DNA of 64,000 nucleotides from Bacteroidales bacterium (GTDB lineage: Bacteria > Bacteroidota > Bacteroidia > Bacteroidales > P3): positions 21,168-85,167 of the forward strand of contig JAFXAA010000007.1 of NCBI GenBank assembly GCA_017522105.1, written 5' to 3'. The translations under genes and the position numbers were made by a program. Each line of letters starts with the position of its first letter. The stretch's first letter is position 1. Below, one piece after another: positions 1 through 64,000 of this stretch. The notes beneath the pieces are model-generated. The model was not told the DNA's origin and did not search any database. It saw only the letters and a program-made list of their open reading frames with translations.

Positions 1-309
1 ATCGGGAGAGAACTTGGCGACGACGGCGCTAAGGTTGCGGTGTGCCGAGAATGGCAGTATGCTTGTATCGTCGTCCCATCGCGCGTTGCCTATGAACTGG
101 CCGAGAATATAGATGTTGCCCTCGCTGTCTATAGCCGAGCCGAATATCTCGTTGGCGGCGGCTCCGTCCTCGTAATCGGGGCCATAGTAGGACTTCACCC
201 AGTCGAAACTGCCGCCGGACGTGGTGCCGGCCTGGCCAGCAACGGTGTTTAAGTTGGCGGTGATTGCCATCAGCGCGAGGAGCGCAAAAGAGAGGGCTTT
301 CTTTGTCAT
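1..309 (-). CDS. Secreted repeat protein, N-terminal part (runs off window)
   Basis: The frame opens with ATG at 309 and continues off the left edge, giving 103 codons. It begins MTKKALSFALLALMAITANL, a signal peptide with a hydrophobic core. The mature part carries stretches such as 'AIDSEGNIYILGQF' and 'VVAKFSPD', which resemble SBBP-type beta-propeller repeats found in Bacteroidota exported proteins (seen motif, family inferred). Proteins of this kind often end in a type IX secretion signal, and porQ is in this window, but the C-terminus is not visible here. The exact family and function stay open. Confidence 0.6.
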   Translation of the reverse strand, partial: MTKKALSFALLALMAITANLNTVAGQAGTTSGGSFDWVKSYYGPDYEDGAAANEIFGSAIDSEGNIYILGQFIGNARWDDDTSILPFSAHRNLSAVVAKFSPD

Positions 310-589
310 TGTTGTGGTGTTAAATGGTTATTTATCCGTTTTCATGAGGGCCTTTTGGGGGGCTTCCTATATATATGACGAGGAAGTGCCGTTTTTGTAA
401 CATTTTTTAACATTATTTATGTTTTTTTTTTACTCCAATGCCCCCCCCCTGTCGAAACATCGCCGTGGTGTGCCGTCGGCTCGGCCGACAAGGATTATAG
501 AAGAATCGAAGAAAGGAGAAAGAAGAAGCCCCACAGGGGTCCCTGCGGGGCTATTATATTATTCAGCAGGCAGGTTGCCTGCTGACCAG
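310..589. other. Intergenic region, 280 bp
   Basis: No convincing reading frame is present. The left part is an AT-rich upstream region for the gene starting at 309. The right part holds two hairpins (527-552 and 563-585) that follow the stop codon of the minus-strand gene at 590. Confidence 0.6.
527..585 (-). terminator. Double hairpin after the deoxyhypusine-synthase-like gene
   Basis: 563-585 is a perfect 10-bp stem (TCAGCAGGCA / TGCCTGCTGA, 3-nt loop), starting 5 nt after the stop codon. 527-552 is a second, nested palindrome (AGCCCC-CAGGG / CCCTG-GGGGCT) followed on the minus strand by a pyrimidine-rich tract. Together they probably end the transcript. The second resembles the small GGGG palindromes at 3481-3550. 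Confidence 0.6.
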
Positions 590-1627
590 CTATTTCTGCC
601 AGAGCTTCTGCCAGTTTTTGTATTCGCGCTGTTTCCAGGCGCCGTTGTGGTAGGCGTAGCTGACGATGGCAGGGATGACGGTGGTGCCTTCGGCATAGAC
701 CATCTGCTGCAGTTCCTCGCTCACCTTGCCCCAGCTGCCGGCCTCGAGGAGGGTGCTGGAGGAGCAGGCGCCGTCGCGGACGTCGGCCACGGTGATCTGG
801 ATTGCATATTTGTGCATGGGAACCTCTTTTCCAAGTATTTCAGCGCACACAACTGTGTCTTGAGCAAAATTCTTGGGGGTGCCGCCGCCGACCATGAAGA
901 GGCCGCTCTCGGGGCAGTTCATCTTGATCTCGGTGAGCTCGAGGAAGTCGGCCACGCTGTCGATGCTGACGTAGGGCTTGCCCTCGTGACGACGGATCCA
1001 CTGGTGCTTGCCGATGCCGAAGCCGGCGCTGCTGTCGCTGAAGGCGGGGCAGAAGATAGGCACGCCACACTCGTAGCAGGTCTGGATGAGGGAGTCTTTC
1101 TTCACACCGTGACCCTCGGCGAGCCATTTGCCCACGTTGTAGAGGAACTCGCGGCTGCTGTAGGGACGCGGCTCGAGGAGGTCGGCCACGTCGCAGGTAG
1201 CCTGGTCGCAGGCCTGCAGCTCTTCCTCGTCGATGAAGGTGTCGTAGATGCGGTCGATGTAGAGCTCGCGGAGCTTGGTGTCGGGGATGACGTTCTCCTT
1301 GGTGCCGATGTAGTGCTTGTAGCCCAGGGCCTCGAAGAGGTCCATGTCGATGATGCTGGCGCCGGTGCTGACCACGGCGTCAATCATCTTGTTGCGCACC
1401 ATGTCGACATACACCTGCATGCAGCCGGCGGCGGAGGTGGAGCCGGCGATGGTGAGGATGTTGGTGCAGTCCTTCTCGGCCAGCATCTGGCAGAGGATGT
1501 CGGCGGCGCGGGCGGTGTCGCGGCTGGTGAAGCTCATGTGGCGCATGGCGTCAATAAGCTCGGTGCTGTCGTACTTCTTGATGTCAATGTGCTTGACGGT
1601 TTCTTTCAGGAGGTCTTTTTTTTCCAT
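590..1627 (-). CDS. Deoxyhypusine synthase family protein
   Basis: The 345-residue protein belongs to the deoxyhypusine synthase fold, which transfers the aminobutyl group of spermidine using NAD. 'GSWGK' at 297-301 matches the segment that carries the catalytic lysine of eukaryotic deoxyhypusine synthase, so K301 is the likely nucleophile. Further family-like segments are 'VSTGASIIDMDLFEALGYKHYIG' around 86-108 (shown here only as a landmark in two parts: STGASIID and LFEALGYKHYIG) and 'GGGTPKNF' at 247-254. Bacteria lack eIF5A, so such homologues are thought to make homospermidine or another polyamine, or to modify an unknown target. aguA and aguB elsewhere in the window supply putrescine. 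The gene lies downstream of dnaB on the same strand with a 132-bp gap containing a small GGGAG/CTCCC palindrome near 1673-1695. Confidence 0.85.
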   Translation of the reverse strand: MEKKDLLKETVKHIDIKKYDSTELIDAMRHMSFTSRDTARAADILCQMLAEKDCTNILTIAGSTSAAGCMQVYVDMVRNKMIDAVVSTGASIIDMDLFEALGYKHYIGTKENVIPDTKLRELYIDRIYDTFIDEEELQACDQATCDVADLLEPRPYSSREFLYNVGKWLAEGHGVKKDSLIQTCYECGVPIFCPAFSDSSAGFGIGKHQWIRRHEGKPYVSIDSVADFLELTEIKMNCPESGLFMVGGGTPKNFAQDTVVCAEILGKEVPMHKYAIQITVADVRDGACSSSTLLEAGSWGKVSEELQQMVYAEGTTVIPAIVSYAYHNGAWKQREYKNWQKLWQK

Positions 1628-1759
1628 TTGTTGAATGTTTTAAATGATTATTAAAGCTTCAGCGGGCACGCACGTGGGAGACTCCCTGCCTGAAATTGAT
1701 TATCTGTTGTATAACGCGATGTGTTCGTTTTTATTGTGCCGACGTGGCAGAAAAAAGTA

Positions 1760-3289
1760 TCAGAACGGCACGTCGCCGTCGCCCTCGGGGGGCAAGTCTT
1801 CGTTCATCTTGCTGTCGATGATCATGGTGCCGCCGCCGTCGAAGCCCGTGTTGGGGCCCATGCCCGCCATGGCGCCGCCGAAGTCGCTGTCGGTGGGCGG
1901 GTTCTCGAAGCGTGCGAACTCCTTGACAAAGCGCAGGCGCACCTCCCCGACCCCGCCGCTGCGGTGCTTGGCAATCAGCAGGTCGGCCATGCCTATGGTG
2001 GAGCCGTGGTCGTCCTCCATGATGTTGTAGTACTCGGGGCGGTAGATGAACATCACGATGTCGGCGTCCTGCTCTATGGCGCCCGACTCGCGCAGGTCGC
2101 TCAGCTGCGGCTTGTTGCCTACGCGGTTCTCCACGGCGCGGCTCAGCTGCGACATGGCCAGCACCGGTATGTTCAGTTCCTTGCTGAGGGCTTTGAGCTG
2201 GCGGCTGATCATCGAGATCTCCTGCTCGCGGTTGCCGTTGCGGTTCTCGGCGGTGCCGCTCTGCATGAGCTGCAGGTAGTCGATGAAGATCATCTGTATG
2301 TCGTAGCGCTGCTTGAGGCGGCGCGCCTTGGCGCGGAGCTCGAAGATGGTGAGCGAGGGGGTGTCGTCTATCAGTATGCGGTTGGAGGCCTCGTGCAGGC
2401 GCTGTGCACCGCTCTTGAGTTGCTCTTTCTCGTAGGGCTCCAGGCGGCCCTTCTTGAGCTTGTCGCCCGTCAGGCGCGCCTCGCTCGAGAGCAGGCGCAT
2501 GGCCAGCTCCTGGCCGCTCATCTCGAGGGAGAAGAAGGCCACGGGCTTCTTGAAGTCCACGGCCATGTTGCGCGCCATGCTCAGTGCGCAGGCCGTCTTA
2601 CCCATGGCCGGGCGTGCGGCGAGGATGATGAGGGTGCCGGGCTGGAAGCCCGCCGTCATGCGGTCGAGCCCCATGAAGCCGCTCTCCAGGCCGCTCAGGC
2701 CGTCCTCCTTCTGCCCCGCCTCGCTGATCTGGTCCATGGCCATCCCAACGAAGTCGCCCAGCGGCTTGTAGTCGGAGCGGAAGTTCTTGTCGTTGATGTC
2801 CATCAGGTGCTGCTCGGTCTGGTCGAGCAGGTTGACGACGTCGGTGGTCTCGTCGTAGGCCTTCTTGATGGTCTCGGTGCTGATGCGTATCATCTCGCGC
2901 TGGATGAATTTCTCGCTGAGCACGCGTATGTGGTACTCTATGTGTGCCGCGGAGACGACGTTCTCCGTCAGCTTGCTGACGCCATAGGCGCCGCCGGCCA
3001 ACTCCAGCTCGCCGTCGAGACGCAGGCGCTCCACCACGGTGAGCAGGTCCACGGGCTGGCTCTGCTCGAAGAGCTTGCGGATGGCGCGGAACACAGCCTG
3101 ATGCTCAGGCTTGTAGAAATACTCCTCGTGCAGCGTCTCTATAGCGTTGATGAGCGCCGCCTGGTCGAGCATCAGCGCCCCGAGCACCCCCTCCTCCAGG
3201 GCCAGAGCCTGCGGCGGAGTGTTGCTGTTGAGGGCAAAGGCCTGCTCGTATGTCATTCTGTTAGTACGTCTTGCGTCGGTTACAGGCAT
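1760..3289 (-). CDS. dnaB: Replicative DNA helicase DnaB
   Basis: The 509-residue product is the replicative hexameric helicase that unwinds DNA at the fork. The N-terminal helical domain covers about 25-130 ('LEEGVLGALMLD' near 31-42). The RecA-like domain has Walker A ARPAMGKT at 225-232, Walker B IFIDYLQL at 334-341, and 'SDLRESGAIEQDADIV' at 397-412. Length is slightly above the usual 450-500 because of a Gly/Pro/Asp-rich tail. That tail ends DGDVPF, which looks like the acidic tip of single-strand binding proteins. A promoter box TACTTTTG (minus) lies at 3314-3321, just upstream. The gene diverges from the DUF3127 gene across element A of the 11-bp-module hairpins. Confidence 0.97.
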   Translation of the reverse strand: MPVTDARRTNRMTYEQAFALNSNTPPQALALEEGVLGALMLDQAALINAIETLHEEYFYKPEHQAVFRAIRKLFEQSQPVDLLTVVERLRLDGELELAGGAYGVSKLTENVVSAAHIEYHIRVLSEKFIQREMIRISTETIKKAYDETTDVVNLLDQTEQHLMDINDKNFRSDYKPLGDFVGMAMDQISEAGQKEDGLSGLESGFMGLDRMTAGFQPGTLIILAARPAMGKTACALSMARNMAVDFKKPVAFFSLEMSGQELAMRLLSSEARLTGDKLKKGRLEPYEKEQLKSGAQRLHEASNRILIDDTPSLTIFELRAKARRLKQRYDIQMIFIDYLQLMQSGTAENRNGNREQEISMISRQLKALSKELNIPVLAMSQLSRAVENRVGNKPQLSDLRESGAIEQDADIVMFIYRPEYYNIMEDDHGSTIGMADLLIAKHRSGGVGEVRLRFVKEFARFENPPTDSDFGGAMAGMGPNTGFDGGGTMIIDSKMNEDLPPEGDGDVPF

Positions 3290-3313
3290 TTTGTTCGGTC
3301 GTTTTTGGAACTA

Positions 3314-3321
3314 CAAAAGTA
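3314..3321 (-). promoter_or_regulatory. Promoter -7 box of dnaB
   Basis: TACTTTTG on the minus strand fits TAnnTTTG and lies about 25 nt before the dnaB ATG. No clear -33 TTTG at 19-21 nt was found. Confidence 0.5.
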
Positions 3322-3367
3322 CACAAAAAAGCCGACATGACGGAAAAAAATATCAACAGCGTGGTAT

Positions 3368-3451
3368 GGTTGTCGGAGTGGCTATCGGAGTGGTTATCGG
3401 TTATGGGTTATTGGTTATTGATTTGTTATCGGTTATATGTTATTGGTTATC
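3368..3451. repeat. Degenerate GGTTATYGG word repeat
   Basis: Starts with a 12-bp period (GGTTGTCGGAGT, GGCTATCGGAGT, GGTTATCGG...) and passes into shorter GGTTATTGGTTATTG words. The same word recurs in the short gap before the 5998 gene (5968-5987). A complementary piece, TAACCATTATCC, follows near 3463. Confidence 0.7.
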
Positions 3452-3480
3452 GTGCCATCAACTTAACCATTATCCACCAG

Positions 3481-3550
3481 AACCCCGTCAGGGGTTACAT
3501 CTTAATAGCCAATGTGTTACGTATAACCATACAGACCCCTGTAGGGGTTC
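3481..3550. repeat. Pair of small GGGG palindromes
   Basis: AACCCC-gtca-GGGGTT at 3481-3496 and ACCCCT-gt-AGGGGT at 3536-3549 are 40 nt apart and of the same design, each followed by a CAT-type trinucleotide. They look like members of one dispersed small palindrome family; function unknown. Confidence 0.5.
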
Positions 3551-3586
3551 CATCCCCCTCGGCGGCCAGCCGCATCATCTACGGCC

Positions 3587-3699
3587 CCCCTACGGACCCG
3601 GTACGGCCGTTCTTCAGTAGTTCTTCAGTAGTTCTTCAGTGTTTGACTGAAGAACTACTGAAGAACTACTGAAGAACGGCCGTAGGGACTCCGTAGGGG
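3587..3699. repeat. 11-bp-module hairpin, element A (reverse orientation)
   Basis: Left arm 3587-3640 reads in exact 11-bp steps: CCCCTACGGAC, CCGGTACGGCC, GTTCTTCAGTA, GTTCTTCAGTA, GTTCTTCAGT. The loop is GTTTG (3641-3645). The right arm 3646-3699 is ACTGAAGAAC, TACTGAAGAAC, TACTGAAGAAC, GGCCGTAGGGA, CTCCGTAGGGG. The inner 37 bp of the two arms (3604-3640 with 3646-3682) pair perfectly; mismatches are confined to the two outer modules. The loop is the complement of the CAAAC loop in elements C and D, so this copy is inverted relative to them. It lies between, and outside of, two divergent promoters. Confidence 0.9.
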
Positions 3700-3801
3700 C
3701 TCCGGTGGGGCGGCGGTGCAACCAAGGCCCCCGACCGCGGGGGATGCGCCTGGCGGCTGGGGCGGAAAGGGAGGCTGCCGGAAGGGTGTTCAAAAAAATA
3801 T

Positions 3802-3832
3802 TTTGCCATGTCGCAAAAAGGTAGTATCTTTG
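3802..3832 (+). promoter_or_regulatory. Promoter of the DUF3127 gene
   Basis: TTTG at 3802-3805, a 19-nt spacer and TATCTTTG at 3825-3832 match the Bacteroidota primary sigma consensus. Confidence 0.8.
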
Positions 3833-3898
3833 TGCTTTTGAAACAGGTGCCCACACCTGTGGCAATATATTGAATATTAACAAAAACAACGCAATACT

Positions 3899-4348
3899 AT
3901 GGAAATTATAGGCAAGTTAATCCAGATTTTGCCCGAAGTACAGGGCGAGTCGGCCCGCGGCCCGTGGGTGCGCGGCGGCTTTGTTATCGAGACCGGCGAC
4001 GACTATCCGCGCAAGGTGGCCTTCACGGCCTTCGGCGAGGAGCGCGTGGCCATGGCCAAGAATGTGCCGATGGGCTCGATGGTGCAGGTGACCTTCACGC
4101 CTGAGAGCCGCGAGTTCAACGAGCGCTGGTACACCGACCTGCGCTGCTCGCGCATACAGCCTTTCGTGCCGGGCCAGATGCCCGCCGCCCCGGCAGGCAA
4201 CTATGCCTGGAACCCGCAGCCCGGCGCAGCCCCCGCGGCGCAGCCGCAGGCCCAGCCCGCACAGCAGGCAGCCCCGCAGCAGCCGGCACAGGGCTTCGCA
4301 CAGCCGCCGGTGATGCAGCCGAACGGCGAGGACGACCTGCCGTTCTAA
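3899..4348 (+). CDS. DUF3127 protein with SSB-like acidic tip
   Basis: The 149-residue protein starts 'MEIIGKLIQILPEVQGES' and carries 'FVIETGDDYPRK' and 'SREFNERWYTDLR', which mark the DUF3127 family, an OB-fold-like family common in Bacteroidota. A Pro/Gln/Ala-rich linker (about 93-140) leads to the tail GEDDLPF, the same acidic-aromatic tip that single-strand binding proteins use to recruit partners. A role in DNA binding or repair is therefore likely but inferred. It is not canonical Ssb, whose core motifs are missing. The next gene (5-FCL) follows after 23 nt. Its neighbour across the divergent gap, DnaB, ends in a similar DVPF tip. Confidence 0.85.
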   Translation: MEIIGKLIQILPEVQGESARGPWVRGGFVIETGDDYPRKVAFTAFGEERVAMAKNVPMGSMVQVTFTPESREFNERWYTDLRCSRIQPFVPGQMPAAPAGNYAWNPQPGAAPAAQPQAQPAQQAAPQQPAQGFAQPPVMQPNGEDDLPF

Positions 4349-4371
4349 AAGTGTAAAGCGGAGAAAGAAAC

Positions 4372-4911
4372 GTGGAAAGCAAGGCAGAGACAAGGAAGCG
4401 GATGCGCGAGCTGAAGCGCGCCGTGCCCATGGAGGAGAAGCTGCGGCGCAGCGAGGCCGTCATGCGGCGCGTGGAGGAGCTCGCGGAGTTCCGCCGGGCC
4501 AAGGTGGTGCTGCTCTACTGGTCGATGGCCGACGAGGTGCAGACGCACGCCTTCGTGGAGCGGTGGTACAGGGAGAAGACCCTGCTGCTGCCCTGCGTGC
4601 GGGGCGACGACCTGGTGCTGCGGCGGTACACGGGACCGGAGTGCATGGTCAGCGGCGAGCAGTTCGGCATAGGCGAACCCACGGGACCGGAGTGGACAGA
4701 CCTCGGCGCCGTGGAGCTCATCGTGGTGCCCGGCGTGGCCTTCGACAGCGAGGGCAACCGCATGGGCCGCGGCCGCGGCTTCTACGACCGCCTGCTGAAG
4801 AGCACCCCGCGTGCCGCGAAGGTGGGCGTGGCCTACGACTTCCAGATGCTGGACCACATAGCCACCGAGCCGCACGACGTGAGGATGGACCGAGTGATAA
4901 CAGAAAGCTGA
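4372..4911 (+). CDS. 5-formyltetrahydrofolate cyclo-ligase
   Basis: The 179-residue protein converts 5-formyl-THF to 5,10-methenyl-THF with ATP. The family signature VPGVAFDSEGNRMGRGRG is at 119-136, followed by FYDR, and basic residues for ATP binding are at the N-terminus (KAETRKRMRELKR). The start is GTG at 4372 with a purine-rich stretch (GGAGAAAG) upstream; there is no suitable ATG. Length is typical. The stop codon lies inside the AGCTGTAAG repeat that fills the gap to the next gene. Confidence 0.93.
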   Translation: MESKAETRKRMRELKRAVPMEEKLRRSEAVMRRVEELAEFRRAKVVLLYWSMADEVQTHAFVERWYREKTLLLPCVRGDDLVLRRYTGPECMVSGEQFGIGEPTGPEWTDLGAVELIVVPGVAFDSEGNRMGRGRGFYDRLLKSTPRAAKVGVAYDFQMLDHIATEPHDVRMDRVITES

Positions 4912-4979
4912 GAGCTGTAAGCTGTAAGTTTTAAGTGGCTGGCGCCACACTAACAGCTTAAAACTTAAAGCTTAAAACT
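4905..4979. repeat. Inverted word repeat AGCTGTA / AGCTTAAAACTTAA
   Basis: The block consists of 7-bp words (AGCTGTA, AGCTGTA, AGTTTTA) followed by their partial complements. AAGTTTTAAG (4926-4935) pairs with CTTAAAACTT (4957-4966), with GTGGC/GCCAC near the tip. It fills nearly the whole gap between the 5-FCL and tail-anchored protein genes and covers the 5-FCL stop codon. Confidence 0.75.
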
Positions 4980-4992
4980 AACACCAGAGACA

Positions 4993-5532
4993 ATGCCGAT
5001 GTTCTACACCCCCAAGCCGCGGCAGTTCCACTACCAGCCGCGATTCTACGACCCCGAGAAGGAACGCTGGGAGGCCCTGAAGCAGAAGTACGCCGACGAG
5101 CGCGCCCTGCGCGAAGCCCTTGAGGAGGCGGAAAGCGAAGAGCGGAAAGTGGAAAGCGGAGAGTGGAAAGTGGAAAGCGGAGAGCGGAAAGCGGAAAGCG
5201 GGAAGCAGGATGCCGACCTGGAGTACTTCCAGCGCCGTGTGCGCGAGCTGGACCGCCAGGAGAAGCACCGGGGACTGACATGGAAGGACATGTTCCGCAA
5301 ACGCGAGATGCCCAAGTTCCGCTACCAGCCGCGCTTCCAGAACACGGAGAGCGCGGCGGAGGGCGGCGAACAGGGCGTCGGCGAGCACTTGGCGGAGTTC
5401 AAGAAGCGCGGCGTGAAGATAAAGCGGCGCTTCGACGTCACCGGCTCTGACGACCTGGAGCCCGTGCCCGCCGGACGCATCATGCTCTACGCCCTGCTGG
5501 TGTGCATGCTGCTGTATTGGATACTGTTCTGA
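4993..5532 (+). CDS. Tail-anchored hypothetical protein with in-frame repeat
   Basis: The 179-residue protein opens with 'MFYTPKPRQFHYQPRFYDPE' from its second possible methionine, a form I recognise from uncharacterised Bacteroidales proteins, and repeats part of it later ('KFRYQPRFQN'). It is rich in charged residues and ends with one transmembrane segment (about 160-178, 'IMLYALLVCMLLYWILF'), so it is probably anchored by its C-terminus with the bulk in the cytoplasm. Codons 47-73 hold a repeated ERKVESGEW-like stretch encoded by GGAAAGTGGAAAGCGG words, which looks like a repeat inserted in frame. Starts at 4993 and 4999 are both possible. Function unknown; it sits between folate and pantothenate genes. 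Confidence 0.75.
   Translation: MPMFYTPKPRQFHYQPRFYDPEKERWEALKQKYADERALREALEEAESEERKVESGEWKVESGERKAESGKQDADLEYFQRRVRELDRQEKHRGLTWKDMFRKREMPKFRYQPRFQNTESAAEGGEQGVGEHLAEFKKRGVKIKRRFDVTGSDDLEPVPAGRIMLYALLVCMLLYWILF
5133..5210. repeat. In-frame GGAAAGTGGAAAGCGG word repeat inside a CDS
   Basis: About ten-bp words (GGAAAGCGGA, GAGTGGAAAG, TGGAAAGCGG, AGAGCGGAAA) repeat without a stop codon in the coding frame. Related words appear between the DUF3127 and 5-FCL genes (4351-4380) and at the start of porQ (30225-30300). Confidence 0.75.
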
Positions 5533-5534
5533 AC

Positions 5535-5617
5535 TGTAAGCTGTGAGCTGTAAGCTGTAAGCACTTGCACAGGCCGTAGCGGCCACTTAAAACTTACAGC
5601 TTAATACTTAAAACTAA
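5535..5617. repeat. Second AGCTGTAAG inverted word repeat
   Basis: Tandem AGCTGTAAG/AGCTGTGAG words are followed by GGCCGTAGCGGCC and then complements CTTAAAACTTACAGCTTAA. It is the same word as 4905-4979 and again fills the gap between two consecutive plus-strand genes. Confidence 0.75.
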
Positions 5618-5622
5618 GAAAG

Positions 5623-5964
5623 ATGTTTATTGAAGTACTGAAATCGAAGATACACCGCGTGACGGTGACGGAGGCCGACCTGGACTACATAGGGTCAATC
5701 ACCATCGACGAAGCGCTGATGGAGGCCGCCGGCATCATCGAGAACCAGAAGGTGGAGATATACAACATCAGCAACGGCGAGCGCCTGGCCACCTACGCCA
5801 TCCGCGGCGAGCGCGGCACGGGGGTGATAGGCATCAACGGCGCCGCGGCCCGCAAGGCCGGAGTGGGCGACCTGCTCATCATCGCCGCCTACGCACAGAT
5901 GACGCCAGAGGAGGCACGCGAGTGGCACCCCACCGTGATTTTCCCGAAAGACAACAGGCTGTAG
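5623..5964 (+). CDS. panD: Aspartate 1-decarboxylase precursor
   Basis: The 113-residue pyruvoyl enzyme makes beta-alanine for pantothenate and CoA. The self-cleavage site is G24-S25 in 'YIGSITID', exactly where the family has it, and the residues '[19 protein letters not shown]' around 77-95 shape the active site. '[10 protein letters not shown]' near the start is also typical. Full length, with no sign of damage. It is followed by a 33-bp gap containing GGTTATTGGTTAT words. Confidence 0.96.
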
Positions 5965-5997
5965 ATGTTATAGGTTATTGGTTATAGATTAAAGGGT

Positions 5998-7041
5998 ATG
6001 GGTGGCATGACGGCAAAGAAGGAGAAGGGCACCGGCGTGACGCGCGGCGGCGTGCTGAGGCTCATCGTGTTCCTCGGCATAGGCTTCTTCTTCATCTACT
6101 GGTTCCTGCTCAAGCTCGACGCAGGGCAGAAGGCCGCCATCTGGGCTTCGTTCACCGGTGCCAACTACTGGTGGGTGGCGGCGACGATGGTGTGCAGCCT
6201 GCTGAGCCACCTGGTGCGCGCCCTGCGCTGGCGCCTGCTCTTCGAGCCCATGGGGCATGTGCCCTCGGTGAGCCACACCTTCGGTTCGGTGGTGGTGGCC
6301 TACATGGGCAACCTGGCCTTCCCGCGGGCGGGCGAGGTGATGCGCTGCGCCACCTTGCGCACCAGCGAGGGCATAGCCATGGAGAAGTCGCTGGGCACGG
6401 TGGTCACCGAACGCATCATCGACGCGCTGGCTTTCGCACTGGTGGTGGTCATAGGCCTGCTGGCCATGTTCGGCAAGGCCAAGGACTGGCTCTACGACAC
6501 CCTGACAGAGCGCTTCAGCAACTTGCCCAACATGGCTATGATTGTAGGCGCCCTGGCGGCGCTGGCCGTGCTGGCGCTGCTCTTCTACAAGCTCTTCTGG
6601 AAGAAGCTGCTGCACATAGCGTTCTTCAAGAAGATTGACGACTTGGTGCGCAACATGGTCGGCGGGGTGAAGAGCATCCTGCACCTCGGGCCGCGGGCCA
6701 CGGCGCTCTTCGTCGTCTACAGTGTGGTCATCTACACGCTCTACATCATGGGAGGGCTGATAATCTTCCAGGCGCTGCCCGAGACACAGTGGCTGGGCTT
6801 CCGCGCCGCCTTCGTGGTGTACCTCTTCGGCTCGGTGGGCATGACCTTCTCGCAGGGCGGCATCGGCGTATACCCTGTGCTGGTGCAGCTGGCGCTGGAC
6901 ATCTACGGCATCCCCATGGAGGTGGGCACCGCCTGCGGATGGCTCCTGTGGGGCTCGCAGCAGGCCGTGGTGCTCGCAGTGGGCGCCGCCTACATGGTGT
7001 ACTTCAGCGTGGTGAAGAAGACACACAAAAAAGAGGCATAA
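5998..7041 (+). CDS. LPG-synthase-type membrane protein (UPF0104 / LPG_synthase_TM)
   Basis: The 347-residue integral membrane protein has about eight hydrophobic segments and 'SHLVRALRWRLLFEPMG' near 62-78 plus 'MGNLAFPRAGEVMRCA' near 103-118, both hallmarks of the flippase-like domain of lysyl-phosphatidylglycerol synthases. The soluble aminoacyl transferase (DUF2156) domain is absent here. Stand-alone forms are thought to move or handle lipids, but substrates are unknown. A separate DUF2156 gene lies at 52186-53163. Starts at 5998 and 6007 are both possible; the first is used. Confidence 0.85.
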   Translation: MGGMTAKKEKGTGVTRGGVLRLIVFLGIGFFFIYWFLLKLDAGQKAAIWASFTGANYWWVAATMVCSLLSHLVRALRWRLLFEPMGHVPSVSHTFGSVVVAYMGNLAFPRAGEVMRCATLRTSEGIAMEKSLGTVVTERIIDALAFALVVVIGLLAMFGKAKDWLYDTLTERFSNLPNMAMIVGALAALAVLALLFYKLFWKKLLHIAFFKKIDDLVRNMVGGVKSILHLGPRATALFVVYSVVIYTLYIMGGLIIFQALPETQWLGFRAAFVVYLFGSVGMTFSQGGIGVYPVLVQLALDIYGIPMEVGTACGWLLWGSQQAVVLAVGAAYMVYFSVVKKTHKKEA

Positions 7042-7074
7042 TAAATAGTATCAACATATCAACGTATCAAGATT

Positions 7075-8004
7075 ATGGAACACACTCGCTGTTTGATTAT
7101 AGGTTCAGGCCCTGCTGGCTACACCGCAGGCATCTATACCGGTCGCGCCGACCTTAAGCCGCTGCTCTACGAAGGCGAACAGCCTGGCGGACAGCTGACC
7201 ATCACCACCGAGATTGAGAATTTCCCAGGCTACCCCGAGGGCATCGGCGGCACAGCCATGATGGACGACCTGCGGCGTCAGGCCCAGCGCTTCGGCTGCG
7301 AGGTGCGCCGCGGCTACATACGCGAGATAGACCTCAGCCACCGCCCCTTCCGCGCCACGGACGACCACGGCGTGGAGGTGGAGGCCGAGACGGTGATAGT
7401 GGCCACCGGCGCCACAGCCCGCTGGATAGGCCTTGAGAGCGAACAGAAGTACTACGGCGAGGGCGTGTCGGCCTGCGCCACCTGCGACGGCCCCTTCTAC
7501 AAAGGGCAGACCGTGGCGGTGGTGGGCGGCGGCGACACCGCCTGCGAGGAGGCCAACTACCTCAGCACGCTCTGCGCCAAGGTATACCTGGTGCACCGCC
7601 GCGACGAGCTGCGCGCCTCGAAGGCCATGCAGCACCGCGTGCTCACCAACCCCAAGATAGAGATGTGCTGGAACAGCCGCGTGAGCGAGATACTCGGCAC
7701 ACCGATGGACGGCGTCACCGGCGTGGAGCTCACCGACACCAAGACCGGCGAGAAGAGCCAGCGCGAAGTGACCGGCGTCTTTGTGGCCATCGGCCACAAG
7801 CCCGCCACCGACTTCCTCGGCGGCCAGCTGAAGCTCAACGAGCAGGGATATATAGAGATACAGCACCCCACGTCGGCCACCAGCGTGCCCGGTGTCTTCG
7901 CCGCAGGCGATGTGTGCGACCCCAACTACCGTCAGGCCGTGATGGCCGCCGCCGGCGGTTGCCGCGCAGCCATGGACGTGGAACGCTTCCTGCAAGAGAA
8001 CTGA
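7075..8004 (+). CDS. trxB: Thioredoxin-disulfide reductase
   Basis: The 309-residue flavoprotein reduces thioredoxin with NADPH. The FAD motif GSGPAG is at 10-15, the redox-active CATC at 134-137, the NADPH motif GGGDTA at 151-156 with 'HRRDELRASK' at 174-183 for the 2'-phosphate, and a C-terminal FAD segment 'GVFAAGDVCDPNYRQ'. Length is typical. The porin gene starts 4 nt after its stop, so the two are probably co-transcribed. Confidence 0.97.
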   Translation: MEHTRCLIIGSGPAGYTAGIYTGRADLKPLLYEGEQPGGQLTITTEIENFPGYPEGIGGTAMMDDLRRQAQRFGCEVRRGYIREIDLSHRPFRATDDHGVEVEAETVIVATGATARWIGLESEQKYYGEGVSACATCDGPFYKGQTVAVVGGGDTACEEANYLSTLCAKVYLVHRRDELRASKAMQHRVLTNPKIEMCWNSRVSEILGTPMDGVTGVELTDTKTGEKSQREVTGVFVAIGHKPATDFLGGQLKLNEQGYIEIQHPTSATSVPGVFAAGDVCDPNYRQAVMAAAGGCRAAMDVERFLQEN

Positions 8005-8008
8005 CACC

Positions 8009-9988
8009 ATGCGAGTGCGAAGAGCATACACCACTGTCCTCGCCCTGCTGCTCGCCGCAGCGGCACCACACTGCCTCAAGGCCCAGGTCAACCCGCAGAT
8101 CGACACGGCCCGCCACGAGGGGCCGCAGGTGCGTGGGCTTGAGTACCACAAGGAAGAGCCCGACAGTGTGAAGCGTGGCAAGGTGTACTACTTCTTCTAC
8201 ACCCCGGCGCAGACGAAAATCAACGTCCTGCACCATCCGCTGCTCTCGCCCACCGGGGCTCAGTTCAACGACCCCATAGACGCACTCGACGGCAACTACT
8301 ACCTCGGTATGGGCGTCATCGGCCACCCGCACCTTGCCCTCTACCCCACCCCCTTCGCCCCCCTCTCGCAAAGCCTCATCGGCGAGCCTTTCCCCGCCTA
8401 CGCCAAGCGGCTCGGCAACGTGCGCTTCTTCCAGACACGCACCCCCTACTCCCAACTGGCCTACCACTCGTCGCTCAACAAGGACTACATCGTCCGCGCC
8501 TCCCACACACAGAACATAATACCCGGATGGAATATCTCCTTTGACTACACCCTCATGCGCCCCGACGGCGTATACACATCCACCTACGCCAAAGACCACC
8601 TCCTCGACGCCACCACCAACTACTTCTCGCGCGACGCACGCCTGCAGGCCAAAGCCGCCGTGGTGTGGAACTCCATGCGCAACGATGAGAACGGCGGCCT
8701 CACGGACGACGGCTACTTCACAGGCAACTACAGCACCAACTACGCCGGCATGCCGGTGAACATATACAACCTCCAGTCGCGCCACAACGACCTCGCCCTC
8801 ATGGGCGGCGTAAGCTACAGCCTCGTCCCGCAGTTCGAGCAGTACCGTCAGCGCGACAGCATAGCCGTCAGCATGGACGCAGACAGCACAGTGGTCTACG
8901 ACACCATCGAGGTCACAGACACCATACCGCTCCGCAAGCCGCATACCCTCAACGCAGGCACCTTCGGCATAGAGTTCACCTACGACAGGCGCAAACGCGT
9001 CGCTGTGGACTCCACCATGTGGCGCGAATACTGTGCACGCCTCTTCTGGACCAACGACGTCTATCCCGACCACCGATGGCGCAACCCCCTGAAAATAACC
9101 CTCGGCATACAGCCCCGCTACGTCTTTGCCGACATCGTCGGCGACACCCTCGGCTATCGTTCGTGGCTTGACCCCTTCGCCCGTGTGGAGATAGCGCTGG
9201 GGCGCGGAAACCTCACTGCCGAAGGAGAGATGCGCAAAGCCCTCGTGAACACAAACAGGCAGGACTCGCGCCTCGCCGCCACATTCTACTATCCCTTCGA
9301 CAGCGCACGCAACACCTTCATTGAAGCCAAAGCCGCCTTCGCCTCGCGCACACCAGAGCTCAGGCTTGTCCACATGGCGCAAAGAACTGCGGGCAACGTG
9401 CTCAAAGCAGTGAACACGGCCTCCTTTGGCGCACACTTCCGCCACAAAGACATCGTAGACTTCAGCGTGCAGGCCACACACTACGACCACAATACATGGT
9501 TCGACACCACTTTGCTGGCTGTTGAAGGCGCAGCCACCCTGTGGCTCTACCAGGCAGCACTCACCACCCATCTCCACTGGGGATGGATGCACCTCGACAT
9601 GCAACACCTGCTGCAACATAGCACCGACACCGCGCAGATGCCTGTGCCCATGTTCGCCACCAAGAACTCGCTATACGCCGACGTCACACTCTTCCACGGA
9701 GCCCTCCGCGCCCAATTCGGCGTGGACATACGCTACCACACCATGTTCTACTCGCCCAACTACGACCCCTACACAGGCCTCTTCTATCACCAGCACACAG
9801 CACGCGTCGGCGGCTACCTCTGGGGCGACATCTTCCTCAACCTCCAGCTCAAGCGCGCAACCATCTATGTGAAAGCAGGCCACCTCAACGCCCTTTGGGA
9901 GGAAGAACGCAAATACTTCCTCCTGCCCCACTACCCCGGCCAGGGCTTCGGCCTCTTCTATGGCCTCACGTGGAAATTCTTTGATTAA
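8009..9988 (+). CDS. Putative outer-membrane porin (Porin_10-like)
   Basis: The 659-residue protein has a signal peptide (about 1-25, ending LKAQ). It continues with many alternating, aromatic-rich strands such as 'GKVYYFFYTPAQTKI' and 'WNISFDYTLMRPDG', and closes with 'GLFYGLTWKFFD', typical for a beta-barrel. It resembles the 'putative porin' family common in Bacteroidota; substrate unknown. It overlaps nothing and is tightly spaced after trxB (4 nt) and before rdgB (21 nt). Confidence 0.8.
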   Translation: MRVRRAYTTVLALLLAAAAPHCLKAQVNPQIDTARHEGPQVRGLEYHKEEPDSVKRGKVYYFFYTPAQTKINVLHHPLLSPTGAQFNDPIDALDGNYYLGMGVIGHPHLALYPTPFAPLSQSLIGEPFPAYAKRLGNVRFFQTRTPYSQLAYHSSLNKDYIVRASHTQNIIPGWNISFDYTLMRPDGVYTSTYAKDHLLDATTNYFSRDARLQAKAAVVWNSMRNDENGGLTDDGYFTGNYSTNYAGMPVNIYNLQSRHNDLALMGGVSYSLVPQFEQYRQRDSIAVSMDADSTVVYDTIEVTDTIPLRKPHTLNAGTFGIEFTYDRRKRVAVDSTMWREYCARLFWTNDVYPDHRWRNPLKITLGIQPRYVFADIVGDTLGYRSWLDPFARVEIALGRGNLTAEGEMRKALVNTNRQDSRLAATFYYPFDSARNTFIEAKAAFASRTPELRLVHMAQRTAGNVLKAVNTASFGAHFRHKDIVDFSVQATHYDHNTWFDTTLLAVEGAATLWLYQAALTTHLHWGWMHLDMQHLLQHSTDTAQMPVPMFATKNSLYADVTLFHGALRAQFGVDIRYHTMFYSPNYDPYTGLFYHQHTARVGGYLWGDIFLNLQLKRATIYVKAGHLNALWEEERKYFLLPHYPGQGFGLFYGLTWKFFD

Positions 9989-10009
9989 CCGCAAAAGCCA
10001 CAACCCATA

Positions 10010-10594
10010 ATGAGAAAACTGATATTCGCCACCAACAACAAGCACAAAGTGGAAGAAGTGCGCGCCGCCCTCGCCGGGGCCGTGCAGATAGTCACCCTTG
10101 CCGAAGCAGGCCTCAGCGGCGAAATACCCGAGACCGCAGACACCCTGCAGGGCAACGCGTTGCAGAAAGCGCAGTGGGTGTGGGAACGCACAGGCATGGA
10201 CTGCTTCGCCGACGACACGGGCCTCGAAGTGGACGCCCTCGGCGGTGCACCTGGCGTATACTCCGCCCGCTACGCCGGCGAACACTGCTCCTTCGACGAC
10301 AACGTCAACAAACTGCTTGCCGCGCTCCAAGGCCAGACCAACCGCCGCGCGGACTTCCGCACCGTGATATGCCTCATAGAAAGAGGTGAGCCCAAATATT
10401 TCGAGGGCCGTGTGGACGGGCAGATACTCACCGAGCGCCACAGCAACGGCGAAGGCTTCGGCTACGACCCCATCTTCATGCCCGACCGTTTCGCCCTCAG
10501 TTTTGCCGAGATGCCCATCGACGTGAAGAACCGCATCAGCCACCGCGGCCTCGCCGTGCAGAAACTTGCCGAATACCTAAAAGTGTCGTTTTGA
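10010..10594 (+). CDS. rdgB: XTP/dITP diphosphatase
   Basis: The 194-residue enzyme removes non-canonical purine triphosphates (XTP, dITP) from the nucleotide pool. The substrate loop 'ATNNKHKVEEV' is at 7-17, 'CFADDTGLEVDAL' carries the catalytic acid, 'GVYSARYAG' follows, and 'GFGYDPIFMPD' and 'ISHRGLA' close the active site. Full length. The next gene starts within a few bases of its stop codon. Confidence 0.96.
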   Translation: MRKLIFATNNKHKVEEVRAALAGAVQIVTLAEAGLSGEIPETADTLQGNALQKAQWVWERTGMDCFADDTGLEVDALGGAPGVYSARYAGEHCSFDDNVNKLLAALQGQTNRRADFRTVICLIERGEPKYFEGRVDGQILTERHSNGEGFGYDPIFMPDRFALSFAEMPIDVKNRISHRGLAVQKLAEYLKVSF

Positions 10595-10599
10595 CTGTC

Positions 10600-11136
10600 A
10601 TGAAGCAGGTCTATCCCATATCAATAGAGGGCGGCATGTCGCGCACAGGCAGCTACATACTCATGCTCGAAGAGCCTGAAAGCCGCCGCCGCATCCCCAT
10701 AGTGATAGGCGAGCACGAAGCTCACGGCATTCTCATAGCCAAAGGCATGGTGCCCACAACGCGCCCCACCACACACCGCCTTGCGGTCTCCGTCATGGAG
10801 CAGTACGGCATCAGCGTCACCGGCGTCAGCATAGACCGCATGGCCGACGGCATTTTCTACGCCACACTCCACACCACCGACGGCTTCAACAGCAAAGACA
10901 CTGACAGCCGCACCACCGACGCCATTACCCTCGCCCTCCTCTGCGGCGCACCCATCACCGTGGCCGACAGCGTACTCGAAGAGTGCGGCACCCCGGCAGC
11001 GCCGTCAGCCCCTGTGGCTGAAACCGTTACGCTGGAGAGCCTCGAACGCGAGCTTCGGCGCTGCGAGGAGGAGGAAAACTACGAACGCGCCGCCGAAATA
11101 CAGCAACGCATAGAGAACATGAAAAACGGCAAATGA
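10600..11136 (+). CDS. Bifunctional nuclease (BFN) domain protein with UVR motif
   Basis: The 178-residue protein has an N-terminal DUF151/BFN domain (about 1-130; 'RRIPIVIGEHEAHGI', 'DSRTTDAITLALL') and a C-terminal UvrB/UvrC-type helical hairpin ('LERELRRCEEEENYERAAEIQ', quoted here in two parts: LERELRRCEEEE and NYERAAEIQ). The architecture is common in Bacteroidota. The BFN fold has reported DNase/RNase activity in plants; the bacterial role is not settled. ATG at 10600 is chosen; a TTG at 10591 would overlap the rdgB stop. Confidence 0.88.
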   Translation: MKQVYPISIEGGMSRTGSYILMLEEPESRRRIPIVIGEHEAHGILIAKGMVPTTRPTTHRLAVSVMEQYGISVTGVSIDRMADGIFYATLHTTDGFNSKDTDSRTTDAITLALLCGAPITVADSVLEECGTPAAPSAPVAETVTLESLERELRRCEEEENYERAAEIQQRIENMKNGK

Positions 11137-11144
11137 ACACCCAT

Positions 11145-11188
11145 CCCCTACGGAGCCCCTACGGAGCCCCTACGGCCGTTCTTCAGTG
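11145..11188. repeat. 11-bp-module element B (solo arm)
   Basis: Four consecutive modules, CCCCTACGGAG (11145), CCCCTACGGAG (11156), CCCCTACGGCC (11167) and GTTCTTCAGTG (11178), match the left arm of elements C and D. The loop and second arm are absent, so it cannot fold into the long hairpin. It lies between two co-directional genes. Confidence 0.85.
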
Positions 11189-11263
11189 GAAAGCCGTAGA
11201 AAGTCCGTTCCGGATACGTGGCGGTGGCGGCGAGACTCCGACCCCTAACCCAAGACACCAAAA

Positions 11264-12037
11264 ATGATAAAAGCAGCATTTTTCGACATTGACGGCACAC
11301 TGCTCAGTTTCAAGACGCACCGCGTCTCGGAAGGCACCATACGAGCCTTCAGGCTGCTGCATGACAACGGCATACGCACCTTCATCTCCAGCGGTCGCCC
11401 CATGGTGCTCATCCCGCCGATGCCCGTCGGCTTTGAGGGCTACATCACCATGAACGGAGGCCTTGTGTTCACCGCCGGCAGTCCCCGCCATACTCTCCTC
11501 AGCAACCCCATCCCCGCCGAAGACAGCAACCGCTGGGTAGACTACGCCAAAGAGCACAATCTCTGCACAATGGTCTTCACCGCCGACAGCATGATGGCCT
11601 CGCAGCCCAACGACATCGGCATGAAAATCAGGGAACAGCTGGAGTTTGAGATGCCCCCCATGGTGCCAATCGACGACCTGCGCGACAAGCAGGCCTACCA
11701 GCTCATAGCCATCATGCCCGCCGACCGCGACCAAGAAGTCGGAACCCTCCTGTCCCACTGCCGCTTGCCGCGCTGGCACCCCGCCTTCACCGACATCGTG
11801 GCCTGCGGCAACAGCAAGGCCGCCGGCATGGAGGCCATCTGCCGCCACTACGGCATTCGCCAAGACGAAACGCTGGCTTTCGGCGACGGAGGCAACGACG
11901 TGGAGATGCTGCAGTGGGCCGGCATCGGGGTCGCCATGGGCAACGCCGACGACCGGGTGAAGGCCTGCGCCGACATGGTTACCACCGATGTGGACAACGA
12001 AGGAATAGAGAACGCAGTGAACAGATTGTTAGCATGA
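11264..12037 (+). CDS. Cof-type HAD-IIB phosphatase
   Basis: The 257-residue protein has the HAD nucleophile motif DIDGT at 8-12, 'SSGRP' (motif II) at 42-46, a conserved lysine in 'NSKAAGMEAI', and GDGGND at 207-212, the metal-binding motif IV. The large type IIB cap lies between. Such enzymes dephosphorylate sugar phosphates or cofactors such as FMN or PLP; the true substrate cannot be told from sequence. The stop codon overlaps the next ATG by four bases (ATGA). Confidence 0.92.
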   Translation: MIKAAFFDIDGTLLSFKTHRVSEGTIRAFRLLHDNGIRTFISSGRPMVLIPPMPVGFEGYITMNGGLVFTAGSPRHTLLSNPIPAEDSNRWVDYAKEHNLCTMVFTADSMMASQPNDIGMKIREQLEFEMPPMVPIDDLRDKQAYQLIAIMPADRDQEVGTLLSHCRLPRWHPAFTDIVACGNSKAAGMEAICRHYGIRQDETLAFGDGGNDVEMLQWAGIGVAMGNADDRVKACADMVTTDVDNEGIENAVNRLLA

Positions 12038-12267
12038 AACCGACAACACTTCAAGAAGAACTCGATGCCGCCCGCAAGCTGCTTGCCAGCTATCAGGACC
12101 TCGCCGTGGACCAAGAGGACGACGATGCATTCATGGCTCGCGGCAACGGCTTCTGCGACCGCAAATACAGCGAGGACTTCATAGCGATGCAGGTGGCGCA
12201 AATCACCGCCCGCGTGGCCGACCTTGAGAGAAAGATACACGATAACAATAACAACCCGACATTATGA
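12034..12267 (+). CDS. Small coiled-coil hypothetical protein
   Basis: The 77-residue protein (MKPTTLQEELDAARK...) is mostly helical, with a heptad-like pattern at each end and a central 'DDDAFMARGNGFCDRKYS' segment. It overlaps the phosphatase upstream and the transporter downstream by ATGA overlaps, so all three genes are translationally coupled. I do not recognise the family; an accessory role for the transporter is possible but unproven. Confidence 0.75.
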   Translation: MKPTTLQEELDAARKLLASYQDLAVDQEDDDAFMARGNGFCDRKYSEDFIAMQVAQITARVADLERKIHDNNNNPTL

Positions 12268-13610
12268 AACAGCGCGAGAATTTCGGCTCAAAACTCGGCA
12301 TAATCATGGCCACCGCCGGCTCGGCCCTCGGCCTGGGCAATATCTACCGCTTTCCCTGTGAGGCCGGCGCCAACGGCGGCGGTGCCTTTCTGATGGTCTA
12401 TCTTGTTGTAGCACTGCTGGTAGGCACCCCCTTGATGCTGTCGGAGTTCATCATCGGGCGCCGCTCGCGCAGCAATCCAATAGGAGCCTTCCGCACCCTT
12501 GAAGGCAAAAAGAACAGCTGGATGGCCATCGGATGGCTCGGCGTCATCTGCGCCTTCCTCATCCTGGCCTTCTACACCACCGTGGCTGGCTGGACGCTGG
12601 GCTACCTCGGCAAAGCCGCCGCCAACCACTTCGAAGGCAAAGACCTGCTTCAGATACAGGACCAGTTCGCATCCTTCACCACACATCCGTGGCTGCCGAT
12701 AGTGTGCCAGCTCGCCTTCCTCGCCCTCACGGCCTTTGTGGTGGCACGCGGTGTCAAGGACGGCATCGAGAAATGGTCCAAGATACTCATGCCCATGCTA
12801 TTGGTCATCATGGTGGTGCTCTGCGTCAAGTCGCTCACGCTCCCCGGCGCCGCCGAAGGCCTGCGCTTCTTCTTCAAACCCGACTTCTCTAAGATTGACG
12901 GCAATGTGCTCATCAGCGCCCTGGGCCAGAGCTTCTTCTCGCTCTCCATAGGCATGGGTGCCCTCATCACATACGGCTCCTACATAGGCTCCAAGGACAA
13001 CATGGTCAGCAGCTCGGTGAGCGTCGTCCTAGCCGACACGCTGGTGGCCGTCCTCGCCGGCATCATCATCTTCCCCGCAGCCTTCTCGTTCGGCATCAAG
13101 CCCGAAGCCGGTGCGTCGCTGGTCTTCACCACCCTGCCTATGGTGTTCCAGCAGATGACCGGCGGCTACTTCTTCTGCCTGATATTCTTTGTGTTGCTTG
13201 TCATAGCCACGCTCACCTCCACCATATCGCTGCTTGAGGTCATCGTGGCTGCCGCTACCGAGGAGCTTCACCTCTCGCGCCCCAAGGCGGCGGTGCTGGG
13301 TTCGGTGGTGACGGCTGTCATCGGCCTGCTCGCCACACTCAGTTTCCGCTCGGGCAGCCCCCTGCACATCAACGGCAAGATATTCTTTGACCTGCTCGAC
13401 AGCCTCACCGCGCTGTACCTCATGCCAATAGGCGGACTGCTGATAGTGCTCTTCGTAGGCTGGCGCATGAAGAAAGCCGATGCGCTCGACGAGCTCACCA
13501 ATGGCGGCACGCTCCGCGTCGGCATCCGCAAGGTTATCTACTACCTCATACGCTACATGGCCCCGGTGGCCATAGCCGTCATCTTCGTCAGCCAGCTGCT
13601 GGGCAAATAG
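12264..13610 (+). CDS. NSS family sodium-dependent transporter
   Basis: The 448-residue membrane protein begins 'TAGSALGLGNIYRFP', the TM1 signature of neurotransmitter:sodium symporters (LeuT-like), where the unwound GSALGLGN binds sodium and substrate. About 11-12 transmembrane segments follow. Substrates in this family are usually amino acids; which one is not visible. It ends only 1 nt from the convergent GIN-domain gene, leaving no room for a separate terminator. Confidence 0.93.
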   Translation: MKQRENFGSKLGIIMATAGSALGLGNIYRFPCEAGANGGGAFLMVYLVVALLVGTPLMLSEFIIGRRSRSNPIGAFRTLEGKKNSWMAIGWLGVICAFLILAFYTTVAGWTLGYLGKAAANHFEGKDLLQIQDQFASFTTHPWLPIVCQLAFLALTAFVVARGVKDGIEKWSKILMPMLLVIMVVLCVKSLTLPGAAEGLRFFFKPDFSKIDGNVLISALGQSFFSLSIGMGALITYGSYIGSKDNMVSSSVSVVLADTLVAVLAGIIIFPAAFSFGIKPEAGASLVFTTLPMVFQQMTGGYFFCLIFFVLLVIATLTSTISLLEVIVAAATEELHLSRPKAAVLGSVVTAVIGLLATLSFRSGSPLHINGKIFFDLLDSLTALYLMPIGGLLIVLFVGWRMKKADALDELTNGGTLRVGIRKVIYYLIRYMAPVAIAVIFVSQLLGK

Positions 13611-13611
13611 C

Positions 13612-14907
13612 CTACCGGCCGCTCATTGTCCAGTAGATACCGAATTTCAAGGGGTACAGTGGCTCAATACCCTTTTTGAAGAGCGACAAGGCAGCCGTCT
13701 GTACATAGAAGCCGAAGTTGCTGTACTGCACCGAAAGGCGTGCGTCGAGCGCAAAGGGTTTCATCTGCTTGCGCATCAGACGGTCGTTGGAAACAAGCTC
13801 CACGGCCTTGGTCTTGTACTGCTGACTTAGTATTCCCACGATATTGATTCCCGGGATGGCCGACAAGCGAATACACACGCCGTCGTACTTCCACGGCTCG
13901 AAACTGAAGGTCACTGGCACCGTGATAGCCAACGTATTGAAATAGGTGTTCCAGTTGTCGGGATCCAAAGTGCCGCCGGTCATTGTGATATTAGGCGTGG
14001 TTGTGGCAGCAAACTCCGTGCCGGTAAAGTTCACCAGCGGTGAGTCGAAGTGATATAGGTTGCCATCAAGGCCGAGGCCGACATACATGCCAAACTTACG
14101 CCTGTTTATCACGGGCATGTCTATAGAAAAACCAGAATTCATAAAGTAGTAATTCAGCTCTGCGTCGCCGCTCGCATGGCCAAAGGGGTGGCTGCCCCAG
14201 TTGTTGAAGCCCCAGAAATAGTTGAGTTCCAAATCACGGGCTGCTTCCGACCTGTTGCTTTCACGATATTCAATATGGCGTGACAGCACACTGTCTTCTC
14301 CGCGGTCTTTTAGCACCACCTTGCCGTTGTCTTGGACAGTAATTTTATTATTTAAATCCGTCATAGCAATACCGAGCTTCATGTCGGCACTGGGTAGCGA
14401 AATATATCCGTGGTCTTCGGCCTTGAAATCATAGGCAGTCAGCAACAGCGGTATCTCGCTGACGATACGTCCGTTGTCCGACGCGTGAAGAAGCACATAT
14501 CCAGCCTTCAAGGTATCTTCTCCGTTGATCTTCGTAACCTTCACCCTGCCGGCATCTTCTGCACTGATGGTAAACTGGTTGTCACCGAGATCCATCGGGC
14601 CTACAAATTCCAACGAGGCGGCATCCTCAACGGTGAAGTGCGTTATCGGCGCGCTTGGGGACAGACGCAGCACCGCCTTGGTGGCTCCATCCATACGCAT
14701 CACACCCTTCGCCACCATAGCCACAGGGGCGCTTGAATTGACTTCGAGCTCAGTGCCTTTGGCTGAGTCAATATAGACCTTCAGCTTTACGGAGCCTTCA
14801 ATCTCTACAGTATGCACATCCTTGAAAGGCTGCACCCTTACCTGCGCCATCAAAGCGCTGCTGAATGCCAGAGCCGCCATCAGCGGCAAGAATCCTTTGT
14901 TTTTCAT
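13612..14907 (-). CDS. Exported GIN-like domain plus beta-barrel protein
   Basis: The 431-residue protein has a signal peptide (MKNKGFLPLMAALAFSSALM) and two parts. Residues about 25-210 form a DUF2807/GIN-like beta-helix ('VHTVEIEGSVKLKVYI', 'VEDAASLEFVG', 'ISAEDAGRVKVT'). The rest is an aromatic-rich outer-membrane barrel. The start at 14907 is chosen because it gives a proper signal peptide; an upstream ATG at 14937 would overlap the anti-sigma gene. It is encoded with an ECF sigma and anti-sigma factor, so it is probably a target or sensor of that system (inference). Confidence 0.75.
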   Translation of the reverse strand: MKNKGFLPLMAALAFSSALMAQVRVQPFKDVHTVEIEGSVKLKVYIDSAKGTELEVNSSAPVAMVAKGVMRMDGATKAVLRLSPSAPITHFTVEDAASLEFVGPMDLGDNQFTISAEDAGRVKVTKINGEDTLKAGYVLLHASDNGRIVSEIPLLLTAYDFKAEDHGYISLPSADMKLGIAMTDLNNKITVQDNGKVVLKDRGEDSVLSRHIEYRESNRSEAARDLELNYFWGFNNWGSHPFGHASGDAELNYYFMNSGFSIDMPVINRRKFGMYVGLGLDGNLYHFDSPLVNFTGTEFAATTTPNITMTGGTLDPDNWNTYFNTLAITVPVTFSFEPWKYDGVCIRLSAIPGINIVGILSQQYKTKAVELVSNDRLMRKQMKPFALDARLSVQYSNFGFYVQTAALSLFKKGIEPLYPLKFGIYWTMSGR

Positions 14908-14929
14908 AGCAGTATAATTATTATTGTTT

Positions 14930-15649
14930 TTATTCATTCACAGCTACCAGTTCCGCCTCACGAGCCATAAAACGGCGGCGCACCCACTGTGCAAAATTCG
15001 TCTCGGCAGCCCAGTCCTTCAAATCCTCCGTCCATGAGCGGCGGCTGTCGTCATATACTATCAAGTTGTTGGTGTACACCGTGTCCGGTGCCGATTCGTA
15101 TACTATCAGGTTGTCTGTGTATATCACCTCAGCTGCAACAACAGATTCCTGTATCTCAATCTTATCTGTATGCTCAACAGCTTCAGCATTATCCTCTACC
15201 AAATCTGCCGTCAACTGTACATCTTTATGTATGGTTTCCCTGCTCTTAGACGGCTTCACATTATTCGAAATAACTATAGCGGTATCAGCCACCGGCACAA
15301 AAGTCTCTGTCCGCCGCACCTGCGCCACCTGCGATACATGCGGTACAAGTGGTACCATTACCCCAGTCTCTTGCTTAATCAGCGTAACAGGTATAATCAG
15401 CGCCGCCACCACTGCAGCTGCAGCACTCCAGTGCAGCAACACCGGCCACAGTGGTTTTGTGTGTGAATGATACTTTATACTCTCATCGCGTTGCAGCCGC
15501 GGGGCCTCGTTATAGAGCGTCAACTCCATAACGGCTTCGGAGTGTTCCGCGAGCCAAGCCTCCACGGTCTTACGCTCCTCAGCCGTCAGTTCCTGCTCAG
15601 CATATCGCAGAAGCCAAAGTTCATAGTTACTGTCATCTATCGTTACCAT
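14930..15649 (-). CDS. Anti-sigma-factor-like membrane protein
   Basis: The 239-residue protein has an N-terminal helical domain (1-45; 'LRYAEQELTAEERKTVEAWL') typical of Bacteroidota anti-sigma factors, one transmembrane helix (about 68-92; 'LLHWSAAAAVVAALIIPVTL') and a Val/Thr-rich periplasmic region with a repeated 'YTNNLIVYD/YTDNLIVYE' element. It overlaps the sigma-factor gene by 17 nt, supporting a sigma/anti-sigma pair. No zinc-finger HxxxCxxC is visible. Confidence 0.8.
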   Translation of the reverse strand: MVTIDDSNYELWLLRYAEQELTAEERKTVEAWLAEHSEAVMELTLYNEAPRLQRDESIKYHSHTKPLWPVLLHWSAAAAVVAALIIPVTLIKQETGVMVPLVPHVSQVAQVRRTETFVPVADTAIVISNNVKPSKSRETIHKDVQLTADLVEDNAEAVEHTDKIEIQESVVAAEVIYTDNLIVYESAPDTVYTNNLIVYDDSRRSWTEDLKDWAAETNFAQWVRRRFMAREAELVAVNE

Positions 15650-16127
15650 AACCCATTGTTTTCAATTGTTTACGCATTGCCACCCTAGCACGGAACAGGT
15701 ATACCTGCACCTGCTTGTCGCTCAGCGACAAAGTCTCCCCTATCTCGGCGTAGCTGTAGCCCTCCACGTCGCGCAGCTGCAGTATTGCCCGCTGCACCTC
15801 CGGCAACACGGCCAAACTTCTCTCTATTGCATCGCGCAGATCAAAGGCTTCGTCGGGCTGCTGCATAGGTTCGTCTGCCGGCTTTTCCGCATACCGCTGT
15901 TTCACGGCTTCGTGGCGGTAGCTCGACACCAGGCGTCGGTAGGCGGCGCCCATCAGGTAGCTTTTGCTCTTGGCGACGGCCACACTCTCATGGTGTCTCC
16001 AGAGCGAGGCAAAAGCCTCCTGCACAGCGTCTTCACAGTCTTCGCGCCGATAGCCGCAACGCACAGCAAAGCGCATTACGTCGTCGGCGCAAACCTCCAC
16101 ACAGCTGTTATATTCTTCCGTCGTCAT
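15633..16127 (-). CDS. ECF RNA polymerase sigma factor
   Basis: The 164-residue protein has sigma region 2 (about 8-75; 'EDCEDAVQEAFASLWRH' is the DxxQExF-type core) and region 4 (about 100-155; 'LPEVQRAILQLRDVEGYSYA', then 'EIGETLSLSDKQVQ' as the helix-turn-helix). Length fits a minimal ECF factor. It precedes and overlaps the anti-sigma gene, followed by the GIN-domain protein, so it probably controls a surface-stress or uptake response. Confidence 0.93.
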   Translation of the reverse strand: MTTEEYNSCVEVCADDVMRFAVRCGYRREDCEDAVQEAFASLWRHHESVAVAKSKSYLMGAAYRRLVSSYRHEAVKQRYAEKPADEPMQQPDEAFDLRDAIERSLAVLPEVQRAILQLRDVEGYSYAEIGETLSLSDKQVQVYLFRARVAMRKQLKTMGYGNDR

Positions 16128-16166
16128 CTGTATAATAGTCGCACGACGGTGCCAATATACTACAGC

Positions 16167-16739
16167 CTAAGAAAAATAAAGGTGTTCTATCAGTATTTTC
16201 ACGCCGAGCCCCACAAGCACCACGCCGGCTATGATGTTGGCTGTGCGTTCAGGCACTGGTATGTTGCGCTTGCCCAGATAGATGCCCAGCATTGACACCA
16301 TGAAGGTGACGGCACCGACAAGCGCCACCACCCACAGCACAGTCCTCAGCGGCTTGTCAAGCCCGAGGCCTATGCCTACGGCCAGACCGTCGATGCTTGT
16401 GGCCACGCCAAGGAGGAAGAACGTGCCCACATTCAGCTGTTTATACTTTGCGGCATTCTCCTCTTCTTCGTTACGGATGCCCTCCACTACCATCTTGCCA
16501 CCCACTATGGCCAGAAGGCCGAAGGCAACCCAATGGTCCACGGCCTCGATGAAAGAGCGCGCCACGTCGCCCACGATGGCCCCCACCAGCGGGAAAGCGA
16601 ACTGGCAAAAGCCGAGTATGAGGGCCATCAGCAGGCCCTGTTTGTACGCCAGCTTGCTGCGGAAAGCCGTGGTGGCCGATACCACCAGCGTGTCAACGCA
16701 GAGGGCGAAAGACAATACCAATGCTTCAATAAAACTCAT
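16167..16739 (-). CDS. mntP: Manganese efflux pump MntP
   Basis: The 190-residue protein has six transmembrane segments in two repeats. Acidic residues known to matter in E. coli MntP are present: D16 in 'LCVDTLVVS' and D117 in 'ATSIDGLAVG'. It exports Mn2+ from the cytoplasm. Its start overlaps the ATP-grasp gene's stop by 4 nt. In E. coli mntP is controlled by a manganese riboswitch; none could be present here because the upstream region is coding. Confidence 0.93.
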   Translation of the reverse strand: MSFIEALVLSFALCVDTLVVSATTAFRSKLAYKQGLLMALILGFCQFAFPLVGAIVGDVARSFIEAVDHWVAFGLLAIVGGKMVVEGIRNEEEENAAKYKQLNVGTFFLLGVATSIDGLAVGIGLGLDKPLRTVLWVVALVGAVTFMVSMLGIYLGKRNIPVPERTANIIAGVVLVGLGVKILIEHLYFS

Positions 16740-17584
16740 AACTCATTACTGACTCTTATTCTCTCATGCGCCACCATGCCCATGGTGTGGCGGACGTTCA
16801 TCTCCGCCACATGCACGCTGCCGTCGGCGCATACCATCAAGTCCACGCCCAGCGGCCCATGGTAGCGTGGCCACACGTTGGCGTTGAGCCACGGCTCTAT
16901 ACGCTCACGTGCCTGCCGCAACGGGAAGGCGGCCTCGATCTGCCCGTCGGTCCAGCGGACATTCTCCTTGTACACGCCGCTGCCCGTCTTGAAGTAGCTG
17001 TAGCCGAAGAAGGTGCCGTTCATGTATTCCAGCGCCACGTCTGCCACGACCTCGCGGCGGGGCTCTGCAACAACGCACCGCTGTGCCGCCACGGTCTTCT
17101 TCAACCAGTCGCTGTCTATCGGCGTCAGCCTGCCGTGCACCCACCGCAGCCCTCGCCCTGCCCCGCTCCAAGGGGCTTTCATCACCCAGTGTTCACGCTC
17201 GCCCAGCAGCGCCTCCATCTCCTCTGCAGAGTGCACCTCACGGCAGTCGGGCTGCAGCGGCAGCACGGTGGTGCGGTGCTGCAGTTCGCGTATGGTGGCG
17301 AGCTCCTCGTCAGAGGGCAGCAAACACTCAGGGGCTCCGCGTTTCAGCAACTCGTGCTTCACCACGGCGTTCCAGCCCCATGCCACAATAGTGGAGAGAG
17401 GAGAGTGGTGAGAGAGCACATCGCCCACATCGTAGACGCTGCAACACGTAGCCTCCGGGTAGAGCGCCTGCATCAACCCCGCGTCGCGGCGGGCGAAGTC
17501 CACGGCCGACCGCGGCGGTACATAATGAGCACGACCTTTGGCCATGCAAAGGTCGTGCTCAGGGTTGAAGATGCAGAGGTGCAT
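16736..17584 (-). CDS. ATP-grasp-fold hypothetical protein
   Basis: The 282-residue protein looks like an ATP-grasp ligase: 'HWVMKAPWSGAGRGLRWV' (133-150) has the ATP-binding lysine K136 and glycine loop, and 'GVDLMVCADGSVHVAEMNVR' near 251-270 has the metal-binding Glu/Asn pair. The N-terminus 'MHLCIFNPEHDLCMAKG' is a form I recall from uncharacterised Bacteroidales proteins. No substrate can be named. It overlaps mntP downstream. Confidence 0.7.
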   Translation of the reverse strand: MHLCIFNPEHDLCMAKGRAHYVPPRSAVDFARRDAGLMQALYPEATCCSVYDVGDVLSHHSPLSTIVAWGWNAVVKHELLKRGAPECLLPSDEELATIRELQHRTTVLPLQPDCREVHSAEEMEALLGEREHWVMKAPWSGAGRGLRWVHGRLTPIDSDWLKKTVAAQRCVVAEPRREVVADVALEYMNGTFFGYSYFKTGSGVYKENVRWTDGQIEAAFPLRQARERIEPWLNANVWPRYHGPLGVDLMVCADGSVHVAEMNVRHTMGMVAHERIRVSNEL

Positions 17585-17594
17585 CTGTGCTTTC

Positions 17595-18515
17595 TTATTT
17601 GTTGACCTGGAACTTCTTGTTGCCGGTCTTGAAGAAGTCGGCTATCTGGTTGGCGGCGGCGAGGCCGGCGTTGATGTTGGCTTCCTCGGTCTGGGCACCC
17701 ATCTTCTTGGGGGTGGCGAAGTAGCGACCCTCGAAGGCCTTGAAGTCGGCATCGGCATCGGGCATGATGTCGGTGATGTACTTCAGGTCGGTGCGCTCGG
17801 CCATCAGCTTGAGCAGTTCGGGCTCGTTGATGACTTCCTTGCGGGCGCTGTTGATGAGGATGCCGCCCTTGTGCATCTTGTTGACCAGGGCGTAGTTGAT
17901 GCTCTGCTTGGTCTCGGCGGTGGCGGGGATGTGCAGGGAGACGATGTCGCAGGTCTCGAAGAGGGCATCCTGGCTGGCGACGGCCTTGGCCATGGCGCTG
18001 GAGTTGATCTGCTCGGCGCTCAGGAAAGCGTCGTAGGCGTAGACATCCATGCCGAAGCCCTTGGCGATGCGGGCCACATTGCGTCCCACGTTGCCGAAGG
18101 CGAGGATACCAAGCTTCTTGCCCATCAGCTCGCTGCCGCTCTTGCCGTTGTAGAAGTTGCGGACGGCATAGACGAGCAGACCCATGACCAACTCGGCCAC
18201 AGCGTTGCTGTTCTGGCCGGGGGTGTTCATGGCGACGATCTTGCGGGCGGTGCAAGCCTCGAGGTCGAGGTTGTCGTAGCCGGCGCCGGCGCGCACAACG
18301 ATCTTCAGGTTCTTGGCGTGGTCGATGACCTCTTTGGTCACCTTGTCGGAGCGGACGATGAGGGCGTCGGCATCGGCAACGGCCTTGTAAAGGTCGTTCA
18401 CGTCGGTATATTTCTCAAGGAGGGCAAACTGGTAGCCGTTCTCCTCGACAATCTTCTTGATACCGTCAACAGCCACTTTGGCAAACGGTTTCTCGGTAGC
18501 AACTAAAACTTTCAT
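17595..18515 (-). CDS. serA: 3-phosphoglycerate dehydrogenase (lysine type)
   Basis: The 306-residue NAD-dependent enzyme makes 3-phosphohydroxypyruvate, the first step of serine synthesis. The nucleotide-binding loop is AFGNVG at 139-144 and the catalytic Arg is R225 in 'NSARKEV'. The usual catalytic His of 'TPHxGA' is replaced by lysine: 'TPKKMGAQTEEA' (K270). This lysine form is known from short type III enzymes such as that of Entamoeba. There is no ACT domain. ATG at 18515 is chosen (MKVLVATEKPF); the frame is open for 32 further codons upstream but these are not family-like. serC is upstream on the same strand. Confidence 0.93.
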   Translation of the reverse strand: MKVLVATEKPFAKVAVDGIKKIVEENGYQFALLEKYTDVNDLYKAVADADALIVRSDKVTKEVIDHAKNLKIVVRAGAGYDNLDLEACTARKIVAMNTPGQNSNAVAELVMGLLVYAVRNFYNGKSGSELMGKKLGILAFGNVGRNVARIAKGFGMDVYAYDAFLSAEQINSSAMAKAVASQDALFETCDIVSLHIPATAETKQSINYALVNKMHKGGILINSARKEVINEPELLKLMAERTDLKYITDIMPDADADFKAFEGRYFATPKKMGAQTEEANINAGLAAANQIADFFKTGNKKFQVNK

Positions 18516-18624
18516 CTTTGGATAAATCTTTATTTCATCGGAGAAGACACAGGTAGGCTCCTTGCGGAGTTTCTTCTCGTAGCCATGCCTTACGTCGTCT
18601 CTGATTTCCATGTTATTTTATATT

Positions 18625-18689
18625 TCAATCAGAACTAAAAGAACCGTCAGAAGCAACGATGCTCTTTTTGTTCTTTTAGTTCTGATTGA
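18625..18689 (-). repeat. Perfect 20-bp inverted repeat between serC and serA
   Basis: TCAATCAGAACTAAAAGAAC at 18625-18644 is exactly complementary to 18670-18689, with a 25-nt loop. It lies 12 nt after the serC stop and before serA. It could terminate or attenuate serC-serA transcription; it has no adjoining U-tract on the minus strand, so a processing or stability stem is also possible. Confidence 0.75.
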
Positions 18690-18700
18690 GCTTTAAACTC

Positions 18701-19816
18701 TTACTTGTTGGCTTTCTCGAAGTCCTGCATGCACTGGACGAGAGCCTCGACGGCCTCGACGGGGCAAGCGTTGTAGAGGCTGGCGCGGAAGCCGCCCACC
18801 GAGCGGTGGCCCTTGATGCCGACCATGCCGCGCTCCTTGGCGAAGGCCATGAAGGCGTCCTGCAGGTTCTCGCGGCCCTCGGCCATCACCCAGCAGTGGT
18901 TCATGATCGAGCGGTCCTCCTTCTCGGCGGTGCCACGGAACATGCTATTGCGGTCGATCTCCTCGTAGAGCATCTTGCTCTTCTTGAGGTTGATCTTCTC
19001 CATCTCGGCGACGCCGCCGATGGTGTTCTTAACCCACTTCAGGGTCTCGTGCATGACGAAGATGGCGCTCACCGGAGGAGTGTTGAACATGGAGATGTTC
19101 TTGGCCTCTTCGGCGGCGTGGGTGCGGAAGTCCACCATGGTGGGCAGGGGGTTCATGTACTGGCGGTCGGTGATCTTGCCGAGGATGTCCTTGCGGACGA
19201 TGTAGAAGGTGACACCGGCAGGGCCGACGTTCTTCTGGGCACCACCGTAGATGAGACCGTACTTCTTCACGTCAACGGGGCGGCTCATGATGTCGGAGCT
19301 CATGTCGGCCACGAGCATGACGTTGTTGATCTCGTTGGCGGCGAAGTCCTTGCGGATCTCGGTGCCGTAGATGGTGTTGTTGGTGGTGATGTGGAAGTAG
19401 TCGGCGTCGGCGGGGACGGTCCAACCCTTCGGGATGTAGCTGTAGGTCTTGTCCTCGCTGCTGGCCACGATCACGGTCTCGCCGAAGTTCTTGGCCTCTT
19501 TGGCGGCCTTCTTGGCCCAGACGCCGGTCTGGAGGTAGGCGGCCTTCTTGTTCAGCAGGTTGGCGGGCACATCCATGAAGCCTGTGCTGGCGCCGCCGCC
19601 GAGGAAGAGGATCTCGTACTCAGCGGGGATGCCGAGCAGGTCGCGCCAGAGCTGGCGGGTCTCTTCCATGGTGCGCTCCCAACCCGGAGTGCGGTGGCTG
19701 ATTTCGAGCAGACCGATACCGGTGTTGTCGAAGTCGCGGATAGCGGCGATCGTGCTTTCGATGGCCTCTTTCGGCAGGACACAAGGACCTGCGTTGAAGT
19801 TATAAGCTGTTTTCAT
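18701..19816 (-). CDS. serC: Phosphoserine aminotransferase
   Basis: The 371-residue PLP enzyme converts 3-phosphohydroxypyruvate to phosphoserine and also acts in pyridoxal phosphate synthesis. The N-terminus 'YNFNAGPCVLPKEA' and 'EISHRTPGWE' are family signatures. The PLP lysine is K195 in 'YGGAQKNVGPAG', and the C-terminal 'GHRSVGGFRASLYNA' binds phosphate. It heads a serC-serA unit with a promoter at 19886-19915. Confidence 0.96.
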   Translation of the reverse strand: MKTAYNFNAGPCVLPKEAIESTIAAIRDFDNTGIGLLEISHRTPGWERTMEETRQLWRDLLGIPAEYEILFLGGGASTGFMDVPANLLNKKAAYLQTGVWAKKAAKEAKNFGETVIVASSEDKTYSYIPKGWTVPADADYFHITTNNTIYGTEIRKDFAANEINNVMLVADMSSDIMSRPVDVKKYGLIYGGAQKNVGPAGVTFYIVRKDILGKITDRQYMNPLPTMVDFRTHAAEEAKNISMFNTPPVSAIFVMHETLKWVKNTIGGVAEMEKINLKKSKMLYEEIDRNSMFRGTAEKEDRSIMNHCWVMAEGRENLQDAFMAFAKERGMVGIKGHRSVGGFRASLYNACPVEAVEALVQCMQDFEKANK

Positions 19817-19885
19817 CTGTTTGTTTTTATTTAAGTTGTTTATTTATAAATTATTAACATCTTTGTACCCCTAAGGGCACAAGGG

Positions 19886-19915
19886 CAAAGATACAAAATA
19901 AAAACAATATGCAAA
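19886..19915 (-). promoter_or_regulatory. Promoter of serC
   Basis: On the minus strand TTTG (19915-19912), 18 nt, then TATCTTTG (19893-19886). Confidence 0.7.
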
Positions 19916-20056
19916 AAAATATTTTCTCCCCGCAGCCCCACCTTCACCCGTCCTAACCCCCTACTAACCCGCATGACAACCCCGCACAATTCCCTCCCCG
20001 AGCCCCATGCCCCACAGATGAAAATACAAAATTCCAAACTCGCCCTCCCCTCGCCT

Positions 20057-20158
20057 CCCCTACGGAGCCCCTACGGCATTTCTTCAGTAGTTCTTCAGTA
20101 GTTCTTCAGTCAAACACTGAAGAACTACTGAAGAAATGCCGTAGGGGCTCCGTAGGGG
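20057..20158. repeat. 11-bp-module hairpin, element C (asymmetric)
   Basis: Left arm: CCCCTACGGAG, CCCCTACGGCA, TTTCTTCAGTA, GTTCTTCAGTA, GTTCTTCAGT (20057-20110). Loop CAAAC (20111-20115). Right arm: ACTGAAGAAC, TACTGAAGAAA, TGCCGTAGGGG, CTCCGTAGGGG (20116-20158). The 43-nt right arm is an exact complement of the left arm minus one GTTCTTCAGTA module, so one module has been gained or lost on one side only. Confidence 0.92.
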
Positions 20159-20286
20159 GGCCGTACCGGCTGCGATGCAAAATGTGTGCTTTATTTTATT
20201 TCGTGGCGGCCGACATACAATATTTTCGCGGTTCTTGCGTTATGACATAAAAATTTGTATTTACTTTAATACTTAAAAACACCGTT

Positions 20287-21048
20287 ATGAGAAAACATAT
20301 TGTTGCCGGCAACTGGAAGATGAACCTCACCTTCACGGAGGCCGATGAACTGCTCGACGAGCTGATGAGCGAGCTTGAGAAAGTTGAACTGCCGCGTGAC
20401 ACACAGGTGATTGTGTGCCCGCCGTTCCCCTACATCGAGATGGCCAGCGACTACGCCAACGACAGCTACTTTGCCGTGGGCGCGCAGAATGTGAGCGACA
20501 AGGAGAAGGGCGCCTACACCGGCGAGGTGAGCGCCGAGATGCTTGAGAGCTGCGAGATAGACTACTGCATCGTGGGCCATTCGGAGCGCCGCGCCTACTA
20601 CGGCGAGACCGACGCCCTGGTGGCCGCCAAGGTGGACCAGCTTCTGGCCCACAGTCTGAAGCCCATCGTGTGCGTCGGCGAGGTGCTTGAGGAGCGCGAG
20701 GCCGGCAAGCAGCTGGATGTGGTGAAGAAGCAGGTCGAAGGCGGATTGTTCCACCTGACGGCGGAGCAGATGCAGCAGGTGGTGATAGCCTACGAACCCG
20801 TGTGGGCCATAGGCACCGGCAAGACCGCCACGCCCGAGCAGGCGCAGGAAATACACGCCCACATACGTTCGCTGCTGGCAGCGAAGTACGGCAAGGCTGT
20901 GGCCGACGAAATCAGCATCCTCTACGGCGGCAGCTGCAAGCCCTCAAACGCCAAGGAACTCTTCGCCAAGCCCGACATCGACGGCGGCCTCATAGGCGGC
21001 GCTTCGCTGAAGGCTCAGGACTTCATGGGCATTGTGACGGCGTTCTAA
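20287..21048 (+). CDS. tpiA: Triose-phosphate isomerase
   Basis: The 253-residue TIM-barrel enzyme interconverts dihydroxyacetone phosphate and glyceraldehyde 3-phosphate. Catalytic residues are K11 ('GNWKMN'), H98 ('GHSERR') and E170 ('[12 protein letters not shown]', with the flexible loop next to it). '[10 protein letters not shown]' near the C-terminus binds phosphate. Normal length. It diverges from serC over element C. Confidence 0.98.
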
Positions 21049-21056
21049 CATTAAGT

Positions 21057-21122
21057 CAAAGGCTGTAAGCTGCAAGTGGCCGCGCGGACGCGTTCCGGGC
21101 GCTCGCCGCCTGCAGCTTGCAG
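21057..21122. repeat. Inverted word repeat before the permease gene
   Basis: GGCTGTAAGCTGCAAGTGGC is followed by CGCCTGCAGCTTGCAG after a GC-rich middle. Related to the AGCTGTAAG repeats at 4905 and 5535. Confidence 0.6.
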
Positions 21123-21125
21123 TTG

Positions 21126-22355
21126 ATGTTCATGCTGTTTGAGCGGTTCATAGCACAACGGTTCATGCCCCGGAGCGGCGGCGGCTTTTCGGGGCCGCTG
21201 TCGGCCATCGCTGTGGCCGGCATTGCCCTGGGCGTGGTGGTGATGGTGATGGCAGTGAGCATACTGCGCGGCTTCCAGGCCGACATCGGGGGCAAGGTGG
21301 CGGGCTTCGGCAGCCACATGACGGTCACTGGGTTCGCCACCAGCGACGCCTATGCCGACACACCGGTGGCTGTGGACAGCACGCTAATGGAGGCTATGCG
21401 CGCCGTGCCCGGTGTGCGCCATGTGCAGTGCTACGCCACCAAGGGCGCCATGGTGAAAACCGCCGACCAGATATACGGCATCATGTTCCGTGGCCTCGGC
21501 GCAGGCTACGACACGTCGTTCTACCGCTCGTGCCTCGTCGAGGGACGCCTCCCCCAGCCTTCCGCCGACAGCATGGCGTCCAACGACGTGCTCATCTCCA
21601 GCACCATAGGCAACAAGCTGGGACTTAAGGTTGGCGACAAGATGCGCACCTATTTCTGGCACGGCGACAGCTACCGCTCAAGGGCCTTCAAGGTGTGCGG
21701 CATCTACAACACCGACCTGGCCGAGATGGACGAGCTCTATGTGGTGGGCGACCTGCGGCAGGTGCAGCGCATAGAGGGCTGGGGCGACAGCATGGTGGGC
21801 GGCTACGAGCTGCTGGTGGATGACTTCGACGCCCTCGACGCCACGGCGCTCCGCGTGGCAGCAGTGCTGCCCTACGACCTGGCGCTGCACACCATCGTCA
21901 GCCAGCACCCGGCGCTGTTCTCGTGGCTGGACCTGCTGAACGCCAACATAACGCTGATACTCATCATCATGTGCCTGGTGAGTGCTGTAGCCATCGTGTC
22001 GGCGCTGCTGATAATGATCTTTGAAAAGGGCACCACCATAGGGCTGCTGAAAGCCCTCGGGGCGAGCAACGCTGCTGTGCGTCGCATCTTCGCCCTCAAG
22101 GCCGGCGGCCTGATAGCAACGGGCATCGTCATAGGCGACGCTGTGGCGCTGGCGATGAGCCTGGCGCAGAGCCGCTGGCACTTGCTGACGCTGGATCCAG
22201 AGAGCTACTCCATGGCCTACGTGCCGGTGGAGATAAACGCATGGGTGTATGTAGCCATCAGCCTCGGCACGGCGGCGGTGTGCACGGCGGCGCTGCTGCT
22301 GCCGGCGGCCTACATCAGCAGGGTGAGCCCGGCAAAGACGATGAGAGAGTTATGA
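21126..22355 (+). CDS. LolC/LolE-like ABC transporter permease
   Basis: About 409 residues with the FtsX/MacB layout: one N-terminal transmembrane helix (about 29-50, 'AGIALGVVVMVMAVSIL'), a long periplasmic domain, then three helices at the end (near 280-300, 325-345 and 375-400). 'FERFIAQRFM' and 'LLKALGASNAAVRRIF' match lipoprotein-releasing permeases, which pull lipoproteins from the inner membrane. No ATPase gene is adjacent. ATG at 21126 is used; 21132 is possible. The preceding 70 bp form an inverted repeat of GGCTGTAAGCTGCAAG words. Confidence 0.87.
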   Translation: MFMLFERFIAQRFMPRSGGGFSGPLSAIAVAGIALGVVVMVMAVSILRGFQADIGGKVAGFGSHMTVTGFATSDAYADTPVAVDSTLMEAMRAVPGVRHVQCYATKGAMVKTADQIYGIMFRGLGAGYDTSFYRSCLVEGRLPQPSADSMASNDVLISSTIGNKLGLKVGDKMRTYFWHGDSYRSRAFKVCGIYNTDLAEMDELYVVGDLRQVQRIEGWGDSMVGGYELLVDDFDALDATALRVAAVLPYDLALHTIVSQHPALFSWLDLLNANITLILIIMCLVSAVAIVSALLIMIFEKGTTIGLLKALGASNAAVRRIFALKAGGLIATGIVIGDAVALAMSLAQSRWHLLTLDPESYSMAYVPVEINAWVYVAISLGTAAVCTAALLLPAAYISRVSPAKTMREL

Positions 22356-22377
22356 GTTATGAGTTGAATGTTATTAT

Positions 22378-23850
22378 ATGAAACAGAGGCTGAAACTGAT
22401 AGTGCTGACGCTGACCATAGGGATGGCCCTGCTGGCCCTGTGGCAGGTGCAGCGCGTTGCCGACCAGGTGCGCCAGAGCGAAGAAGCCAAGGTGCGCCTG
22501 TGGGCGTCGGCCATAGGGCAGCGCAACCAGATGGCTGCCACGACGGCCCACTTCTTCCAGCAGGCCACCCTCGACGAGCACCGCAAGATGAGGCTGTACA
22601 CCGACATCCTGCAGTCGTTCAACGACCCCGACTTGAGCACAGACCTTAAGTTCAGCCTCGCATACGTCAACTACATTGTTGACAGCAGCCACACGCCGAT
22701 AATCATCACCAAGTCACGCGACAGCGTCATCACCGTGCCGCAGGAGCTGGCTGGACAGAAGCTTGAAGGCAGCCTGCTGGAGGAATACACGCAGAACCCG
22801 CCGTTCAAATACCGCATCTGGGGCATGCCGATGACGCTGTACTACAAGGAGTCGGAGTACTACACGCAGCTGCGCGAGGTGCTGAACAGCTACAGCCTCT
22901 CGTTTTTGACGGACATCACGCAGAACTCCGTGCTGGTGCCGGTGGTAATCGTCGACAGCAGCCGCACCACGGTGCTGGCGCACGGCAACATAGACTCCGC
23001 CGAGGTGACGCACCTCGACCTTGAAAAGGGCTTCAACAGCGAGCCGATAGAGATTACGCTGCCCGACGGGCACGCGGCCTACGTCTACTACTCCTCGACG
23101 CCCCTGCTGCGCTCGCTGCGGTGGATGCCGCTGTTCTACTTCTTCATAGCCATAGTGCTGCTGGTGGTGAGCTATAATCTCTTCCGCACGGCGCGCACGG
23201 CGGAGCAGAACCGCATCTGGGTGGGCCTGGCCAAGGAGACGGCCCACCAGCTGGGCACCCCGCTGTCGTCGCTCGGCGGATGGGTGGAGTACCTGCGCGG
23301 CAAGGAGTTCACCGACCAGTATGCTGGCGAAGTGGAGAAAGACCTGCGACGCCTCGACACCATAACGCACCGCTTCTCGAAGATAGGGTCGGTGCCGGAG
23401 CTGAAGGACGAGGACGTGCACGAGGCCACCGTGGCAGCTGTGGAATACCTGCAGAGCCGGGCCCCGAGGCGCGTGAAGTTCAACGTCACCTTCCCCGAGG
23501 GCGAACCCTTTGTGGCACCGCTGAACGGCTACCTCTTCCAGTGGGTGGTGGAGAACCTGTGCAAGAACGCCATCGACGCCACCGAGGGCGAGGGTGTGAT
23601 AAGCATCGTGGCTTCGCAGGACGCGCGCCGCATATACATAGACATCAGCGACAACGGCAAGGGCATGAGCCCATCGGTGCAGAAGCGCATCTTCGACAGC
23701 GGCTTCACCACCAAGAGCCGCGGATGGGGTCTGGGATTGCCGCTGGCCAAACGCATAGTGAACCAATACCACCGCGGCCGCCTGTACCTGAAATACAGTG
23801 TTCCCGGCCAAGGCTCCTGCTTCCGCATAGAGCTGAAGAAGAAGGCCTGA
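22378..23850 (+). CDS. Sensor histidine kinase
   Basis: The 490-residue protein has transmembrane helices at about 6-24 and 250-268 with a periplasmic sensor between them. The HisKA box 'KETAHQLGTPLSSL' has the phospho-acceptor H290, and the ATPase domain has 'NLCKNAIDATEG' (N box), 'DISDNGKGMS' (G1) and 'SRGWGLGLPLAKRIV' (G2). A response regulator gene is not adjacent, so its partner is elsewhere. The signal is unknown. Confidence 0.9.
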   Translation: MKQRLKLIVLTLTIGMALLALWQVQRVADQVRQSEEAKVRLWASAIGQRNQMAATTAHFFQQATLDEHRKMRLYTDILQSFNDPDLSTDLKFSLAYVNYIVDSSHTPIIITKSRDSVITVPQELAGQKLEGSLLEEYTQNPPFKYRIWGMPMTLYYKESEYYTQLREVLNSYSLSFLTDITQNSVLVPVVIVDSSRTTVLAHGNIDSAEVTHLDLEKGFNSEPIEITLPDGHAAYVYYSSTPLLRSLRWMPLFYFFIAIVLLVVSYNLFRTARTAEQNRIWVGLAKETAHQLGTPLSSLGGWVEYLRGKEFTDQYAGEVEKDLRRLDTITHRFSKIGSVPELKDEDVHEATVAAVEYLQSRAPRRVKFNVTFPEGEPFVAPLNGYLFQWVVENLCKNAIDATEGEGVISIVASQDARRIYIDISDNGKGMSPSVQKRIFDSGFTTKSRGWGLGLPLAKRIVNQYHRGRLYLKYSVPGQGSCFRIELKKKA

Positions 23851-23928
23851 CATTTTTTGCCGCACAGCACAATAATAAGGCCGGGCAGACGTTATCAAAC
23901 GGAAAAAAGAACAAACAAAGACAACGAT

Positions 23929-25443
23929 ATGGCAAACCAAGACGATTTCTTCAAGAAAGTGGTGGCCCACGCCAAAGAATACGGATTCATCTTCCCAAGC
24001 TCGGAGATATACGACGGCCTGGCCGCCGTCTACGACTACGGCCAGCTGGGCGTGGAGCTGAAAAACAATATAAAGCAGGCATGGTGGAAGGCCATGGTGC
24101 AGATGCACGAGAACATCGTGGGTCTGGACAGCGCCATCTTCATGCACCCCCGCATCTGGAAGGCCAGCGGCCACGTGGACGCTTTCAACGACCCCCTCAT
24201 CGACAACAAAGACAGCAAGAAGCGCTACCGCGCCGACGTGCTCATCGAAGACCACATAGCCAAAATCGAGGAAAAGATTGAGAAGGAGTGCGAGAAAGCC
24301 CACAAGCGCTTCGGCGACGCATTCGACCGTCAGCAGTTTGTCAGCACCAACCAGCGTGTTCTGGAGCACCAAAAGCAGATTGACGAGATACATGAGAAGT
24401 ATGCCGAGTTGATGAACGCCAACGACCTCGACGGCCTTAAGCAGCTCATCCTCGACCTTGGCATCGTGTGCCCCATCAGCGGCACGCGCAACTGGACCGA
24501 CGTGCGCCAGTTTAACCTGATGTTCGCCACCAAGATGGGCTCTGTCATCGACGACAGCGACACCCTCTATCTGCGCCCAGAGACGGCGCAGGGCATCTTC
24601 GTCAACTTCCTCAACGTGCAGAAGAGCGGCCGCATGAAGATACCCTTCGGCATAGCACAGATAGGCAAAGCCTTCCGCAACGAGATTGTGGCACGCCAGT
24701 TTATCTTCCGCATGCGCGAGTTCGAGCAGATGGAGATGCAGTTCTTCGTGCGTCCAGGAACGGAGCTGGAGTGGTTCAAGAAGTGGAAGGAAGAGCGCCT
24801 GCAGTGGCACCTCTCCTTCGGTATACCGGCCGACTGCTACCGCTACCACGACCACGAGAAACTGGCCCACTATGCCAATGCCGCCACCGACATCGAGTTC
24901 AAGTTCCCCTTCGGCTTCAAAGAACTGGAGGGCATCCACAGCCGCACCGACTTCGACCTCTCGCGCCACAGCGAGTTCAGCGGCAAGAAGCTGCAGTACT
25001 TCGACAGCGAACTCAACGAGAGCTACACGCCGTATGTCATCGAGACCTCCATCGGCGTCGACCGCACTTTCCTGGCCATCTTCAGCCACGCCCTGAAGGA
25101 TGAGACACTGGAGGACGGCTCCACCCGTACGGTGCTGAGCCTGCCGCGCAAGCTGGCCCCCTACAAAGCCGCTGTGCTGCCGCTGGTCAAGAAAGACGGC
25201 CTGCCCGAGAAGGCTCGCGAAATACAGCATCTGCTCATGCCCGAGATGATGGTGCAGTATGACGAAAAGGACGCCATCGGACGCCGCTACCGCCGTCAGG
25301 ACGCCATCGGCACCCCCTTCTGCATCACCGTCGACAGCGACACCCTCAGCGACAACGCCATCACAGTCCGCGAACGCGACACCATGAAGCAGGAGCGCGT
25401 CAGCATAGACCAGCTGCCCACCTACCTCAAAGCCAAATTATAA
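23929..25443 (+). CDS. glyS: Glycine--tRNA ligase
   Basis: The 504-residue class II synthetase is the single-chain alpha-2 type. Motif 2 region 'GKAFRNEIVARQFIFRMREF' (quoted within 20 residues), 'LYLRPETAQGIFVNF', and 'IETSIGVDRTFLAIF' (motif 3) are present, followed by an anticodon-binding domain ('LPRKLAPYKAAVLPL'). ATG at 23929 (MANQDDFFKK) is chosen over an upstream in-frame ATG. It ends 'DTMKQERVSIDQLPTYLKAKL'-like, here cited as DTMKQERVSIDQ; a second copy of this 3' end occurs at 28140-28218. A strong terminator follows. Confidence 0.97.
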   Translation: MANQDDFFKKVVAHAKEYGFIFPSSEIYDGLAAVYDYGQLGVELKNNIKQAWWKAMVQMHENIVGLDSAIFMHPRIWKASGHVDAFNDPLIDNKDSKKRYRADVLIEDHIAKIEEKIEKECEKAHKRFGDAFDRQQFVSTNQRVLEHQKQIDEIHEKYAELMNANDLDGLKQLILDLGIVCPISGTRNWTDVRQFNLMFATKMGSVIDDSDTLYLRPETAQGIFVNFLNVQKSGRMKIPFGIAQIGKAFRNEIVARQFIFRMREFEQMEMQFFVRPGTELEWFKKWKEERLQWHLSFGIPADCYRYHDHEKLAHYANAATDIEFKFPFGFKELEGIHSRTDFDLSRHSEFSGKKLQYFDSELNESYTPYVIETSIGVDRTFLAIFSHALKDETLEDGSTRTVLSLPRKLAPYKAAVLPLVKKDGLPEKAREIQHLLMPEMMVQYDEKDAIGRRYRRQDAIGTPFCITVDSDTLSDNAITVRERDTMKQERVSIDQLPTYLKAKL

Positions 25444-25496
25444 AAAGTACAAACCACCACGCATCATCTATTTATTACAACAATTAAAACATTCAA

Positions 25497-25533
25497 CGAG
25501 GCCACAGAAATGTGGCCTCGTATTTTTTTTTTT
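25497..25533 (+). terminator. Intrinsic terminator of glyS
   Basis: CGAGGCCACA / TGTGGCCTCG forms a perfect 10-bp stem with a GAAA loop, followed by eleven T (25523-25533). The end of the T-tract forms the TTTG -33 box of the next promoter. Confidence 0.93.
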
Positions 25534-25562
25534 GGTCGGTTCAAAAACATTTCGTATCTTTG
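25531..25562 (+). promoter_or_regulatory. Promoter of structured RNA, overlapping the glyS terminator
   Basis: TTTG (25531-25534), 20-nt spacer, TATCTTTG (25555-25562). The -33 box is made by the last T residues of the terminator tract. Confidence 0.85.
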
Positions 25563-25568
25563 CACTCG

Positions 25569-25850
25569 AATTGAAACAGAAGTATTAACGAACATTAATG
25601 CCAATGAAGCATAGCGCATAGTTTTTGTGTGCACATCATAGAATAGAAAAAAGCGAATAGCTGAAATCTGGTTTTCTGAAAACTTCGACACTTTTTAGAT
25701 GTTCTCCAGACCCAAGCGACGGCTTTCACGTTTCGGCGTGGACTTGTACGTTGTAATTGGAGAACATAGGTAGTCGAAGACCTCAGAAAACCGATGAAGA
25801 CTTAAAAGTTCCACGCTCTTTTTATGTGCATATCTCATCGGAACTCCTTT
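25569..25850 (+). ncRNA. Long nested structured RNA, unknown class
   Basis: No reading frame fits, but five co-linear stems do: TGCACAT 25630-25636 / 25824-25830, AAAAAAGCG 25647-25655 / 25814-25822 (one bulge), GGTTTTCTGA 25670-25679 / 25783-25792, CTTCGAC 25683-25689 / 25773-25779 and ATGTTCTCCA 25699-25708 / 25758-25767. The tip holds CACG-TTTCGG-CGTG. A wide internal loop (25656-25669 against 25793-25813) gives a 6S-like outline, but I see no further 6S evidence. A promoter precedes it. The 3' end is not defined by a clear terminator; boundaries are estimates. It does not carry the conserved cores of RNase P, SRP or tmRNA. Confidence 0.65.
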
Positions 25851-25867
25851 AGAAAAAAAATGTTATT

Positions 25868-25912
25868 AAACAAAAACCGACGTGCCGATGGTATATAACA
25901 GGCAACAAAACA
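25868..25912 (+). promoter_or_regulatory. Shared 5' leader, copy 1
   Basis: AAAACCGACGTGCCGATGG followed by TATATAACAGGCA ends 9 nt before an ATGAAAAA start. The TGCC and GGCA parts can pair around an 18-nt... shorter AT-rich loop. The same leader precedes the genes at 26886 and 27296. Confidence 0.75.
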
Positions 25913-26065
25913 ATGAAAAAGTTCAAAAAAACTATGCTACTGTTTATTGCCGCAATGTCTTTTGCATCCACCGTGTTTGTCTCATGCGAAGGAATGAGCC
26001 AACAGGATGCCTATGACATTGGATATGGCGCTGGACGTGCACTCCGCTATATGATAGACAATTGA
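25913..26065 (+). CDS. Small lipoprotein, 50 residues
   Basis: The protein reads MKKFKKTMLLFIAAMSFAST, then VFVSCEGMSQQDAYDIGYGAGRALRYMIDN in three short parts (VFVSC, EGMSQQDAYDIG, YGAGRALRYMIDN). It has a basic start, a hydrophobic core and the lipobox-like VSC, so the mature lipoprotein would be only about 27 residues. It follows the first shared leader and precedes the SUMF1-type gene by 23 nt, so they are probably one transcript. Too short for family assignment. Confidence 0.7.
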   Translation: MKKFKKTMLLFIAAMSFASTVFVSCEGMSQQDAYDIGYGAGRALRYMIDN

Positions 26066-26088
26066 TAACAAACCTAATAATCTTTTTT

Positions 26089-26814
26089 ATGAAGACCAAC
26101 CTATTGCTTCTCTTCAGCGCTATAATAGCGGTTTCCTGCCAGTCCAACAGCATGGACAATATGGTATATGTCAAGGGGGGGTGGTCTCTCTGCGGAACAG
26201 CTTCCACAGATGCCGACCCTGACGAAAACCATGTAAGAACCGTCTATGTTGGAGACTTTTATATCAGCAGATATGAAGTTACACAGAAGGAATGGAAAGA
26301 TATCATGGGGTACAATCCATCAATTTTTCGTGGCGATAAACGACCAGTTGAGTGCGTCTCTTGGGATATGGCGCAGTTATTTATCAAGAAACTCAACAAA
26401 CGTACAGGTCGACATTTTCGTCTGCCTACTCAAGAAGAGTGGGAATATGCCGCTCGAAGCGGAGCTAATCAAGACACCACACTTTTTTCTGGAGGTAATG
26501 ACTTGCAAAGTGTCGGATGGTTTTGTAATAATTCCGATGATTCAACTCACAATGTAGGGTCACTGCTTCCGAATTCAATTGGATTGTATGACATGACGGG
26601 AAACGTCCATGAATGGTGCGATGGTTTGTATGATGCCGAACATTACTCTCAAGATACCAACATGAACAAAGATATCTCATATTGGAATATCCGCGTTTTC
26701 AAAGGAGGTAGTTGGGCTAGCGATGAGAGGCATTGCCGTATATCAAACATCAACTACAATTCTCGTGACATGAAGAACTACTCCCTCGGACTGAGACTTG
26801 CAGAAGACCGATAA
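26089..26814 (+). CDS. SUMF1/FGE-sulfatase domain lipoprotein
   Basis: The 241-residue protein has a lipoprotein signal ('MKTNLLLLFSAIIAVSC') and a full SUMF1 domain: 'FYISRYEVTQKEWKDIMG', 'PVECVSWDMAQLFIKKLN', 'FRLPTQEEWEYAARSG', 'TGNVHEWCDGLYD' and 'FKGGSWASDERHCRIS'. In genuine formylglycine-generating enzyme two cysteines bind copper in the segment after GGS; here the first is Ser and only the second Cys remains, so sulfatase activation is doubtful. Other members serve in surface assembly or ligand binding. ATG at 26089 is chosen; a TTG nine codons upstream is possible. It is AT-rich relative to the flanking genome. Confidence 0.85.
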   Translation: MKTNLLLLFSAIIAVSCQSNSMDNMVYVKGGWSLCGTASTDADPDENHVRTVYVGDFYISRYEVTQKEWKDIMGYNPSIFRGDKRPVECVSWDMAQLFIKKLNKRTGRHFRLPTQEEWEYAARSGANQDTTLFSGGNDLQSVGWFCNNSDDSTHNVGSLLPNSIGLYDMTGNVHEWCDGLYDAEHYSQDTNMNKDISYWNIRVFKGGSWASDERHCRISNINYNSRDMKNYSLGLRLAEDR

Positions 26815-26841
26815 GCAAGAGGTGGTCAATTATACATTAAC

Positions 26842-26885
26842 AAAAAACCGACGTTCCGATGGTATATAACTGGTAGACTAAAAAA
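26842..26885 (+). promoter_or_regulatory. Shared 5' leader, copy 2
   Basis: AAAAACCGACGTTCCGATGG then TATATAACTGGTA, 13 nt before ATGAAAAA. Two changes from copy 1 lie in the short potential stem. Confidence 0.75.
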
Positions 26886-27215
26886 ATGAAAAAAATAATA
26901 ATTGCAATTGGATTTATCCTTTCCATTTCGAGCATATATGCTTTTAACACAATCGACGAAAAAGATGCTCCAAATGAAACAAATGTCACCGTTTCCATTT
27001 CTGAAACAAAGACAGTCTGTGCTGTCAAAATTATTGGTACAGCCACTAATTATAGTTTCTCCGGGAAATATGATACCGAAGAAAACTACATCAGAGTATT
27101 CAACAAAGACGGGAAAGAAGTAGCAAGTGGAAAGGCCAAAATCAATTATGACCGAAAGGGCAATAAGAAAAACTACAATGCCCATCTGAATGAGACTTAT
27201 TATTTTAACATTTAA
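26886..27215 (+). CDS. Small exported protein, 109 residues
   Basis: The signal peptide is MKKIIIAIGFILSISSIYAF. The mature part (about 90 residues) is beta-rich and polar, with 'TVSISETKTVCAVKIIGTAT' and a repeated pattern 'DTEENYIRVFNKDGKEVASG'. One cysteine remains after cleavage. I do not recognise the family. It is the second unit in the island introduced by the shared leader. Confidence 0.75.
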   Translation: MKKIIIAIGFILSISSIYAFNTIDEKDAPNETNVTVSISETKTVCAVKIIGTATNYSFSGKYDTEENYIRVFNKDGKEVASGKAKINYDRKGNKKNYNAHLNETYYFNI

Positions 27216-27256
27216 AACAATGTACAAGGTGGTGGATTAAAGTTCTGACCTTGTTA

Positions 27257-27295
27257 AAACCGACGTGCCGATGGTCCATAACTGGCAATATCGAA
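27257..27295 (+). promoter_or_regulatory. Shared 5' leader, copy 3
   Basis: AAAACCGACGTGCCGATGG then TCCATAACTGGCA, 11 nt before ATGAAAAA. Confidence 0.75.
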
Positions 27296-27670
27296 ATGAA
27301 AAAGATTCTATTATTATCGTTAATTGTACTATCCAGCCTTGGCATTACGGCAAATGCACAAATATGTAAAATCTCAGAAACAGGAGATAACGTAGAAGTA
27401 TTTAGTGCCGTGATTGAGGATGGTAATACCGTAGTTGTCACTGTCGGAAACGACAGTCAAAACACTTCGGCAAATGTTACAGTCACTATTGAAGTAACAT
27501 ACAAATCTCCTACCTCAGTTGCAACCCGTAATTACTCCTATACAGGCAAGGTGATCGCCAAACCAAATCAGGAGTCCATCGTAAGAATCCGGATTCCTGA
27601 ATCAGACCGCAACGGCTACATCCCCCAAAATGTTAAAGTAACAAAAATTGAAGGAACTAAATGCATGTAA
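27296..27670 (+). CDS. Small exported protein, 124 residues
   Basis: It has a signal peptide (MKKILLLSLIVLSSLGITANA) and a beta-sandwich-like body: 'GNTVVVTVGNDSQNTSANVT' and 'YTGKVIAKPNQESIVRIRIP' resemble an Ig-like or FxLYD-type domain, based on pattern only. Two cysteines are present, one near each end of the mature protein (ICKIS, TKCM), which could form a disulfide. ATG at 27296 directly after the shared leader is chosen over an upstream TTG. The next gene starts 1 nt after its stop. Confidence 0.75.
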   Translation: MKKILLLSLIVLSSLGITANAQICKISETGDNVEVFSAVIEDGNTVVVTVGNDSQNTSANVTVTIEVTYKSPTSVATRNYSYTGKVIAKPNQESIVRIRIPESDRNGYIPQNVKVTKIEGTKCM

Positions 27671-27671
27671 T

Positions 27672-28034
27672 ATGAAAAAAGTAATCATTTTGTCATTCAT
27701 TCTGCTTTCTACATTTGCTTTAGTAGCATTTACGACCTCAAAGGACTCCATGCAGAAGCAGAACGCCTGCATGAGCTGGTCTGGGAAAGCTTACGAGAAC
27801 GGAAAAGTTATAGCCTCATTCTCGATGACATCCGACTGCAAATTTGTCCTTGTCGACTATGAGTATGACGAGCATCACAGAGGCACATACAGCATGTCCA
27901 ACTCTATTGAGAAAAAAGGAGACGAAGCTATTATCACATTATACTCCAGTGACGGTTCCACCGGTCAGGCGAAAATTGTATGGCCTCTCCAGCAAGACAT
28001 CTGTGTTATTATGGACGACCTGTTGTTTAAATAA
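27672..28034 (+). CDS. Small exported protein, 120 residues
   Basis: Signal peptide 'MKKVIILSFILLSTFALVAF' is followed by a compact domain with 'CMSWSGKAYENGKVIASFSM', 'CKFVLVDYEYDEHHRGTYSM' and 'DEAIITLYSSDGSTGQAKI'. The pattern suggests a lipocalin-like or META-like beta-barrel, but this is only a guess from strand spacing. It is probably co-transcribed with the 27296 gene. A strong terminator follows at 28058. Confidence 0.75.
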   Translation: MKKVIILSFILLSTFALVAFTTSKDSMQKQNACMSWSGKAYENGKVIASFSMTSDCKFVLVDYEYDEHHRGTYSMSNSIEKKGDEAIITLYSSDGSTGQAKIVWPLQQDICVIMDDLLFK

Positions 28035-28057
28035 AAACGGTTGTGTGTTCCACTTCT

Positions 28058-28097
28058 CTTCCCGGATTGTTTTCAACAGTCCGGGAAGTTTTTTTTT
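28058..28097 (+). terminator. Terminator of the small-exported-protein genes
   Basis: CTTCCCGGA / TCCGGGAAG with a 13-nt loop, followed by nine T. Confidence 0.92.
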
Positions 28098-28139
28098 AAG
28101 GACAAAATCTATAATACAGCCAAAGAATGCTCGCCGCCT

Positions 28140-28218
28140 AATCGCACACCGCGACACCATGCAGCAGGAGCGCGTCAGCATAGACCAACTGCTGGCCTAC
28201 CTGAAGAGCAACCTATAA
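28140..28218 (+). pseudogene. Duplicate fragment of the glyS 3' end
   Basis: The last 23 or so codons read 'IAHRDTMQQERVSIDQ' then 'LLAYLKSNL' and a stop, matching the GlyRS end 'RERDTMKQERVSIDQ' then 'LPTYLKAKL'. Two blocks are identical at DNA level to glyS: 12 nt (28150-28161 vs 25375-25386) and 25 nt (28163-28187 vs 25388-25412). No start or upstream coding exists, so it is a remnant. It closes the accessory island that begins after the intact glyS. Confidence 0.88.
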
Positions 28219-28239
28219 GTCTTAGAAGACCACAAATAG

Positions 28240-28271
28240 CAAAGCCGGGGTTATTGCCAATCCCGGCTTTG
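28240..28271. terminator. Bidirectional hairpin at convergent ends
   Basis: CAAAGCCGGG / CCCGGCTTTG, perfect 10-bp stem with a 12-nt loop, between the glyS remnant and the end of lplA. Confidence 0.85.
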
Positions 28272-28293
28272 TTGTGATTATACAAATCTCGCG

Positions 28294-29238
28294 TTATTGC
28301 CCGAAGGCAAGTTTTATGATGTCGTTTATTATAGGGTTATCTGATTGGGGTACATTGGCGTTGGAGGCGTCGGTGAGCAGACGGCGGGCCTCATCGAGGG
28401 CCGCGAGGTCAAGGGCGTCGGAGGCTATCTGCACATTGCTTATCACACCGTCCTCAACACTAAGCTGAAGCTCCACACCACCCCAGTCGAACTGGCCGCT
28501 GCGGTGTGCGGAGAATGTACGCCAATTGGAATACTTCCATTCCGGCGATGAGAACTCCTCGAACAGCTCGCACACTCGTGGATTACTCCTTAGGCTGTCG
28601 AAAGAAATCTCGTCAGCTGTGCCAGCATATTCATCCTCGAAGGCTTTACGCAGGCGCGGCACAAGGGCTTCGGCGCTGATGGCCGGGTTGAGGTCGGCAA
28701 GGTTCACCACACGGCTGCGCACCGACTGCACACCATGCTTCTGCAACTTTGCGGGCTTGGGCTTGAGGTAGCGGGCCAGGTCTTCCATATTGCCCTTAAT
28801 GAGGATGGTGCCGTGATGGAGGTCGTTGAAACGTCCTTTGCTGAAGGCGTTGCCGGAAAACTTACGACCCTCACAAAGTATATCGTTGCGACCGCTGAGC
28901 TCGGTGTGCAGACCGAAGCTCTCCACGGCTCGTTGGATAACCCTGAACTGGCGCCCTTGGTCGTAGATGGGCTTGGGAACAACGAAAGAGAAGTTGAGGT
29001 TGCCGTCGTCGTGGTATACGGCGCCGCCGCCGGTCTTGCGTCGCATGAGGTAGCCATCGTCAGCCTCCAATGCATCAAGATTCACCTCGCTGTACGGGTT
29101 CTGGTTCTGCCCTATCACAACCGTGCGCCGATTGCGCCACAGGTACAGCGTGACGGCCTCGGCGTGTTCCACAAGGAAGTTCTCCACAGCGATGTTCCAA
29201 TAGGGGTTGGTCTGGCTGGAAACAACAAACTGAAGCAT
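28294..29238 (-). CDS. lplA: Lipoate--protein ligase
   Basis: The 314-residue protein attaches free lipoate to E2 and GcvH proteins using ATP. RRKTGGGAVYHD at 66-77 is the lipoyl-binding loop, 'GRNDILCEGRKFSGNAF' near 116-132 holds the catalytic lysine K126, and a C-terminal accessory domain is present (about 240-314). It starts 2 nt after the porQ stop; the pairing is probably one transcript with kamA and porQ. Confidence 0.92.
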   Translation of the reverse strand: MLQFVVSSQTNPYWNIAVENFLVEHAEAVTLYLWRNRRTVVIGQNQNPYSEVNLDALEADDGYLMRRKTGGGAVYHDDGNLNFSFVVPKPIYDQGRQFRVIQRAVESFGLHTELSGRNDILCEGRKFSGNAFSKGRFNDLHHGTILIKGNMEDLARYLKPKPAKLQKHGVQSVRSRVVNLADLNPAISAEALVPRLRKAFEDEYAGTADEISFDSLRSNPRVCELFEEFSSPEWKYSNWRTFSAHRSGQFDWGGVELQLSVEDGVISNVQIASDALDLAALDEARRLLTDASNANVPQSDNPIINDIIKLAFGQ

Positions 29239-29240
29239 CG

Positions 29241-30305
29241 TCAGAACTTATAGCTCAAAGTAAAGTAATTGGGTGCCTGGCCAAGGTGATAGTTGCGACG
29301 CGCATAGCTGAACTCGAAGTTCTTTATGTGGAGGCCAACGCCAAAAGAGAAGCCACTCATATTAAAGGCATCGGCAGCGCGCATCTCGGCAGCCTGACGA
29401 TAGCTATAGGCCAGCCTGGCGAAGATGAGTGTGCCAAGGTTCAACTCCACGCCAAAGACCGTGTGCCGCATAAGGTTGTCCATGAAGCCGACAAACGGTT
29501 TCTCCTCGGTCACTTCACCGGTGAACGGGTCGGTCTGCGTTGTAGGGTTGAGACGGTCTTCATAGCGCAGGTTCCAGCGTTGCAACTCCGTGGCGGCAAA
29601 GAAAAGACGGAATGGCGCCTTGCTGAGCTTATACGAGAGGGCCGCCGACAACTCGAACGGCAGCCGCTCCACCTTATTGTCAAAAGTAACAATCTGTGCG
29701 CCAATATTGCTGGCCATGACCGTGGCGGCGAAGTTGCGGCTGTCGGACACGTAGCTTCCGGCAAGGTCGATGGCAAAAGCCAAAGCCTTGTACTCGGCAT
29801 ACTGCGACAGTACAGGCTTGAATGTGGTGCCAATACTGAAGTTACTGTCTATCCACATACCCCACCCGACGCTCAAAGCATAGTCGGCGGCATAGAAATC
29901 GCCAATGTAATTATCATACTCGTCGTATTCCTCAAACCGACCAAAGCTATTGAAATGAAAGCCGAAAAGGACGGTGCCGACACGATTGAAATTGTGTGCA
30001 TAGGCCAGCGACCCCATGTTGCCGCCAACAAACATGTTGTAGTAGCTCAACATTGCCGAACCGCCCATGCCACGCGTAAGCAGCGACGGGTTGTCAAGGC
30101 CAACCGTAATGTCGGATGAATACAACGGCAGGTAGCGGAGACTCAACGCGTTGGTGCGGGCGACACTGCTGCGCTGCAGCAGCGGCAGGCTATTGAGGCC
30201 TGCAACCTGAGCCTTCAACGGGTGAAGGGAAAAAAGAGGAAAGTGGATAGCTATGCTGACACAAATCAGCATCAATGCTTTCCACTTTCCACGTCCCGTT
30301 TTCAA
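29241..30305 (-). CDS. porQ: Type IX secretion system protein PorQ
   Basis: The 354-residue outer-membrane barrel carries 'AGLNSLPLLQRSSVARTNAL', 'DNPSLLTRGMGGSAMLSYYN', 'LFGFHFNSFGRFEEYDEY' and the end 'APNYFTLSYKF', matching PorQ. In the type IX system PorQ works with PorU, PorV and PorZ in the attachment complex that cleaves the signal and anchors cargo to A-LPS. The N-terminal region (MKTGRGKWKALMLI) is encoded by GGAAAGTGGAAAG words of the repeat type seen at 5133. It lies between kamA (3 nt) and lplA (2 nt). Confidence 0.9.
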   Translation of the reverse strand: MKTGRGKWKALMLICVSIAIHFPLFSLHPLKAQVAGLNSLPLLQRSSVARTNALSLRYLPLYSSDITVGLDNPSLLTRGMGGSAMLSYYNMFVGGNMGSLAYAHNFNRVGTVLFGFHFNSFGRFEEYDEYDNYIGDFYAADYALSVGWGMWIDSNFSIGTTFKPVLSQYAEYKALAFAIDLAGSYVSDSRNFAATVMASNIGAQIVTFDNKVERLPFELSAALSYKLSKAPFRLFFAATELQRWNLRYEDRLNPTTQTDPFTGEVTEEKPFVGFMDNLMRHTVFGVELNLGTLIFARLAYSYRQAAEMRAADAFNMSGFSFGVGLHIKNFEFSYARRNYHLGQAPNYFTLSYKF

Positions 30306-30308
30306 TGT

Positions 30309-31559
30309 TTAGTGTTTCTTGTTTCTCTCGTGACGCATGAGGTGGCTGGGTTCGAGGGCCATGCGGTCGGTCTCCAGCAGGGAGGCGACACCTTCGTCCA
30401 CACGGCGCTTGGCTTCACAGGCCTCGCAGTGGCAATCCTCGTGGTACTCGCGCGGCTCGGTGTAGGTGGTGATGACACCCTCGAAGTTGCGCAGGATGAC
30501 CTTGTCGGGGCTCTGTGAGATGACGTACTGGGGCATGACGGGCGTCTTGCCGCCGCCACCGGGGGCGTCGACCACAAAGGTGGGCACGGCATAGCCGCTC
30601 GTGTGGCCGCGGAGGTTCTCGATGATCTCGATGCCCTTGCTGACGGGGGTGCGGAAGTGCTCCAGACCCATGCTCAAGTCGCACTGGTAGATGTAGTACG
30701 GACGCACGCGGTTGCGCACCAGCTCGTGCATCAGTTTCTTCATCACGTGCACGCAGTCGTTCACGCCGCGCAGCAGCACCGTCTGGTTGCCCAGCGGGAT
30801 GCCGACATTGGCCAGGCGGGCCAGAGCCTGCTCAGCCTCGGGGGTGAACTCGTTGGGGTGGTTGAAGTGGGTGTTGAGCCAGATGGGGTGATACTTCTTC
30901 AGCATCTCGCACAGCTCGGGGGTGATGCGCTGCGGGCAGACCACGGGGGTGCGGCTGCCGATGCGGACGATCTCCACATGCTGGATGGCACGCAGGCGCT
31001 GGATTATGTACTCAAGCTTTTTGTCGCTGACCATCAGGGCGTCGCCACCGCTGAGCAGTACGTCGCGCACCTGCGGGGTCTTCTCGATGTAAGCCAGGCA
31101 CTTCTCAATGCGCTCGCTGGGGCTCTCGTCGTCCTTCTGACCGGCAAAACGGCGGCGGGTGCAGTGGCGGCAGTACATGGAGCACATGTCGGTGATGAGG
31201 AACAGCACACGGTCCGGATAACGGTGCGTAAGGCCGGGAGCCGGCGAGTCTTCGTCCTCATGCAGCGGGTCGTTGAGGTCGGCGGGGGCGATGTTGCACT
31301 CGGCGCCCTGCGGTATGGCCTGACGGCGGATGGGATCGAAGGGGTCGTTGGGGTCAATGAGGCTCAGGTAGTAGGGCGTGATGGCCATACGGAACTTGGC
31401 CAGAGCCTTCTTGATGCCCTCGGCCTCTTCGGGCGCAAAGGTGAAATACTTGCTCAACTCCTCGTAGGTCTCAATGCGGTTCTTCACCTGCCATTTCCAG
31501 TCGTTCCACTCGGCGTCGCTGACGTTGGGGAACATTTCTTTTCTGCGGTTTACTTTCAT
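30309..31559 (-). CDS. kamA: Lysine 2,3-aminomutase
   Basis: The 416-residue radical-SAM, PLP enzyme turns L-lysine into L-beta-lysine, the first step of lysine fermentation. The 4Fe-4S cluster motif is C126-C130-C133 ('CSMYCRHC'), 'SGGDALM' at 170-176 binds SAM, K338 in 'PGGGGKTP' is the PLP lysine, and a zinc site is formed by C269 and the C-terminal 'CHCEAC'. All key residues match the clostridial enzyme. Other kam genes are not in the window, so the role (fermentation or beta-lysine as osmolyte) is open. Confidence 0.95.
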   Translation of the reverse strand: MKVNRRKEMFPNVSDAEWNDWKWQVKNRIETYEELSKYFTFAPEEAEGIKKALAKFRMAITPYYLSLIDPNDPFDPIRRQAIPQGAECNIAPADLNDPLHEDEDSPAPGLTHRYPDRVLFLITDMCSMYCRHCTRRRFAGQKDDESPSERIEKCLAYIEKTPQVRDVLLSGGDALMVSDKKLEYIIQRLRAIQHVEIVRIGSRTPVVCPQRITPELCEMLKKYHPIWLNTHFNHPNEFTPEAEQALARLANVGIPLGNQTVLLRGVNDCVHVMKKLMHELVRNRVRPYYIYQCDLSMGLEHFRTPVSKGIEIIENLRGHTSGYAVPTFVVDAPGGGGKTPVMPQYVISQSPDKVILRNFEGVITTYTEPREYHEDCHCEACEAKRRVDEGVASLLETDRMALEPSHLMRHERNKKH

Positions 31560-31658
31560 ATTCTTTGTTTACTCTTTATGTTTCTCTGCATATCCGTTGT
31601 TTTGTGCGCGCTGTGTTGCATGGCTTTTCCATGGTTTACGGCCCGACAAAACAATGTG

Positions 31659-31690
31659 CAAAAATATACATTTTTCCACAACTGGCCAAA
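31659..31690 (-). promoter_or_regulatory. Promoter of kamA-porQ-lplA
   Basis: On the minus strand TTTG (31690-31687), 20 nt, TATTTTTG (31666-31659). Confidence 0.75.
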
Positions 31691-31728
31691 TTTATTTTGC
31701 AACCTGGCGCAAACAGCCCCGGCGCAGA

Positions 31729-33333
31729 CTATCTCCTTATCACCTCAAGGGCCTTGCGATAGCCGTCGTCGGCCTCTTTCATGACGAGGTAGTAGTGGTC
31801 TATGCCGAAGAGGTTGCGTGCCACCTGCGCCTTGAGCATCAGGCGCATGTAGCGGTCGCTGTGCGCAATGCGTTCGGGTTCCGCCGCATCCCTGGCCGTA
31901 TCGCGAACCACCCCCTTTTCCAACGCCACCGCTGCCAGCAGGCTGTCAAGCCCGAAGGAGTCGTAGTTGGCCAGGAATGTGTCAAAATCCTTCACCCGCG
32001 CATCGCTGCGGTGCTGGTCGGCCCACTGCATGGGGAAGCTGTTGAGCAAGCCCTTGCCGCGCAGCGAGATGTAGTAGTCCGACAGACGCATCGTGTCGAG
32101 CGGCACAAACACGTCTGGCATCACGCCGCCGCCACCGTAGACCGTGCGGCCATGCGCCGTGGTGTATTTCAGGCTGTCGTCGAAGTGTATGGAGTCAGCG
32201 CTGACAAGCTCGCCATGACGGTAGCGGTTGTTCACGTCCTGACGGTAGGCGTCGGTACCCTCGTCATAAGGACGCTGAATACAGCGCCCGCTTGGCGTAT
32301 AGTAGCGTGCCGTGGTGAGGCGCACCTGCCCTCCGTCCTTGAGGGGGAACATGCGCTGCACCAGCCCTTTGCCATAGGAGCGCCGCCCCACGAGGATGCC
32401 ACGGTCCCAATCCTGCACAGCCCCGCTGACGATCTCGCTGGCGCTGGCCGATCCCTCGTCGATGAGCACCACCAGGCGTCCGCCCTTGACAGTACCGTCC
32501 TTGCTGCGCTCAGCCCGCCAGTTGCCGCGTCCGTTGGCACTGTAGTTGTGGCGCGGCGACGTGCGCCCTTTGGTGTACACGATGAGCTGTCCACGGTCCA
32601 GAAACTCGTTGGCCATGGCATTGGCGATGTCGAGGTAGCCACCGCTGTTGCCACGCAAGTCGAGCATCAATGCCGTCATGCCCTGCTTCTTGAGGGCCTT
32701 GAGGGCCTTGCGGAACTCATCCACCGACGTGCGAGCAAAGCGTGTCAAGCGTATGTAGCCCACCGTGTCGTCCGCCATGAAGTAGGTGTCTATGCTGTAG
32801 ATGGGCACCTTGTCGCGGATGATATGGAAGGGGTACACCGCGCCGCCGCGCAGCATCTCCATCACCACCTCGGTGCCCTTCTTGCCGCGCAGCCGCTTGA
32901 AGACGAAGTCGTTGCTCACGCTGTCGCCAGTGGCTTTCTCGCCGTTGATGGTTATAATCTTGTCGCCAACCTGCACCCCCACCTTCTCGCTGGGGCCGCC
33001 CTCTATGACGCTCTGCACCACTATGGTGTCGTTGACAATCTGGAACGAGATGCCCACGCCCTCGAAGTTGCCCTGCAGGCCCTCGTTGGCGCGCTGCACA
33101 TCCTTGGCGGCTATATATATGCTGTGTGGGTCGAGGGCCTTGAGCATGGCGTTGATGGCCTCGGAGCTCATCCTGTCCATGTCGGGACCCTCCACATAGT
33201 TGCCGTCGATGAGTTTCATCACCTCGTCCACCCTCGCCTGCCCGGCGGTCACACTGTCGGGTATTATCGGCGGCTGGGCCAGCGCCGCCACCGTGGCCGC
33301 CACGGCCACAAGCAATGCAACACCCCTCTTCAT
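31729..33333 (-). CDS. S41 family C-terminal processing peptidase
   Basis: About 534 residues: a signal peptide (MKRGVALLVAVAATVAALAQ), a helical part, a PDZ domain (about 80-160; 'GVGISFQIVNDTIVVQ', 'VGDKIITINGEKATG') and a S41 protease domain with 'LDLRGNSGGYL', the nucleophile Ser in 'DEGSASASEIV' and Lys in 'SYGKGLVQ'. It cleaves exported proteins near their C-termini in the periplasm. ATG at 33333 is preferred because it gives the signal peptide and overlaps the aguA stop by ATGA. It is the last gene after aguB-aguA. Confidence 0.92.
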   Translation of the reverse strand: MKRGVALLVAVAATVAALAQPPIIPDSVTAGQARVDEVMKLIDGNYVEGPDMDRMSSEAINAMLKALDPHSIYIAAKDVQRANEGLQGNFEGVGISFQIVNDTIVVQSVIEGGPSEKVGVQVGDKIITINGEKATGDSVSNDFVFKRLRGKKGTEVVMEMLRGGAVYPFHIIRDKVPIYSIDTYFMADDTVGYIRLTRFARTSVDEFRKALKALKKQGMTALMLDLRGNSGGYLDIANAMANEFLDRGQLIVYTKGRTSPRHNYSANGRGNWRAERSKDGTVKGGRLVVLIDEGSASASEIVSGAVQDWDRGILVGRRSYGKGLVQRMFPLKDGGQVRLTTARYYTPSGRCIQRPYDEGTDAYRQDVNNRYRHGELVSADSIHFDDSLKYTTAHGRTVYGGGGVMPDVFVPLDTMRLSDYYISLRGKGLLNSFPMQWADQHRSDARVKDFDTFLANYDSFGLDSLLAAVALEKGVVRDTARDAAEPERIAHSDRYMRLMLKAQVARNLFGIDHYYLVMKEADDGYRKALEVIRR

Positions 33334-34367
33334 ACCGCTGGCATCTGCTGGCTTAGACAATGGAAGGAGCCAAGGCCCCAGATGATGTCGGTGCTGTCTA
33401 TGCCCACCACCTCGCGGTCGGGGAAGCAGGCCTCAAGGATGTAGGCCGCCTCGTTGTCCGTCAGGCAGCGGTAGGTGGGGAATATGACCTTGCCGTTGGC
33501 AATGTAGAAGTTGGCATAGGAAGCCGGCAGACGCTGGCCGTCGTAGAACACCACGTCCGGCATCGGCAGCTCCACGATTGTGGGCTGCTTGCCGTTGGCC
33601 AAGCGGCAGCGCTGCAGCATCTTGAGGTTCTTCTGCAGCGGCTCGTAGTTCTCGTCCCACACATCCTCCTCCACGGCGGTGACTATGGTGTCCTCCGCCA
33701 CGAAGCGGGTCAGGTCGTCCACATGGCCGTCGGTGTCGTCGCCCACAATTCCGTCGCCAAGCCAGATGATATTGTCCACCCCGTAGTAGTCGCGCAGGTA
33801 ACCCTCAATCTGGTCCTGGTCGAGGTGCGGGTTGCGGTTGGCGTTGAGCAGGCACGACGTGGTGGTCAGCAGGTCGCCGCAACCGTTGACGTCTATGGAG
33901 CCTCCCTCCATGACGATGCCGGGCTCGAAGAGCGGCACCTCAGGCATCAGGTCGTGGATGCGCACAGGCACCTCGGTGTCGAGCTCGTAGGGGTACTTGC
34001 CGCCCCACGCGTTGTGGTTCCAGTTGACGATGGCGCGCTTCGCAGGGTCGGAGCGGTGGAGCAGGAACGCCGGGCCGTGGTCGCGGCACCAGGCGTCGTT
34101 GCTCGGTATGATGTGGAGGCGTATGTTGCCCATGTCGGTGCCAATAGCCTCCAGCTCGCGCTGCACATGCAGCAGCATCCGCTCGTCGTCAACGTTGATG
34201 TGCACCGTCTCGCCCTCCGCCAGGGTCTTGACGAAGAGGTGGTACGACGGGTATATGGTCTCAATCTTGCCCGGCCATGAGTCGGGGTTCTTCGGATAGG
34301 TGAGCCACGTAGCCTCGTGCCGCGCCCACTCCGCAGGCATGTAGTATCCTTGTTCTTTCGGGGTCAT
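33330..34367 (-). CDS. aguA: Agmatine deiminase
   Basis: The 345-residue enzyme of the guanidino-group-modifying superfamily makes N-carbamoylputrescine and ammonia from agmatine. The nucleophile is C337 in 'GSFHCLSQQMP'. 'SNDAWCRDHGPAF' and 'VMEGGSIDVNG' bind substrate, and 'DGHVDDLTRF' has the catalytic His-Asp. Its start codon shares one base with the aguB stop (TGATG), so both are translated from one message: agmatine to putrescine, CO2 and ammonia. Confidence 0.96.
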   Translation of the reverse strand: MTPKEQGYYMPAEWARHEATWLTYPKNPDSWPGKIETIYPSYHLFVKTLAEGETVHINVDDERMLLHVQRELEAIGTDMGNIRLHIIPSNDAWCRDHGPAFLLHRSDPAKRAIVNWNHNAWGGKYPYELDTEVPVRIHDLMPEVPLFEPGIVMEGGSIDVNGCGDLLTTTSCLLNANRNPHLDQDQIEGYLRDYYGVDNIIWLGDGIVGDDTDGHVDDLTRFVAEDTIVTAVEEDVWDENYEPLQKNLKMLQRCRLANGKQPTIVELPMPDVVFYDGQRLPASYANFYIANGKVIFPTYRCLTDNEAAYILEACFPDREVVGIDSTDIIWGLGSFHCLSQQMPAV

Positions 34368-35233
34368 CAGTCAATGAATCTCTTGGTTATGTCGCCATAG
34401 CTGTCGATGCGGCGGTCGCGCAGGTAAGGCCAGTGGCGGCGGTAGTGGTCGGTCTCGTCGAGGTCGAGGGTCTGCACGTGCAGGGCCTCGTCGTAGTGCG
34501 GCGCCTGCCAGAGCACACGCCCGAAGGCGTTGGTGACGAACGAGCCCCCCCAAAACTGCATGCCGCCCTCGAGGCCCGTGCGGTTGACGCTGACCACGGG
34601 CACGCCGTTGGCCACGGCATGGCTGCGCTGTATGGTCTGCCAGGCGGCATACTGCTCGCGGTTGTCCTTCTCCTTCTGGCGCACGTCCCAGCCTATGGCC
34701 GTGGGGAAGAAGAGAATCTGCGCACCCTTGAGGGCCGTGATGCGCGCAGCTTCGGGGTACCACTGGTCCCAGCAGATGAGCACGCCCACAGTGGCGTACT
34801 TGGTCTTGAACACCTTGTAGCCCAGGTCGCCGGGGGTGAAGTAGAACTTCTCGTAGTAGCCCGGATCGTCGGGGATGTGCATCTTGCGGTACTTGCCGAG
34901 GTACGAGCCGTCGGCGTCGATGACCGCCGTGGTGTTGTGGTAGAGGCCCTCGGCGCGCTTCTCGAACATCGAGCATATCAGCACCACGCCGAGCTCCTTG
35001 GCCAGGGCCATGAAATGCTGCGTCGTGGGCCCGTCGGGGATGGCCTCGGCCAGGCGGAAGTTCTCGTAGCGCTCCTCGTCGCAGAAATAGAGCGACGCGA
35101 AAAGCTCCTGCAAGCATATTATCTGTGCGCCTCCGGCGGCCAGTTCGCGCACCTTATCCGTATAGCGTTCAATGTTTTGAGCCTTGTCCTCGACACAGCT
35201 CATCTGGGCGATGCCCACCTTCACTTTGTTCAT
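34367..35233 (-). CDS. aguB: N-carbamoylputrescine amidase
   Basis: The 288-residue nitrilase-superfamily enzyme splits N-carbamoylputrescine to putrescine. The Glu-Lys-Cys triad is E43 ('CLQELF'), K117 ('KYRKMHIPDD') and C154 ('LICWDQWYPE'). 'YYEKFYFTPGDLGYK' is also typical. ATG at 35233 (MNKVKVGIAQM) is chosen; the frame is open a further 28 codons upstream through the promoter, which is not coding. Directly upstream lies its promoter (35256-35287), then element D. Confidence 0.95.
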   Translation of the reverse strand: MNKVKVGIAQMSCVEDKAQNIERYTDKVRELAAGGAQIICLQELFASLYFCDEERYENFRLAEAIPDGPTTQHFMALAKELGVVLICSMFEKRAEGLYHNTTAVIDADGSYLGKYRKMHIPDDPGYYEKFYFTPGDLGYKVFKTKYATVGVLICWDQWYPEAARITALKGAQILFFPTAIGWDVRQKEKDNREQYAAWQTIQRSHAVANGVPVVSVNRTGLEGGMQFWGGSFVTNAFGRVLWQAPHYDEALHVQTLDLDETDHYRRHWPYLRDRRIDSYGDITKRFID

Positions 35234-35255
35234 TTGCTCCGTAGGTTTGAAAATG

Positions 35256-35287
35256 CAAAAATATAAAAAAAAGCTGACATGGCCAAA
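35256..35287 (-). promoter_or_regulatory. Promoter of aguB-aguA-protease
   Basis: On the minus strand TTTG (35287-35284), 20 nt, TATTTTTG (35263-35256). Confidence 0.75.
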
Positions 35288-35332
35288 AACTTTCTCTCTC
35301 TCCCACCATTTTTCCACCTCTCCCCACCGGAG

Positions 35333-35423
35333 CCGGTACGGAGCCCCTACGGCCGTTCTTCAGTAGTTCTTCAGTAGTTCTTCAGTCAAACACTGAAGAA
35401 CTACTGAAGAACTACTGAAGAAA
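35333..35423. repeat. 11-bp-module hairpin, element D
   Basis: Left arm: CCGGTACGGAG, CCCCTACGGCC, GTTCTTCAGTA, GTTCTTCAGTA, GTTCTTCAGT (35333-35386). Loop CAAAC. Right arm: ACTGAAGAAC, TACTGAAGAAC, TACTGAAGAAA (35392-35423). The expected outer right modules (CCGTAGGGG type) are missing and are replaced by the 44-bp array. Confidence 0.9.
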
Positions 35424-35640
35424 TGCCGTCGCGGAGGCGACGGAACTACGCCTCTCGGCGGAAGAAATGCCGTCGCGGAGGCGACGGAACTACGCCCCTC
35501 GGCGGAAGAAATGCCGTCGCGGAGCCGACGGAACTACGCCCCTCGGCGGAAGAAATGCCGTCGCGGAGCCGACGGAACTACGCCCCTCGGCGGAAGAAAT
35601 GCCGTCGCGGAGCCGACGGAACTACGCCCCTTGGCGGAAG
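35421..35640. repeat. Five exact-length 44-bp tandem repeats
   Basis: Units start at 35421, 35465, 35509, 35553 and 35597. Each is four 11-bp modules; in the phase of the hairpin these are TGCCGTCGCGG, AGGCGACGGAA (or AGCCGACGGAA), CTACGCCCCTC and GGCGGAAGAAA. The units differ at only a few positions (GGCGACGG in units 1-2, GCCGACGG in 3-5). Each can form a CCGTCGC/GCGACGG-type small stem. A further degenerate half-unit follows (35641-35690). Confidence 0.93.
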
Positions 35641-35806
35641 AACGGTCGTACCGGGTCCGCAGCAAGGCCGTAGGGATGCGGTGCCGGACGGGGGGAGGAA
35701 AGATTATTTTGGCCAAGGCACAATATAAAGCGGCAAAGGTCGTTATGATGTTGTTGTCGTGCAGGGTGCGCGGCAAACATATAAATAGCATAAACAACAG
35801 AAAGAC

Positions 35807-36088
35807 ATGATACTACTCGACATTGCGAATGGCTGGAAGACCGCCATAATGATTGCGGCGATGATTGCCGTGTTCTACTTTTTCCTCATCAAGCCGCAGA
35901 GCGACAAGTCCAAGAAGGAGGCCGCCTACCGCGACAATCTGAAGGCCGGCGACGAACTGATGACCGCCGGCGGCATACACGTGAAGTTCGTGAGCCGCGA
36001 CGGTGCCTACGCCGTGGTGGAGGCCGCCCCGGGGGTGAAGATGAAGGTGCAGATAGCCACTCTGCAGCCTGTCCCCACGAGGAAATAG
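35807..36088 (+). CDS. yajC: Preprotein translocase subunit YajC
   Basis: The 93-residue protein has one N-terminal transmembrane helix ('IMIAAMIAVFYFFLIKPQ') followed by 'DNLKAGDELMTAGGIHVKFV', the family signature. It associates with SecDF at the Sec translocon. A terminator follows after 26 nt. Confidence 0.94.
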   Translation: MILLDIANGWKTAIMIAAMIAVFYFFLIKPQSDKSKKEAAYRDNLKAGDELMTAGGIHVKFVSRDGAYAVVEAAPGVKMKVQIATLQPVPTRK

Positions 36089-36114
36089 AGATTTTAAGAT
36101 TAATTAACAACAGA

Positions 36115-36149
36115 AACTCCGAAAACTTTGAGCGTTTTCGGAGTTTTTT
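36115..36149 (+). terminator. Terminator of yajC
   Basis: CTCCGAAAAC / GTTTTCGGAG (36117-36126 / 36134-36143), 7-nt loop, then six T. Its loop supplies the -33 box of the next promoter. Confidence 0.92.
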
Positions 36150-36158
36150 GTATCTTTG
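36127..36158 (+). promoter_or_regulatory. Promoter of the efflux operon, inside the yajC terminator
   Basis: TTTG (36127-36130, in the hairpin loop), 20-nt spacer, TATCTTTG (36151-36158) directly after the T-tract. Termination and initiation signals share the same DNA. Confidence 0.8.
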
Positions 36159-36230
36159 CACCGCTTTTCGAGCCCCGGCAGGAGTGGCTGAAAGCGTATT
36201 ATAATTTAGAAAACAAATAGATAGAGCCTG

Positions 36231-36869
36231 ATGGCAAACGAGGAGAACAGGGATAAAATCGTCGAGACGGCGCTGCAGATGTTCAACACACGCGGCTGGC
36301 GTGGCGTGACCATGGACGACATAGCCCAGGCCCTTCACATGTCGAAGCGCACCCTCTACGAGACTTTTGCGAACAAGGAGGAGCTGCTGGCGGAGTGCCT
36401 GATGCGGGTGCACGACCAGATCAACGACCTGCACCGCAAGGCCCACAGCAAGGTGGACGAGCCGATGCTGGTGGCGATGTACATGCTGCGCGTGGGCGCC
36501 GACACCAACCACCGCTACCAGAGGCTGATAGAGGAGGCCGAACGCTACTACCCGGAGATACACGACCGCTTCTTCCGCCTGCACACTGAGACGCTGCACA
36601 CGATGATGGAACACGGCATGGAGTACGTCCGCGAGCACGGCTACCTGCGACCCGACGCCGACGTGGAGGTGGCTGTGGACTTTCTGTGCGACCTGATGCA
36701 GCAGCACCGCCTCTCGTCCGTGGACGACCCGAAGGCCTACGTGCGACGCCTCAACGAGGTGTGTTTCACCTACCTGCGTGGCCTGATGACCACGGAGACC
36801 ATAGAGCGCTACGAGCGTTCGGAGCCGCACTTCAAGAAGGTGATGCAGGAGCTTGAAGTGCTTAAATAG
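36231..36869 (+). CDS. TetR/AcrR family regulator
   Basis: The 212-residue protein has the TetR helix-turn-helix at about 10-55 ('ALQMFNTRGWRGVTMDDIAQ', 'ALHMSKRTLYETFANKEEL') and a helical ligand-binding region. It precedes an RND efflux operon by 25 nt and is probably its repressor, relieved by a pump substrate (inference from context). Confidence 0.92.
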   Translation: MANEENRDKIVETALQMFNTRGWRGVTMDDIAQALHMSKRTLYETFANKEELLAECLMRVHDQINDLHRKAHSKVDEPMLVAMYMLRVGADTNHRYQRLIEEAERYYPEIHDRFFRLHTETLHTMMEHGMEYVREHGYLRPDADVEVAVDFLCDLMQQHRLSSVDDPKAYVRRLNEVCFTYLRGLMTTETIERYERSEPHFKKVMQELEVLK

Positions 36870-36894
36870 ATAATAAACAATAAAAGATAGAACG

Positions 36895-38286
36895 ATGAAA
36901 CTGAAAAGAGTGACCCTGGCCGCAGCCCTGCTGGCCGTCGCCCTCGGCGCCAAGGCGCAGGACGGCGGCACGCTGAGCCTGAGCCTGGAGGAGGCGCAGC
37001 AGTATGCCGTGGAGCACAACGCGGCGATGCTGAACGCCAACCTCGAAGTGAAGAAGGCTGAGTACAGCCGATGGAAGACGCTGAGCACCATGCTGCCGCA
37101 GGTGAAGGCGGGTTTTGACTACCAGAACATGTGCGGCTACACGATGAACATCGGCGGCGGTCGCGGCATGAGCAGCATGATACCCGACTCGATCACCATA
37201 GGCACAATGACGCTGCCCATCTCCATTCCCGGCAGCAACACCGAGGGCACGGAGAGCGGCGGCATAGCCATGAACCCCAGCGGGACGTTCAGCATCACGG
37301 CTTCGGTGGCAGTGACGGGGGCGCAGATTGTTGGCACCATGCTGCAGAACATTGCCATGAAGATGACCGACATCAGCCGCCAGCAGACGGAGCAGGAGAC
37401 GCGCGCCAACGTGAAGAACGTGTACGTGAGCATCCTGGTGATGGAGCAGACCGTGGGGCTGCTTGACAGCAGCCTGGCCAACCTGCAGCGCCTTGCCGCC
37501 ACGAGCCAGGCCAGCGTTGACGTGGGCGCCGCCGAGCAGGTGGACGCCGACAAGCTGCAGGTGCAGGTGGCGCAGCTGCGCAGCAGCATCAACAGCACGC
37601 GCCGCTCGCTGCAGGCCCTGCGCAACACCATGCTGCTGCAGCTGGGCGCCGACGTCAGCAAGAGCCTTGAGCTGACCACGGAGCTGGACGACATACTGAG
37701 CCTGGACAACGCCACGCACCTCCTCGGGCGCGGGTTCGACATAGAGAAGAACTACAGCTACCAACTGCTGGAGCAGAACGAGAAGCTGGCAAAGCGCAAC
37801 GTGGCCATGGCCTACATGGACCTCACCCCCACCCTCTCGGCCTACTACCAGTACAGCGCCAAGACCTACTTCGGCAAGGACGAGGGCTTCAACATGACGC
37901 CGCCGAACATGGTGGGTGCCAACGTGAGCCTGCCCCTCTTCACCAGCGGCACGCGCACGGTGAACATCAAGAGCGCCAAGATAGACCTGCAGGAGGCCGC
38001 CAACAACAAACGGCAGGCCGAGGACGGGCTGCGCGTGCAGTACAACCAGCTGTGCTACGACCTGGCCACGGCCCTGGAGACCTATGACATACAGAGCCGC
38101 AACCTGGAGGTGACGCAGCGCGTGTTTGCCAACATCACGGAGAAGTACAACTACGGCCGCGCCAGCAGCCTGGAGGTGACCACCGCCTCGACCGACATCA
38201 TCACAGCCCAGAGCAACTACATACAGGCGGTGATGAACGTGGTGGCGGCACAGATATCGCTGGAGAACCTGCTCAACATAGAGTAA
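36895..38286 (+). CDS. TolC family outer-membrane efflux protein
   Basis: The 463-residue protein has a signal peptide (MKLKRVTLAAALLAVALGAK) and two TolC-type helical repeats. It corresponds in position to PG0538 of Porphyromonas gingivalis, the outer-membrane part of the Xep pump. 'YNYGRASSLEVTTASTDI' near the end is typical of OEP repeats. It forms the trimeric exit duct for the RND pump. Confidence 0.92.
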   Translation: MKLKRVTLAAALLAVALGAKAQDGGTLSLSLEEAQQYAVEHNAAMLNANLEVKKAEYSRWKTLSTMLPQVKAGFDYQNMCGYTMNIGGGRGMSSMIPDSITIGTMTLPISIPGSNTEGTESGGIAMNPSGTFSITASVAVTGAQIVGTMLQNIAMKMTDISRQQTEQETRANVKNVYVSILVMEQTVGLLDSSLANLQRLAATSQASVDVGAAEQVDADKLQVQVAQLRSSINSTRRSLQALRNTMLLQLGADVSKSLELTTELDDILSLDNATHLLGRGFDIEKNYSYQLLEQNEKLAKRNVAMAYMDLTPTLSAYYQYSAKTYFGKDEGFNMTPPNMVGANVSLPLFTSGTRTVNIKSAKIDLQEAANNKRQAEDGLRVQYNQLCYDLATALETYDIQSRNLEVTQRVFANITEKYNYGRASSLEVTTASTDIITAQSNYIQAVMNVVAAQISLENLLNIE

Positions 38287-38346
38287 TGGTTACAGGTTAT
38301 TGAATGCCCCTGACTGTTTTAATTGAATAAAAGACACACAAAGAAT

Positions 38347-39378
38347 ATGAACAAAGCGACAAGAATTGCAGCAGTGGCCCTGGCCGCCATCACTCTGGCA
38401 GCCTGCGGCAACCAGGGTGGCAGCAAGCAGGCCACCACGACCCAGAAAGAAGCCGAGAAGGTGAAGGTAATGACCCTCGAAAGCGAGCGCATAGCCAAGA
38501 GCCTTGAGTTGAATGCCACACTCGAAGGCTACGAGACGATGAACATAGCCCCCAGCCTCACGGGCCACATAGAGCACATATATGTGGAGGTGGGCAGCCG
38601 CGTGCAGAAAGGCTCCATGCTGGTGCGCATGGACCAGACGCAGCTCAACACCACGCGTATCAACCTGGCCAGCACGAAGACCGAGTTCGAGCGCGTGAAA
38701 GCCCTGAAGGAGAGCGGCTCGGTGAGCCAGCAGGTGTACGACCAGACCAAGGCCGGGTACGACCAGCTGGCCGAAAATGAACGCTTCCTTGAACAGAACA
38801 CCTTCGTGAAAGCCCAGTTCGCCGGCGTCATCAGCGCCAAATACTATGAGGACGGCGAGATGTATGCCGGCCAGCCCATCCTGACGCTGACGCAGATATC
38901 ACGCCTGAAGGCCATCATCAACATCCCCGAGAGCTACTTCCCGCTGGTGAAGCAAGGCATGAAGGTGGACGTGGAGAGTGACATCTACCCCGGCGAGGTG
39001 TTCCCCGCCACCATAGAGATTGTCTACCCCACTGTTGACCCGCAGAGCCACACCTTCCAGGCCAAGCTCAACATACCCAACAGCGGCGAGAAGATACGTC
39101 CCGGCATGTACGTGCGCACGCGCCTCGCCGTGGGCGAGGTGGACGCCATCGTGGTGCCATACCAGAGCGTGCTGAAGCTCACAGGCTCGAACGACCGCTA
39201 CGTCTTCGTGGCCGACGGCACGCAGGCCCGCCGCGTGGCCGTCACCCTCGGCCAGCGTTTTGACGACCGCATAGAGATCATCCCCATCGAAGCCGACGCC
39301 ATAAAAGCTGGCGACCGCCTCGTCGTCACCGGGCAGGCACGCCTTGTAGACGGCTCGGTGCTGGACATCGTTGACTAA
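38347..39378 (+). CDS. RND efflux periplasmic adaptor (membrane fusion protein)
   Basis: The 343-residue lipoprotein (signal MNKATRIAAVALAAITLAAC) has the lipoyl/hairpin layout: 'GHIEHIYVEVGSRVQKGSML', a helical hairpin (about 95-140), 'AQFAGVISAKYYEDGEMY', and a C-terminal beta-barrel ('RPGMYVRTRLAVGEVDA'). It links the RND pump to TolC. ATG at 38347 is chosen because it leaves a proper lipoprotein signal. Confidence 0.93.
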   Translation: MNKATRIAAVALAAITLAACGNQGGSKQATTTQKEAEKVKVMTLESERIAKSLELNATLEGYETMNIAPSLTGHIEHIYVEVGSRVQKGSMLVRMDQTQLNTTRINLASTKTEFERVKALKESGSVSQQVYDQTKAGYDQLAENERFLEQNTFVKAQFAGVISAKYYEDGEMYAGQPILTLTQISRLKAIINIPESYFPLVKQGMKVDVESDIYPGEVFPATIEIVYPTVDPQSHTFQAKLNIPNSGEKIRPGMYVRTRLAVGEVDAIVVPYQSVLKLTGSNDRYVFVADGTQARRVAVTLGQRFDDRIEIIPIEADAIKAGDRLVVTGQARLVDGSVLDIVD

Positions 39379-39414
39379 ACAACCCTTTACTAACAACCAA
39401 TCACCAATCACAAC

Positions 39415-42400
39415 ATGGCCATATACAAGACAGCAATCAACAAGCCCATCACCACGGGCTTGATATTCGTGGCCGTCATCGTGCTGGGCCTCTTCTCGCT
39501 GACGCGTCTGCCCATAGACCAGATGCCGGAGATGGACCCGCCATACGTCACCGTGATGACCACCTACGCCGGCGCCAACGCCAGCGACATTGAGACAAAC
39601 ATCACCAAGCTGGTGGAGAACTCGCTCAACAGTGTAGACGGACTGAAGAACATAACCTCCAGCTCGCGCGACAACATTTCAGTCGTATCACTTGAATTCG
39701 AGTGGGGCTCCAACATCGACGAAGCCCTGAACGACATACGCTCCTACGTGGACCTCCTCTACGACAACCTGCCCGACGGCGTCAGCCGCCCCATGATTCT
39801 GAAGCTCAACTCCAGCGCCATGCCCGTCATGACCTACGGCTTCACCGCCAAGGAGAGCTATTCGGGGCTTGACCGGATACTGGAGGACAACGTCGTCAAC
39901 GAGCTCAACCGCATCGACGGCATAGGCAACATCACCGTCAGCGGTGCGCCGGAGCGCTACGTGTACATTGACCTCGACCCCAAGCAGCTCGACTCCTACG
40001 GCATACCGCTGGAACTCGTGGGACAGGCCATCAGCTCCAACAACCTCGACCTTGCTTCGGGCACCGTCAAGATGGGCAAGGAGCAGTACCAGATGCGCGT
40101 CAAGGGCGAATACATTGAAAGCTCCGAGATTGGCGACATAGTGGTCACCACAACCATGACCGGCAAACAGGTCTTCGTGCGCGACCTCGCCACCGTGCGC
40201 GACACCATCAAAGACCTCTCCCTCGACGAGAAAATCAACGGCAAGGACGGCGCCCGCATCATCATCTCCAAGCAGACCGGCGCCAACACCGTACAGATTG
40301 CACGCGAAGTGAAAGCCCAGATGGCACAGATAATGAAGACCATGCCGCCCGACATAGAGATGACGCTCATCAACGACGGTTCAGACAACATCACCAACGC
40401 CATCAACGGCCTCTCGGAGAGCATCTTCTATGCCCTTCTCTTCGTTGTCCTCGTCGTTCTCGTCTTCCTCGGCAACTGGCGTTCCACATTAATCATCGCC
40501 CTCACCATCCCCATCTCCCTCGTCACCTCCTTCATCTACCTCCTGATGGCCGACAGCTCGCTCAACATCATCTCCCTGGCATCGCTCACCGTCGCCATAG
40601 GTATGGTTGTCGATGACGCTATCGTTGTCCTGGAGAACATCACAAAACACATAGAGCGCGGCGAGTCGCCACGCGAAGCAGCCATCTGCGCCACCAACGA
40701 GGTGTGGACATCAGTCATAGCGACCACCCTTGTCCTTGTAGCCGTCTTCGTGCCACTCACCATGCTGCCCGGCATGATGGGTATCTTCATGAAAGAGCTC
40801 GGCTGGATTGTCACTATCGTCGTATGCGTCTCCACCACCGCGGCCATCACACTCATACCAATGCTCAGCAGCAAGATGCTCAAGGAGAAGCCATTCTTCC
40901 TCACACGTGAGGCTCGCGAAGAGGCCGAACGCAAGCAGGCTGCCAAGAAGATAACCTTCGACAAGACCGTGGGCCGCGTCTTCAATGCCATAGAGGCATG
41001 GTACGCCAACGTACTCCGCTGGTGCCTACGCCACAAACGCATTGCCCTACTCATCGCCTTCGCCTTCTTCGTCGTCTCCATACTCCCCTTCATCACCGGC
41101 AAGATAGGCATGGACTTCATGAAAGAGCAGGACAACGGCCGCATGAGCATCAGCGCCGAACTGCAGCGCGGCACCCGCATCGAGGAAACGCTCAAGACCG
41201 CCCGCCACATGGAAGAAGACGTGTACCGCCTCCTTGGCGACGACGTCATCGTCGTCTCCACCACCGCCGGTTCCAACGACGATGCCGGCTTCGGGGCTCT
41301 CTTCAACTCCACCACCAACAACAAGATTTCCATGACCATCCGCACCACCAAAAAGTACGAGCGAGAGCGTACCATCTTCGACATGCAGGAAGACCTCCGG
41401 CGCTGCTTTGCCGAATACCCCGAGCTCGTGACCTTCCAAGTCAACCAGGGCGGCGGCATGGGCGGCTCCAACAACTCCCTCTCCGTGGAAATCTACGGCT
41501 ACAACTTCGACCAGACCACAGCCTTCACCAACGAACTGCGCCGCCGCGTCGAACAGAACGTGCCCGGAGCCCGCGACACCAAGATCTCGCGCGACGAAGA
41601 CCGTGCAGAACTAAAGATAGAGCTCGACAAACAGAAACTCGCGCTCCACGGACTCAACGAAAGCACTGTGGCACTCTACGTCCGCAACCGCGTCAACGGC
41701 ATGACCGCCGGCTTCCTCAAAGAAGACGGCGAAGAGTACAACATTGTTGTCCGCCTCCGCGAAGAGTACCGCGACGCCATATCCGACATCGAGCAACTAT
41801 CCATCCCCACAGCCACCGGCAAAATAGTCAAACTCGAAGAACTCGCAAAAATCGAGGAGTACTGGTGCCCGCCCACCATTGAGCGTAAAAACCGCCAGCG
41901 CTACCTCACTCTCACCGTCATGCCCTACAACACCTCCCTCCAGGAGCTTGCACAGAACGTGCAGCACGAACTCGACCAAATGAACATACCAGCCGAAATC
42001 CATGTCGCCCTCGCTGGCAACTATAAAGACCAGCAAGACTCAACGCGAGACATGATGCTGCTCGCCGCACTCATACTCATGCTCGTCTATATCGTCATGG
42101 CATCACAGTTCGAATCCTTCGCCAAGCCCTTCATCATCATGTTCTCCATTCCCTTCGCCATCAGCGGCGTCAGCCTCATGATGTACTTCACCGGCAACAA
42201 CATAGACATGATTGGCCTCCTCGGACTCGTCCTCCTCATCGGCATCGTCGTCAAAAACGGCATTGTCCTCGTCGACTACATCAACCTCATGCGCGAGCGC
42301 GGACTGCCACTAGCCGAAGCCATCGCCGTCAGCGGACAAAGCCGTCTCCGCCCGGTCCTAATGACCGCCTTCACCACCATCCTCGGCATGATACCTATGG

Positions 42401-42600
42401 CCACCTCCACCTCCGAAGGCTCCGAGCTGTGGACCACCATGGGCCTCGTCGTCATCGGTGGCCTCACTGTATCCACCTTCGTCACACTCATCGTCGTCCC
42501 AGTCCTCTATGGCGTCTTCAACCGCCACGGCGACCAGGAGAAAATCGAGCGCGAACGCAAGAAATTCATATTCATGAACATCAACCTTAATGAACAATAA
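39415..42600 (+). CDS. RND family efflux pump, inner-membrane subunit
   Basis: The 1061-residue HAE1-type transporter has 12 transmembrane helices in two halves with large periplasmic loops. The proton-relay pair is D400-D401 in 'GMVVDDAIVVLENI', and 'GIVVKNGIVLVDYINLMRE' marks the second half. It exports drugs, bile salts or other amphiphiles by proton antiport. Third structural gene of the operon. Confidence 0.95.
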   Translation: MAIYKTAINKPITTGLIFVAVIVLGLFSLTRLPIDQMPEMDPPYVTVMTTYAGANASDIETNITKLVENSLNSVDGLKNITSSSRDNISVVSLEFEWGSNIDEALNDIRSYVDLLYDNLPDGVSRPMILKLNSSAMPVMTYGFTAKESYSGLDRILEDNVVNELNRIDGIGNITVSGAPERYVYIDLDPKQLDSYGIPLELVGQAISSNNLDLASGTVKMGKEQYQMRVKGEYIESSEIGDIVVTTTMTGKQVFVRDLATVRDTIKDLSLDEKINGKDGARIIISKQTGANTVQIAREVKAQMAQIMKTMPPDIEMTLINDGSDNITNAINGLSESIFYALLFVVLVVLVFLGNWRSTLIIALTIPISLVTSFIYLLMADSSLNIISLASLTVAIGMVVDDAIVVLENITKHIERGESPREAAICATNEVWTSVIATTLVLVAVFVPLTMLPGMMGIFMKELGWIVTIVVCVSTTAAITLIPMLSSKMLKEKPFFLTREAREEAERKQAAKKITFDKTVGRVFNAIEAWYANVLRWCLRHKRIALLIAFAFFVVSILPFITGKIGMDFMKEQDNGRMSISAELQRGTRIEETLKTARHMEEDVYRLLGDDVIVVSTTAGSNDDAGFGALFNSTTNNKISMTIRTTKKYERERTIFDMQEDLRRCFAEYPELVTFQVNQGGGMGGSNNSLSVEIYGYNFDQTTAFTNELRRRVEQNVPGARDTKISRDEDRAELKIELDKQKLALHGLNESTVALYVRNRVNGMTAGFLKEDGEEYNIVVRLREEYRDAISDIEQLSIPTATGKIVKLEELAKIEEYWCPPTIERKNRQRYLTLTVMPYNTSLQELAQNVQHELDQMNIPAEIHVALAGNYKDQQDSTRDMMLLAALILMLVYIVMASQFESFAKPFIIMFSIPFAISGVSLMMYFTGNNIDMIGLLGLVLLIGIVVKNGIVLVDYINLMRERGLPLAEAIAVSGQSRLRPVLMTAFTTILGMIPMATSTSEGSELWTTMGLVVIGGLTVSTFVTLIVVPVLYGVFNRHGDQEKIERERKKFIFMNINLNEQ

Positions 42601-42665
42601 GTTTAAGGTGGCCACACAGACAACCTTAAACCTTAAACCTTAACCCCCAAACCCTAAACCTTACC
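42601..42665. repeat. CCTTAAA word repeat in the efflux operon
   Basis: GTTTAAGGTGGCC is followed by ACCTTAAACCTTAAACCTTA words and CCCTAAACC variants, giving an imperfect stem. It fills the gap between the pump gene and the PG0541-type gene. Confidence 0.65.
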
Positions 42666-42959
42666 ATGAAAAGTGTAATGATTGTATTCAACCAGGCCAA
42701 CACCGCACGCGTGGAATACATGCTCGACATGCTGCACATCCGAGGCTTCTCCTTTTGGGAAAACGTCCAGGGGCGCGGCAACGAAAACGGCGACCCACAC
42801 CGCGGCACACACACATGGCCAGAGATGAACAACGCCATAATGACCGTCATTCCCGACGACAAAGTCGAAGATCTCCTCACCGCCGTCCGCAAACTCGACA
42901 AGTGCAACGAGGAAGTTGGAATCCGCGCCTTCGTCTGGAACATCGAGCAGATGGTCTGA
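42666..42959 (+). CDS. PG0541-family transporter-associated protein
   Basis: The 97-residue protein ('MKSVMIVFNQANTARVEYML', 'FSFWENVQGRG', 'GTHTWPEMNNAIMTVI') matches the small family that follows XepCAB-type pumps in Bacteroidota. The fold looks like a PII/CutA-like ferredoxin barrel, suggesting a sensor or regulator of the pump; the actual role is not known. Confidence 0.88.
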   Translation: MKSVMIVFNQANTARVEYMLDMLHIRGFSFWENVQGRGNENGDPHRGTHTWPEMNNAIMTVIPDDKVEDLLTAVRKLDKCNEEVGIRAFVWNIEQMV

Positions 42960-42995
42960 ACCACCTCGACTGGCACAACGCTGCCATCATCGTCC

Positions 42996-43024
42996 AAGGA
43001 ACCTCCGCAGAGGTTCCTTTTTTT
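42996..43024 (+). terminator. Terminator of the efflux operon
   Basis: AAGGAACCTC / GAGGTTCCTT, perfect 10-bp stem with a CGCA loop, then T7. Confidence 0.93.
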
Positions 43025-43128
43025 GTACCATCCAACGTCCCTCAACCCATTCCCGAACGTGCATACTGGATGAACCAAAAACCATACATCAAAATGTTAA
43101 AATATAATCAACTCTTTTTAAAGAAAGT

Positions 43129-43183
43129 GTTGGTAAAGCGATGGTAAGGAGTTGGTAAGGAGTTGGTAAAGACATGGTCAGGA
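43129..43183. repeat. Five tandem 11-bp modules
   Basis: GTTGGTAAAGC, GATGGTAAGGA, GTTGGTAAGGA, GTTGGTAAAGA, CATGGTCAGGA. Same 11-bp period as the long hairpins, but a different word and no second arm. Confidence 0.85.
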
Positions 43184-43304
43184 CAGAACACTGACAAACA
43201 GCGAGTTGCATACACTCCATCACAAAACACCCAACAGTCTGTTCTACAGCATATTGTCTAATTACACAACACATACTGCTTTGCCTCTTGAAATGTTAAA
43301 AAAA

Positions 43305-43324
43305 AGCGTGGCAAAAGCCACGCT
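43305..43324 (-). terminator. Terminator of the arc-exchanger-porin unit
   Basis: AGCGTGGC / GCCACGCT with a 4-nt loop; on the minus strand it is followed by eight T. Confidence 0.92.
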
Positions 43325-43401
43325 CTATTTCAAGGACAACATCCGGGAATGCTGAGACGCACATACCGACGACATGGTGGGGAACGCAACGAGAGAGGCG
43401 G

Positions 43402-44706
43402 TCAGAAAGAATACCTGACCATAGCGCAGACGCGGTGGTTCATCACGTTGCGGAGGTTTTCGTTGAGAGCCACGCTACCATCGGAGGCAATATCGCCGTA
43501 TGTGGCTGCCGTCAGCTCATATTCAACGCCGAAGGTAACGGCCTTGAGGCTGTAGCACAACGAGGGCGCCACTCGCCACAACGAGTTGAGGTGCACAAAC
43601 TCCTCTCCACCTTTCATATAGATGCGATATCTGCCACCACCGAAGTCATACAGGGACGTTCCCGCACCAAGGTTCTTCATGTAGCCAAGGAAAAGATTGG
43701 CCTTCAGGCCATTGTCGGCCGTACCCGCAACACGCCATGCAACATTGAGATAGCTGATGGTGGCGTTCATGGGCTTGTAGCTCCATGTGCCGTCCTGTCC
43801 AACAGCGGTCACAGCGTAGCCCACCAACTGGTTGAGGTGGCTGGTGTTCTGCGCCAGCAAGGTGCGGAACTTGACGCTCCACGCATCGGCAACGTACTGC
43901 GCGTAAAGCGTAGGGCTTATAGATGCCACCGTCTCGTCGACACGCCGCATGATGCCACCCACTTGCGCATGCATCCTGGGACGCAGCAGCTGCGCGTCAA
44001 CGCCCACCTGCGCATACCAGCCCCCTTGCTTGAAGTTGAGGCCGAGGAAAGCCTCGGGCCACAAAGCGTTGTGGGCAAAGCTGACGCTTGCTGTGCTCGA
44101 CGAATCGGTGGCGCCCTTGGGACCGTTGTTCATGTACTGCAGCTGCCAAAGGAGCGCCGCCGTGTAACCAACAGAGCCCCAATACATGGTGGCTCGCACC
44201 TGCGGCGCGCGGCTGTGCGGGCGGAAAGGGGCGCCGCTGGCCATGCCAAGCACGTCGGGCATAATGCTGCCGCTCATGGGATGCCAGTCCTGACCGACCA
44301 CGAGTTCCTGCGCCACCCTGTCGCCACTGCGTGCCATACGCATATATGCCAGACGCAAGCGTAACACGGTGTTGTGGTCTCCGAAGCCGCCGAAGTCTCC
44401 CTCCAACCTGCCGCCGAAAGACCACCCGCGGAACCTGGGGCCACTGACTTCCAGGCCGAAACGAGAGGTTAAAGCCTGAAGCTGCATCGATGGTACATCG
44501 TTGAGGTCCACGCCGTCCACCGTGTCGATGTCGTAGGGCTGCATGTTGTATTCGCCGCCGGTGACGCAATAGGTCTTGCGGCTGTCGAAAGTCAGGTAGT
44601 TGCGCACAAAGCCGTAAGGCCTGATTTTTACCTTCAGGCTATCCTGTGCCAACGAGAGAGGCAGCGTTGCAACAAGCAACGCTGCCGTGAGCAGAGTCTT
44701 CTTCAT
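43402..44706 (-). CDS. Outer-membrane beta-barrel (porin-like)
   Basis: The 434-residue protein has a signal peptide (MKKTLLTAALLVATLPLSLA), repeated amphipathic strands ('SFGGRLEGDFGGFGDHNTVL', 'KPMNATISYLNVAWRVAG') and a C-terminal phenylalanine ('CAMVRYSF'), all typical of a barrel. It overlaps the exchanger gene by four bases (ATGA). The context suggests it passes the exchanger's substrate across the outer membrane. Confidence 0.8.
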   Translation of the reverse strand: MKKTLLTAALLVATLPLSLAQDSLKVKIRPYGFVRNYLTFDSRKTYCVTGGEYNMQPYDIDTVDGVDLNDVPSMQLQALTSRFGLEVSGPRFRGWSFGGRLEGDFGGFGDHNTVLRLRLAYMRMARSGDRVAQELVVGQDWHPMSGSIMPDVLGMASGAPFRPHSRAPQVRATMYWGSVGYTAALLWQLQYMNNGPKGATDSSSTASVSFAHNALWPEAFLGLNFKQGGWYAQVGVDAQLLRPRMHAQVGGIMRRVDETVASISPTLYAQYVADAWSVKFRTLLAQNTSHLNQLVGYAVTAVGQDGTWSYKPMNATISYLNVAWRVAGTADNGLKANLFLGYMKNLGAGTSLYDFGGGRYRIYMKGGEEFVHLNSLWRVAPSLCYSLKAVTFGVEYELTAATYGDIASDGSVALNENLRNVMNHRVCAMVRYSF

Positions 44707-45896
44707 GCCATCAAAACAAGCAGTTGAGCTGTGAAAATGCGGAGGAACATGGTGAGGGGGTAGACGGTGGCATAGCCGGTGTTGGGCAGCTTGCAGCCCT
44801 CGGGGGCCATGTTGTTGGCGAAAGCAAGCGTGGGCGGGTCGGTGTGGCTGCCGCCGATGAAGCCCATCAGCGTATAGTAGTTAATCTTCAGCACCAGACG
44901 TCCGAAGAGGCCCACGAGCAACGGCGGCACCATGGTGATGATGACGCCGTAGAGAACCCACATGTAGCCACCGGCCTGGATGGTGGCCAGGAAGCTGCCG
45001 CCAGCGCTGAGGCCGACACCTGCAAGGAAGAGGGCGATGCCCACTTCGCGCAGCATCCAGACACCATGGCTTTCTGTGAATTCAGTTGTGAACCAGCCCT
45101 TCTTCACTCCCAGCCAGGCACCGATGAGGCTCACCACCAGCGGGCCGCCAGCGAGGCCAAGCTTGACGGGGGCCGACATACCGACGGGTATGGGGATGGA
45201 GCCCACGATGATACCGATAGCAATGATGACGAAGATGGGGACGATGTTGACTTTGTGGCGCTGCGAGACGGGAGTGGCCTTCTTCTCGGCAGGCTCCACG
45301 GTCGTGTCGTCGGCCACGGGCTCACGCTTCAGGTCGATGCGGCACAGCGGGCGAAGCAGCAGGCACACTGCTATCATGCCCACCACAGCCAGCGGATAGG
45401 CCACGGCGTAGCCGGCGGCCAGCTGGTCGGCGGCATCGCCCATGCCGAGGTCGCGCACCGTCTGCTGTGCAGCCGAGAGACCGGGGGTGTTGGTGACGGC
45501 ACCGGTGTAGACACCCGCCATGTCGGTCAGGCTCTGACCGGCCGTCTTGGCAATGATGTAGGTGATGAGCACACCGAGGGCTACATTGACAAGGGCCATG
45601 CCGTTCATGGCAAGGCCGCCCTTCTTAAAGCTCTTGAAAAAGCCGGGACCCACCTGCAGGCCAACTGCCGTGACGAAGAGGATGAGACCGAACTCCTTAA
45701 TGATGTGCAGCATCTCGCCGTTGCACTGCACGCCGAGGGCGCTGATGAGGATGCCCACAAAGAGCACCCAAGTGATGCCAAGGGTGACGCCCTTAATCTT
45801 GAACTTGCCCAGCAGCAAGCCAGCAAAGATAGAGACGGAGAGCATCAGCACCGTGGTGCCGACACCCCCACTGGTAAGTAAGTTAGTAAACCACAT
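44703..45896 (-). CDS. AspT/YidE-type exchanger lacking TrkA-C domains
   Basis: The 397-residue membrane protein has two copies of the Asp-Al_Ex domain, each with about five helices ('GLILFVTAVGLQVGPGFF' in the first, 'VGIALFLAGVGLSAGGSFL' in the second, the repeated signature). Family members near 550 residues have two TrkA-C domains between these halves. Here only a linker of about 35 polar residues remains (around 195-225). Relatives exchange aspartate for alanine. Next to arcB/arcC it may exchange citrulline and ornithine (inference). Confidence 0.85.
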   Translation of the reverse strand: MWFTNLLTSGGVGTTVLMLSVSIFAGLLLGKFKIKGVTLGITWVLFVGILISALGVQCNGEMLHIIKEFGLILFVTAVGLQVGPGFFKSFKKGGLAMNGMALVNVALGVLITYIIAKTAGQSLTDMAGVYTGAVTNTPGLSAAQQTVRDLGMGDAADQLAAGYAVAYPLAVVGMIAVCLLLRPLCRIDLKREPVADDTTVEPAEKKATPVSQRHKVNIVPIFVIIAIGIIVGSIPIPVGMSAPVKLGLAGGPLVVSLIGAWLGVKKGWFTTEFTESHGVWMLREVGIALFLAGVGLSAGGSFLATIQAGGYMWVLYGVIITMVPPLLVGLFGRLVLKINYYTLMGFIGGSHTDPPTLAFANNMAPEGCKLPNTGYATVYPLTMFLRIFTAQLLVLMA

Positions 45897-45921
45897 AGTT
45901 AATGCGTTAGTTCGTTATTGT

Positions 45922-45998
45922 TTAATGCGTTAATATGTAAAAACGTTAATGTGCTAATGATTGGTGCACCAGCACTAACACATTAACGCATTTAATCA
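45922..45998. repeat. GCGTTAAT inverted word repeat
   Basis: TTAATGCGTTAATATGT and CGTTAATGTGCT are matched by AGCACTAACACATTAACG and CATTAACGCATTTAA on the other side of GGTGCACC. It fills the gap between arcB and the exchanger gene, and shares its word with the repeat inside the DUF2156 gene (52791-52864). Confidence 0.8.
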
Positions 45999-46005
45999 AT
46001 CAGCA

Positions 46006-47007
46006 TCAGTCGCCGAGGGTGGCAACCATGACGGCCTTGATGGTGTGCATGCGATTCTCGGCCTCGTCGAAGACAATGCTGTTCTCGCTTTCGAAGACCT
46101 CTTCGGTCACCTCAATACCGTTCAGGCCGAACTTCTCATGGACGTCGCGGCCGGCCTTGGTCTCCAGGTTGTGGTAGGCGGGCAGGCAGTGCATGAACTT
46201 GCACTTCGGGTTGCCGGTCTTCTTCATCAGCTCGGCGTTGACCTGGTAGGGCATCAGCATGTTGATGCGCTCTTTCCACACGCTGTCGGGCTCGCCCATG
46301 GACACCCAGATGTCGGTGTAGATGAAGTCGAGGCCCTTCACGCCCTTCTCGACGTCGTCGGTGACGGTGAGCTTGGCACCGGTCTCCTTGGCGATCTCCT
46401 GGCACTTCTTAACGAGATCCTTGGCGGGCTGAAGCTTCTTGGGGGCAATGATGCGGATGTCCATGCCCATCTTCACGCCACCGACCATCAGGCTGTTACC
46501 CATGTTGTAGCGGGCATCGCCGATGTAAGCGAACTTCACCTGGTTCAGGGGCTTGTCGGTATGCTCCTGGATGGTGAGGAAGTCGGCCAGAATCTGTGTG
46601 GGGTGAGCCTCGGCGGTAAGGCCGTTCCAAACGGGAACACCGGCATATTCAGCCAGTTCCTCGACGGTGGCCTGGTCGAAGCCGCGGTATTCGATACCGT
46701 CGAACATACGGCCCAGCACGCGGGCGGTGTCCTTCATGCTCTCCTTGATGCCGATCTGGCTACCAGTGGGGCCGAGATAGGTGACATGGGCACCCTGGTC
46801 CTTGGCGCCGACCTCGAAGGCGCAGCGCGTACGGGTCGAAGTCTTCTCGAAAATCAGGGCAATGTTCTTGCCCTTGAGGTGGGGCTGCTCGGTGCCTGCA
46901 TATTTGGCGCGTTTCAGGTCGCGAGCCAGGTCGAGCAGGTAGTTGAGTTCTTTCGGGCTGAAGTCGAGAATCTTCAGGAAATTGCGGTTTCTAAGATTAT
47001 AAGCCAT
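46006..47007 (-). CDS. arcB: Ornithine carbamoyltransferase, probably catabolic
   Basis: The 333-residue enzyme carries STRTR at 57-61 (carbamoyl phosphate), 'HPTQILADF' and 'MHCLPAYHN' (ornithine and catalytic Cys). It interconverts citrulline plus phosphate with ornithine plus carbamoyl phosphate. Being encoded directly after carbamate kinase favours the catabolic direction. Length and sequence agree with the ArcB/ArgF type; the anabolic role cannot be excluded by sequence. Confidence 0.93.
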
Positions 47008-47063
47008 GTTGTTTGATGTTTTATTTGTTTGTTGTTAATTTGTTTGTTGCATTCACTTTGCGG

Positions 47064-47999
47064 CTATCTCACTATGCGTGTGCCGCAGTTGGGGTTGTTC
47101 AGCTGGCCGGCCTCGGTGATGATGCACTCTTTGCCGCCGTGCTCCACGAACATGATGGCCGCCCGCACCTTCGGGGCCATAGACCCTTCGGCAAACTGGC
47201 CCTCTTCGAGGTACTTCTTGGCTTGGGCGATGGTGATGGTGTCCAGAGCCTGCTCGTTCTCCTTGCGGAAGTTGATGTACACCTTCGGCACGTCGGTGAG
47301 GATGTAGAACTCGTCGGCACCAATCTCCACGGCGCAGAGGGCGCTGGCCAAATCCTTGTCAATGACGGCCTCAACACCGCGCACATAATCGCTCTCTTCC
47401 ACCACGGGAATGCCGCCACCGCCGACAGTGACTACTATGTTGCCCGCCGTGGCCAGCTGCTTGACGATTTTGATATTATTGATACGCACGGGCTTGGGCG
47501 ATGCCACAACCTTGCGCCAGCCGTTGCCTTTGGGGTCTTCCTTGTACTTGGCACCGGTCTCTTCGGCCAGCTTGTCGGCCTGCTCCTTGGTGTAGTAAGG
47601 TCCCACGGGCTTGGTGGGATTCTGGAACATGGGGTCCAGTTTGTTGACGGCCACCTGGGTCACCAGCGTCACCACGTCGCGCTGTATGTCATGGCGCGCC
47701 ATGACATTGCGCAGCCCCATCTCGATGAGGTAGGCGATGGAGCCCTGCGTCTCGGCGACACAATAGTCCATCGGCATGGCCTGCACGCCGACACTCTTGC
47801 CGGCCTCGTGTTGCAGCATCACGTTGCCCACCTGAGGGCCGTTGCCGTGGCCAATCACGATATTATAGTTGCGTTTCAGCAGTGCGTAGAGGCTCTCACA
47901 GGTGTCCTCCACGTTCTGCAACTGCTCCTGGTAGGTGCCTTTTTGGCCGCTGCGCAACAGCGCATTGCCTCCGAAAGCCACCACTGCAAGTTTTCTCAT
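47064..47999 (-). CDS. arcC: Carbamate kinase
   Basis: The 311-residue amino-acid-kinase-fold enzyme makes ATP from carbamoyl phosphate and ADP. 'FGGNALLRSGQ' at the start, 'VIGHGNGPQVGNV' and 'VVTVGGGGIPVVEE' are signatures. It leads the arcC-arcB-exchanger-porin unit. Arginine deiminase (arcA) is not in the window. Confidence 0.95.
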   Translation of the reverse strand: MRKLAVVAFGGNALLRSGQKGTYQEQLQNVEDTCESLYALLKRNYNIVIGHGNGPQVGNVMLQHEAGKSVGVQAMPMDYCVAETQGSIAYLIEMGLRNVMARHDIQRDVVTLVTQVAVNKLDPMFQNPTKPVGPYYTKEQADKLAEETGAKYKEDPKGNGWRKVVASPKPVRINNIKIVKQLATAGNIVVTVGGGGIPVVEESDYVRGVEAVIDKDLASALCAVEIGADEFYILTDVPKVYINFRKENEQALDTITIAQAKKYLEEGQFAEGSMAPKVRAAIMFVEHGGKECIITEAGQLNNPNCGTRIVR

Positions 48000-48060
48000 T
48001 TTATTATACTTTATTAATTGTCAATTCCATAGCACCCTCCATCACATGCGAGGGAAAGTG

Positions 48061-48068
48061 CAAAGGTA
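48061..48068 (-). promoter_or_regulatory. Promoter -7 box of arcC
   Basis: TACCTTTG on the minus strand, 62 nt before the arcC start; no clear TTTG at the right spacing. Confidence 0.55.
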
Positions 48069-48187
48069 TGAAAAAAAATTCAATGTGCACAGAAAAATGT
48101 TTACAACATGCATTTTTGCCGTCTGCTGCCACCTGCCAGCACCCTTCCGTCTGGTGGGCAACCACACACAAACGGCATCGCCGCCAC

Positions 48188-49567
48188 CTACCGCACCGAC
48201 GTCTGCTGCATTTCCTGACATTTCAGCCTGTCGTTAATCCAGAAGGCATAGGGCACCGCAAGGATGAAGGTCAGCACATCGGCCACGGCCTGCGCCATCT
48301 GCACCCCCTGCATGCCCAGCCACAGGGGCAACAACAGGATGGCCGGCAAGAAGAAGAGCCCGTTGCGGCAGACGCTCAGCAGCGTGGCCGGAAAGGTCAT
48401 GCGTATGTTCTGGAAAAGCATACCCGTGGCTGTAAAAAGACCCACCAACGGGAATGCCACACACTGCCAACGCAGAGTGACAGCACCTATCTCGATGAGT
48501 GCCGTATCCTCGGCGCGAAACAATGCAACTATCTGTGGCGCAAAGACAAACCCCGCCGCCGAGATGAGCAGCAGAAATGCCGTGCCCACACTGACGGTGA
48601 AGAGCCACGCCTCGCGCACACGACCGTAGAGCCGCGCCCCGTAGTTGTAGCCGCAGACAGGCTGGAAGCCCTGGCAGAAGCCAAGCACCACGCTGAAGGC
48701 GAACATCATGATGCGCGTCACCACAGCAAAGGCCGCCACGGCGCTGGCCTCCTGTCCCTCAGGGGCATAGAGGGCGGCGCAATAGTTGAGGCTCACGGCG
48801 GCGGCGCAGTTGAACACCTGGCGGAAAAGCGATGGCAGCCCACCCCGGAAAATCTCGTAATAGACTCGCCACGAGGGCCTGAAGTCGCGCAGCCGTATGT
48901 GGACGCACTGCGGACGGAAGGTGCCGACGAGCAGCAGCCCCCAGGCGAAAAGCTGGCTGACGGCGGTGGCCAAAGACGCACCGCTGACGCCCATGCCAAG
49001 GGTGAAGATTAACAGCGGGTCGAGGGCTATGTTGAGCACCGCTCCACTGACGATGCCCACCATGCCGAAGGCGGCATTGCCCTGCAGACGCAGCTGGTTG
49101 TTCAACGTCAGGGCCGACATCATGAACGGCGTGGCCATGACAATATAGCGCAGATAATCGTTGGCGAAGGGCACCACGGCCTCGGGGGAACCAAGCAGTC
49201 GGCTCAAGGCCGAGAGATTTGGCAGACAGACAACTGCCGCCACAAGACCTATGAGGAACGGCGTGACGAACCCCACCGAGGCAACCACCGAGGCCGACGA
49301 CGTGTCTTTGGCGCCGAGAGCTCGCGACATGAAGTTGCCGCTGCCGTGGCCGAAGAAGAAGCCAAGCGCCTGGATGAACGTCATGTAGGCAAACGAGATG
49401 CCAATGCCCGCAGTGCCCTCGGTGCTGAGGCGACCGACAAAGGCGGCATCGACGACATTATACAGCGCCGTGGTCACCATGGCAATGATGGTGGGCACAG
49501 CCATCTTGCACACCAGCAGCCTTATGGGCCGCTGCGTCATTTCTTCGTATTTATCCTCAAGTGTCAC
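48188..49567 (-). CDS. MATE family efflux transporter
   Basis: The 459-residue protein has twelve transmembrane segments in two MatE halves ('AFVGRLSTEGTAGIGISFAY', 'VCGYNYGARLYGRVREAW'). It exports cationic compounds with Na+ or H+ antiport. The start is GTG at 49567, overlapping the HtrA stop as GTGA, so the two genes are translationally coupled. Confidence 0.92.
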   Translation of the reverse strand: MTLEDKYEEMTQRPIRLLVCKMAVPTIIAMVTTALYNVVDAAFVGRLSTEGTAGIGISFAYMTFIQALGFFFGHGSGNFMSRALGAKDTSSASVVASVGFVTPFLIGLVAAVVCLPNLSALSRLLGSPEAVVPFANDYLRYIVMATPFMMSALTLNNQLRLQGNAAFGMVGIVSGAVLNIALDPLLIFTLGMGVSGASLATAVSQLFAWGLLLVGTFRPQCVHIRLRDFRPSWRVYYEIFRGGLPSLFRQVFNCAAAVSLNYCAALYAPEGQEASAVAAFAVVTRIMMFAFSVVLGFCQGFQPVCGYNYGARLYGRVREAWLFTVSVGTAFLLLISAAGFVFAPQIVALFRAEDTALIEIGAVTLRWQCVAFPLVGLFTATGMLFQNIRMTFPATLLSVCRNGLFFLPAILLLPLWLGMQGVQMAQAVADVLTFILAVPYAFWINDRLKCQEMQQTSVR

Positions 49568-50694
49568 TTGCGGATAACATCGGTAGTACCTTTGGAATTA
49601 AGCAGTTTCGCTTTCACGGTCTCCGTGTGTCCGTTGCGCTCGTAGTCCACCTCCACCTCGTCGCCGGGGCTGAAGAGACCCAGTTCCTCCATCATCTCGG
49701 CAAAAGTGTTCACCTCCTTGCCTGCCACGCGCAACACTATGTCGCCCTGACGTATGCCGACACGGTCGGCGGCACAGTCTTTCACGACCTTGGCCACATA
49801 AAGTCCCTTGATGTCGCGCGCACCGGTCTGACGGGCTATATTGGCGTCCATCTCAGTGACTTGCAACCCCAGATAGCCCCGCTGCACATAGCCGTAGCGC
49901 TGCAGGTCGCCTGCCACCTTGACAGCCAGATTGCTGGGTATGGCGAAGGAGTAGCCGATGTAGTTGCCGTTGCCGGAAGCTATAGCCGTCACAACACCCA
50001 CAAGTTCGGCCTGCGAGTTGACCAGCGCACCTCCACTGTTACCTGAATTGACAGCCGCATCTGTCTGCAAGAAAGACTCTAACGGCGTTTCATTGCTGTG
50101 CGGATTGTCTATGATGTGCATGTTGCGCGCCTTGGCGCTGATGATGCCGCTGGTGACGGTGGAGGTGAGGTTGAAGGGGTTGCCGATGGCAAGCACAGGC
50201 TCGCCGACCTTCACCAGGTCGCTGTTGCCAAAGGGGATGTAGGTCAGCCCCTCGGCCTCCACCTTGATGACTGCCAGGTCGGTGGCGGGATCGTTGCCTA
50301 CAAGCTTGGCGGGCAACTCGCGCCGGTCGTTGAGAGTCACACTGATACGCTCGGCATCCTGCACCACATGGTTGTTGGTCAGTATGTAGCCGTCGCTGGT
50401 GATAATCACACCCGAACCGTAGGCGCTGTACACCTGCTTCTGCACCCCCTGCGGGATGATGAAGCCGAAGAACGACTGGTAGAGCGGCGTCATCTGCGTC
50501 ATCTCGGTCTTGATGTGCACCACGCCGTCAATCGTTGCAGCGGCAACATCGGTGAAATCACTAATCTTAAGTCTGTTGACAGCCTGCTGTTGAGGCATCA
50601 CTTCAACAGCCTTGACAGGCTCTTCCTGCTGCTGCCCGCAGGCTTGGAAAGCAAGGCAAAGCCCTGCCATGGCAAATACAAATGTCTTTCTCAT
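49564..50694 (-). CDS. Trypsin-like periplasmic serine protease, HtrA/DegS type
   Basis: About 376 residues: signal peptide (MRKTFVFAMAGLCLAFQAC, perhaps a lipoprotein), protease domain with H109 ('TNNHVV'), D139 ('ATDLAVIKV') and S220 ('GNSGGAL'), and one PDZ domain (about 265-360). One PDZ and a possible lipid anchor resemble DegS more than DegP. ATG at 50694 is used; 50709 (five codons more) is possible. It diverges from the methyltransferase gene over element E. Confidence 0.92.
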   Translation of the reverse strand: MRKTFVFAMAGLCLAFQACGQQQEEPVKAVEVMPQQQAVNRLKISDFTDVAAATIDGVVHIKTEMTQMTPLYQSFFGFIIPQGVQKQVYSAYGSGVIITSDGYILTNNHVVQDAERISVTLNDRRELPAKLVGNDPATDLAVIKVEAEGLTYIPFGNSDLVKVGEPVLAIGNPFNLTSTVTSGIISAKARNMHIIDNPHSNETPLESFLQTDAAVNSGNSGGALVNSQAELVGVVTAIASGNGNYIGYSFAIPSNLAVKVAGDLQRYGYVQRGYLGLQVTEMDANIARQTGARDIKGLYVAKVVKDCAADRVGIRQGDIVLRVAGKEVNTFAEMMEELGLFSPGDEVEVDYERNGHTETVKAKLLNSKGTTDVIRK

Positions 50695-50807
50695 ATCTTT
50701 ATATTTCATTTCAATAACTGCGTTTTCATATTTTTATTGTCCGGCAACGCCATTTATGATTATCAAAAAACATGCCACACCGTTTTTATGCCACCGCCGG
50801 AGCGCAC

Positions 50808-50930
50808 CCGGTACGGTATTCCTACGGCTGTTCTACGGTTGTTTAACGGTTGTTCTACGGTTGTTTAACGGTCAAAACCGTAGAACAACCGTAGAACAAC
50901 CGTTAAACAACCGTAGAACAGCCGTAGAGG
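50808..50930. repeat. 11-bp-module hairpin, element E (different core word)
   Basis: Left arm: CCGGTACGGTA, TTCCTACGGCT, GTTCTACGGTT, GTTTAACGGTT, GTTCTACGGTT, GTTTAACGGT (50808-50872). Loop CAAA. Right arm: ACCGTAGAAC, AACCGTAGAAC, AACCGTTAAAC, AACCGTAGAAC, AGCCGTAGAGG (50877-50930). Outer modules and loop agree with A, C and D, but the inner word is GTTCTACGGTT instead of GTTCTTCAGTA. Only the innermost module and the outermost bases are mismatched. Confidence 0.92.
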
Positions 50931-51002
50931 AGCCGGTGCAATTCGGCAGGAAGGAGGGCGGCGCCGCACAATAAAACCAGAATGCGCTCGTTAATAATAA
51001 TC

Positions 51003-51713
51003 ATGAACGGACGACTGATACTATTCCCCGTGCCCATCGGGGCCGACGACATCGGCATCTCGCTGCCCGCCAACAATATGGAGCTGCTGGCCACGTGCCG
51101 TACTTTCATCGTCGAGGAGTTGCGCTCGGCGCGACGCTTCCTGAAACGGGCAGGCTATCCCTACCCTATCGACGACACTGTGTTTCTGGAACTTAACGAA
51201 CACACCACCCACGACGCCGTGGGCCACTACCTTGATGCTATTGAGCGTGGCGAGAACATCGGCCTGCTGAGCGAGGCGGGGCTGCCCTGTGTGGCCGACC
51301 CGGGGGCGATAATTACGAAGATGGCACAGCGACGCGGCATCGAGGTGGTGCCGCTGGTGGGGCCGTCGTCGCTGATGTTGGCGCTGATGGCCAGCGGGTT
51401 GAACGGCCAGCGCTTCGCCTTCAAGGGCTACCTGCCGGTGGACCGCTCGGCGCGCGCCGCCACGCTGCGCCGCCTCGAAGAGCATGTGCACCGCAGCCAC
51501 GAGACGCAGCTGTTCATCGAGGCTCCCTATCGCAACAACCAGATGCTCGAAGCCCTGAGCACTGTGCTGCAGGCTGATACGCTGGTGTGCGTGGCTTGCG
51601 ACCTCACGCTGCCGACGCAGTACATCCGCACCATGCCGGCTGCCAAATGGAAGAAAGAACGGGAAAAGACGGACCTCCACAAGCGCAACACGGTGTTCCT
51701 GATTGGGGAATGA
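51003..51713 (+). CDS. RsmI-like SAM-dependent methyltransferase
   Basis: The 236-residue tetrapyrrole-methylase-fold protein contains 'EELRSARRFLKRAG', 'NEHTTHDAVGHYLD', 'GLLSEAGLPCVADPGA' (SAM loop) and 'VPLVGPSSLMLALMASGLNG', as in RsmI (16S rRNA C1402 2'-O-methylation). It lacks parts of the canonical N-terminus and C-terminal tail, so it may be the Bacteroidota paralogue rather than true RsmI. ATG at 51003 is chosen over 50982. Confidence 0.85.
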   Translation: MNGRLILFPVPIGADDIGISLPANNMELLATCRTFIVEELRSARRFLKRAGYPYPIDDTVFLELNEHTTHDAVGHYLDAIERGENIGLLSEAGLPCVADPGAIITKMAQRRGIEVVPLVGPSSLMLALMASGLNGQRFAFKGYLPVDRSARAATLRRLEEHVHRSHETQLFIEAPYRNNQMLEALSTVLQADTLVCVACDLTLPTQYIRTMPAAKWKKEREKTDLHKRNTVFLIGE

Positions 51714-51716
51714 GCG

Positions 51717-52205
51717 TCAGGCGTGCAGCGGCAGCTGGTAGTAGACGCAGTCGGCGTCGCGGTAGAACTCGCGGGCGCCCCAGCGCTGCCAGTATTGGTG
51801 GGTCTTCAGGCGGTGCAGCACGGGTATGAAAACAAAGTCATAGTTGGCCTTCAGCTCCGGCATGATGCTCATAATCATGTCGTAGTTGAGGCGCGTGCCG
51901 CGGTATTCGGGGGCGACGATGAAGGAGAAGACGGCAGTGTAGCGGCGGGCGTTCATGGCAGCCAGCAGGTCGGGCTTCTCGCGGGCGATGAGGGGCGTCT
52001 CCTCCTCGATGCGGTAGTCGCTCATGTTGAGCAGTCCGATGACGTGGCCGTCGGGGGCGAGGGCTTTGACGCTGAGCGGCCAGTTGAAGTGCAGGTCCCT
52101 CACCCACCCCTCCACCTCGCGGCGGTCGAAGCCGTATTGCCGCACCATCCAGTCGACGGTCAGCGGCGCATCGGCGGCGGTCATCCTATGCAATGTGTAC
52201 GTCAT
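51717..52205 (-). CDS. GNAT-like acetyltransferase
   Basis: The 162-residue protein resembles GNAT N-acyltransferases: an opening 'MTYTLHRMTAADAPLTVDWM', a central strand 'YTAVFSFIVAPEYRGTRLNY' (the R/Q-x-x-G-x pyrophosphate loop is weak), and a 'KTHQYWQRWGAREFYRDADC' end. It overlaps the DUF2156 gene by 20 nt and ends 3 nt from the convergent methyltransferase gene. Substrate unknown. Confidence 0.7.
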   Translation of the reverse strand: MTYTLHRMTAADAPLTVDWMVRQYGFDRREVEGWVRDLHFNWPLSVKALAPDGHVIGLLNMSDYRIEEETPLIAREKPDLLAAMNARRYTAVFSFIVAPEYRGTRLNYDMIMSIMPELKANYDFVFIPVLHRLKTHQYWQRWGAREFYRDADCVYYQLPLHA

Positions 52206-53163
52206 TGTAGGTCAGAAGTATTTCAGGATGATATGAAAGCTTGGCTTTGCGGAGGCCTTCGAGGCCCATGTCCTCCTCGCGGTTCACGTAGACATATTGT
52301 TCGGGCAGGTGGGCGCAGAACTGCTGGTTGATGACCGAGAAGAGGCCGTCGATGGTGCGGTCGGCCTTCTCCACGCAGACGTCGATGGTGTCGTCGGTGA
52401 CGGCGGCGCCGTAGGTGAAGGCCACCATGCGGCCGTCGAGCCAGATGCTGCCGCCCATCATGCCCAGCGCGTCCCAATGGGCGAAGACGGTCTCCATGAC
52501 GCGCTGTTCGGCCAGAATGGTGTCTATGATGCAAGGTTCACTCCCTTCGGTCGTGTTCCCAGCATCATAGACTGGGTTCACATCTCCCCTCTCCTCTCGC
52601 CAGAGTATCTCCAGCCGACGGCACTCGTCGAACATGGATGGCTCCAAGGGACGGTACTCGAAGTCGGGGTGCTCGGAGAGGAACTTGTTGACGTGGTTGC
52701 GCTTGGCCTTGAGCTTGCCACCGGCGAGGGAGGCCAAGTCGGCACGGCGGTAGATGTAGTCGTACTGGTTGCGCTGTTTTATTGTGTTAATGTGTGATTG
52801 CGTTATTGCGTTAGTGGCTGACGCGTCAGCACTCCCACATTCACGCATTAACGCATTAACGCAATCCATCTGGTCGTCCTCAAGGCCGAGCAGCGTCATG
52901 CGTCCGCCGCAGTCGTCGAAGATGGCCTGCAGCAGGTCGCAACACGGCGTCCCGGCCATGCAAAGCATGTAGGTCCGCTCGCCGTCGAGCGTGAAACGCA
53001 GCACCACGGCATCTGGCAGGATGCAGACCTCGGTACGGAACCAGAACTGCCAGCCGACGAGGTTGGCGAAGGTGAAGTTGCAGTTGCGCCGCCCGCTGCG
53101 GAGGCTGACGGACTGGTAGGCCTCGCGGTCGGCGATGGTGAGGGTGTGAAAATCAAGGGTCAT
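52186..53163 (-). CDS. DUF2156 (aminoacyl-lipid transferase-like) protein with in-frame repeat
   Basis: The 325-residue protein has the DUF2156 fold of lysyl-phosphatidylglycerol synthases, two GNAT-like halves; 'KLKAKRNHVNKFLSEHPDFE' and 'VAFTYGAAVTDDTIDVCVEK' are family landmarks. It is cytosolic with no membrane part. Residues about 107-129 ('CGSADASATNAITQSHIN' and on) are encoded by a GCGTTAAT inverted repeat, an apparent in-frame insertion. Its stop overlaps the GNAT gene. A stand-alone flippase-like gene lies at 5998-7041. Confidence 0.83.
   Translation of the reverse strand: MTLDFHTLTIADREAYQSVSLRSGRRNCNFTFANLVGWQFWFRTEVCILPDAVVLRFTLDGERTYMLCMAGTPCCDLLQAIFDDCGGRMTLLGLEDDQMDCVNALMRECGSADASATNAITQSHINTIKQRNQYDYIYRRADLASLAGGKLKAKRNHVNKFLSEHPDFEYRPLEPSMFDECRRLEILWREERGDVNPVYDAGNTTEGSEPCIIDTILAEQRVMETVFAHWDALGMMGGSIWLDGRMVAFTYGAAVTDDTIDVCVEKADRTIDGLFSVINQQFCAHLPEQYVYVNREEDMGLEGLRKAKLSYHPEILLTYNDVHIA
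52791..52864. repeat. Palindromic GCGTTAAT repeat inside the DUF2156 gene
   Basis: The two arms of about 37 nt centre on the perfect 14-bp palindrome GCTGACGCGTCAGC (52817-52830). ATTGCGTTATTGCGTTAG on one side is matched by GCATTAACGCATTAACGCAA on the other. The reading frame stays open. It is the same word family as the intergenic repeat at 45922. Confidence 0.85.
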
Positions 53164-53576
53164 TTCACATGTATTAGATATATCTTCTTGACCTTGCAGT
53201 CTGTGTCACGGTATTGTCCGCCAAAGATGTAATGTCCTTTGTGAAAATGAGAATAGACATTGTCACCCAAATTGTTTCGCGGTCCCACGGACATGGTGTA
53301 GTCGTAGGAAAACGGCTTGTCGTAGCGAGCCAAGAGCGCTTCCACATGGTAGGTTACACGAAGCGTGTCGTCTGTTTTGTTGACGATATTGACCCAATCC
53401 TGCACATAGCGCGGTTGCGGCTCCGAGGGATTTTCCACCGACACCAGCTCTATGCGGAGGGTGTCGTTGTCGACGCAGGAGACCCGACGCACGACGTCGC
53501 CGCCCCACGAGACGCCCTGCCCCCTGACCGCAGCGAAAGCGACCACAAAGGCCATGATGACAAACAGTTTTTTCAT
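53160..53576 (-). CDS. Small exported hypothetical protein
   Basis: The 138-residue protein has a signal peptide (MKKLFVIMAFVVAFAAVRGQ) and a beta-rich body ('DNDTLRIELVSVENPSEPQP', 'NIVNKTDDTLRVTYHVEALL'). Its stop overlaps the DUF2156 start by ATGA. I do not recognise the family. Just upstream, in the minus direction, lies the decayed copy of the pseudouridine synthase 3' end. Confidence 0.75.
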   Translation of the reverse strand: MKKLFVIMAFVVAFAAVRGQGVSWGGDVVRRVSCVDNDTLRIELVSVENPSEPQPRYVQDWVNIVNKTDDTLRVTYHVEALLARYDKPFSYDYTMSVGPRNNLGDNVYSHFHKGHYIFGGQYRDTDCKVKKIYLIHVK

Positions 53577-53593
53577 AATTATTGGGTGGTAGG

Positions 53594-53682
53594 TTATATC
53601 ATCTTCAGGAAGCCCACCTCATTCTCCGTCAGTTCGCGCCAGCGGCCGCGGGGGAGTCTTTCTTGGTGAGGCCAGCGAAGGC
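53594..53682 (-). pseudogene. Remnant of the pseudouridine synthase 3' end
   Basis: The minus strand encodes 'RGRWRELTENEVGFLKMI' and a stop, against 'RGRWRELTEKEVGFLKMI' at the end of the intact gene at 55233. A one-base deletion breaks the frame farther upstream, and homology stops after about 89 nt. It bounds the tonB-sanA segment on the side away from the intact gene. Confidence 0.88.
53596..53619 (-). repeat. 24-bp direct repeat, left copy
   Basis: Exactly repeated at 55191-55214 in the same orientation. It is part of the remnant of the pseudouridine synthase end and reads ATATCATCTTCAGGAAGC then CCACCT on the plus strand. Confidence 0.92.
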
Positions 53683-53708
53683 AAGTACACAAAAATCAAT
53701 GGGACGAC

Positions 53709-54467
53709 TCACCGTAATGAGAAGTTTACCGGTAAATTGTACTGCACGTTAACGGCTTTTCCTCTGCTTTTTCCTGGGATCCACCTGGGCATGGACTTCA
53801 CTACACGCACAGCTTCTTCATCGCAACCTCCACCAATGCCGCGAATCACCCTCACATTGGCAAGCGAGCCGTCAGCCATGACAACAAACGTCAAAAACAC
53901 CCTTCCTGATATCTTGTTTTCGCGTGCTGACTGCGGATATCTAATATTTTGGGCCAAAAACTCATACATAGCCTCGATTCCCCCCGGAAACATCGGGTCT
54001 ATCTCCACCACCTGATATACTTCTTCTATTTCTACCGATGGCGACTTCTTCATTTCTGCGCTGCTGCCATACACATCGAACACATAGTCGCCGATGGTGT
54101 ACTTACGGCTACAGTCATACTTGCCATCCTCGGATTTTACAACACTCACATTATGCATGGTACCATTGCACCGTGCCCGATAGTCATACCTGACAAGATG
54201 CGGAGTGTGCCCATTGCAATCACCATAGCCATCGAATGCAGAATAAACCATGCGCCCTTTCTCGTATGTAAACTGTGCAACATAGATATTAACGGCATCT
54301 TCCACAATGAACGGCGAGGGCCAGTCCGCCACGTTGAGTTCCGTGCCGTTATACAAAACCCGCTGGATGAAGAATGTGTCCTTTTGTGAGTTGACCGGGA
54401 TGCCCAATTGGGCGTTCGCATTCACGGCACAAACGACCATGGCGATGAATAACTTTGTCCTGTTCAT
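53709..54467 (-). CDS. Exported TonB C-terminal-domain protein
   Basis: About 252 residues: a signal peptide (MNRTKLFIAMVVCAVNANA), a middle of unknown fold and a C-terminal TonB domain ('PQSARENKISGRVFLTFVVM', 'VIRGIGGGCDEEAVRVVKSM', 'PGKSRGKAVNVQYNLPVNFS'). Classical TonB has an N-terminal membrane anchor and Pro-rich spacer; here there is a cleavable signal, as in many Bacteroidota TonB-domain proteins of unknown use. ATG at 54467 is chosen. The gene lies inside the repeat-bracketed segment. Confidence 0.82.
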   Translation of the reverse strand: MNRTKLFIAMVVCAVNANAQLGIPVNSQKDTFFIQRVLYNGTELNVADWPSPFIVEDAVNIYVAQFTYEKGRMVYSAFDGYGDCNGHTPHLVRYDYRARCNGTMHNVSVVKSEDGKYDCSRKYTIGDYVFDVYGSSAEMKKSPSVEIEEVYQVVEIDPMFPGGIEAMYEFLAQNIRYPQSARENKISGRVFLTFVVMADGSLANVRVIRGIGGGCDEEAVRVVKSMPRWIPGKSRGKAVNVQYNLPVNFSLR

Positions 54468-54550
54468 ATTTATGGTGTTGCTTCGTATTGTCATTTTCAT
54501 TGCGCTTGTGAGCAAAGTAGGCTTTTTGTACGATAATCGTTCGCGTGTAG

Positions 54551-55192
54551 TCATATCGTTATCTGTTCTCCGAGGAAATGTGGGTCATGCATAAAGAGCA
54601 AGTCGAAGACCATCTTGGTGCGTGCCAGCCATTCGCGGACTGCCAGCCTCAGTTTGGTGGCACGGATGTCAATGTCGGCGGCATTGTAGGCCACAGCGTC
54701 GACACCAATACGGTTGGCGATGTAGAGTGCACGTTCGTTGTGCCACTGCTGCGATATGACGGTGAGGCTGTCCTGCCCGAAGACCCGTTTGGCGCGCACC
54801 ATGGAGTCATACGTGCGGAAGCCTGCGAAGTCAAGCACAATGCAGCTGTCGGGGATGCCAGCCTCAACCAGCGCCTGCCGCATGTCTTCCGGCTCGTTGT
54901 AGCCCTTGCGGCTGTTGTCGCCGCTCACCAGCACCTTGCCCACCTTGCCGGCACGGTACAGCTCGGCACAGGCGGCGATACGGTTGTAGAAATAGGGATT
55001 AGGGTTGCCCGTACGGCCAAGCCTCGTGGTGCCAAGCAGCAAGGCCACTCGGCGGTATGGCATATCGTCGGTACTGCTGTAACAAAGTCCTTCCGCGGAA
55101 CGGTTCACCAGAACATTGGCGACGATAGAGACTGCCGCTCCAGACAGTAGCAACGATACCAATGTAATCAGCAGTATCCGCTTAATCCTCAT
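54551..55192 (-). CDS. SanA/YdcF-like membrane protein (DUF218)
   Basis: The 213-residue protein has one N-terminal helix (about 6-28), then 'RRVALLLGTTRLGRTGNPNP', 'YNRIAACAELYRAGKVGKVL' and 'VSGDNSRKGYNEPEDMRQAL', as in SanA, which affects vancomycin exclusion in E. coli. The active role of DUF218 is not established. Its ATG lies inside the 24-bp direct repeat (55191-55214), so the insertion supplied or shaped the start. Confidence 0.88.
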   Translation of the reverse strand: MRIKRILLITLVSLLLSGAAVSIVANVLVNRSAEGLCYSSTDDMPYRRVALLLGTTRLGRTGNPNPYFYNRIAACAELYRAGKVGKVLVSGDNSRKGYNEPEDMRQALVEAGIPDSCIVLDFAGFRTYDSMVRAKRVFGQDSLTVISQQWHNERALYIANRIGVDAVAYNAADIDIRATKLRLAVREWLARTKMVFDLLFMHDPHFLGEQITI

Positions 55193-55214
55193 ATCATCTT
55201 CAGGAAGCCCACCT
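55191..55214 (-). repeat. 24-bp direct repeat, right copy
   Basis: Identical to 53596-53619. It begins at the sanA start codon and ends 19 nt before the intact pseudouridine synthase stop codon. Confidence 0.92.
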
Positions 55215-55232
55215 GGCAGGCAGCTGGCTTTC

Positions 55233-56219
55233 TCAGATCATCTTGAGAAAGCCGACTTCCTTCTCTGTCAGTTCGCGCCAGCGGCCGCGGGGGAGGTCTT
55301 TCTTGGTGAGGCCGGCGAAGACGGTGCGGTCGAGCTTGTGCACCTCGTAGCCGAGGGCCTCGAACAGGCGGCGCACGATGCGGTTGCGGCCGCTGTGCAG
55401 CTCGACGCCCACCACGCGTTTGTCGATGGTGCCTCCGGTGGCGGCATACTGTATGTCGTCCACATGCATGGGGCCGTCCTCCAGCTCGATGCCATCGAGG
55501 AGTTTCTTCATGTCCTCCTTGGTGACGGGCTTGTTGAGCTCCACCTGGTAGATCTTGTACACCTGCGTGCTGGGGTGAGTGAGCTTCTTGGCCAGCTCGC
55601 CGTCATTGGTGAAGAGCAGCAGGCCGGTGGTGGCGCGGTCGAGGCGACCCACGGGGTAGATGCGCTCGGCGCAGCAGCCGTCCATGAGCATCATCACCGT
55701 GCGGCGCTCCTGCGGGTCGTCGGTGGTGGTGATGAAGCCCTTGGGCTTGTTGAGCAGGAAGTAGCGGTGGCGCTCGCTGCGGAGTTTCTCGCCGCCGTAC
55801 TGCACCTCGTCGCCGGGCATGACCATGTAGCCCATCTCGGTGACCACCTTGCCGTTGACCTTCACGCTGCCGGCGGCGATGAGTTCGTCGGCCTCGCGGC
55901 GCGAGCAGATGCCGGCATGGGCGATGTACTTGTTGAGGCGCATGGCGCCCTCGGGGTGCTCCTGCTTGGGCTTTTGCGGAGCGGCAGCCCTCTTCCTTCC
56001 CGCTGCGCGGAAATCCATGGAGCCGCTTCTCTTCTCCCCTGCCCTGCGCGAGTCCGCGGTGCCGGGCTTTGAGGCTTTACGGAATTCGCCGGAGGCGGGA
56101 GCCTTCTTTCTTGCAGGTTCGCGGGATTCTGTAGTCGCAGGCTTCCTGGATTTCTGGATTGCGCCGGAGGCGGGAGCCTTAGCACTCCGCGGCGTCTTGC
56201 TGTTGTCTTTCTTTATCAT
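55233..56219 (-). CDS. RluB/RsuA-type rRNA pseudouridine synthase
   Basis: The 328-residue protein has an S4 RNA-binding domain ('MRLNKYIAHAGICSRREADE' from 93) and a catalytic domain with D194 in 'GRLDRATTGLLLF'. It isomerises uridines in rRNA. Residues 1-92 form a Lys/Ala/Pro-rich tail with repeated APASG blocks, encoded by copies of GCCGGAGGCGGGAGCCTT (near 56091 and 56165). It overlaps the upstream gene by 41 nt, so the true start may be further in. The last codons are duplicated downstream. Confidence 0.92.
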   Translation of the reverse strand: MIKKDNSKTPRSAKAPASGAIQKSRKPATTESREPARKKAPASGEFRKASKPGTADSRRAGEKRSGSMDFRAAGRKRAAAPQKPKQEHPEGAMRLNKYIAHAGICSRREADELIAAGSVKVNGKVVTEMGYMVMPGDEVQYGGEKLRSERHRYFLLNKPKGFITTTDDPQERRTVMMLMDGCCAERIYPVGRLDRATTGLLLFTNDGELAKKLTHPSTQVYKIYQVELNKPVTKEDMKKLLDGIELEDGPMHVDDIQYAATGGTIDKRVVGVELHSGRNRIVRRLFEALGYEVHKLDRTVFAGLTKKDLPRGRWRELTEKEVGFLKMI

Positions 56220-56688
56220 GTTCTTGCTGTTTTTTCCACTCTGTCAATTCCTCGGCGGCGCGCACGTGTCCGCCGAAGTGCATCACGTAAGGCCAGGCAT
56301 ACTCCTTGTCCTGGTAGTCGATGAACTTCTCCGTCTCGCGCGCCAGCATGAGGAATATCTCAAGGCGGTGCGAGAGGAGCCATTTGACGGCCGGTATGTT
56401 GCGCCGCGCGGCGAGGGCGTACATCATGTTCACCTTGGTGAGGTTGCGCTGCACCCACGCTATGGCCTTCTCGTCGCCGTCGCAGGCGTTGCTGAGGATG
56501 GCCAGCCAGGCGAAGTTGTGCTTGAATAGCCACACCATGGCGTCGTCGTCGCCACGGATGGCGTTGCTGAAAGCCGCCAGTTCGGGGTGCGGCCCCTCCA
56601 CCAACACGCGAAAGAAATCCGTCCGCCCCTCCACGCACTTCACCAGCGCCAGCAGGTGCTTCACATCATATTGCTCCAAGCCTTTCAT
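56179..56688 (-). CDS. Conserved hypothetical protein, helical
   Basis: About 169 residues with many alpha-helical, ankyrin-like spacings ('PELAAFSNAIRGDDDAMVWL', 'LAILSNACDGDEKAIAWVQR', 'ARRNIPAVKWLLSHRLEIFL'). A repeat of about 33 residues is suggested. The last residues are Gln/Lys-rich. I recall similar uncharacterised proteins in Bacteroidales but no function. It overlaps the pseudouridine synthase by 41 nt. ATG at 56688 is used. Confidence 0.72.
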   Translation of the reverse strand: MKGLEQYDVKHLLALVKCVEGRTDFFRVLVEGPHPELAAFSNAIRGDDDAMVWLFKHNFAWLAILSNACDGDEKAIAWVQRNLTKVNMMYALAARRNIPAVKWLLSHRLEIFLMLARETEKFIDYQDKEYAWPYVMHFGGHVRAAEELTEWKKQQEHDKERQQQDAAEC

Positions 56689-56746
56689 GCACATATATTA
56701 ACGCAAAGGCCTCCGTATTATTGCATGTTCACAGCAGATTATTTTT

Positions 56747-56808
56747 AACACGAATTATCGCAAATTGGCCATGAATTAATTTATGGATTATTCACGATAA
56801 TTCGTGTT
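56747..56808. repeat. Inverted repeat in the fifth divergent gap
   Basis: AACACGAATTATCG (56747-56760) is exactly complementary to 56795-56808; an inner CCATGAATTAATTTATGG nearly pairs as well. Different word from the 11-bp-module elements, but the same location type. Confidence 0.85.
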
Positions 56809-56825
56809 CCATTATAACAAATGAC

Positions 56826-56871
56826 AAATAAATTTTGCCACCTCGCAGAATTGTCGTATCTTTGCAGTCGA
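56826..56871 (+). promoter_or_regulatory. Promoter of the toxin-antitoxin operon (duplicated block, copy 1)
   Basis: TTTG (56834-56837), 19 nt, TATCTTTG (56857-56864). The whole 46-bp block recurs at 57425-57470 with one change (G/A). Confidence 0.88.
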
Positions 56872-56885
56872 AAATAATGGCCATT

Positions 56886-57047
56886 ATGGAAACCGTTCAC
56901 GCACCATCACGCGCACACACAAGACCTTTGCCTAAAGGCAATCGTCACGAAACCAACAAGGAGGTTGCCCCCACCCCAAAGGAGCGGCTGCATACCGTAG
57001 AGGAGTTTGCCGAGAAGTTGGAACAGGCTGTGCTTGAAAGATTATGA
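56886..57047 (+). CDS. Probable antitoxin
   Basis: The 53-residue protein is basic at first and ends in an amphipathic helix ('LHTVEEFAEKLEQAVLERL'). It precedes and overlaps the toxin gene by ATGA, the usual arrangement of type II systems. No recognised DNA-binding motif is visible, so the call rests on position, size and the toxin's family. ATG at 56886 or 56877 is possible. Confidence 0.65.
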   Translation: METVHAPSRAHTRPLPKGNRHETNKEVAPTPKERLHTVEEFAEKLEQAVLERL

Positions 57048-57352
57048 AAGAATACGAGGTAAGAATCCTTGACACTGTTTTTGCCGACATAGACGAAATT
57101 GCCGACTTTATCGTCAGCGTCAGCACCCTTGAACATGCTGCCAAGTATGCCCGCGAACTGGGTGCGGAAATTATGACCCTACGCTATCTTGCCGACTTCA
57201 TTCCCGAAAGCCGTTATCGTTCCGTCCGCCATTATCATCCCCACGCCAAGCAATTGCGCACACACAACAAACAGCTGAACATCAACTTCCACATCGAAGG
57301 CGACACTGTCATTGTGGATAAAATTCTCGCCTCGAAAATGATTGTCAACTGA
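57044..57352 (+). CDS. RelE/ParE-family toxin
   Basis: The 102-residue protein has 'VRILDTVFADIDEIADFIVS' at the start, 'AKYARELGAEIMTLRYLADF', 'ESRYRSVRHYHPHAKQLRTH', and an end of strands 'NFHIEGDTVIVDKILASKM', the ParE/RelE layout. Whether it acts on ribosome-bound mRNA (RelE) or gyrase (ParE) cannot be told. It is co-transcribed with the antitoxin. Confidence 0.83.
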   Translation: MKEYEVRILDTVFADIDEIADFIVSVSTLEHAAKYARELGAEIMTLRYLADFIPESRYRSVRHYHPHAKQLRTHNKQLNINFHIEGDTVIVDKILASKMIVN

Positions 57353-57424
57353 AAATCCCATAATAACAAAAGATACCAAGCGACGCCCACAAGAGCCGCT
57401 TTCTTTTTTATCACCCTCTGCGGA

Positions 57425-57470
57425 AAATAAATTTTGCCACCTCACAGAATTGTCGTATCTTTGCAGTCGA
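57425..57470 (+). promoter_or_regulatory. Promoter of the 6S-like RNA (duplicated block, copy 2)
   Basis: TTTG (57433-57436), 19 nt, TATCTTTG (57456-57463). 45 of 46 positions match 56826-56871, so the toxin operon and the RNA share one promoter sequence. Confidence 0.9.
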
Positions 57471-57655
57471 TTTCAAAGGAAATCGTGAAGCGTTATACGC
57501 GTTCTGTGTAAAGGAACCTGAGAAACTCCATAGTGCAACAGAATTAGTGTAATGGTCTTCGCTATATAGCGTGGGCTTATTGCATCTTCTCAGCACAAGG
57601 TAATTCTCAGGACCTCTTTACAGGAAGCGGCATACGGCGCCACGCTTCTTTTTAT
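57470..57655 (+). ncRNA. 6S-like structured RNA (candidate ssrS)
   Basis: About 185 nt from the expected start to the terminator, with no acceptable reading frame. TGTAAAGG..CCTGAGAA (57508-57525 region) pairs with TTCTCAGG..CTTTACA (57605-57623 region), forming the closing stem. A terminal hairpin follows (TGTAAT..CGCTATATAGCG..ATTGCA, about 57550-57586), and a wide unpaired bubble of about 20 nt on each side lies between. Length, closing stem, central bubble and apical stem agree with 6S RNA, which binds RNA polymerase. An intrinsic terminator ends it. A similarity search is needed for certainty. Confidence 0.65.
57625..57655 (+). terminator. Terminator of the 6S-like RNA
   Basis: GAAGCG (57625-57630) pairs with CGCTTC (57644-57649), enclosing GGCATACGGCGCC, and is followed by a T-rich tract. 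Confidence 0.85.
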
Positions 57656-57703
57656 TATTAATGCTCAACGGGGCGCGGGAGAGCGGAACAAACAATAAAA
57701 GAA

Positions 57704-58498
57704 ATGGAAAATAGCGAACAGAATCAGCACGAAGAGATAACGTCATTTTATAATGGAAAGAGGAAAGAATATTCCAAAAAGAAATGGAGAATTCTAATTC
57801 CCATATCACTTCTAATTATTTTTATCATTTCAGCATTTGCTTTTTTCCAATACAAGCAGCATAAATTAGAAACTGCTCTCATCGAAGAAATGACAAAAGA
57901 GCTTTTGGCGCAATATAAATGCAATGGCTACATTTATCAAGAAGGAGGAAACATGATACAACAAATACTCCAAAGCGGCCAAATAACATCTAACGGATAT
58001 GTGGGAGCAGGTATGGACCCATCGGAAATAAAAGATTATGTTGAAGGACAGCTATACGCATTGAACTATAAGTTACAATATACTACCGATTTTCCAAATG
58101 TACTCTCTCAAAAGCCAGTTATTAATTTAGAGGATGAATTTCAGAAACATTACGAATCGGAAAGAAAAAACACCAATGTGGTTTTAAGCAAATTAGTACC
58201 AGTTGAAACAACTGGCAAGACAAAAATATGGACTTATACCGAGATGAATAGTGGAGTGGATTTTATTGCGACAAGGGATGAAAAAGGAACCATTGCTGTA
58301 AAAGTAACAGAGGATGGGGCTGCAATGTGTTATAACCTATACATTAAACAACATGCAGAAACACTTGAGGCACTCTACACAGAATACAAAAATACGGTGT
58401 CAAGTATTGCTGCAAAAGAGAGGGCTGAAAGAGACAGACGTGACAGAAATGCTCGGGATGCTTTATTCGGTCTGGGATTGATGGGCCTATTTTTATAA
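57704..58498 (+). CDS. Hypothetical single-pass membrane protein
   Basis: The 264-residue protein is AT-rich compared with its neighbours. It has a charged N-terminus, one transmembrane helix (about 29-50, 'ILIPISLLIIFIISAFAFFQ'), an extracytoplasmic domain, then a charged helical end ('IAAKERAERDRRDRNARDAL') and a short hydrophobic tail. Family not recognised. Base composition and the adjoining repeat array suggest horizontal origin. Confidence 0.7.
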   Translation: MENSEQNQHEEITSFYNGKRKEYSKKKWRILIPISLLIIFIISAFAFFQYKQHKLETALIEEMTKELLAQYKCNGYIYQEGGNMIQQILQSGQITSNGYVGAGMDPSEIKDYVEGQLYALNYKLQYTTDFPNVLSQKPVINLEDEFQKHYESERKNTNVVLSKLVPVETTGKTKIWTYTEMNSGVDFIATRDEKGTIAVKVTEDGAAMCYNLYIKQHAETLEALYTEYKNTVSSIAAKERAERDRRDRNARDALFGLGLMGLFL

Positions 58499-58504
58499 AA
58501 AAGT

Positions 58505-58683
58505 TCCAAATGATTTTTAAAACGGCCAAAAGCATATGCCGCTACGCCCAAATGATTTTGAAAATGGGTAAAATGAGTGTCACAAGTCCCAAATGATTTT
58601 GAAAATGGCCAAAATGGATGTCGCCAGGCCCAAATGATTTTAAAAACGGCTAAAATGAGTGTCGCAAGCCCCAATCAATTTTG
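58505..58683. repeat. Tandem 41-bp repeats
   Basis: Units start at 58505 (42 bp), 58547, 58588, 58629 (41 bp each) and 58670 (partial). The consensus begins CCCAAATGATTTTGAAAATG and goes on GCCAAAATGAGTGTCGCAAG. They lie between convergent genes and lead into a terminator-like hairpin. Confidence 0.9.
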
Positions 58684-58716
58684 AAAATGGCTGTCGAGAG
58701 TGTCGACAGCCATTTT
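58684..58716. terminator. Hairpin at the end of the 41-bp array
   Basis: AAAATGGCTGTCGA / TCGACAGCCATTTT, perfect 14-bp stem with a 5-nt loop; A/T-rich flanks continue the pairing. Could stop transcription in both directions. Confidence 0.8.
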
Positions 58717-58770
58717 TAAATTGAAAACATGTTTTCGCGGCTTGCGACAGGGGCAATAAAAACAAAATGG

Positions 58771-58795
58771 GGCCCGCGACGTTCCGTCGCGGGCC
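58771..58795 (-). terminator. Terminator of pheT
   Basis: GGCCCGCGACG / CGTCGCGGGCC, perfect 11-bp stem with a 3-nt loop; on the minus strand a T-rich tract (TTTTGTTTTTATTG) follows. Confidence 0.9.
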
Positions 58796-58817
58796 TCATT
58801 CACTTTGTGTCGGCCTG

Positions 58818-61298
58818 TTAGCCGCGGGTCTTAGCGCCCAGCTGGGTCTCGAGGGTCTTCTGGATCTTGGCCATGGTGGTCTCAATCTGTTTGTCGTTAA
58901 GGGTCTTGTCCTTGTCCTGCAGGATGAAGCTGACGGCGTAGGACTTGAAGCCGTCGGCGATGCCCTTGCCCTCGTAGACGTCGAAGAGGCTGACGCGCTT
59001 GAGGAGTTTCTTCTCGCACTGCATGGCGGCCTGCTCGATGGCGGCGAAGGTGACATCCTTCTTCAGGATGAAGGCCAGGTCGCGGCGCACCTCGGGGAAC
59101 TTGGCCACCTCCTGATAGAGCACCTCCTTGGTCGGATAGCCCTTGAGGAGGAGCGTCCAGTTGAGGTCGGCGTAGTAGACGGGCTGCTTGATATCCATCC
59201 GCTTCAGCGTCTCGCGGCCGATGCGGCCGATGGTGCCCAGCAGCTTCTTGCTGTCCTTCTGCACGATGTCGAGGCCTTCGGCGAAGAATTTGTACTGCGT
59301 CGGAACCATCTCCACCCTGCCCATGTTGACGCGCATACGGTGCAAAATGTCCATGACGTAGGCTTTGAGGTAGAAGAAGTCGGCCTCGGCGGGCTTCATC
59401 TTCCAGCTCTCGGGCGTCATGTTGCCGGTGAGGAAGATGCTGACATGCTCGGTCTCGTTGAAGCGCTTGGTGACGGGCAGCTCCTGGTTGGCGGCCTCGT
59501 CGGTCTTCACGTAGCTGCGGCCGAACTCGTAGAGCTTCTGGTCGTGGATCTTATAATTAATGTTACGCGCGATGCACTCCAGGCCGCTGTAGAGCAGCGT
59601 CTGGCGCATGACGTTGAGTTCCTTCGACAGGGGGTTGATGATGGGGATGCAGCGGTCGGCCGGGAAGTCGGGGTTTTCCTCGTAGTATTCGCTCTTGGTG
59701 AGCGAGTTGTTCATTATCTCGCTGAAGCCGTTGTCGGTGAGGTAGTCGCTCACGGCGTTCTTCAGCTTGCGCGGGTCAGGCTTCTTGCCGTAGCTCAGGC
59801 AGCTGTTGACCGTGGTGCCGATGTGGATATTGTTGTAGCCGTAGATGCGCATGATTTCCTCAACGATGTCGCACTCGCGGTAGACGTCGGCCTTGCAGGT
59901 GGGCACACGGAGGGTCATGCCCTCGGCGTCCTCGCGCACAATCTCGATGTCGAGCGAAGTGAGGGCCGTACGCACGGCCTCCATCGGGATGTCCTGTCCC
60001 ACGAGGTCGAACATGCGGCGGAAGTTCACCTCCACCGTAGGACGCTCAATCTTGTTGGGGTAGAGATCCACCATCTGGCCGCAGATGTCGCCGCCGGCCA
60101 GCTCGCGGATGAGCTTCACAGCGCGGCGCAGGGCCCACTCGGTGATGTTGGGGTCGCAGGTGCGCTCGTAGCGGTAGCTGGCGTCGGTCTTCAGCGTGTG
60201 GCGCTGGCTGGTCTTGCGGATGCTCACGGGGTTGAAGAACGCGCTCTCGAGGAAGACGTTCGTGGTCTCCATGCTCACGCCGCTCTTCTGTCCGCCGAAG
60301 ACACCGGCGATGCACATACCCTCGTTCTCGTCGCATATCATCAGGTCGCGGGCGTCGAGCGTGCGCTCCACGCCGTCGAGGGTGACGAACTTGGTGCCCT
60401 GCGGCAGGCGCTTCACGACGACGTGGCCGCCGCCGATCTTGTCGGCGTCAAAGGCGTGCAGCGGCTGGCCCACCTCCATCATGACGAAGTTGGTGACGTC
60501 GACGATATTGTTGATGGGACGCAGACCCACGGTGCGCAGACGGTTCTGCAGCCACTCGGGGCTCTCCCCTACCTTCACATTGCGCAGCGTGATGCCCGTG
60601 TAGCGCGGGCAGAGCTCCGGCTCATCCACGGTGACCTTGATGGCCTCCGGGCTATCCGGAAGTTCTGGAAATTCCGGAGCCTCCGGCCACTTTATGCTAA
60701 GTTGCTTCCCTTCGCGGGTATTGCGGACAGCCACCACGTCGCGGGCCACGCCGATGTGCGAGATGGCGTCCATGCGGTTGGCCGTGATGGCCACCTCCAG
60801 CAGGCAGTCGTCCTTCACGTGGAAGTACTCCTTGGCGGGCATTCCCACGGGGGCGTCGTCGGGCAGCACCATGATGCCGGCATGGTCGGTGCCCAGCTGC
60901 AGCTCGTCGGCAGCGCAGAGCATACCCTCGCTGACGGCACCGCGCAGCTTGCCTTTCTTAATCTCGTAGTACTCGGTGTCCGAGGTGTAGATCTTTGTGC
61001 CAATCTGGGCGCACACCACCTTCTGGCCAGCGGCTACGTTGGGGGCGCCGCAGACGATGTTCAGCGGACGCTCGTCGCCCACGTCGACGGTGGTCAGGTG
61101 CAGGTGGTCGCTGTCGGGGTGCGGCTCGCAGGTCAGCACCTGCGCTATCACCACATGCTCCAGACCGCCCTTGATGGTCTCCACCTTCTCCATGCTGTCC
61201 ACCTCCAGACCGGAGAAAGTCAGCAGGTCGTCCAACTGCTCGGGCGTCATGTCGCCCAAATCCACATACTCTTTAAGCCAATCGAAAGAAATATTCAT
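58818..61298 (-). CDS. pheT: Phenylalanine--tRNA ligase beta subunit
   Basis: The 826-residue protein has the tRNA-binding OB domain (about 42-155; 'VVIAQVLTCEPHPDSDHLHL'), the B3/B4 editing domain, B5 and the catalytic-like domain, and the C-terminal anticodon-binding domain ('RREVRRDLAFILKKDVTF'-like, seen as FPEVRRDLAFILKKDV). It forms the alpha2-beta2 enzyme with PheS, not encoded here. Residues around 205-222 ('WPEAPEFPELPDSPEAIK') are encoded by TCCGGAA palindromic words and look inserted. A promoter with consensus boxes is just upstream. Confidence 0.96.
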   Translation of the reverse strand: MNISFDWLKEYVDLGDMTPEQLDDLLTFSGLEVDSMEKVETIKGGLEHVVIAQVLTCEPHPDSDHLHLTTVDVGDERPLNIVCGAPNVAAGQKVVCAQIGTKIYTSDTEYYEIKKGKLRGAVSEGMLCAADELQLGTDHAGIMVLPDDAPVGMPAKEYFHVKDDCLLEVAITANRMDAISHIGVARDVVAVRNTREGKQLSIKWPEAPEFPELPDSPEAIKVTVDEPELCPRYTGITLRNVKVGESPEWLQNRLRTVGLRPINNIVDVTNFVMMEVGQPLHAFDADKIGGGHVVVKRLPQGTKFVTLDGVERTLDARDLMICDENEGMCIAGVFGGQKSGVSMETTNVFLESAFFNPVSIRKTSQRHTLKTDASYRYERTCDPNITEWALRRAVKLIRELAGGDICGQMVDLYPNKIERPTVEVNFRRMFDLVGQDIPMEAVRTALTSLDIEIVREDAEGMTLRVPTCKADVYRECDIVEEIMRIYGYNNIHIGTTVNSCLSYGKKPDPRKLKNAVSDYLTDNGFSEIMNNSLTKSEYYEENPDFPADRCIPIINPLSKELNVMRQTLLYSGLECIARNINYKIHDQKLYEFGRSYVKTDEAANQELPVTKRFNETEHVSIFLTGNMTPESWKMKPAEADFFYLKAYVMDILHRMRVNMGRVEMVPTQYKFFAEGLDIVQKDSKKLLGTIGRIGRETLKRMDIKQPVYYADLNWTLLLKGYPTKEVLYQEVAKFPEVRRDLAFILKKDVTFAAIEQAAMQCEKKLLKRVSLFDVYEGKGIADGFKSYAVSFILQDKDKTLNDKQIETTMAKIQKTLETQLGAKTRG
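60640..60690. repeat. TCCGGAA palindromic word repeat inside pheT
   Basis: GGCCTCCGGGCTATCCGGAA is followed by GTTCTGGAAATTCCGGAG and CCTCCGGCC. TCCGGAA (60655-60661) pairs with TTCCGGA (60672-60678). The frame stays open and yields Pro/Glu repeats. Confidence 0.75.
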
Positions 61299-61346
61299 AT
61301 ATGTATCAGTTTATTATCAATAATATATTGTTTTTGTATTCAAACT

Positions 61347-61377
61347 GCAAAGATACAACTTTTTCTGTAACCAGCAA
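61347..61377 (-). promoter_or_regulatory. Promoter of pheT
   Basis: On the minus strand TTTG (61377-61374), 19 nt, TATCTTTG (61354-61347). Confidence 0.8.
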
Positions 61378-61384
61378 AGATAAA

Positions 61385-62578
61385 TCACAATAGGTTTTCC
61401 AAATCACCGTTGAAGAACACCTCCAAAGGCATAGCAGGACCTCCCACAACAAGGGAATGTGTCGGATGAAAGCGTTCTCTGAAGGTAGCCAGGCCACTAT
61501 TCATCTGGCGGTTACCGCTCTTCACTTCGATAGCCACTGTCTTGTCTCCACGAGTAATCACAAAGTCCACTTCCTCGTTGTTCTCACGCCAATAGTACAA
61601 TTGGTATTCCAGTTCATCTGCCTTGTCGAGCAGGTGACATCCCACTGCCGACTCCACCCATCTCCCCCATAATTGCGGATTGGTGTATGCTTTCTCAAAT
61701 GTCATACCATCACTCATCACCGTCAACAATGCATTGTTGTACACCTGCAATTTGGGAATAGACTTGTATTTACGCGACATGCCAACCGTATATTTTTGCA
61801 ACCCTGTGAGCAGTTTGCTTTCACCAAGCACCTCCATATAACTCGCCAGTGTAGTTGCATTTCCGGCATCCTGAAGCATACCCAACATCTTGTTATACGC
61901 AAGCAACTCTCCCGAATAGCCACAACCCAGCCTAAACAGTTGGTGCATCAACGCAGGTTTATAGATATAAGTTGTCTGTAACACATCTTTCTCGATGGCC
62001 GGTGCCACAATGGCTTCTCGCATATACCTCCGCCAACGGCTCTCGTTGGGCAGGTAGCCAGCACTCCCAGGATAACCACCGAAATAGACATACTGGTTGA
62101 TGTCCCAGCCAAAAGCATCTTGCATCTCCTTAAACGACCAATGTCCCATCGGTATCAACTCGAAGCGTCCTGCCAATGACTCTGTCAGACCTTTTTTCAG
62201 CAGCAGCCTTGATGAGCCAAGCAAGATCACTTTCAAATTCACATCGTTAAAGGTATCCGCATCCCATTCTTTCTTTACTTGCTCGCTCCAGTTGTCAATC
62301 TTATGCACCTCGTCGATAGCGAGTAGAAACTCTTTGCTACCAGAGAACCGCATACTCGACCGAGCTTCCTCCCACCGAGCGGCAATCCACTCGTTATCAT
62401 CAGGAGTGACAGCATCGGCGTTGAAGTAAAGTGACGGCATCGAGACCTTCTCTATGAGTTGCTTTACCACTGTCGTCTTTCCAATTTGACGGGGACCTGC
62501 AACCACTTGGATTGTCTTCCTCGGCTCTTGCAACCTGGAAATCAACTCGTTTATTTGTCCTCTTACTATCATAACCAT
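61385..62578 (-). CDS. AAA_14 / DUF4143 ATP-binding protein
   Basis: About 397 residues: an AAA domain with Walker A 'GPRQIGKTTVV' near 27-37, 'FLLAIDEVHKIDNW' as Walker B, and a C-terminal DUF4143 nuclease-like domain ('EVDFVITRGDKTVAIEVKSG', a PD-(D/E)xK-like pattern). Such proteins are frequent in Bacteroidota, often in many copies, and of unknown function. ATG at 62578 or 62572 is likely; a TTG farther up lies in the -7 box. AT-rich. Confidence 0.88.
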   Translation of the reverse strand: MVMIVRGQINELISRLQEPRKTIQVVAGPRQIGKTTVVKQLIEKVSMPSLYFNADAVTPDDNEWIAARWEEARSSMRFSGSKEFLLAIDEVHKIDNWSEQVKKEWDADTFNDVNLKVILLGSSRLLLKKGLTESLAGRFELIPMGHWSFKEMQDAFGWDINQYVYFGGYPGSAGYLPNESRWRRYMREAIVAPAIEKDVLQTTYIYKPALMHQLFRLGCGYSGELLAYNKMLGMLQDAGNATTLASYMEVLGESKLLTGLQKYTVGMSRKYKSIPKLQVYNNALLTVMSDGMTFEKAYTNPQLWGRWVESAVGCHLLDKADELEYQLYYWRENNEEVDFVITRGDKTVAIEVKSGNRQMNSGLATFRERFHPTHSLVVGGPAMPLEVFFNGDLENLL

Positions 62579-62593
62579 CTGTATTTCCGATTG

Positions 62594-62625
62594 CAAAGAT
62601 ACAAAAAATCTTCAATTCTATCAAA
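62594..62625 (-). promoter_or_regulatory. Promoter of the AAA_14 gene
   Basis: On the minus strand TTTG (62625-62622), 20 nt, TATCTTTG (62601-62594). The leader is very short. Confidence 0.78.
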
Positions 62626-62700
62626 AAAAATCTTCAAATCTATCAAAAAAAATCTTCAATTCTCCAACAGAAAATCTTCAAATCTTCCGAGAAGAATCTC
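62603..62700. repeat. About 22-bp A-tract repeats upstream of the AAA_14 gene
   Basis: Four to five units of the form A6-8-TCTTCAAWTCTATC, mostly 20-24 bp, overlap and extend upstream of the -33 box. The A-tracts recur about every two helical turns, as in intrinsically curved DNA. Confidence 0.8.
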
Positions 62701-62832
62701 CGATTCATATTGCAACAACCATATATTTACCACCTCCCAAAATACAACGACCTCTCGATAATCCGTCGGCGATGTTTCGGCGGTGCCCCCTTCATTCTCC
62801 CTTTTACATGACTTCTTTTGTGTCTGCTTTCT

Positions 62833-62871
62833 AAAAAAAAACGGCAACAAGGATTTCTGTTTCCTGTTGCC
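62833..62871 (-). terminator. Terminator of the 62894 gene
   Basis: GGCAACA / TGTTGCC stem around 62843-62871 with an imperfect continuation; on the minus strand nine T follow. Confidence 0.82.
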
Positions 62872-62893
62872 ATTAAATGGTCTGTTATTCGTA

Positions 62894-63406
62894 TTATTCC
62901 GTTGGTTTAGGATTCTTCAGGCAAGGGATTTTGATGTCGAACTTGCCATTGGTACCATATAGGGGAGCAAGTATTCTGACATATCCATGTTTATTTCGCA
63001 CAAAGTCCAGCAGCATCTTCACTCTCTTCTTGTTTGATAATGGTCGTATCATCGGCACCATATTCGGTTCGGCCTGTGAGGCTTGTCCCTCGGTGGCGAT
63101 GAGTTGTATCTCGTTCTTCTCAATCAACTTGTTGTTCATATCATAGTATCCTATAATTGCTGTTACGGTACGGTACTCTCCGACAAAATCGAAGATGGAC
63201 GAGCTACTAATTACACGAAAGTTCTCGCCTTCGTCAGACCATATGACAAAAGCGTTCCCCGTCTCGTCGGTGTACGTATCAGATTCATGGCCTTTCTCAC
63301 CTGTGAGTTCATCAGCTTCAGTGACAAAGTGTTTCCAGCTTTGTGCATTTGTACTGGTTGCAAACACAAAAGCAAGCAGTACAACAGATAAAATCCTTTT
63401 GAACAT
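62894..63406 (-). CDS. Exported hypothetical protein, 170 residues
   Basis: The signal peptide is MFKRILSVVLLAFVFATSTNA, followed by a soluble domain ('ETGNAFVIWSDEGENFRVIS', 'EYRTVTAIIGYYDMNNKLIE'). No family is recognised. It is AT-rich and follows the 63425 gene by 18 nt, probably in one transcript. A terminator follows. Confidence 0.75.
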   Translation of the reverse strand: MFKRILSVVLLAFVFATSTNAQSWKHFVTEADELTGEKGHESDTYTDETGNAFVIWSDEGENFRVISSSSIFDFVGEYRTVTAIIGYYDMNNKLIEKNEIQLIATEGQASQAEPNMVPMIRPLSNKKRVKMLLDFVRNKHGYVRILAPLYGTNGKFDIKIPCLKNPKPTE

Positions 63407-63424
63407 AATATTTATGGTTTTAAA

Positions 63425-63799
63425 TTAATAATTCCATTTCGAATCATACTTCTTGATATATTTGCAGAAGACTGGATATTTCACAATATAATCCCGTAGT
63501 CTTTGCTGCAACTCGCGGTCATGCTGGACTTGCGATACCCCTTTGCGCGGTTTGTACGTTTTATTGATTCCAAGCATGTGGTTTATTTCATGGATGGTGA
63601 TCCATTCCGCGGTAACTCCCATGACGGTCTCTATAACATACCTTGGACGACCACCATCCTCAAACATCATATCTGTAAAGCGGATGCCTCGCTTCTGGTA
63701 ATCTTCCGTCTCGTTTCTATCCATCAAATGAGAGGTCTTCCCTTTTGTGAACTCCGTGGGAGTCATATTCCGAAGTGTCGTCAATGTTATTCTTTTCAT
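63425..63799 (-). CDS. Hypothetical protein with HExxHxxGxxN motif
   Basis: About 124 residues starting 'MKRITLTTLRNMTPTEFTKG'. Residues 70-79 read HEINHMLGIN, which fits HExxHxxG of zinc metalloproteases of the metzincin type except that the third ligand is Asn rather than His or Asp. The rest is basic and helical. No signal peptide is visible. Whether it binds zinc is open; a chance match in a short protein is quite possible. It lies 11 nt after the histidine kinase stop. Confidence 0.65.
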   Translation of the reverse strand: MKRITLTTLRNMTPTEFTKGKTSHLMDRNETEDYQKRGIRFTDMMFEDGGRPRYVIETVMGVTAEWITIHEINHMLGINKTYKPRKGVSQVQHDRELQQRLRDYIVKYPVFCKYIKKYDSKWNY

Positions 63800-63810
63800 A
63801 GAATATAAAT

Positions 63811-64000
63811 TTAATAGTCGAATTCGCAACTAACAAGCAAAGTCTGCTTGTTGGCGTTTATGCTGTCTAAACGGATTGTTCCGCCAAGCATCGACACAAT
63901 ATTACGCATTATGGCAAGCCCAAGCCCGAAACCCTCCTTTGCGGCGGCATTTGATAGACGTTCAAACGCACCGAACGCTTGTTTCTGTTCCTCTTCTGTC
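63811..64000 (-). CDS. Sensor histidine kinase, C-terminal part (runs off window)
   Basis: The last 63 codons read 'QAFGAFERLSNAAAKEGFGL', 'GLAIMRNIVSMLGGTIRLDS' and 'INANKQTLLVSCEFDY'. 'EGFGLGLAIMRNIVSMLGG' is the G2 box and following helix of the HATPase domain. The sensor and phospho-acceptor regions lie beyond the right edge. It heads a minus-strand group with the 63425 and 62894 genes. Confidence 0.85.
   Translation of the reverse strand, partial: TEEEQKQAFGAFERLSNAAAKEGFGLGLAIMRNIVSMLGGTIRLDSINANKQTLLVSCEFDY

Follow-up and report, generated by a model that had tools for sequence, protein, structure and literature searches.

A family of elements built from 11-bp modules is present in about 100 copies in a rumen-type bacterium of the order Bacteroidales, and the feature that is conserved in these elements is the 11-bp register; neither the pairing of the arms nor the module words are. 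Relatives often keep an element at the same place and with the same unit length, in a different word, which suggests that spacing outweighs exact sequence. The elements provide a natural experiment: from one species to the next, a promoter-side element acquires a new sequence, yet stays where it is and retains its period and its architecture. With them, it can be tested whether bacteria use arrays in helical phase, matched to supercoiled DNA, at divergent promoters, and by which route some 100 dispersed copies get rewritten together between close species.

The family in the window and in the genome

The window, i.e., the whole 64-kb stretch of DNA that was analysed, contains the following features (strand unassigned unless given):
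Element A, 3582..3704: arms 3582-3640 and 3646-3704, loop 3641-3645 (GTTTG); divergent genes on either side.
Element B, 11145..11212, + strand: C2 type, with three CCCTACGG modules, tip TTCTTCAGTGGAA and a degenerate right arm; codirectional gap.
Element C, 20052..20169: three inner units on the left and two on the right, loop 20111-20115 (CAAAC); between tpi and a divergent gene.
Element D hairpin, 35333..35429: loop 35387-35391 (CAAAC); divergent genes on either side.
44-bp (4 x 11) unit, 35417..35642: 5.1 copies, right arm of D.
Direct 11-bp array of another word (GGTAAGGAGTT type), 43124..43185: convergent gap.
Element E, 50808..50930: TTCTACGGTTG/TTTAACGGTTG words, arms 50822-50872 and 50877-50927, loop 50873-50876; divergent genes on either side.

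Elements A, C, D and E, first picked out in a sequence-only reading, are present and readable in 11-bp steps, with unequal arms in C. Their loop, first given as CAAA(C), is CAAA (4 nt) in E, and CAAAC or GTTTG (5 nt) in A, C and D. Folded as single-stranded DNA, they have z-scores against dinucleotide shuffles of -19.1 (A), -16.2 (C), -13.0 (D) and -15.9 (E), compared to -3.5 for B. The latter, taken at first for a solo arm, is a C2-type copy with a tip and a degenerate second arm. The direct array at 43124..43185 is missing from the matching gap in the related genomes G023 and G008.

CCNNTACGG occurs 22 times in the window, against 5.6 expected. In the bacterium's own genome (G000), the inner 21-mer GTTCTTCAGTAGTTCTTCAGT was found at 187 places and the outer pair CCNNTACGGNNCCNNTACGG at 102, with 0 for either reversed-pattern control. 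The sequence-only reading had proposed a multi-copy family in exact 11-bp register, to be given up if no further copies existed, and the genome-wide places bear this proposal out. The search for copies in G000 relied mostly on three patterns, with the first listed places being taken, so that the copy set is a lower bound. The reversed control does match in relatives (5/61 and 7/393), partly because some words contain the control pattern. Among the matches listed, the word is also present in the uncultured rumen Bacteroidales RUG061, RUG377, RGIG5009 and RUG737. Element C, compared as the single representative with phage and plasmid collections, gave no match, and a literature search for 11-bp modular hairpins found no described element of this design, as the sequence-only reading had supposed.

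The type of element B, C2, has 32 copies in G000 (B included), each with a uniform arm, a tip CCG-TTCTTCAGT-GGAA and a degenerate arm that is still in 11-bp register. A replication-linked orientation of C2 was considered and dropped, as there was no signal (mean GC skew -0.007, 13/32 positive). Pure growth from the tip was attractive, since the full hairpins have TTCTTCAGT as their inner word and it is present once in C2 tips. However, the stretches from G000 and G023 contain no tip extended on one side, and the newer word is often located in the middle of an arm in G023, so that tip growth is kept only as part of the selfish-palindrome explanation considered below.

Register, words and arms

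To what extent the two arms agree was determined for the 27 of 49 hairpins that have both arms and lack a D-type insert. In the junction shell, the last three bases agree between arms in 23/27 cases against 14.8 expected (p = 0.0014). Whole words agree in 4/27 cases in shell 2 (2.2 expected, p = 0.14), and agreement in shell 3 is 1/26 (2.2 expected). Arm agreement is above chance only in the core and the junction shell, and the proposal that structure rather than sequence is maintained is not supported; compensatory changes, put forward as a check on it, are found in core and junction shell and not in the outer shells or C2. Further evidence against kept structure comes from the C2 arms, which match no better at the same locus (0.621) than when re-paired between loci (0.631), from G023, in which the word TTCAACGATAC is in one arm only in 8/9 rows (including two overlapping rows from a single locus), and from several relatives in which the 11-bp arrays are direct and form no hairpin. 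Relatives had been expected to share both register and arm complementarity; the register is kept, and the hairpin is missing from those direct arrays. What does stand is that the architecture outlasts a change of word.

Upstream of tpi, 11- or 22-bp arrays are present in 13/28 genomes (own included), mostly with other words, and in none of the shuffles. Loops are shared throughout a species and change from one species to the next, being CAAAC in 41/46 cases in G000, and GCCGC, GCAGC or GCCAC in 38/39 in G023. In G012, near-identical units are found at most of 13 places. Between orthologues, whole modules are gained and lost; 18/93 elements could be mapped, and such comparisons lean to occupied sites because the G023 loci were chosen for holding the 21-mer. 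In orthologous outer shells (15 pairs, 26 arms), identity at positions 3, 6, 7 and 8 is 0.91, 0.89 and 0.74 for shells 1-2, 2-3 and 3-4, respectively, and at positions 1, 2, 10 and 11 it is 0.67, 0.65 and 0.60. The modules thus show the constant helical spacing and conserved positions expected of a phased protein-binding array. As to the words themselves, the match of 22 of them to the G000 inner word is 6.27 versus 5.62 for shuffled words (0/400 shuffles as high) and is less clear for two TACGG hubs (13 and 16 of 400 as high); since the words were hand-picked, common ancestry of all of them is not relied on.

Neutral tandem duplication plus gene conversion, with replication slippage setting the unit length, would fit the gain and loss of whole modules, as well as the fact that intergenic arrays have 7 bp as second preferred period. 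We nevertheless consider it improbable, given the promoter-upstream place, the constrained positions and the periods in 20 unselected stretches, where 11 occurs eleven times, 10 once, and 12 and 13 never.

Position relative to genes and promoters

Among 49 classifiable full hairpins (one of which, the codirectional L049, is not a family member), 37 are in divergent, 12 in codirectional and 0 in convergent gaps. The divergent excess is clear relative to window gaps of at least 100 bp (5/20, p = 1.4e-4) and to gaps in other species (20/104, p = 2.5e-11), for which the background contexts are rough, gene calling being weak in several of these genomes (coding fraction 0.09 to 0.97) and contexts in G170 and G293 being without class at 7/7 places. 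The promoter motif TAnnTTTG is present on gene-facing flanks in 59/86 cases pointing towards the gene and in 10 pointing away, with 4.8 expected, and is never found inside the hairpins. Being located mostly between divergent genes and upstream of promoters, the hairpins are DNA-level elements and not terminators. For the same reason, the turn of A-form RNA, suggested earlier as an explanation for 11 bp, is unlikely to be relevant. A transcribed RNA hairpin or terminator, to which the very stable folds could point, is very unlikely given this location, the lack of any convergent hairpin and the 0 Rfam matches in the window at gathering scores; moreover, ordinary terminator-like hairpins with T runs adjoin some copies (by eye, L049 and L072).

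The divergent place and very stable folds would also suit topological buffers, i.e., palindromes that form cruciforms where two promoters diverge and thereby take up negative supercoils or insulate them, and parts of two sources describe negative supercoiling as needed for cruciforms (PMC4524435, PMC3969353). However, relatives have direct arrays without a palindrome and complementarity of the outer arms is not kept, making this a doubtful explanation.

Another candidate is a REP element mobilised by a transposase of the RAYT (Y1) type. According to the part of PMC3733652 used here, REP/BIMEs are likewise high-copy intergenic palindromes, with some species-specific families; they are 20-40 bp long, have a GTAG or CGTC tag, are RAYT-linked and are mainly located in unidirectional and convergent gaps. 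The elements here are short, intergenic and high-copy as well, and their GTAG, located within repeated CCGTAG modules and not as a single foot, may or may not correspond to the unpaired REP tag at one stem end. Their arms, however, are modular in 11-bp steps and their gaps are mostly divergent. The single G000 Y1 gene is not flanked by repeats; the closest element is approximately 1.2 kb away, beyond a predicted gene. Y1 genes are present in 47/61 genomes regardless, and G008, G009 and G019 (88, 95 and 81% complete) bear matching arrays and have no Y1 match. The search for a matching RAYT-type protein, suggested at the outset, thus revealed no link in gene content or location, and we regard this as the least probable of the explanations.

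Proposed phased arrays, possible selfish palindromes and known repeats

The best reading, which we favour tentatively, is that the elements are helically phased arrays for a putative DNA-binding protein, homogenised genome-wide. It is based on the promoter-upstream place, the divergent excess, the constrained positions, the persistence of period 11 with other words, and promoter phase in G000, where the distances to the promoter have a phase of about 11 bp (R = 0.43 for n = 51, p = 0.0001, as against R = 0.04 for start codons). Each module would be one binding site for a nucleoid- or regulator-type protein, in DNA-level arrays upstream of promoters and mostly between two divergent ones. With an 11-bp unit, all sites would face the same side of DNA that is negatively supercoiled; 11 bp per turn is the in vivo helical repeat reported for supercoiled bacterial DNA in the portion of PMC8501960 drawn upon. 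Two inverted arrays would give each divergent promoter an equivalent array, and the hairpin potential would then largely follow from symmetry. Gene conversion through shared arms is the probable route by which new words and loops would pass from copy to copy, leaving a species with one inner word and loop in most of its copies. What we infer is the protein, how it affects transcription, and the conversion route; the family, its place and register, the constrained module positions, the species-wide loops and the word exchange at several orthologous sites are observed.

Several results count against phased arrays. C2 copies are not enriched in divergent gaps (11/29, p = 0.37), TACGG does not point the same way relative to the centre in all species, and A and T runs in the flanks are phased as well. 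At locus B, G023 alone has an 11-bp array, which is missing in 6/7 relatives, and at locus E (matched in G461 by its left flank only), the array is missing in G008 and G010. Promoter phase was not seen in 27 G023 flanks without G000 orthologue (p = 0.28), nor in the sets of C2 (n = 22, p = 0.55), G012 (n = 9, p = 0.36) and E-type (n = 4, p = 0.61) copies. Finally, protein binding alone leaves the species-wide change of loop unexplained.

The main rival is that these are selfish modular palindromes without host function. Units of 11 bases would be duplicated, and resident copies overwritten, either by some enzyme that acts on the folded strand or by template switching within extruded hairpins or cruciforms, and divergent promoters would merely be where negative supercoiling extrudes the cruciform. 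The near-perfect cores, species-wide loops, near-identical units in G012, one-arm replacement, outward fading of shells and the vacancy of locus E in both G008 and G010 all fit, and a palindrome of similar design exists in an algal mitochondrion. This is LIMP of Lobosphaera incisa, which, in the part of PMC4524435 consulted, shares with the 11-bp hairpins tandem units in each arm around a short loop that is invariant and found in either orientation, arms that differ in their number of units, decay of the end units, and an intergenic, multi-copy distribution. LIMP differs in its 5-base unit (AACCA/TGGTT, versus 11-base words here) and is confined to one mitochondrion with 19 copies; it has no tie to bacterial divergent promoters, and that part of the source describes no word exchange between species at constant period. 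Against selfish palindromes, outer shells are conserved position by position, direct arrays that form no long hairpin still keep the period, the one-sided extended tip was not found in the G000 and G023 stretches, and the required enzyme is hypothetical. We consider this explanation possible, and somewhat less likely than phased arrays.

On a broader scale, there may be a genus-wide, perhaps order-wide, promoter-side DNA system that conserves no sequence but a period of 11 bp, which is the in vivo helical turn, with each species rewriting word and loop at most copies and keeping many sites, though we would put this forward only with caution. If true, it would imply either a fast-changing array-binding protein that co-evolves with approximately 100 sites, or machinery that rewrites units genome-wide.

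Other known repeats are less close. A long inverted repeat upstream of a Bacteroidales operon, to which the HU protein PG0121 binds in vitro, is alike in kind; it is a single locus, and modular structure is not described in the available part of the source. Hairpin-forming repeats of sponge mitochondria are dispersed, intergenic and strongly lineage-variable too, but are organellar and, in the section of PMC2800124 covered, have no 11-bp module register. TAACTGA heptamer arrays are, according to excerpts of PMC4679880, also short-unit intergenic direct arrays with many copies and Bacteroidetes carriers; unlike the elements here, they have a 7-bp single-word unit near start codons and no palindrome, and are nearer to the 7-bp arrays noticed in this analysis.

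Copies and module make-up in the genome

Hairpins A, C, D and E were recovered as the sequence-only reading had described them, with fold z-scores against dinucleotide shuffles of -19.1, -16.2, -13.0 and -15.9, respectively. Element B, with a z-score of -3.5, is not the solo arm that it had been taken for: it is a copy of a second element type, C2, which consists of a uniform arm, a tip and a degenerate arm in 11-bp register. The window elements are as follows:

3582..3704, hairpin A
11145..11212, element B, a C2 copy
20052..20169, hairpin C
35333..35429, hairpin D
35417-35642, 44-bp unit of four modules, present in 5.1 copies in the right arm of D (D-type insert)
50808..50930, hairpin E

The expected further copies are abundant in the same genome (2.28 Mb, 38 contigs), where GTTCTTCAGTAGTTCTTCAGT occurs at 187 places and CCNNTACGGNNCCNNTACGG at 102, with no hits for either reversed control. 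Stretches around the listed places yielded 32 C2 copies and 62 hairpins, one of which (in stretch L049) is not a family member. In the majority of hairpins the inner modules are TTCTTCAGTAG; a minority, including E, have TTCTACGGTTG or TTTAACGGTTG. Outward from these follow shells (successive 11-bp modules) of CCCTACGG, beyond which the sequence fades while the 11-bp register is retained. Several copies stand close to the end of a contig, a few hundred bases away at most (contigs C8, C9, C10, C12, C18, C21 and C31), which makes it probable that such repeats break short-read assemblies. A separate repeat family with CCCCGTAGGGG- or AACCCCTACAGGGGTT-like words adjoins both element A (3466-3564) and L015.

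Divergent gaps and promoters

Gene contexts were assigned with a self-made gene caller based on codon usage. Of the 62 hairpins, 37 occupy divergent, 12 codirectional and none convergent gaps, and the other 13 stand where a contig or stretch ends. Among window gaps of 100 bp or more, 12 separate codirectional genes, 5 divergent genes and 3 convergent genes, giving p = 1.4e-4 for the divergent excess of full hairpins; relative to gaps of other species (20/104 divergent; 20 stretches with rough gene calls), p = 2.5e-11. The shortage of convergent hairpins (0/49 versus 9/104 in other species, p = 0.058) is borderline when taken alone. For the 31 classified C2 copies (15 codirectional, 11 divergent, 3 convergent, 1 within a predicted gene, 1 at an edge), divergent gaps are not enriched (11/29, p = 0.37). 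In G012, a genome with a different word, divergent gaps account for 8 of 13 copies, codirectional gaps for 4 and a convergent gap for 1. Within the window, the fifth divergent gap (56747-56808) holds a different palindrome, with 31-bp arms that are 81% complementary and no 11-bp register.

TAnnTTTG is the Bacteroidetes -7 motif. In 59 of 86 flanks it lies between hairpin and gene and is directed towards the gene (away in 10; 4.8 expected), and it is absent from the hairpins including 20 bases on each side, from which we predict that the elements are mainly upstream DNA outside transcripts. In the window's genome, distances between hairpin dyad and -7 motif show a period of about 11 bp (R = 0.39 at 11.0, n = 58; maximum 0.42 at 10.8 and 11.6); for start codons, R is 0.02 (n = 85). 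Measured from an arm anchor, R is 0.43 (p = 0.0001, n = 51). Taken together, the flanks of the related genome G023 give p = 0.0031 at the same phase. Significance is not reached in the 27 G023 flanks without an orthologue in the window's genome (p = 0.28), C2 (p = 0.55), G012 (p = 0.36) or E-type hairpins (p = 0.61). A runs, T runs and the triplet GCC in the flanks are likewise phased, so lattice remnants may contribute, and phase locking between hairpin and promoter is suggestive only.

No link to a RAYT-type transposase, for which the sequence-only reading had proposed to look, was seen, and both location and transposase linkage speak against REP membership.

Turnover of words and loops

Loops are uniform within one species: CAAAC in 41 of 46 hairpins here, and GCCGC, GCAGC or GCCAC in 38 of 39 in G023. 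Of 93 elements, 18 could be mapped to orthologous sites between the two genomes, and 13 of these pair a CAAAC with a GC-type loop; the others are C2-C2 (2), C2-hairpin (1), GCCGC-GCCGC (1) and ATCCG-GCCGC (1). The newer G023 word TTCAACGATAC is confined to a single arm in 8 of 9 rows, two rows overlapping at one locus. Pairwise identity across the inner three shells of the uniform C2 arm is 0.98, 0.87 and 0.96, compared to 0.57 to 0.65 in the variable arm. Judging from these one-arm words and unequal C2 arms, copies appear to have been overwritten one arm at a time, and gene conversion or hairpin copying fits better than base-by-base compensation. The strongest rival to the protein-binding array proposed below is a selfish modular palindrome whose hairpin would be copied.

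The suggestion that structure rather than sequence is maintained is not supported as a whole. At the junction shell the arms agree beyond chance, in 23 of 27 hairpins (14.8 expected, p = 0.0014; hairpins without a D-type insert, from 49 with both arms). This agreement does not extend to shell 2 (4/27, 2.2 expected), shell 3 (1/26, 2.2 expected) or C2, whose arms match no better within than between loci (0.621 versus 0.631). The outer shells nevertheless reflect more than simple decay, as judged from 15 orthologous G000 (own genome)/G023 pairs (26 arms): identity at module positions 3, 6, 7 and 8 is 0.91, 0.89 and 0.74 (shells 1-2, 2-3 and 3-4), versus 0.67, 0.65 and 0.60 at positions 1, 2, 10 and 11. 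Such constrained positions suggest that a sequence is recognised every 11 bp.

The best reading is a helically phased array for a putative DNA-binding protein with a presumed regulatory role; since full hairpins mostly sit between two divergent promoters, the array would be present twice, in opposite orientations. What the data show directly is the family, its placement, the 11-bp register, the constrained positions and the turnover of words and loops, whereas the protein, the regulation and the conversion are inferred. The nearest published design found is LIMP of an algal mitochondrion (PMC4524435). In a literature search covering few subscription papers and preprints, we found no account of palindromes with 11-bp modules at divergent promoters of bacteria, nor of word exchange at constant period.

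Relatives and other repeats

The pattern TACGGN6TACGGN6TACGG is present in 13 of 61 genomes (12 of the 37 from the genus, own counted; reversed control, 5/61) and in 24 of 393 across the order (control, 7); outside the genus, some matches are hairpins and others plain direct arrays. An 11- or 22-bp array precedes tpi, which adjoins element C, in 13 of 28 genomes including G000 (30 loci retrieved, 2 truncated by contig starts excluded), with words including TTCGACCATCG, GGTTGTGCTTA, GTTGTACTATC, CGCCTGATCAA and CCAACACCGAC; 15 of 28 have none, nor do 20 shuffled sets.

In G008, loci A and D are occupied by hairpins with TTCGACCATCG-type words, and in G023 by the G000 word with a different loop; in most other species the flanks are separated and the loci unreadable. 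Locus E holds C2 in G023, other words in G439 and G457, a direct array in G461 (left flank matched only) and no array in G008 and G010. Among seven relatives inspected, G023 alone carries an array at locus B, with no 11-bp array in G008, G457, G461, G012, G459 or G010. A direct array at 43124 is missing from G023 and G008.

Across 20 stretches of 20 kb from other species, taken without selection, the commonest periods of intergenic arrays are 7 (14 arrays) and 11 (11 arrays); period 10 occurs once, and periods 12 and 13 do not occur. The period-7 tandem arrays form a second class with varying words (window 5534-5562 and 42622-42660; stretches L330-L349); 12 of the 14 lie in codirectional gaps, and they resemble the TAACTGA heptamers described in PMC4679880.

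A MAG labelled Burkholderiales contains contigs with six direct TTCTTCAGTAG copies (L202 positions 10-74, L238 positions 112-176), for which chance, transfer or binning are candidate sources; adjoining open frames resemble XerD, MurB, CTP synthase and fumarase (named by eye). In G293, from another family, 11-bp hairpins (L253, L275) have the opposite polarity, with CCGTA before the centre, and are embedded in longer shared flanks, as if within a larger repeated element.
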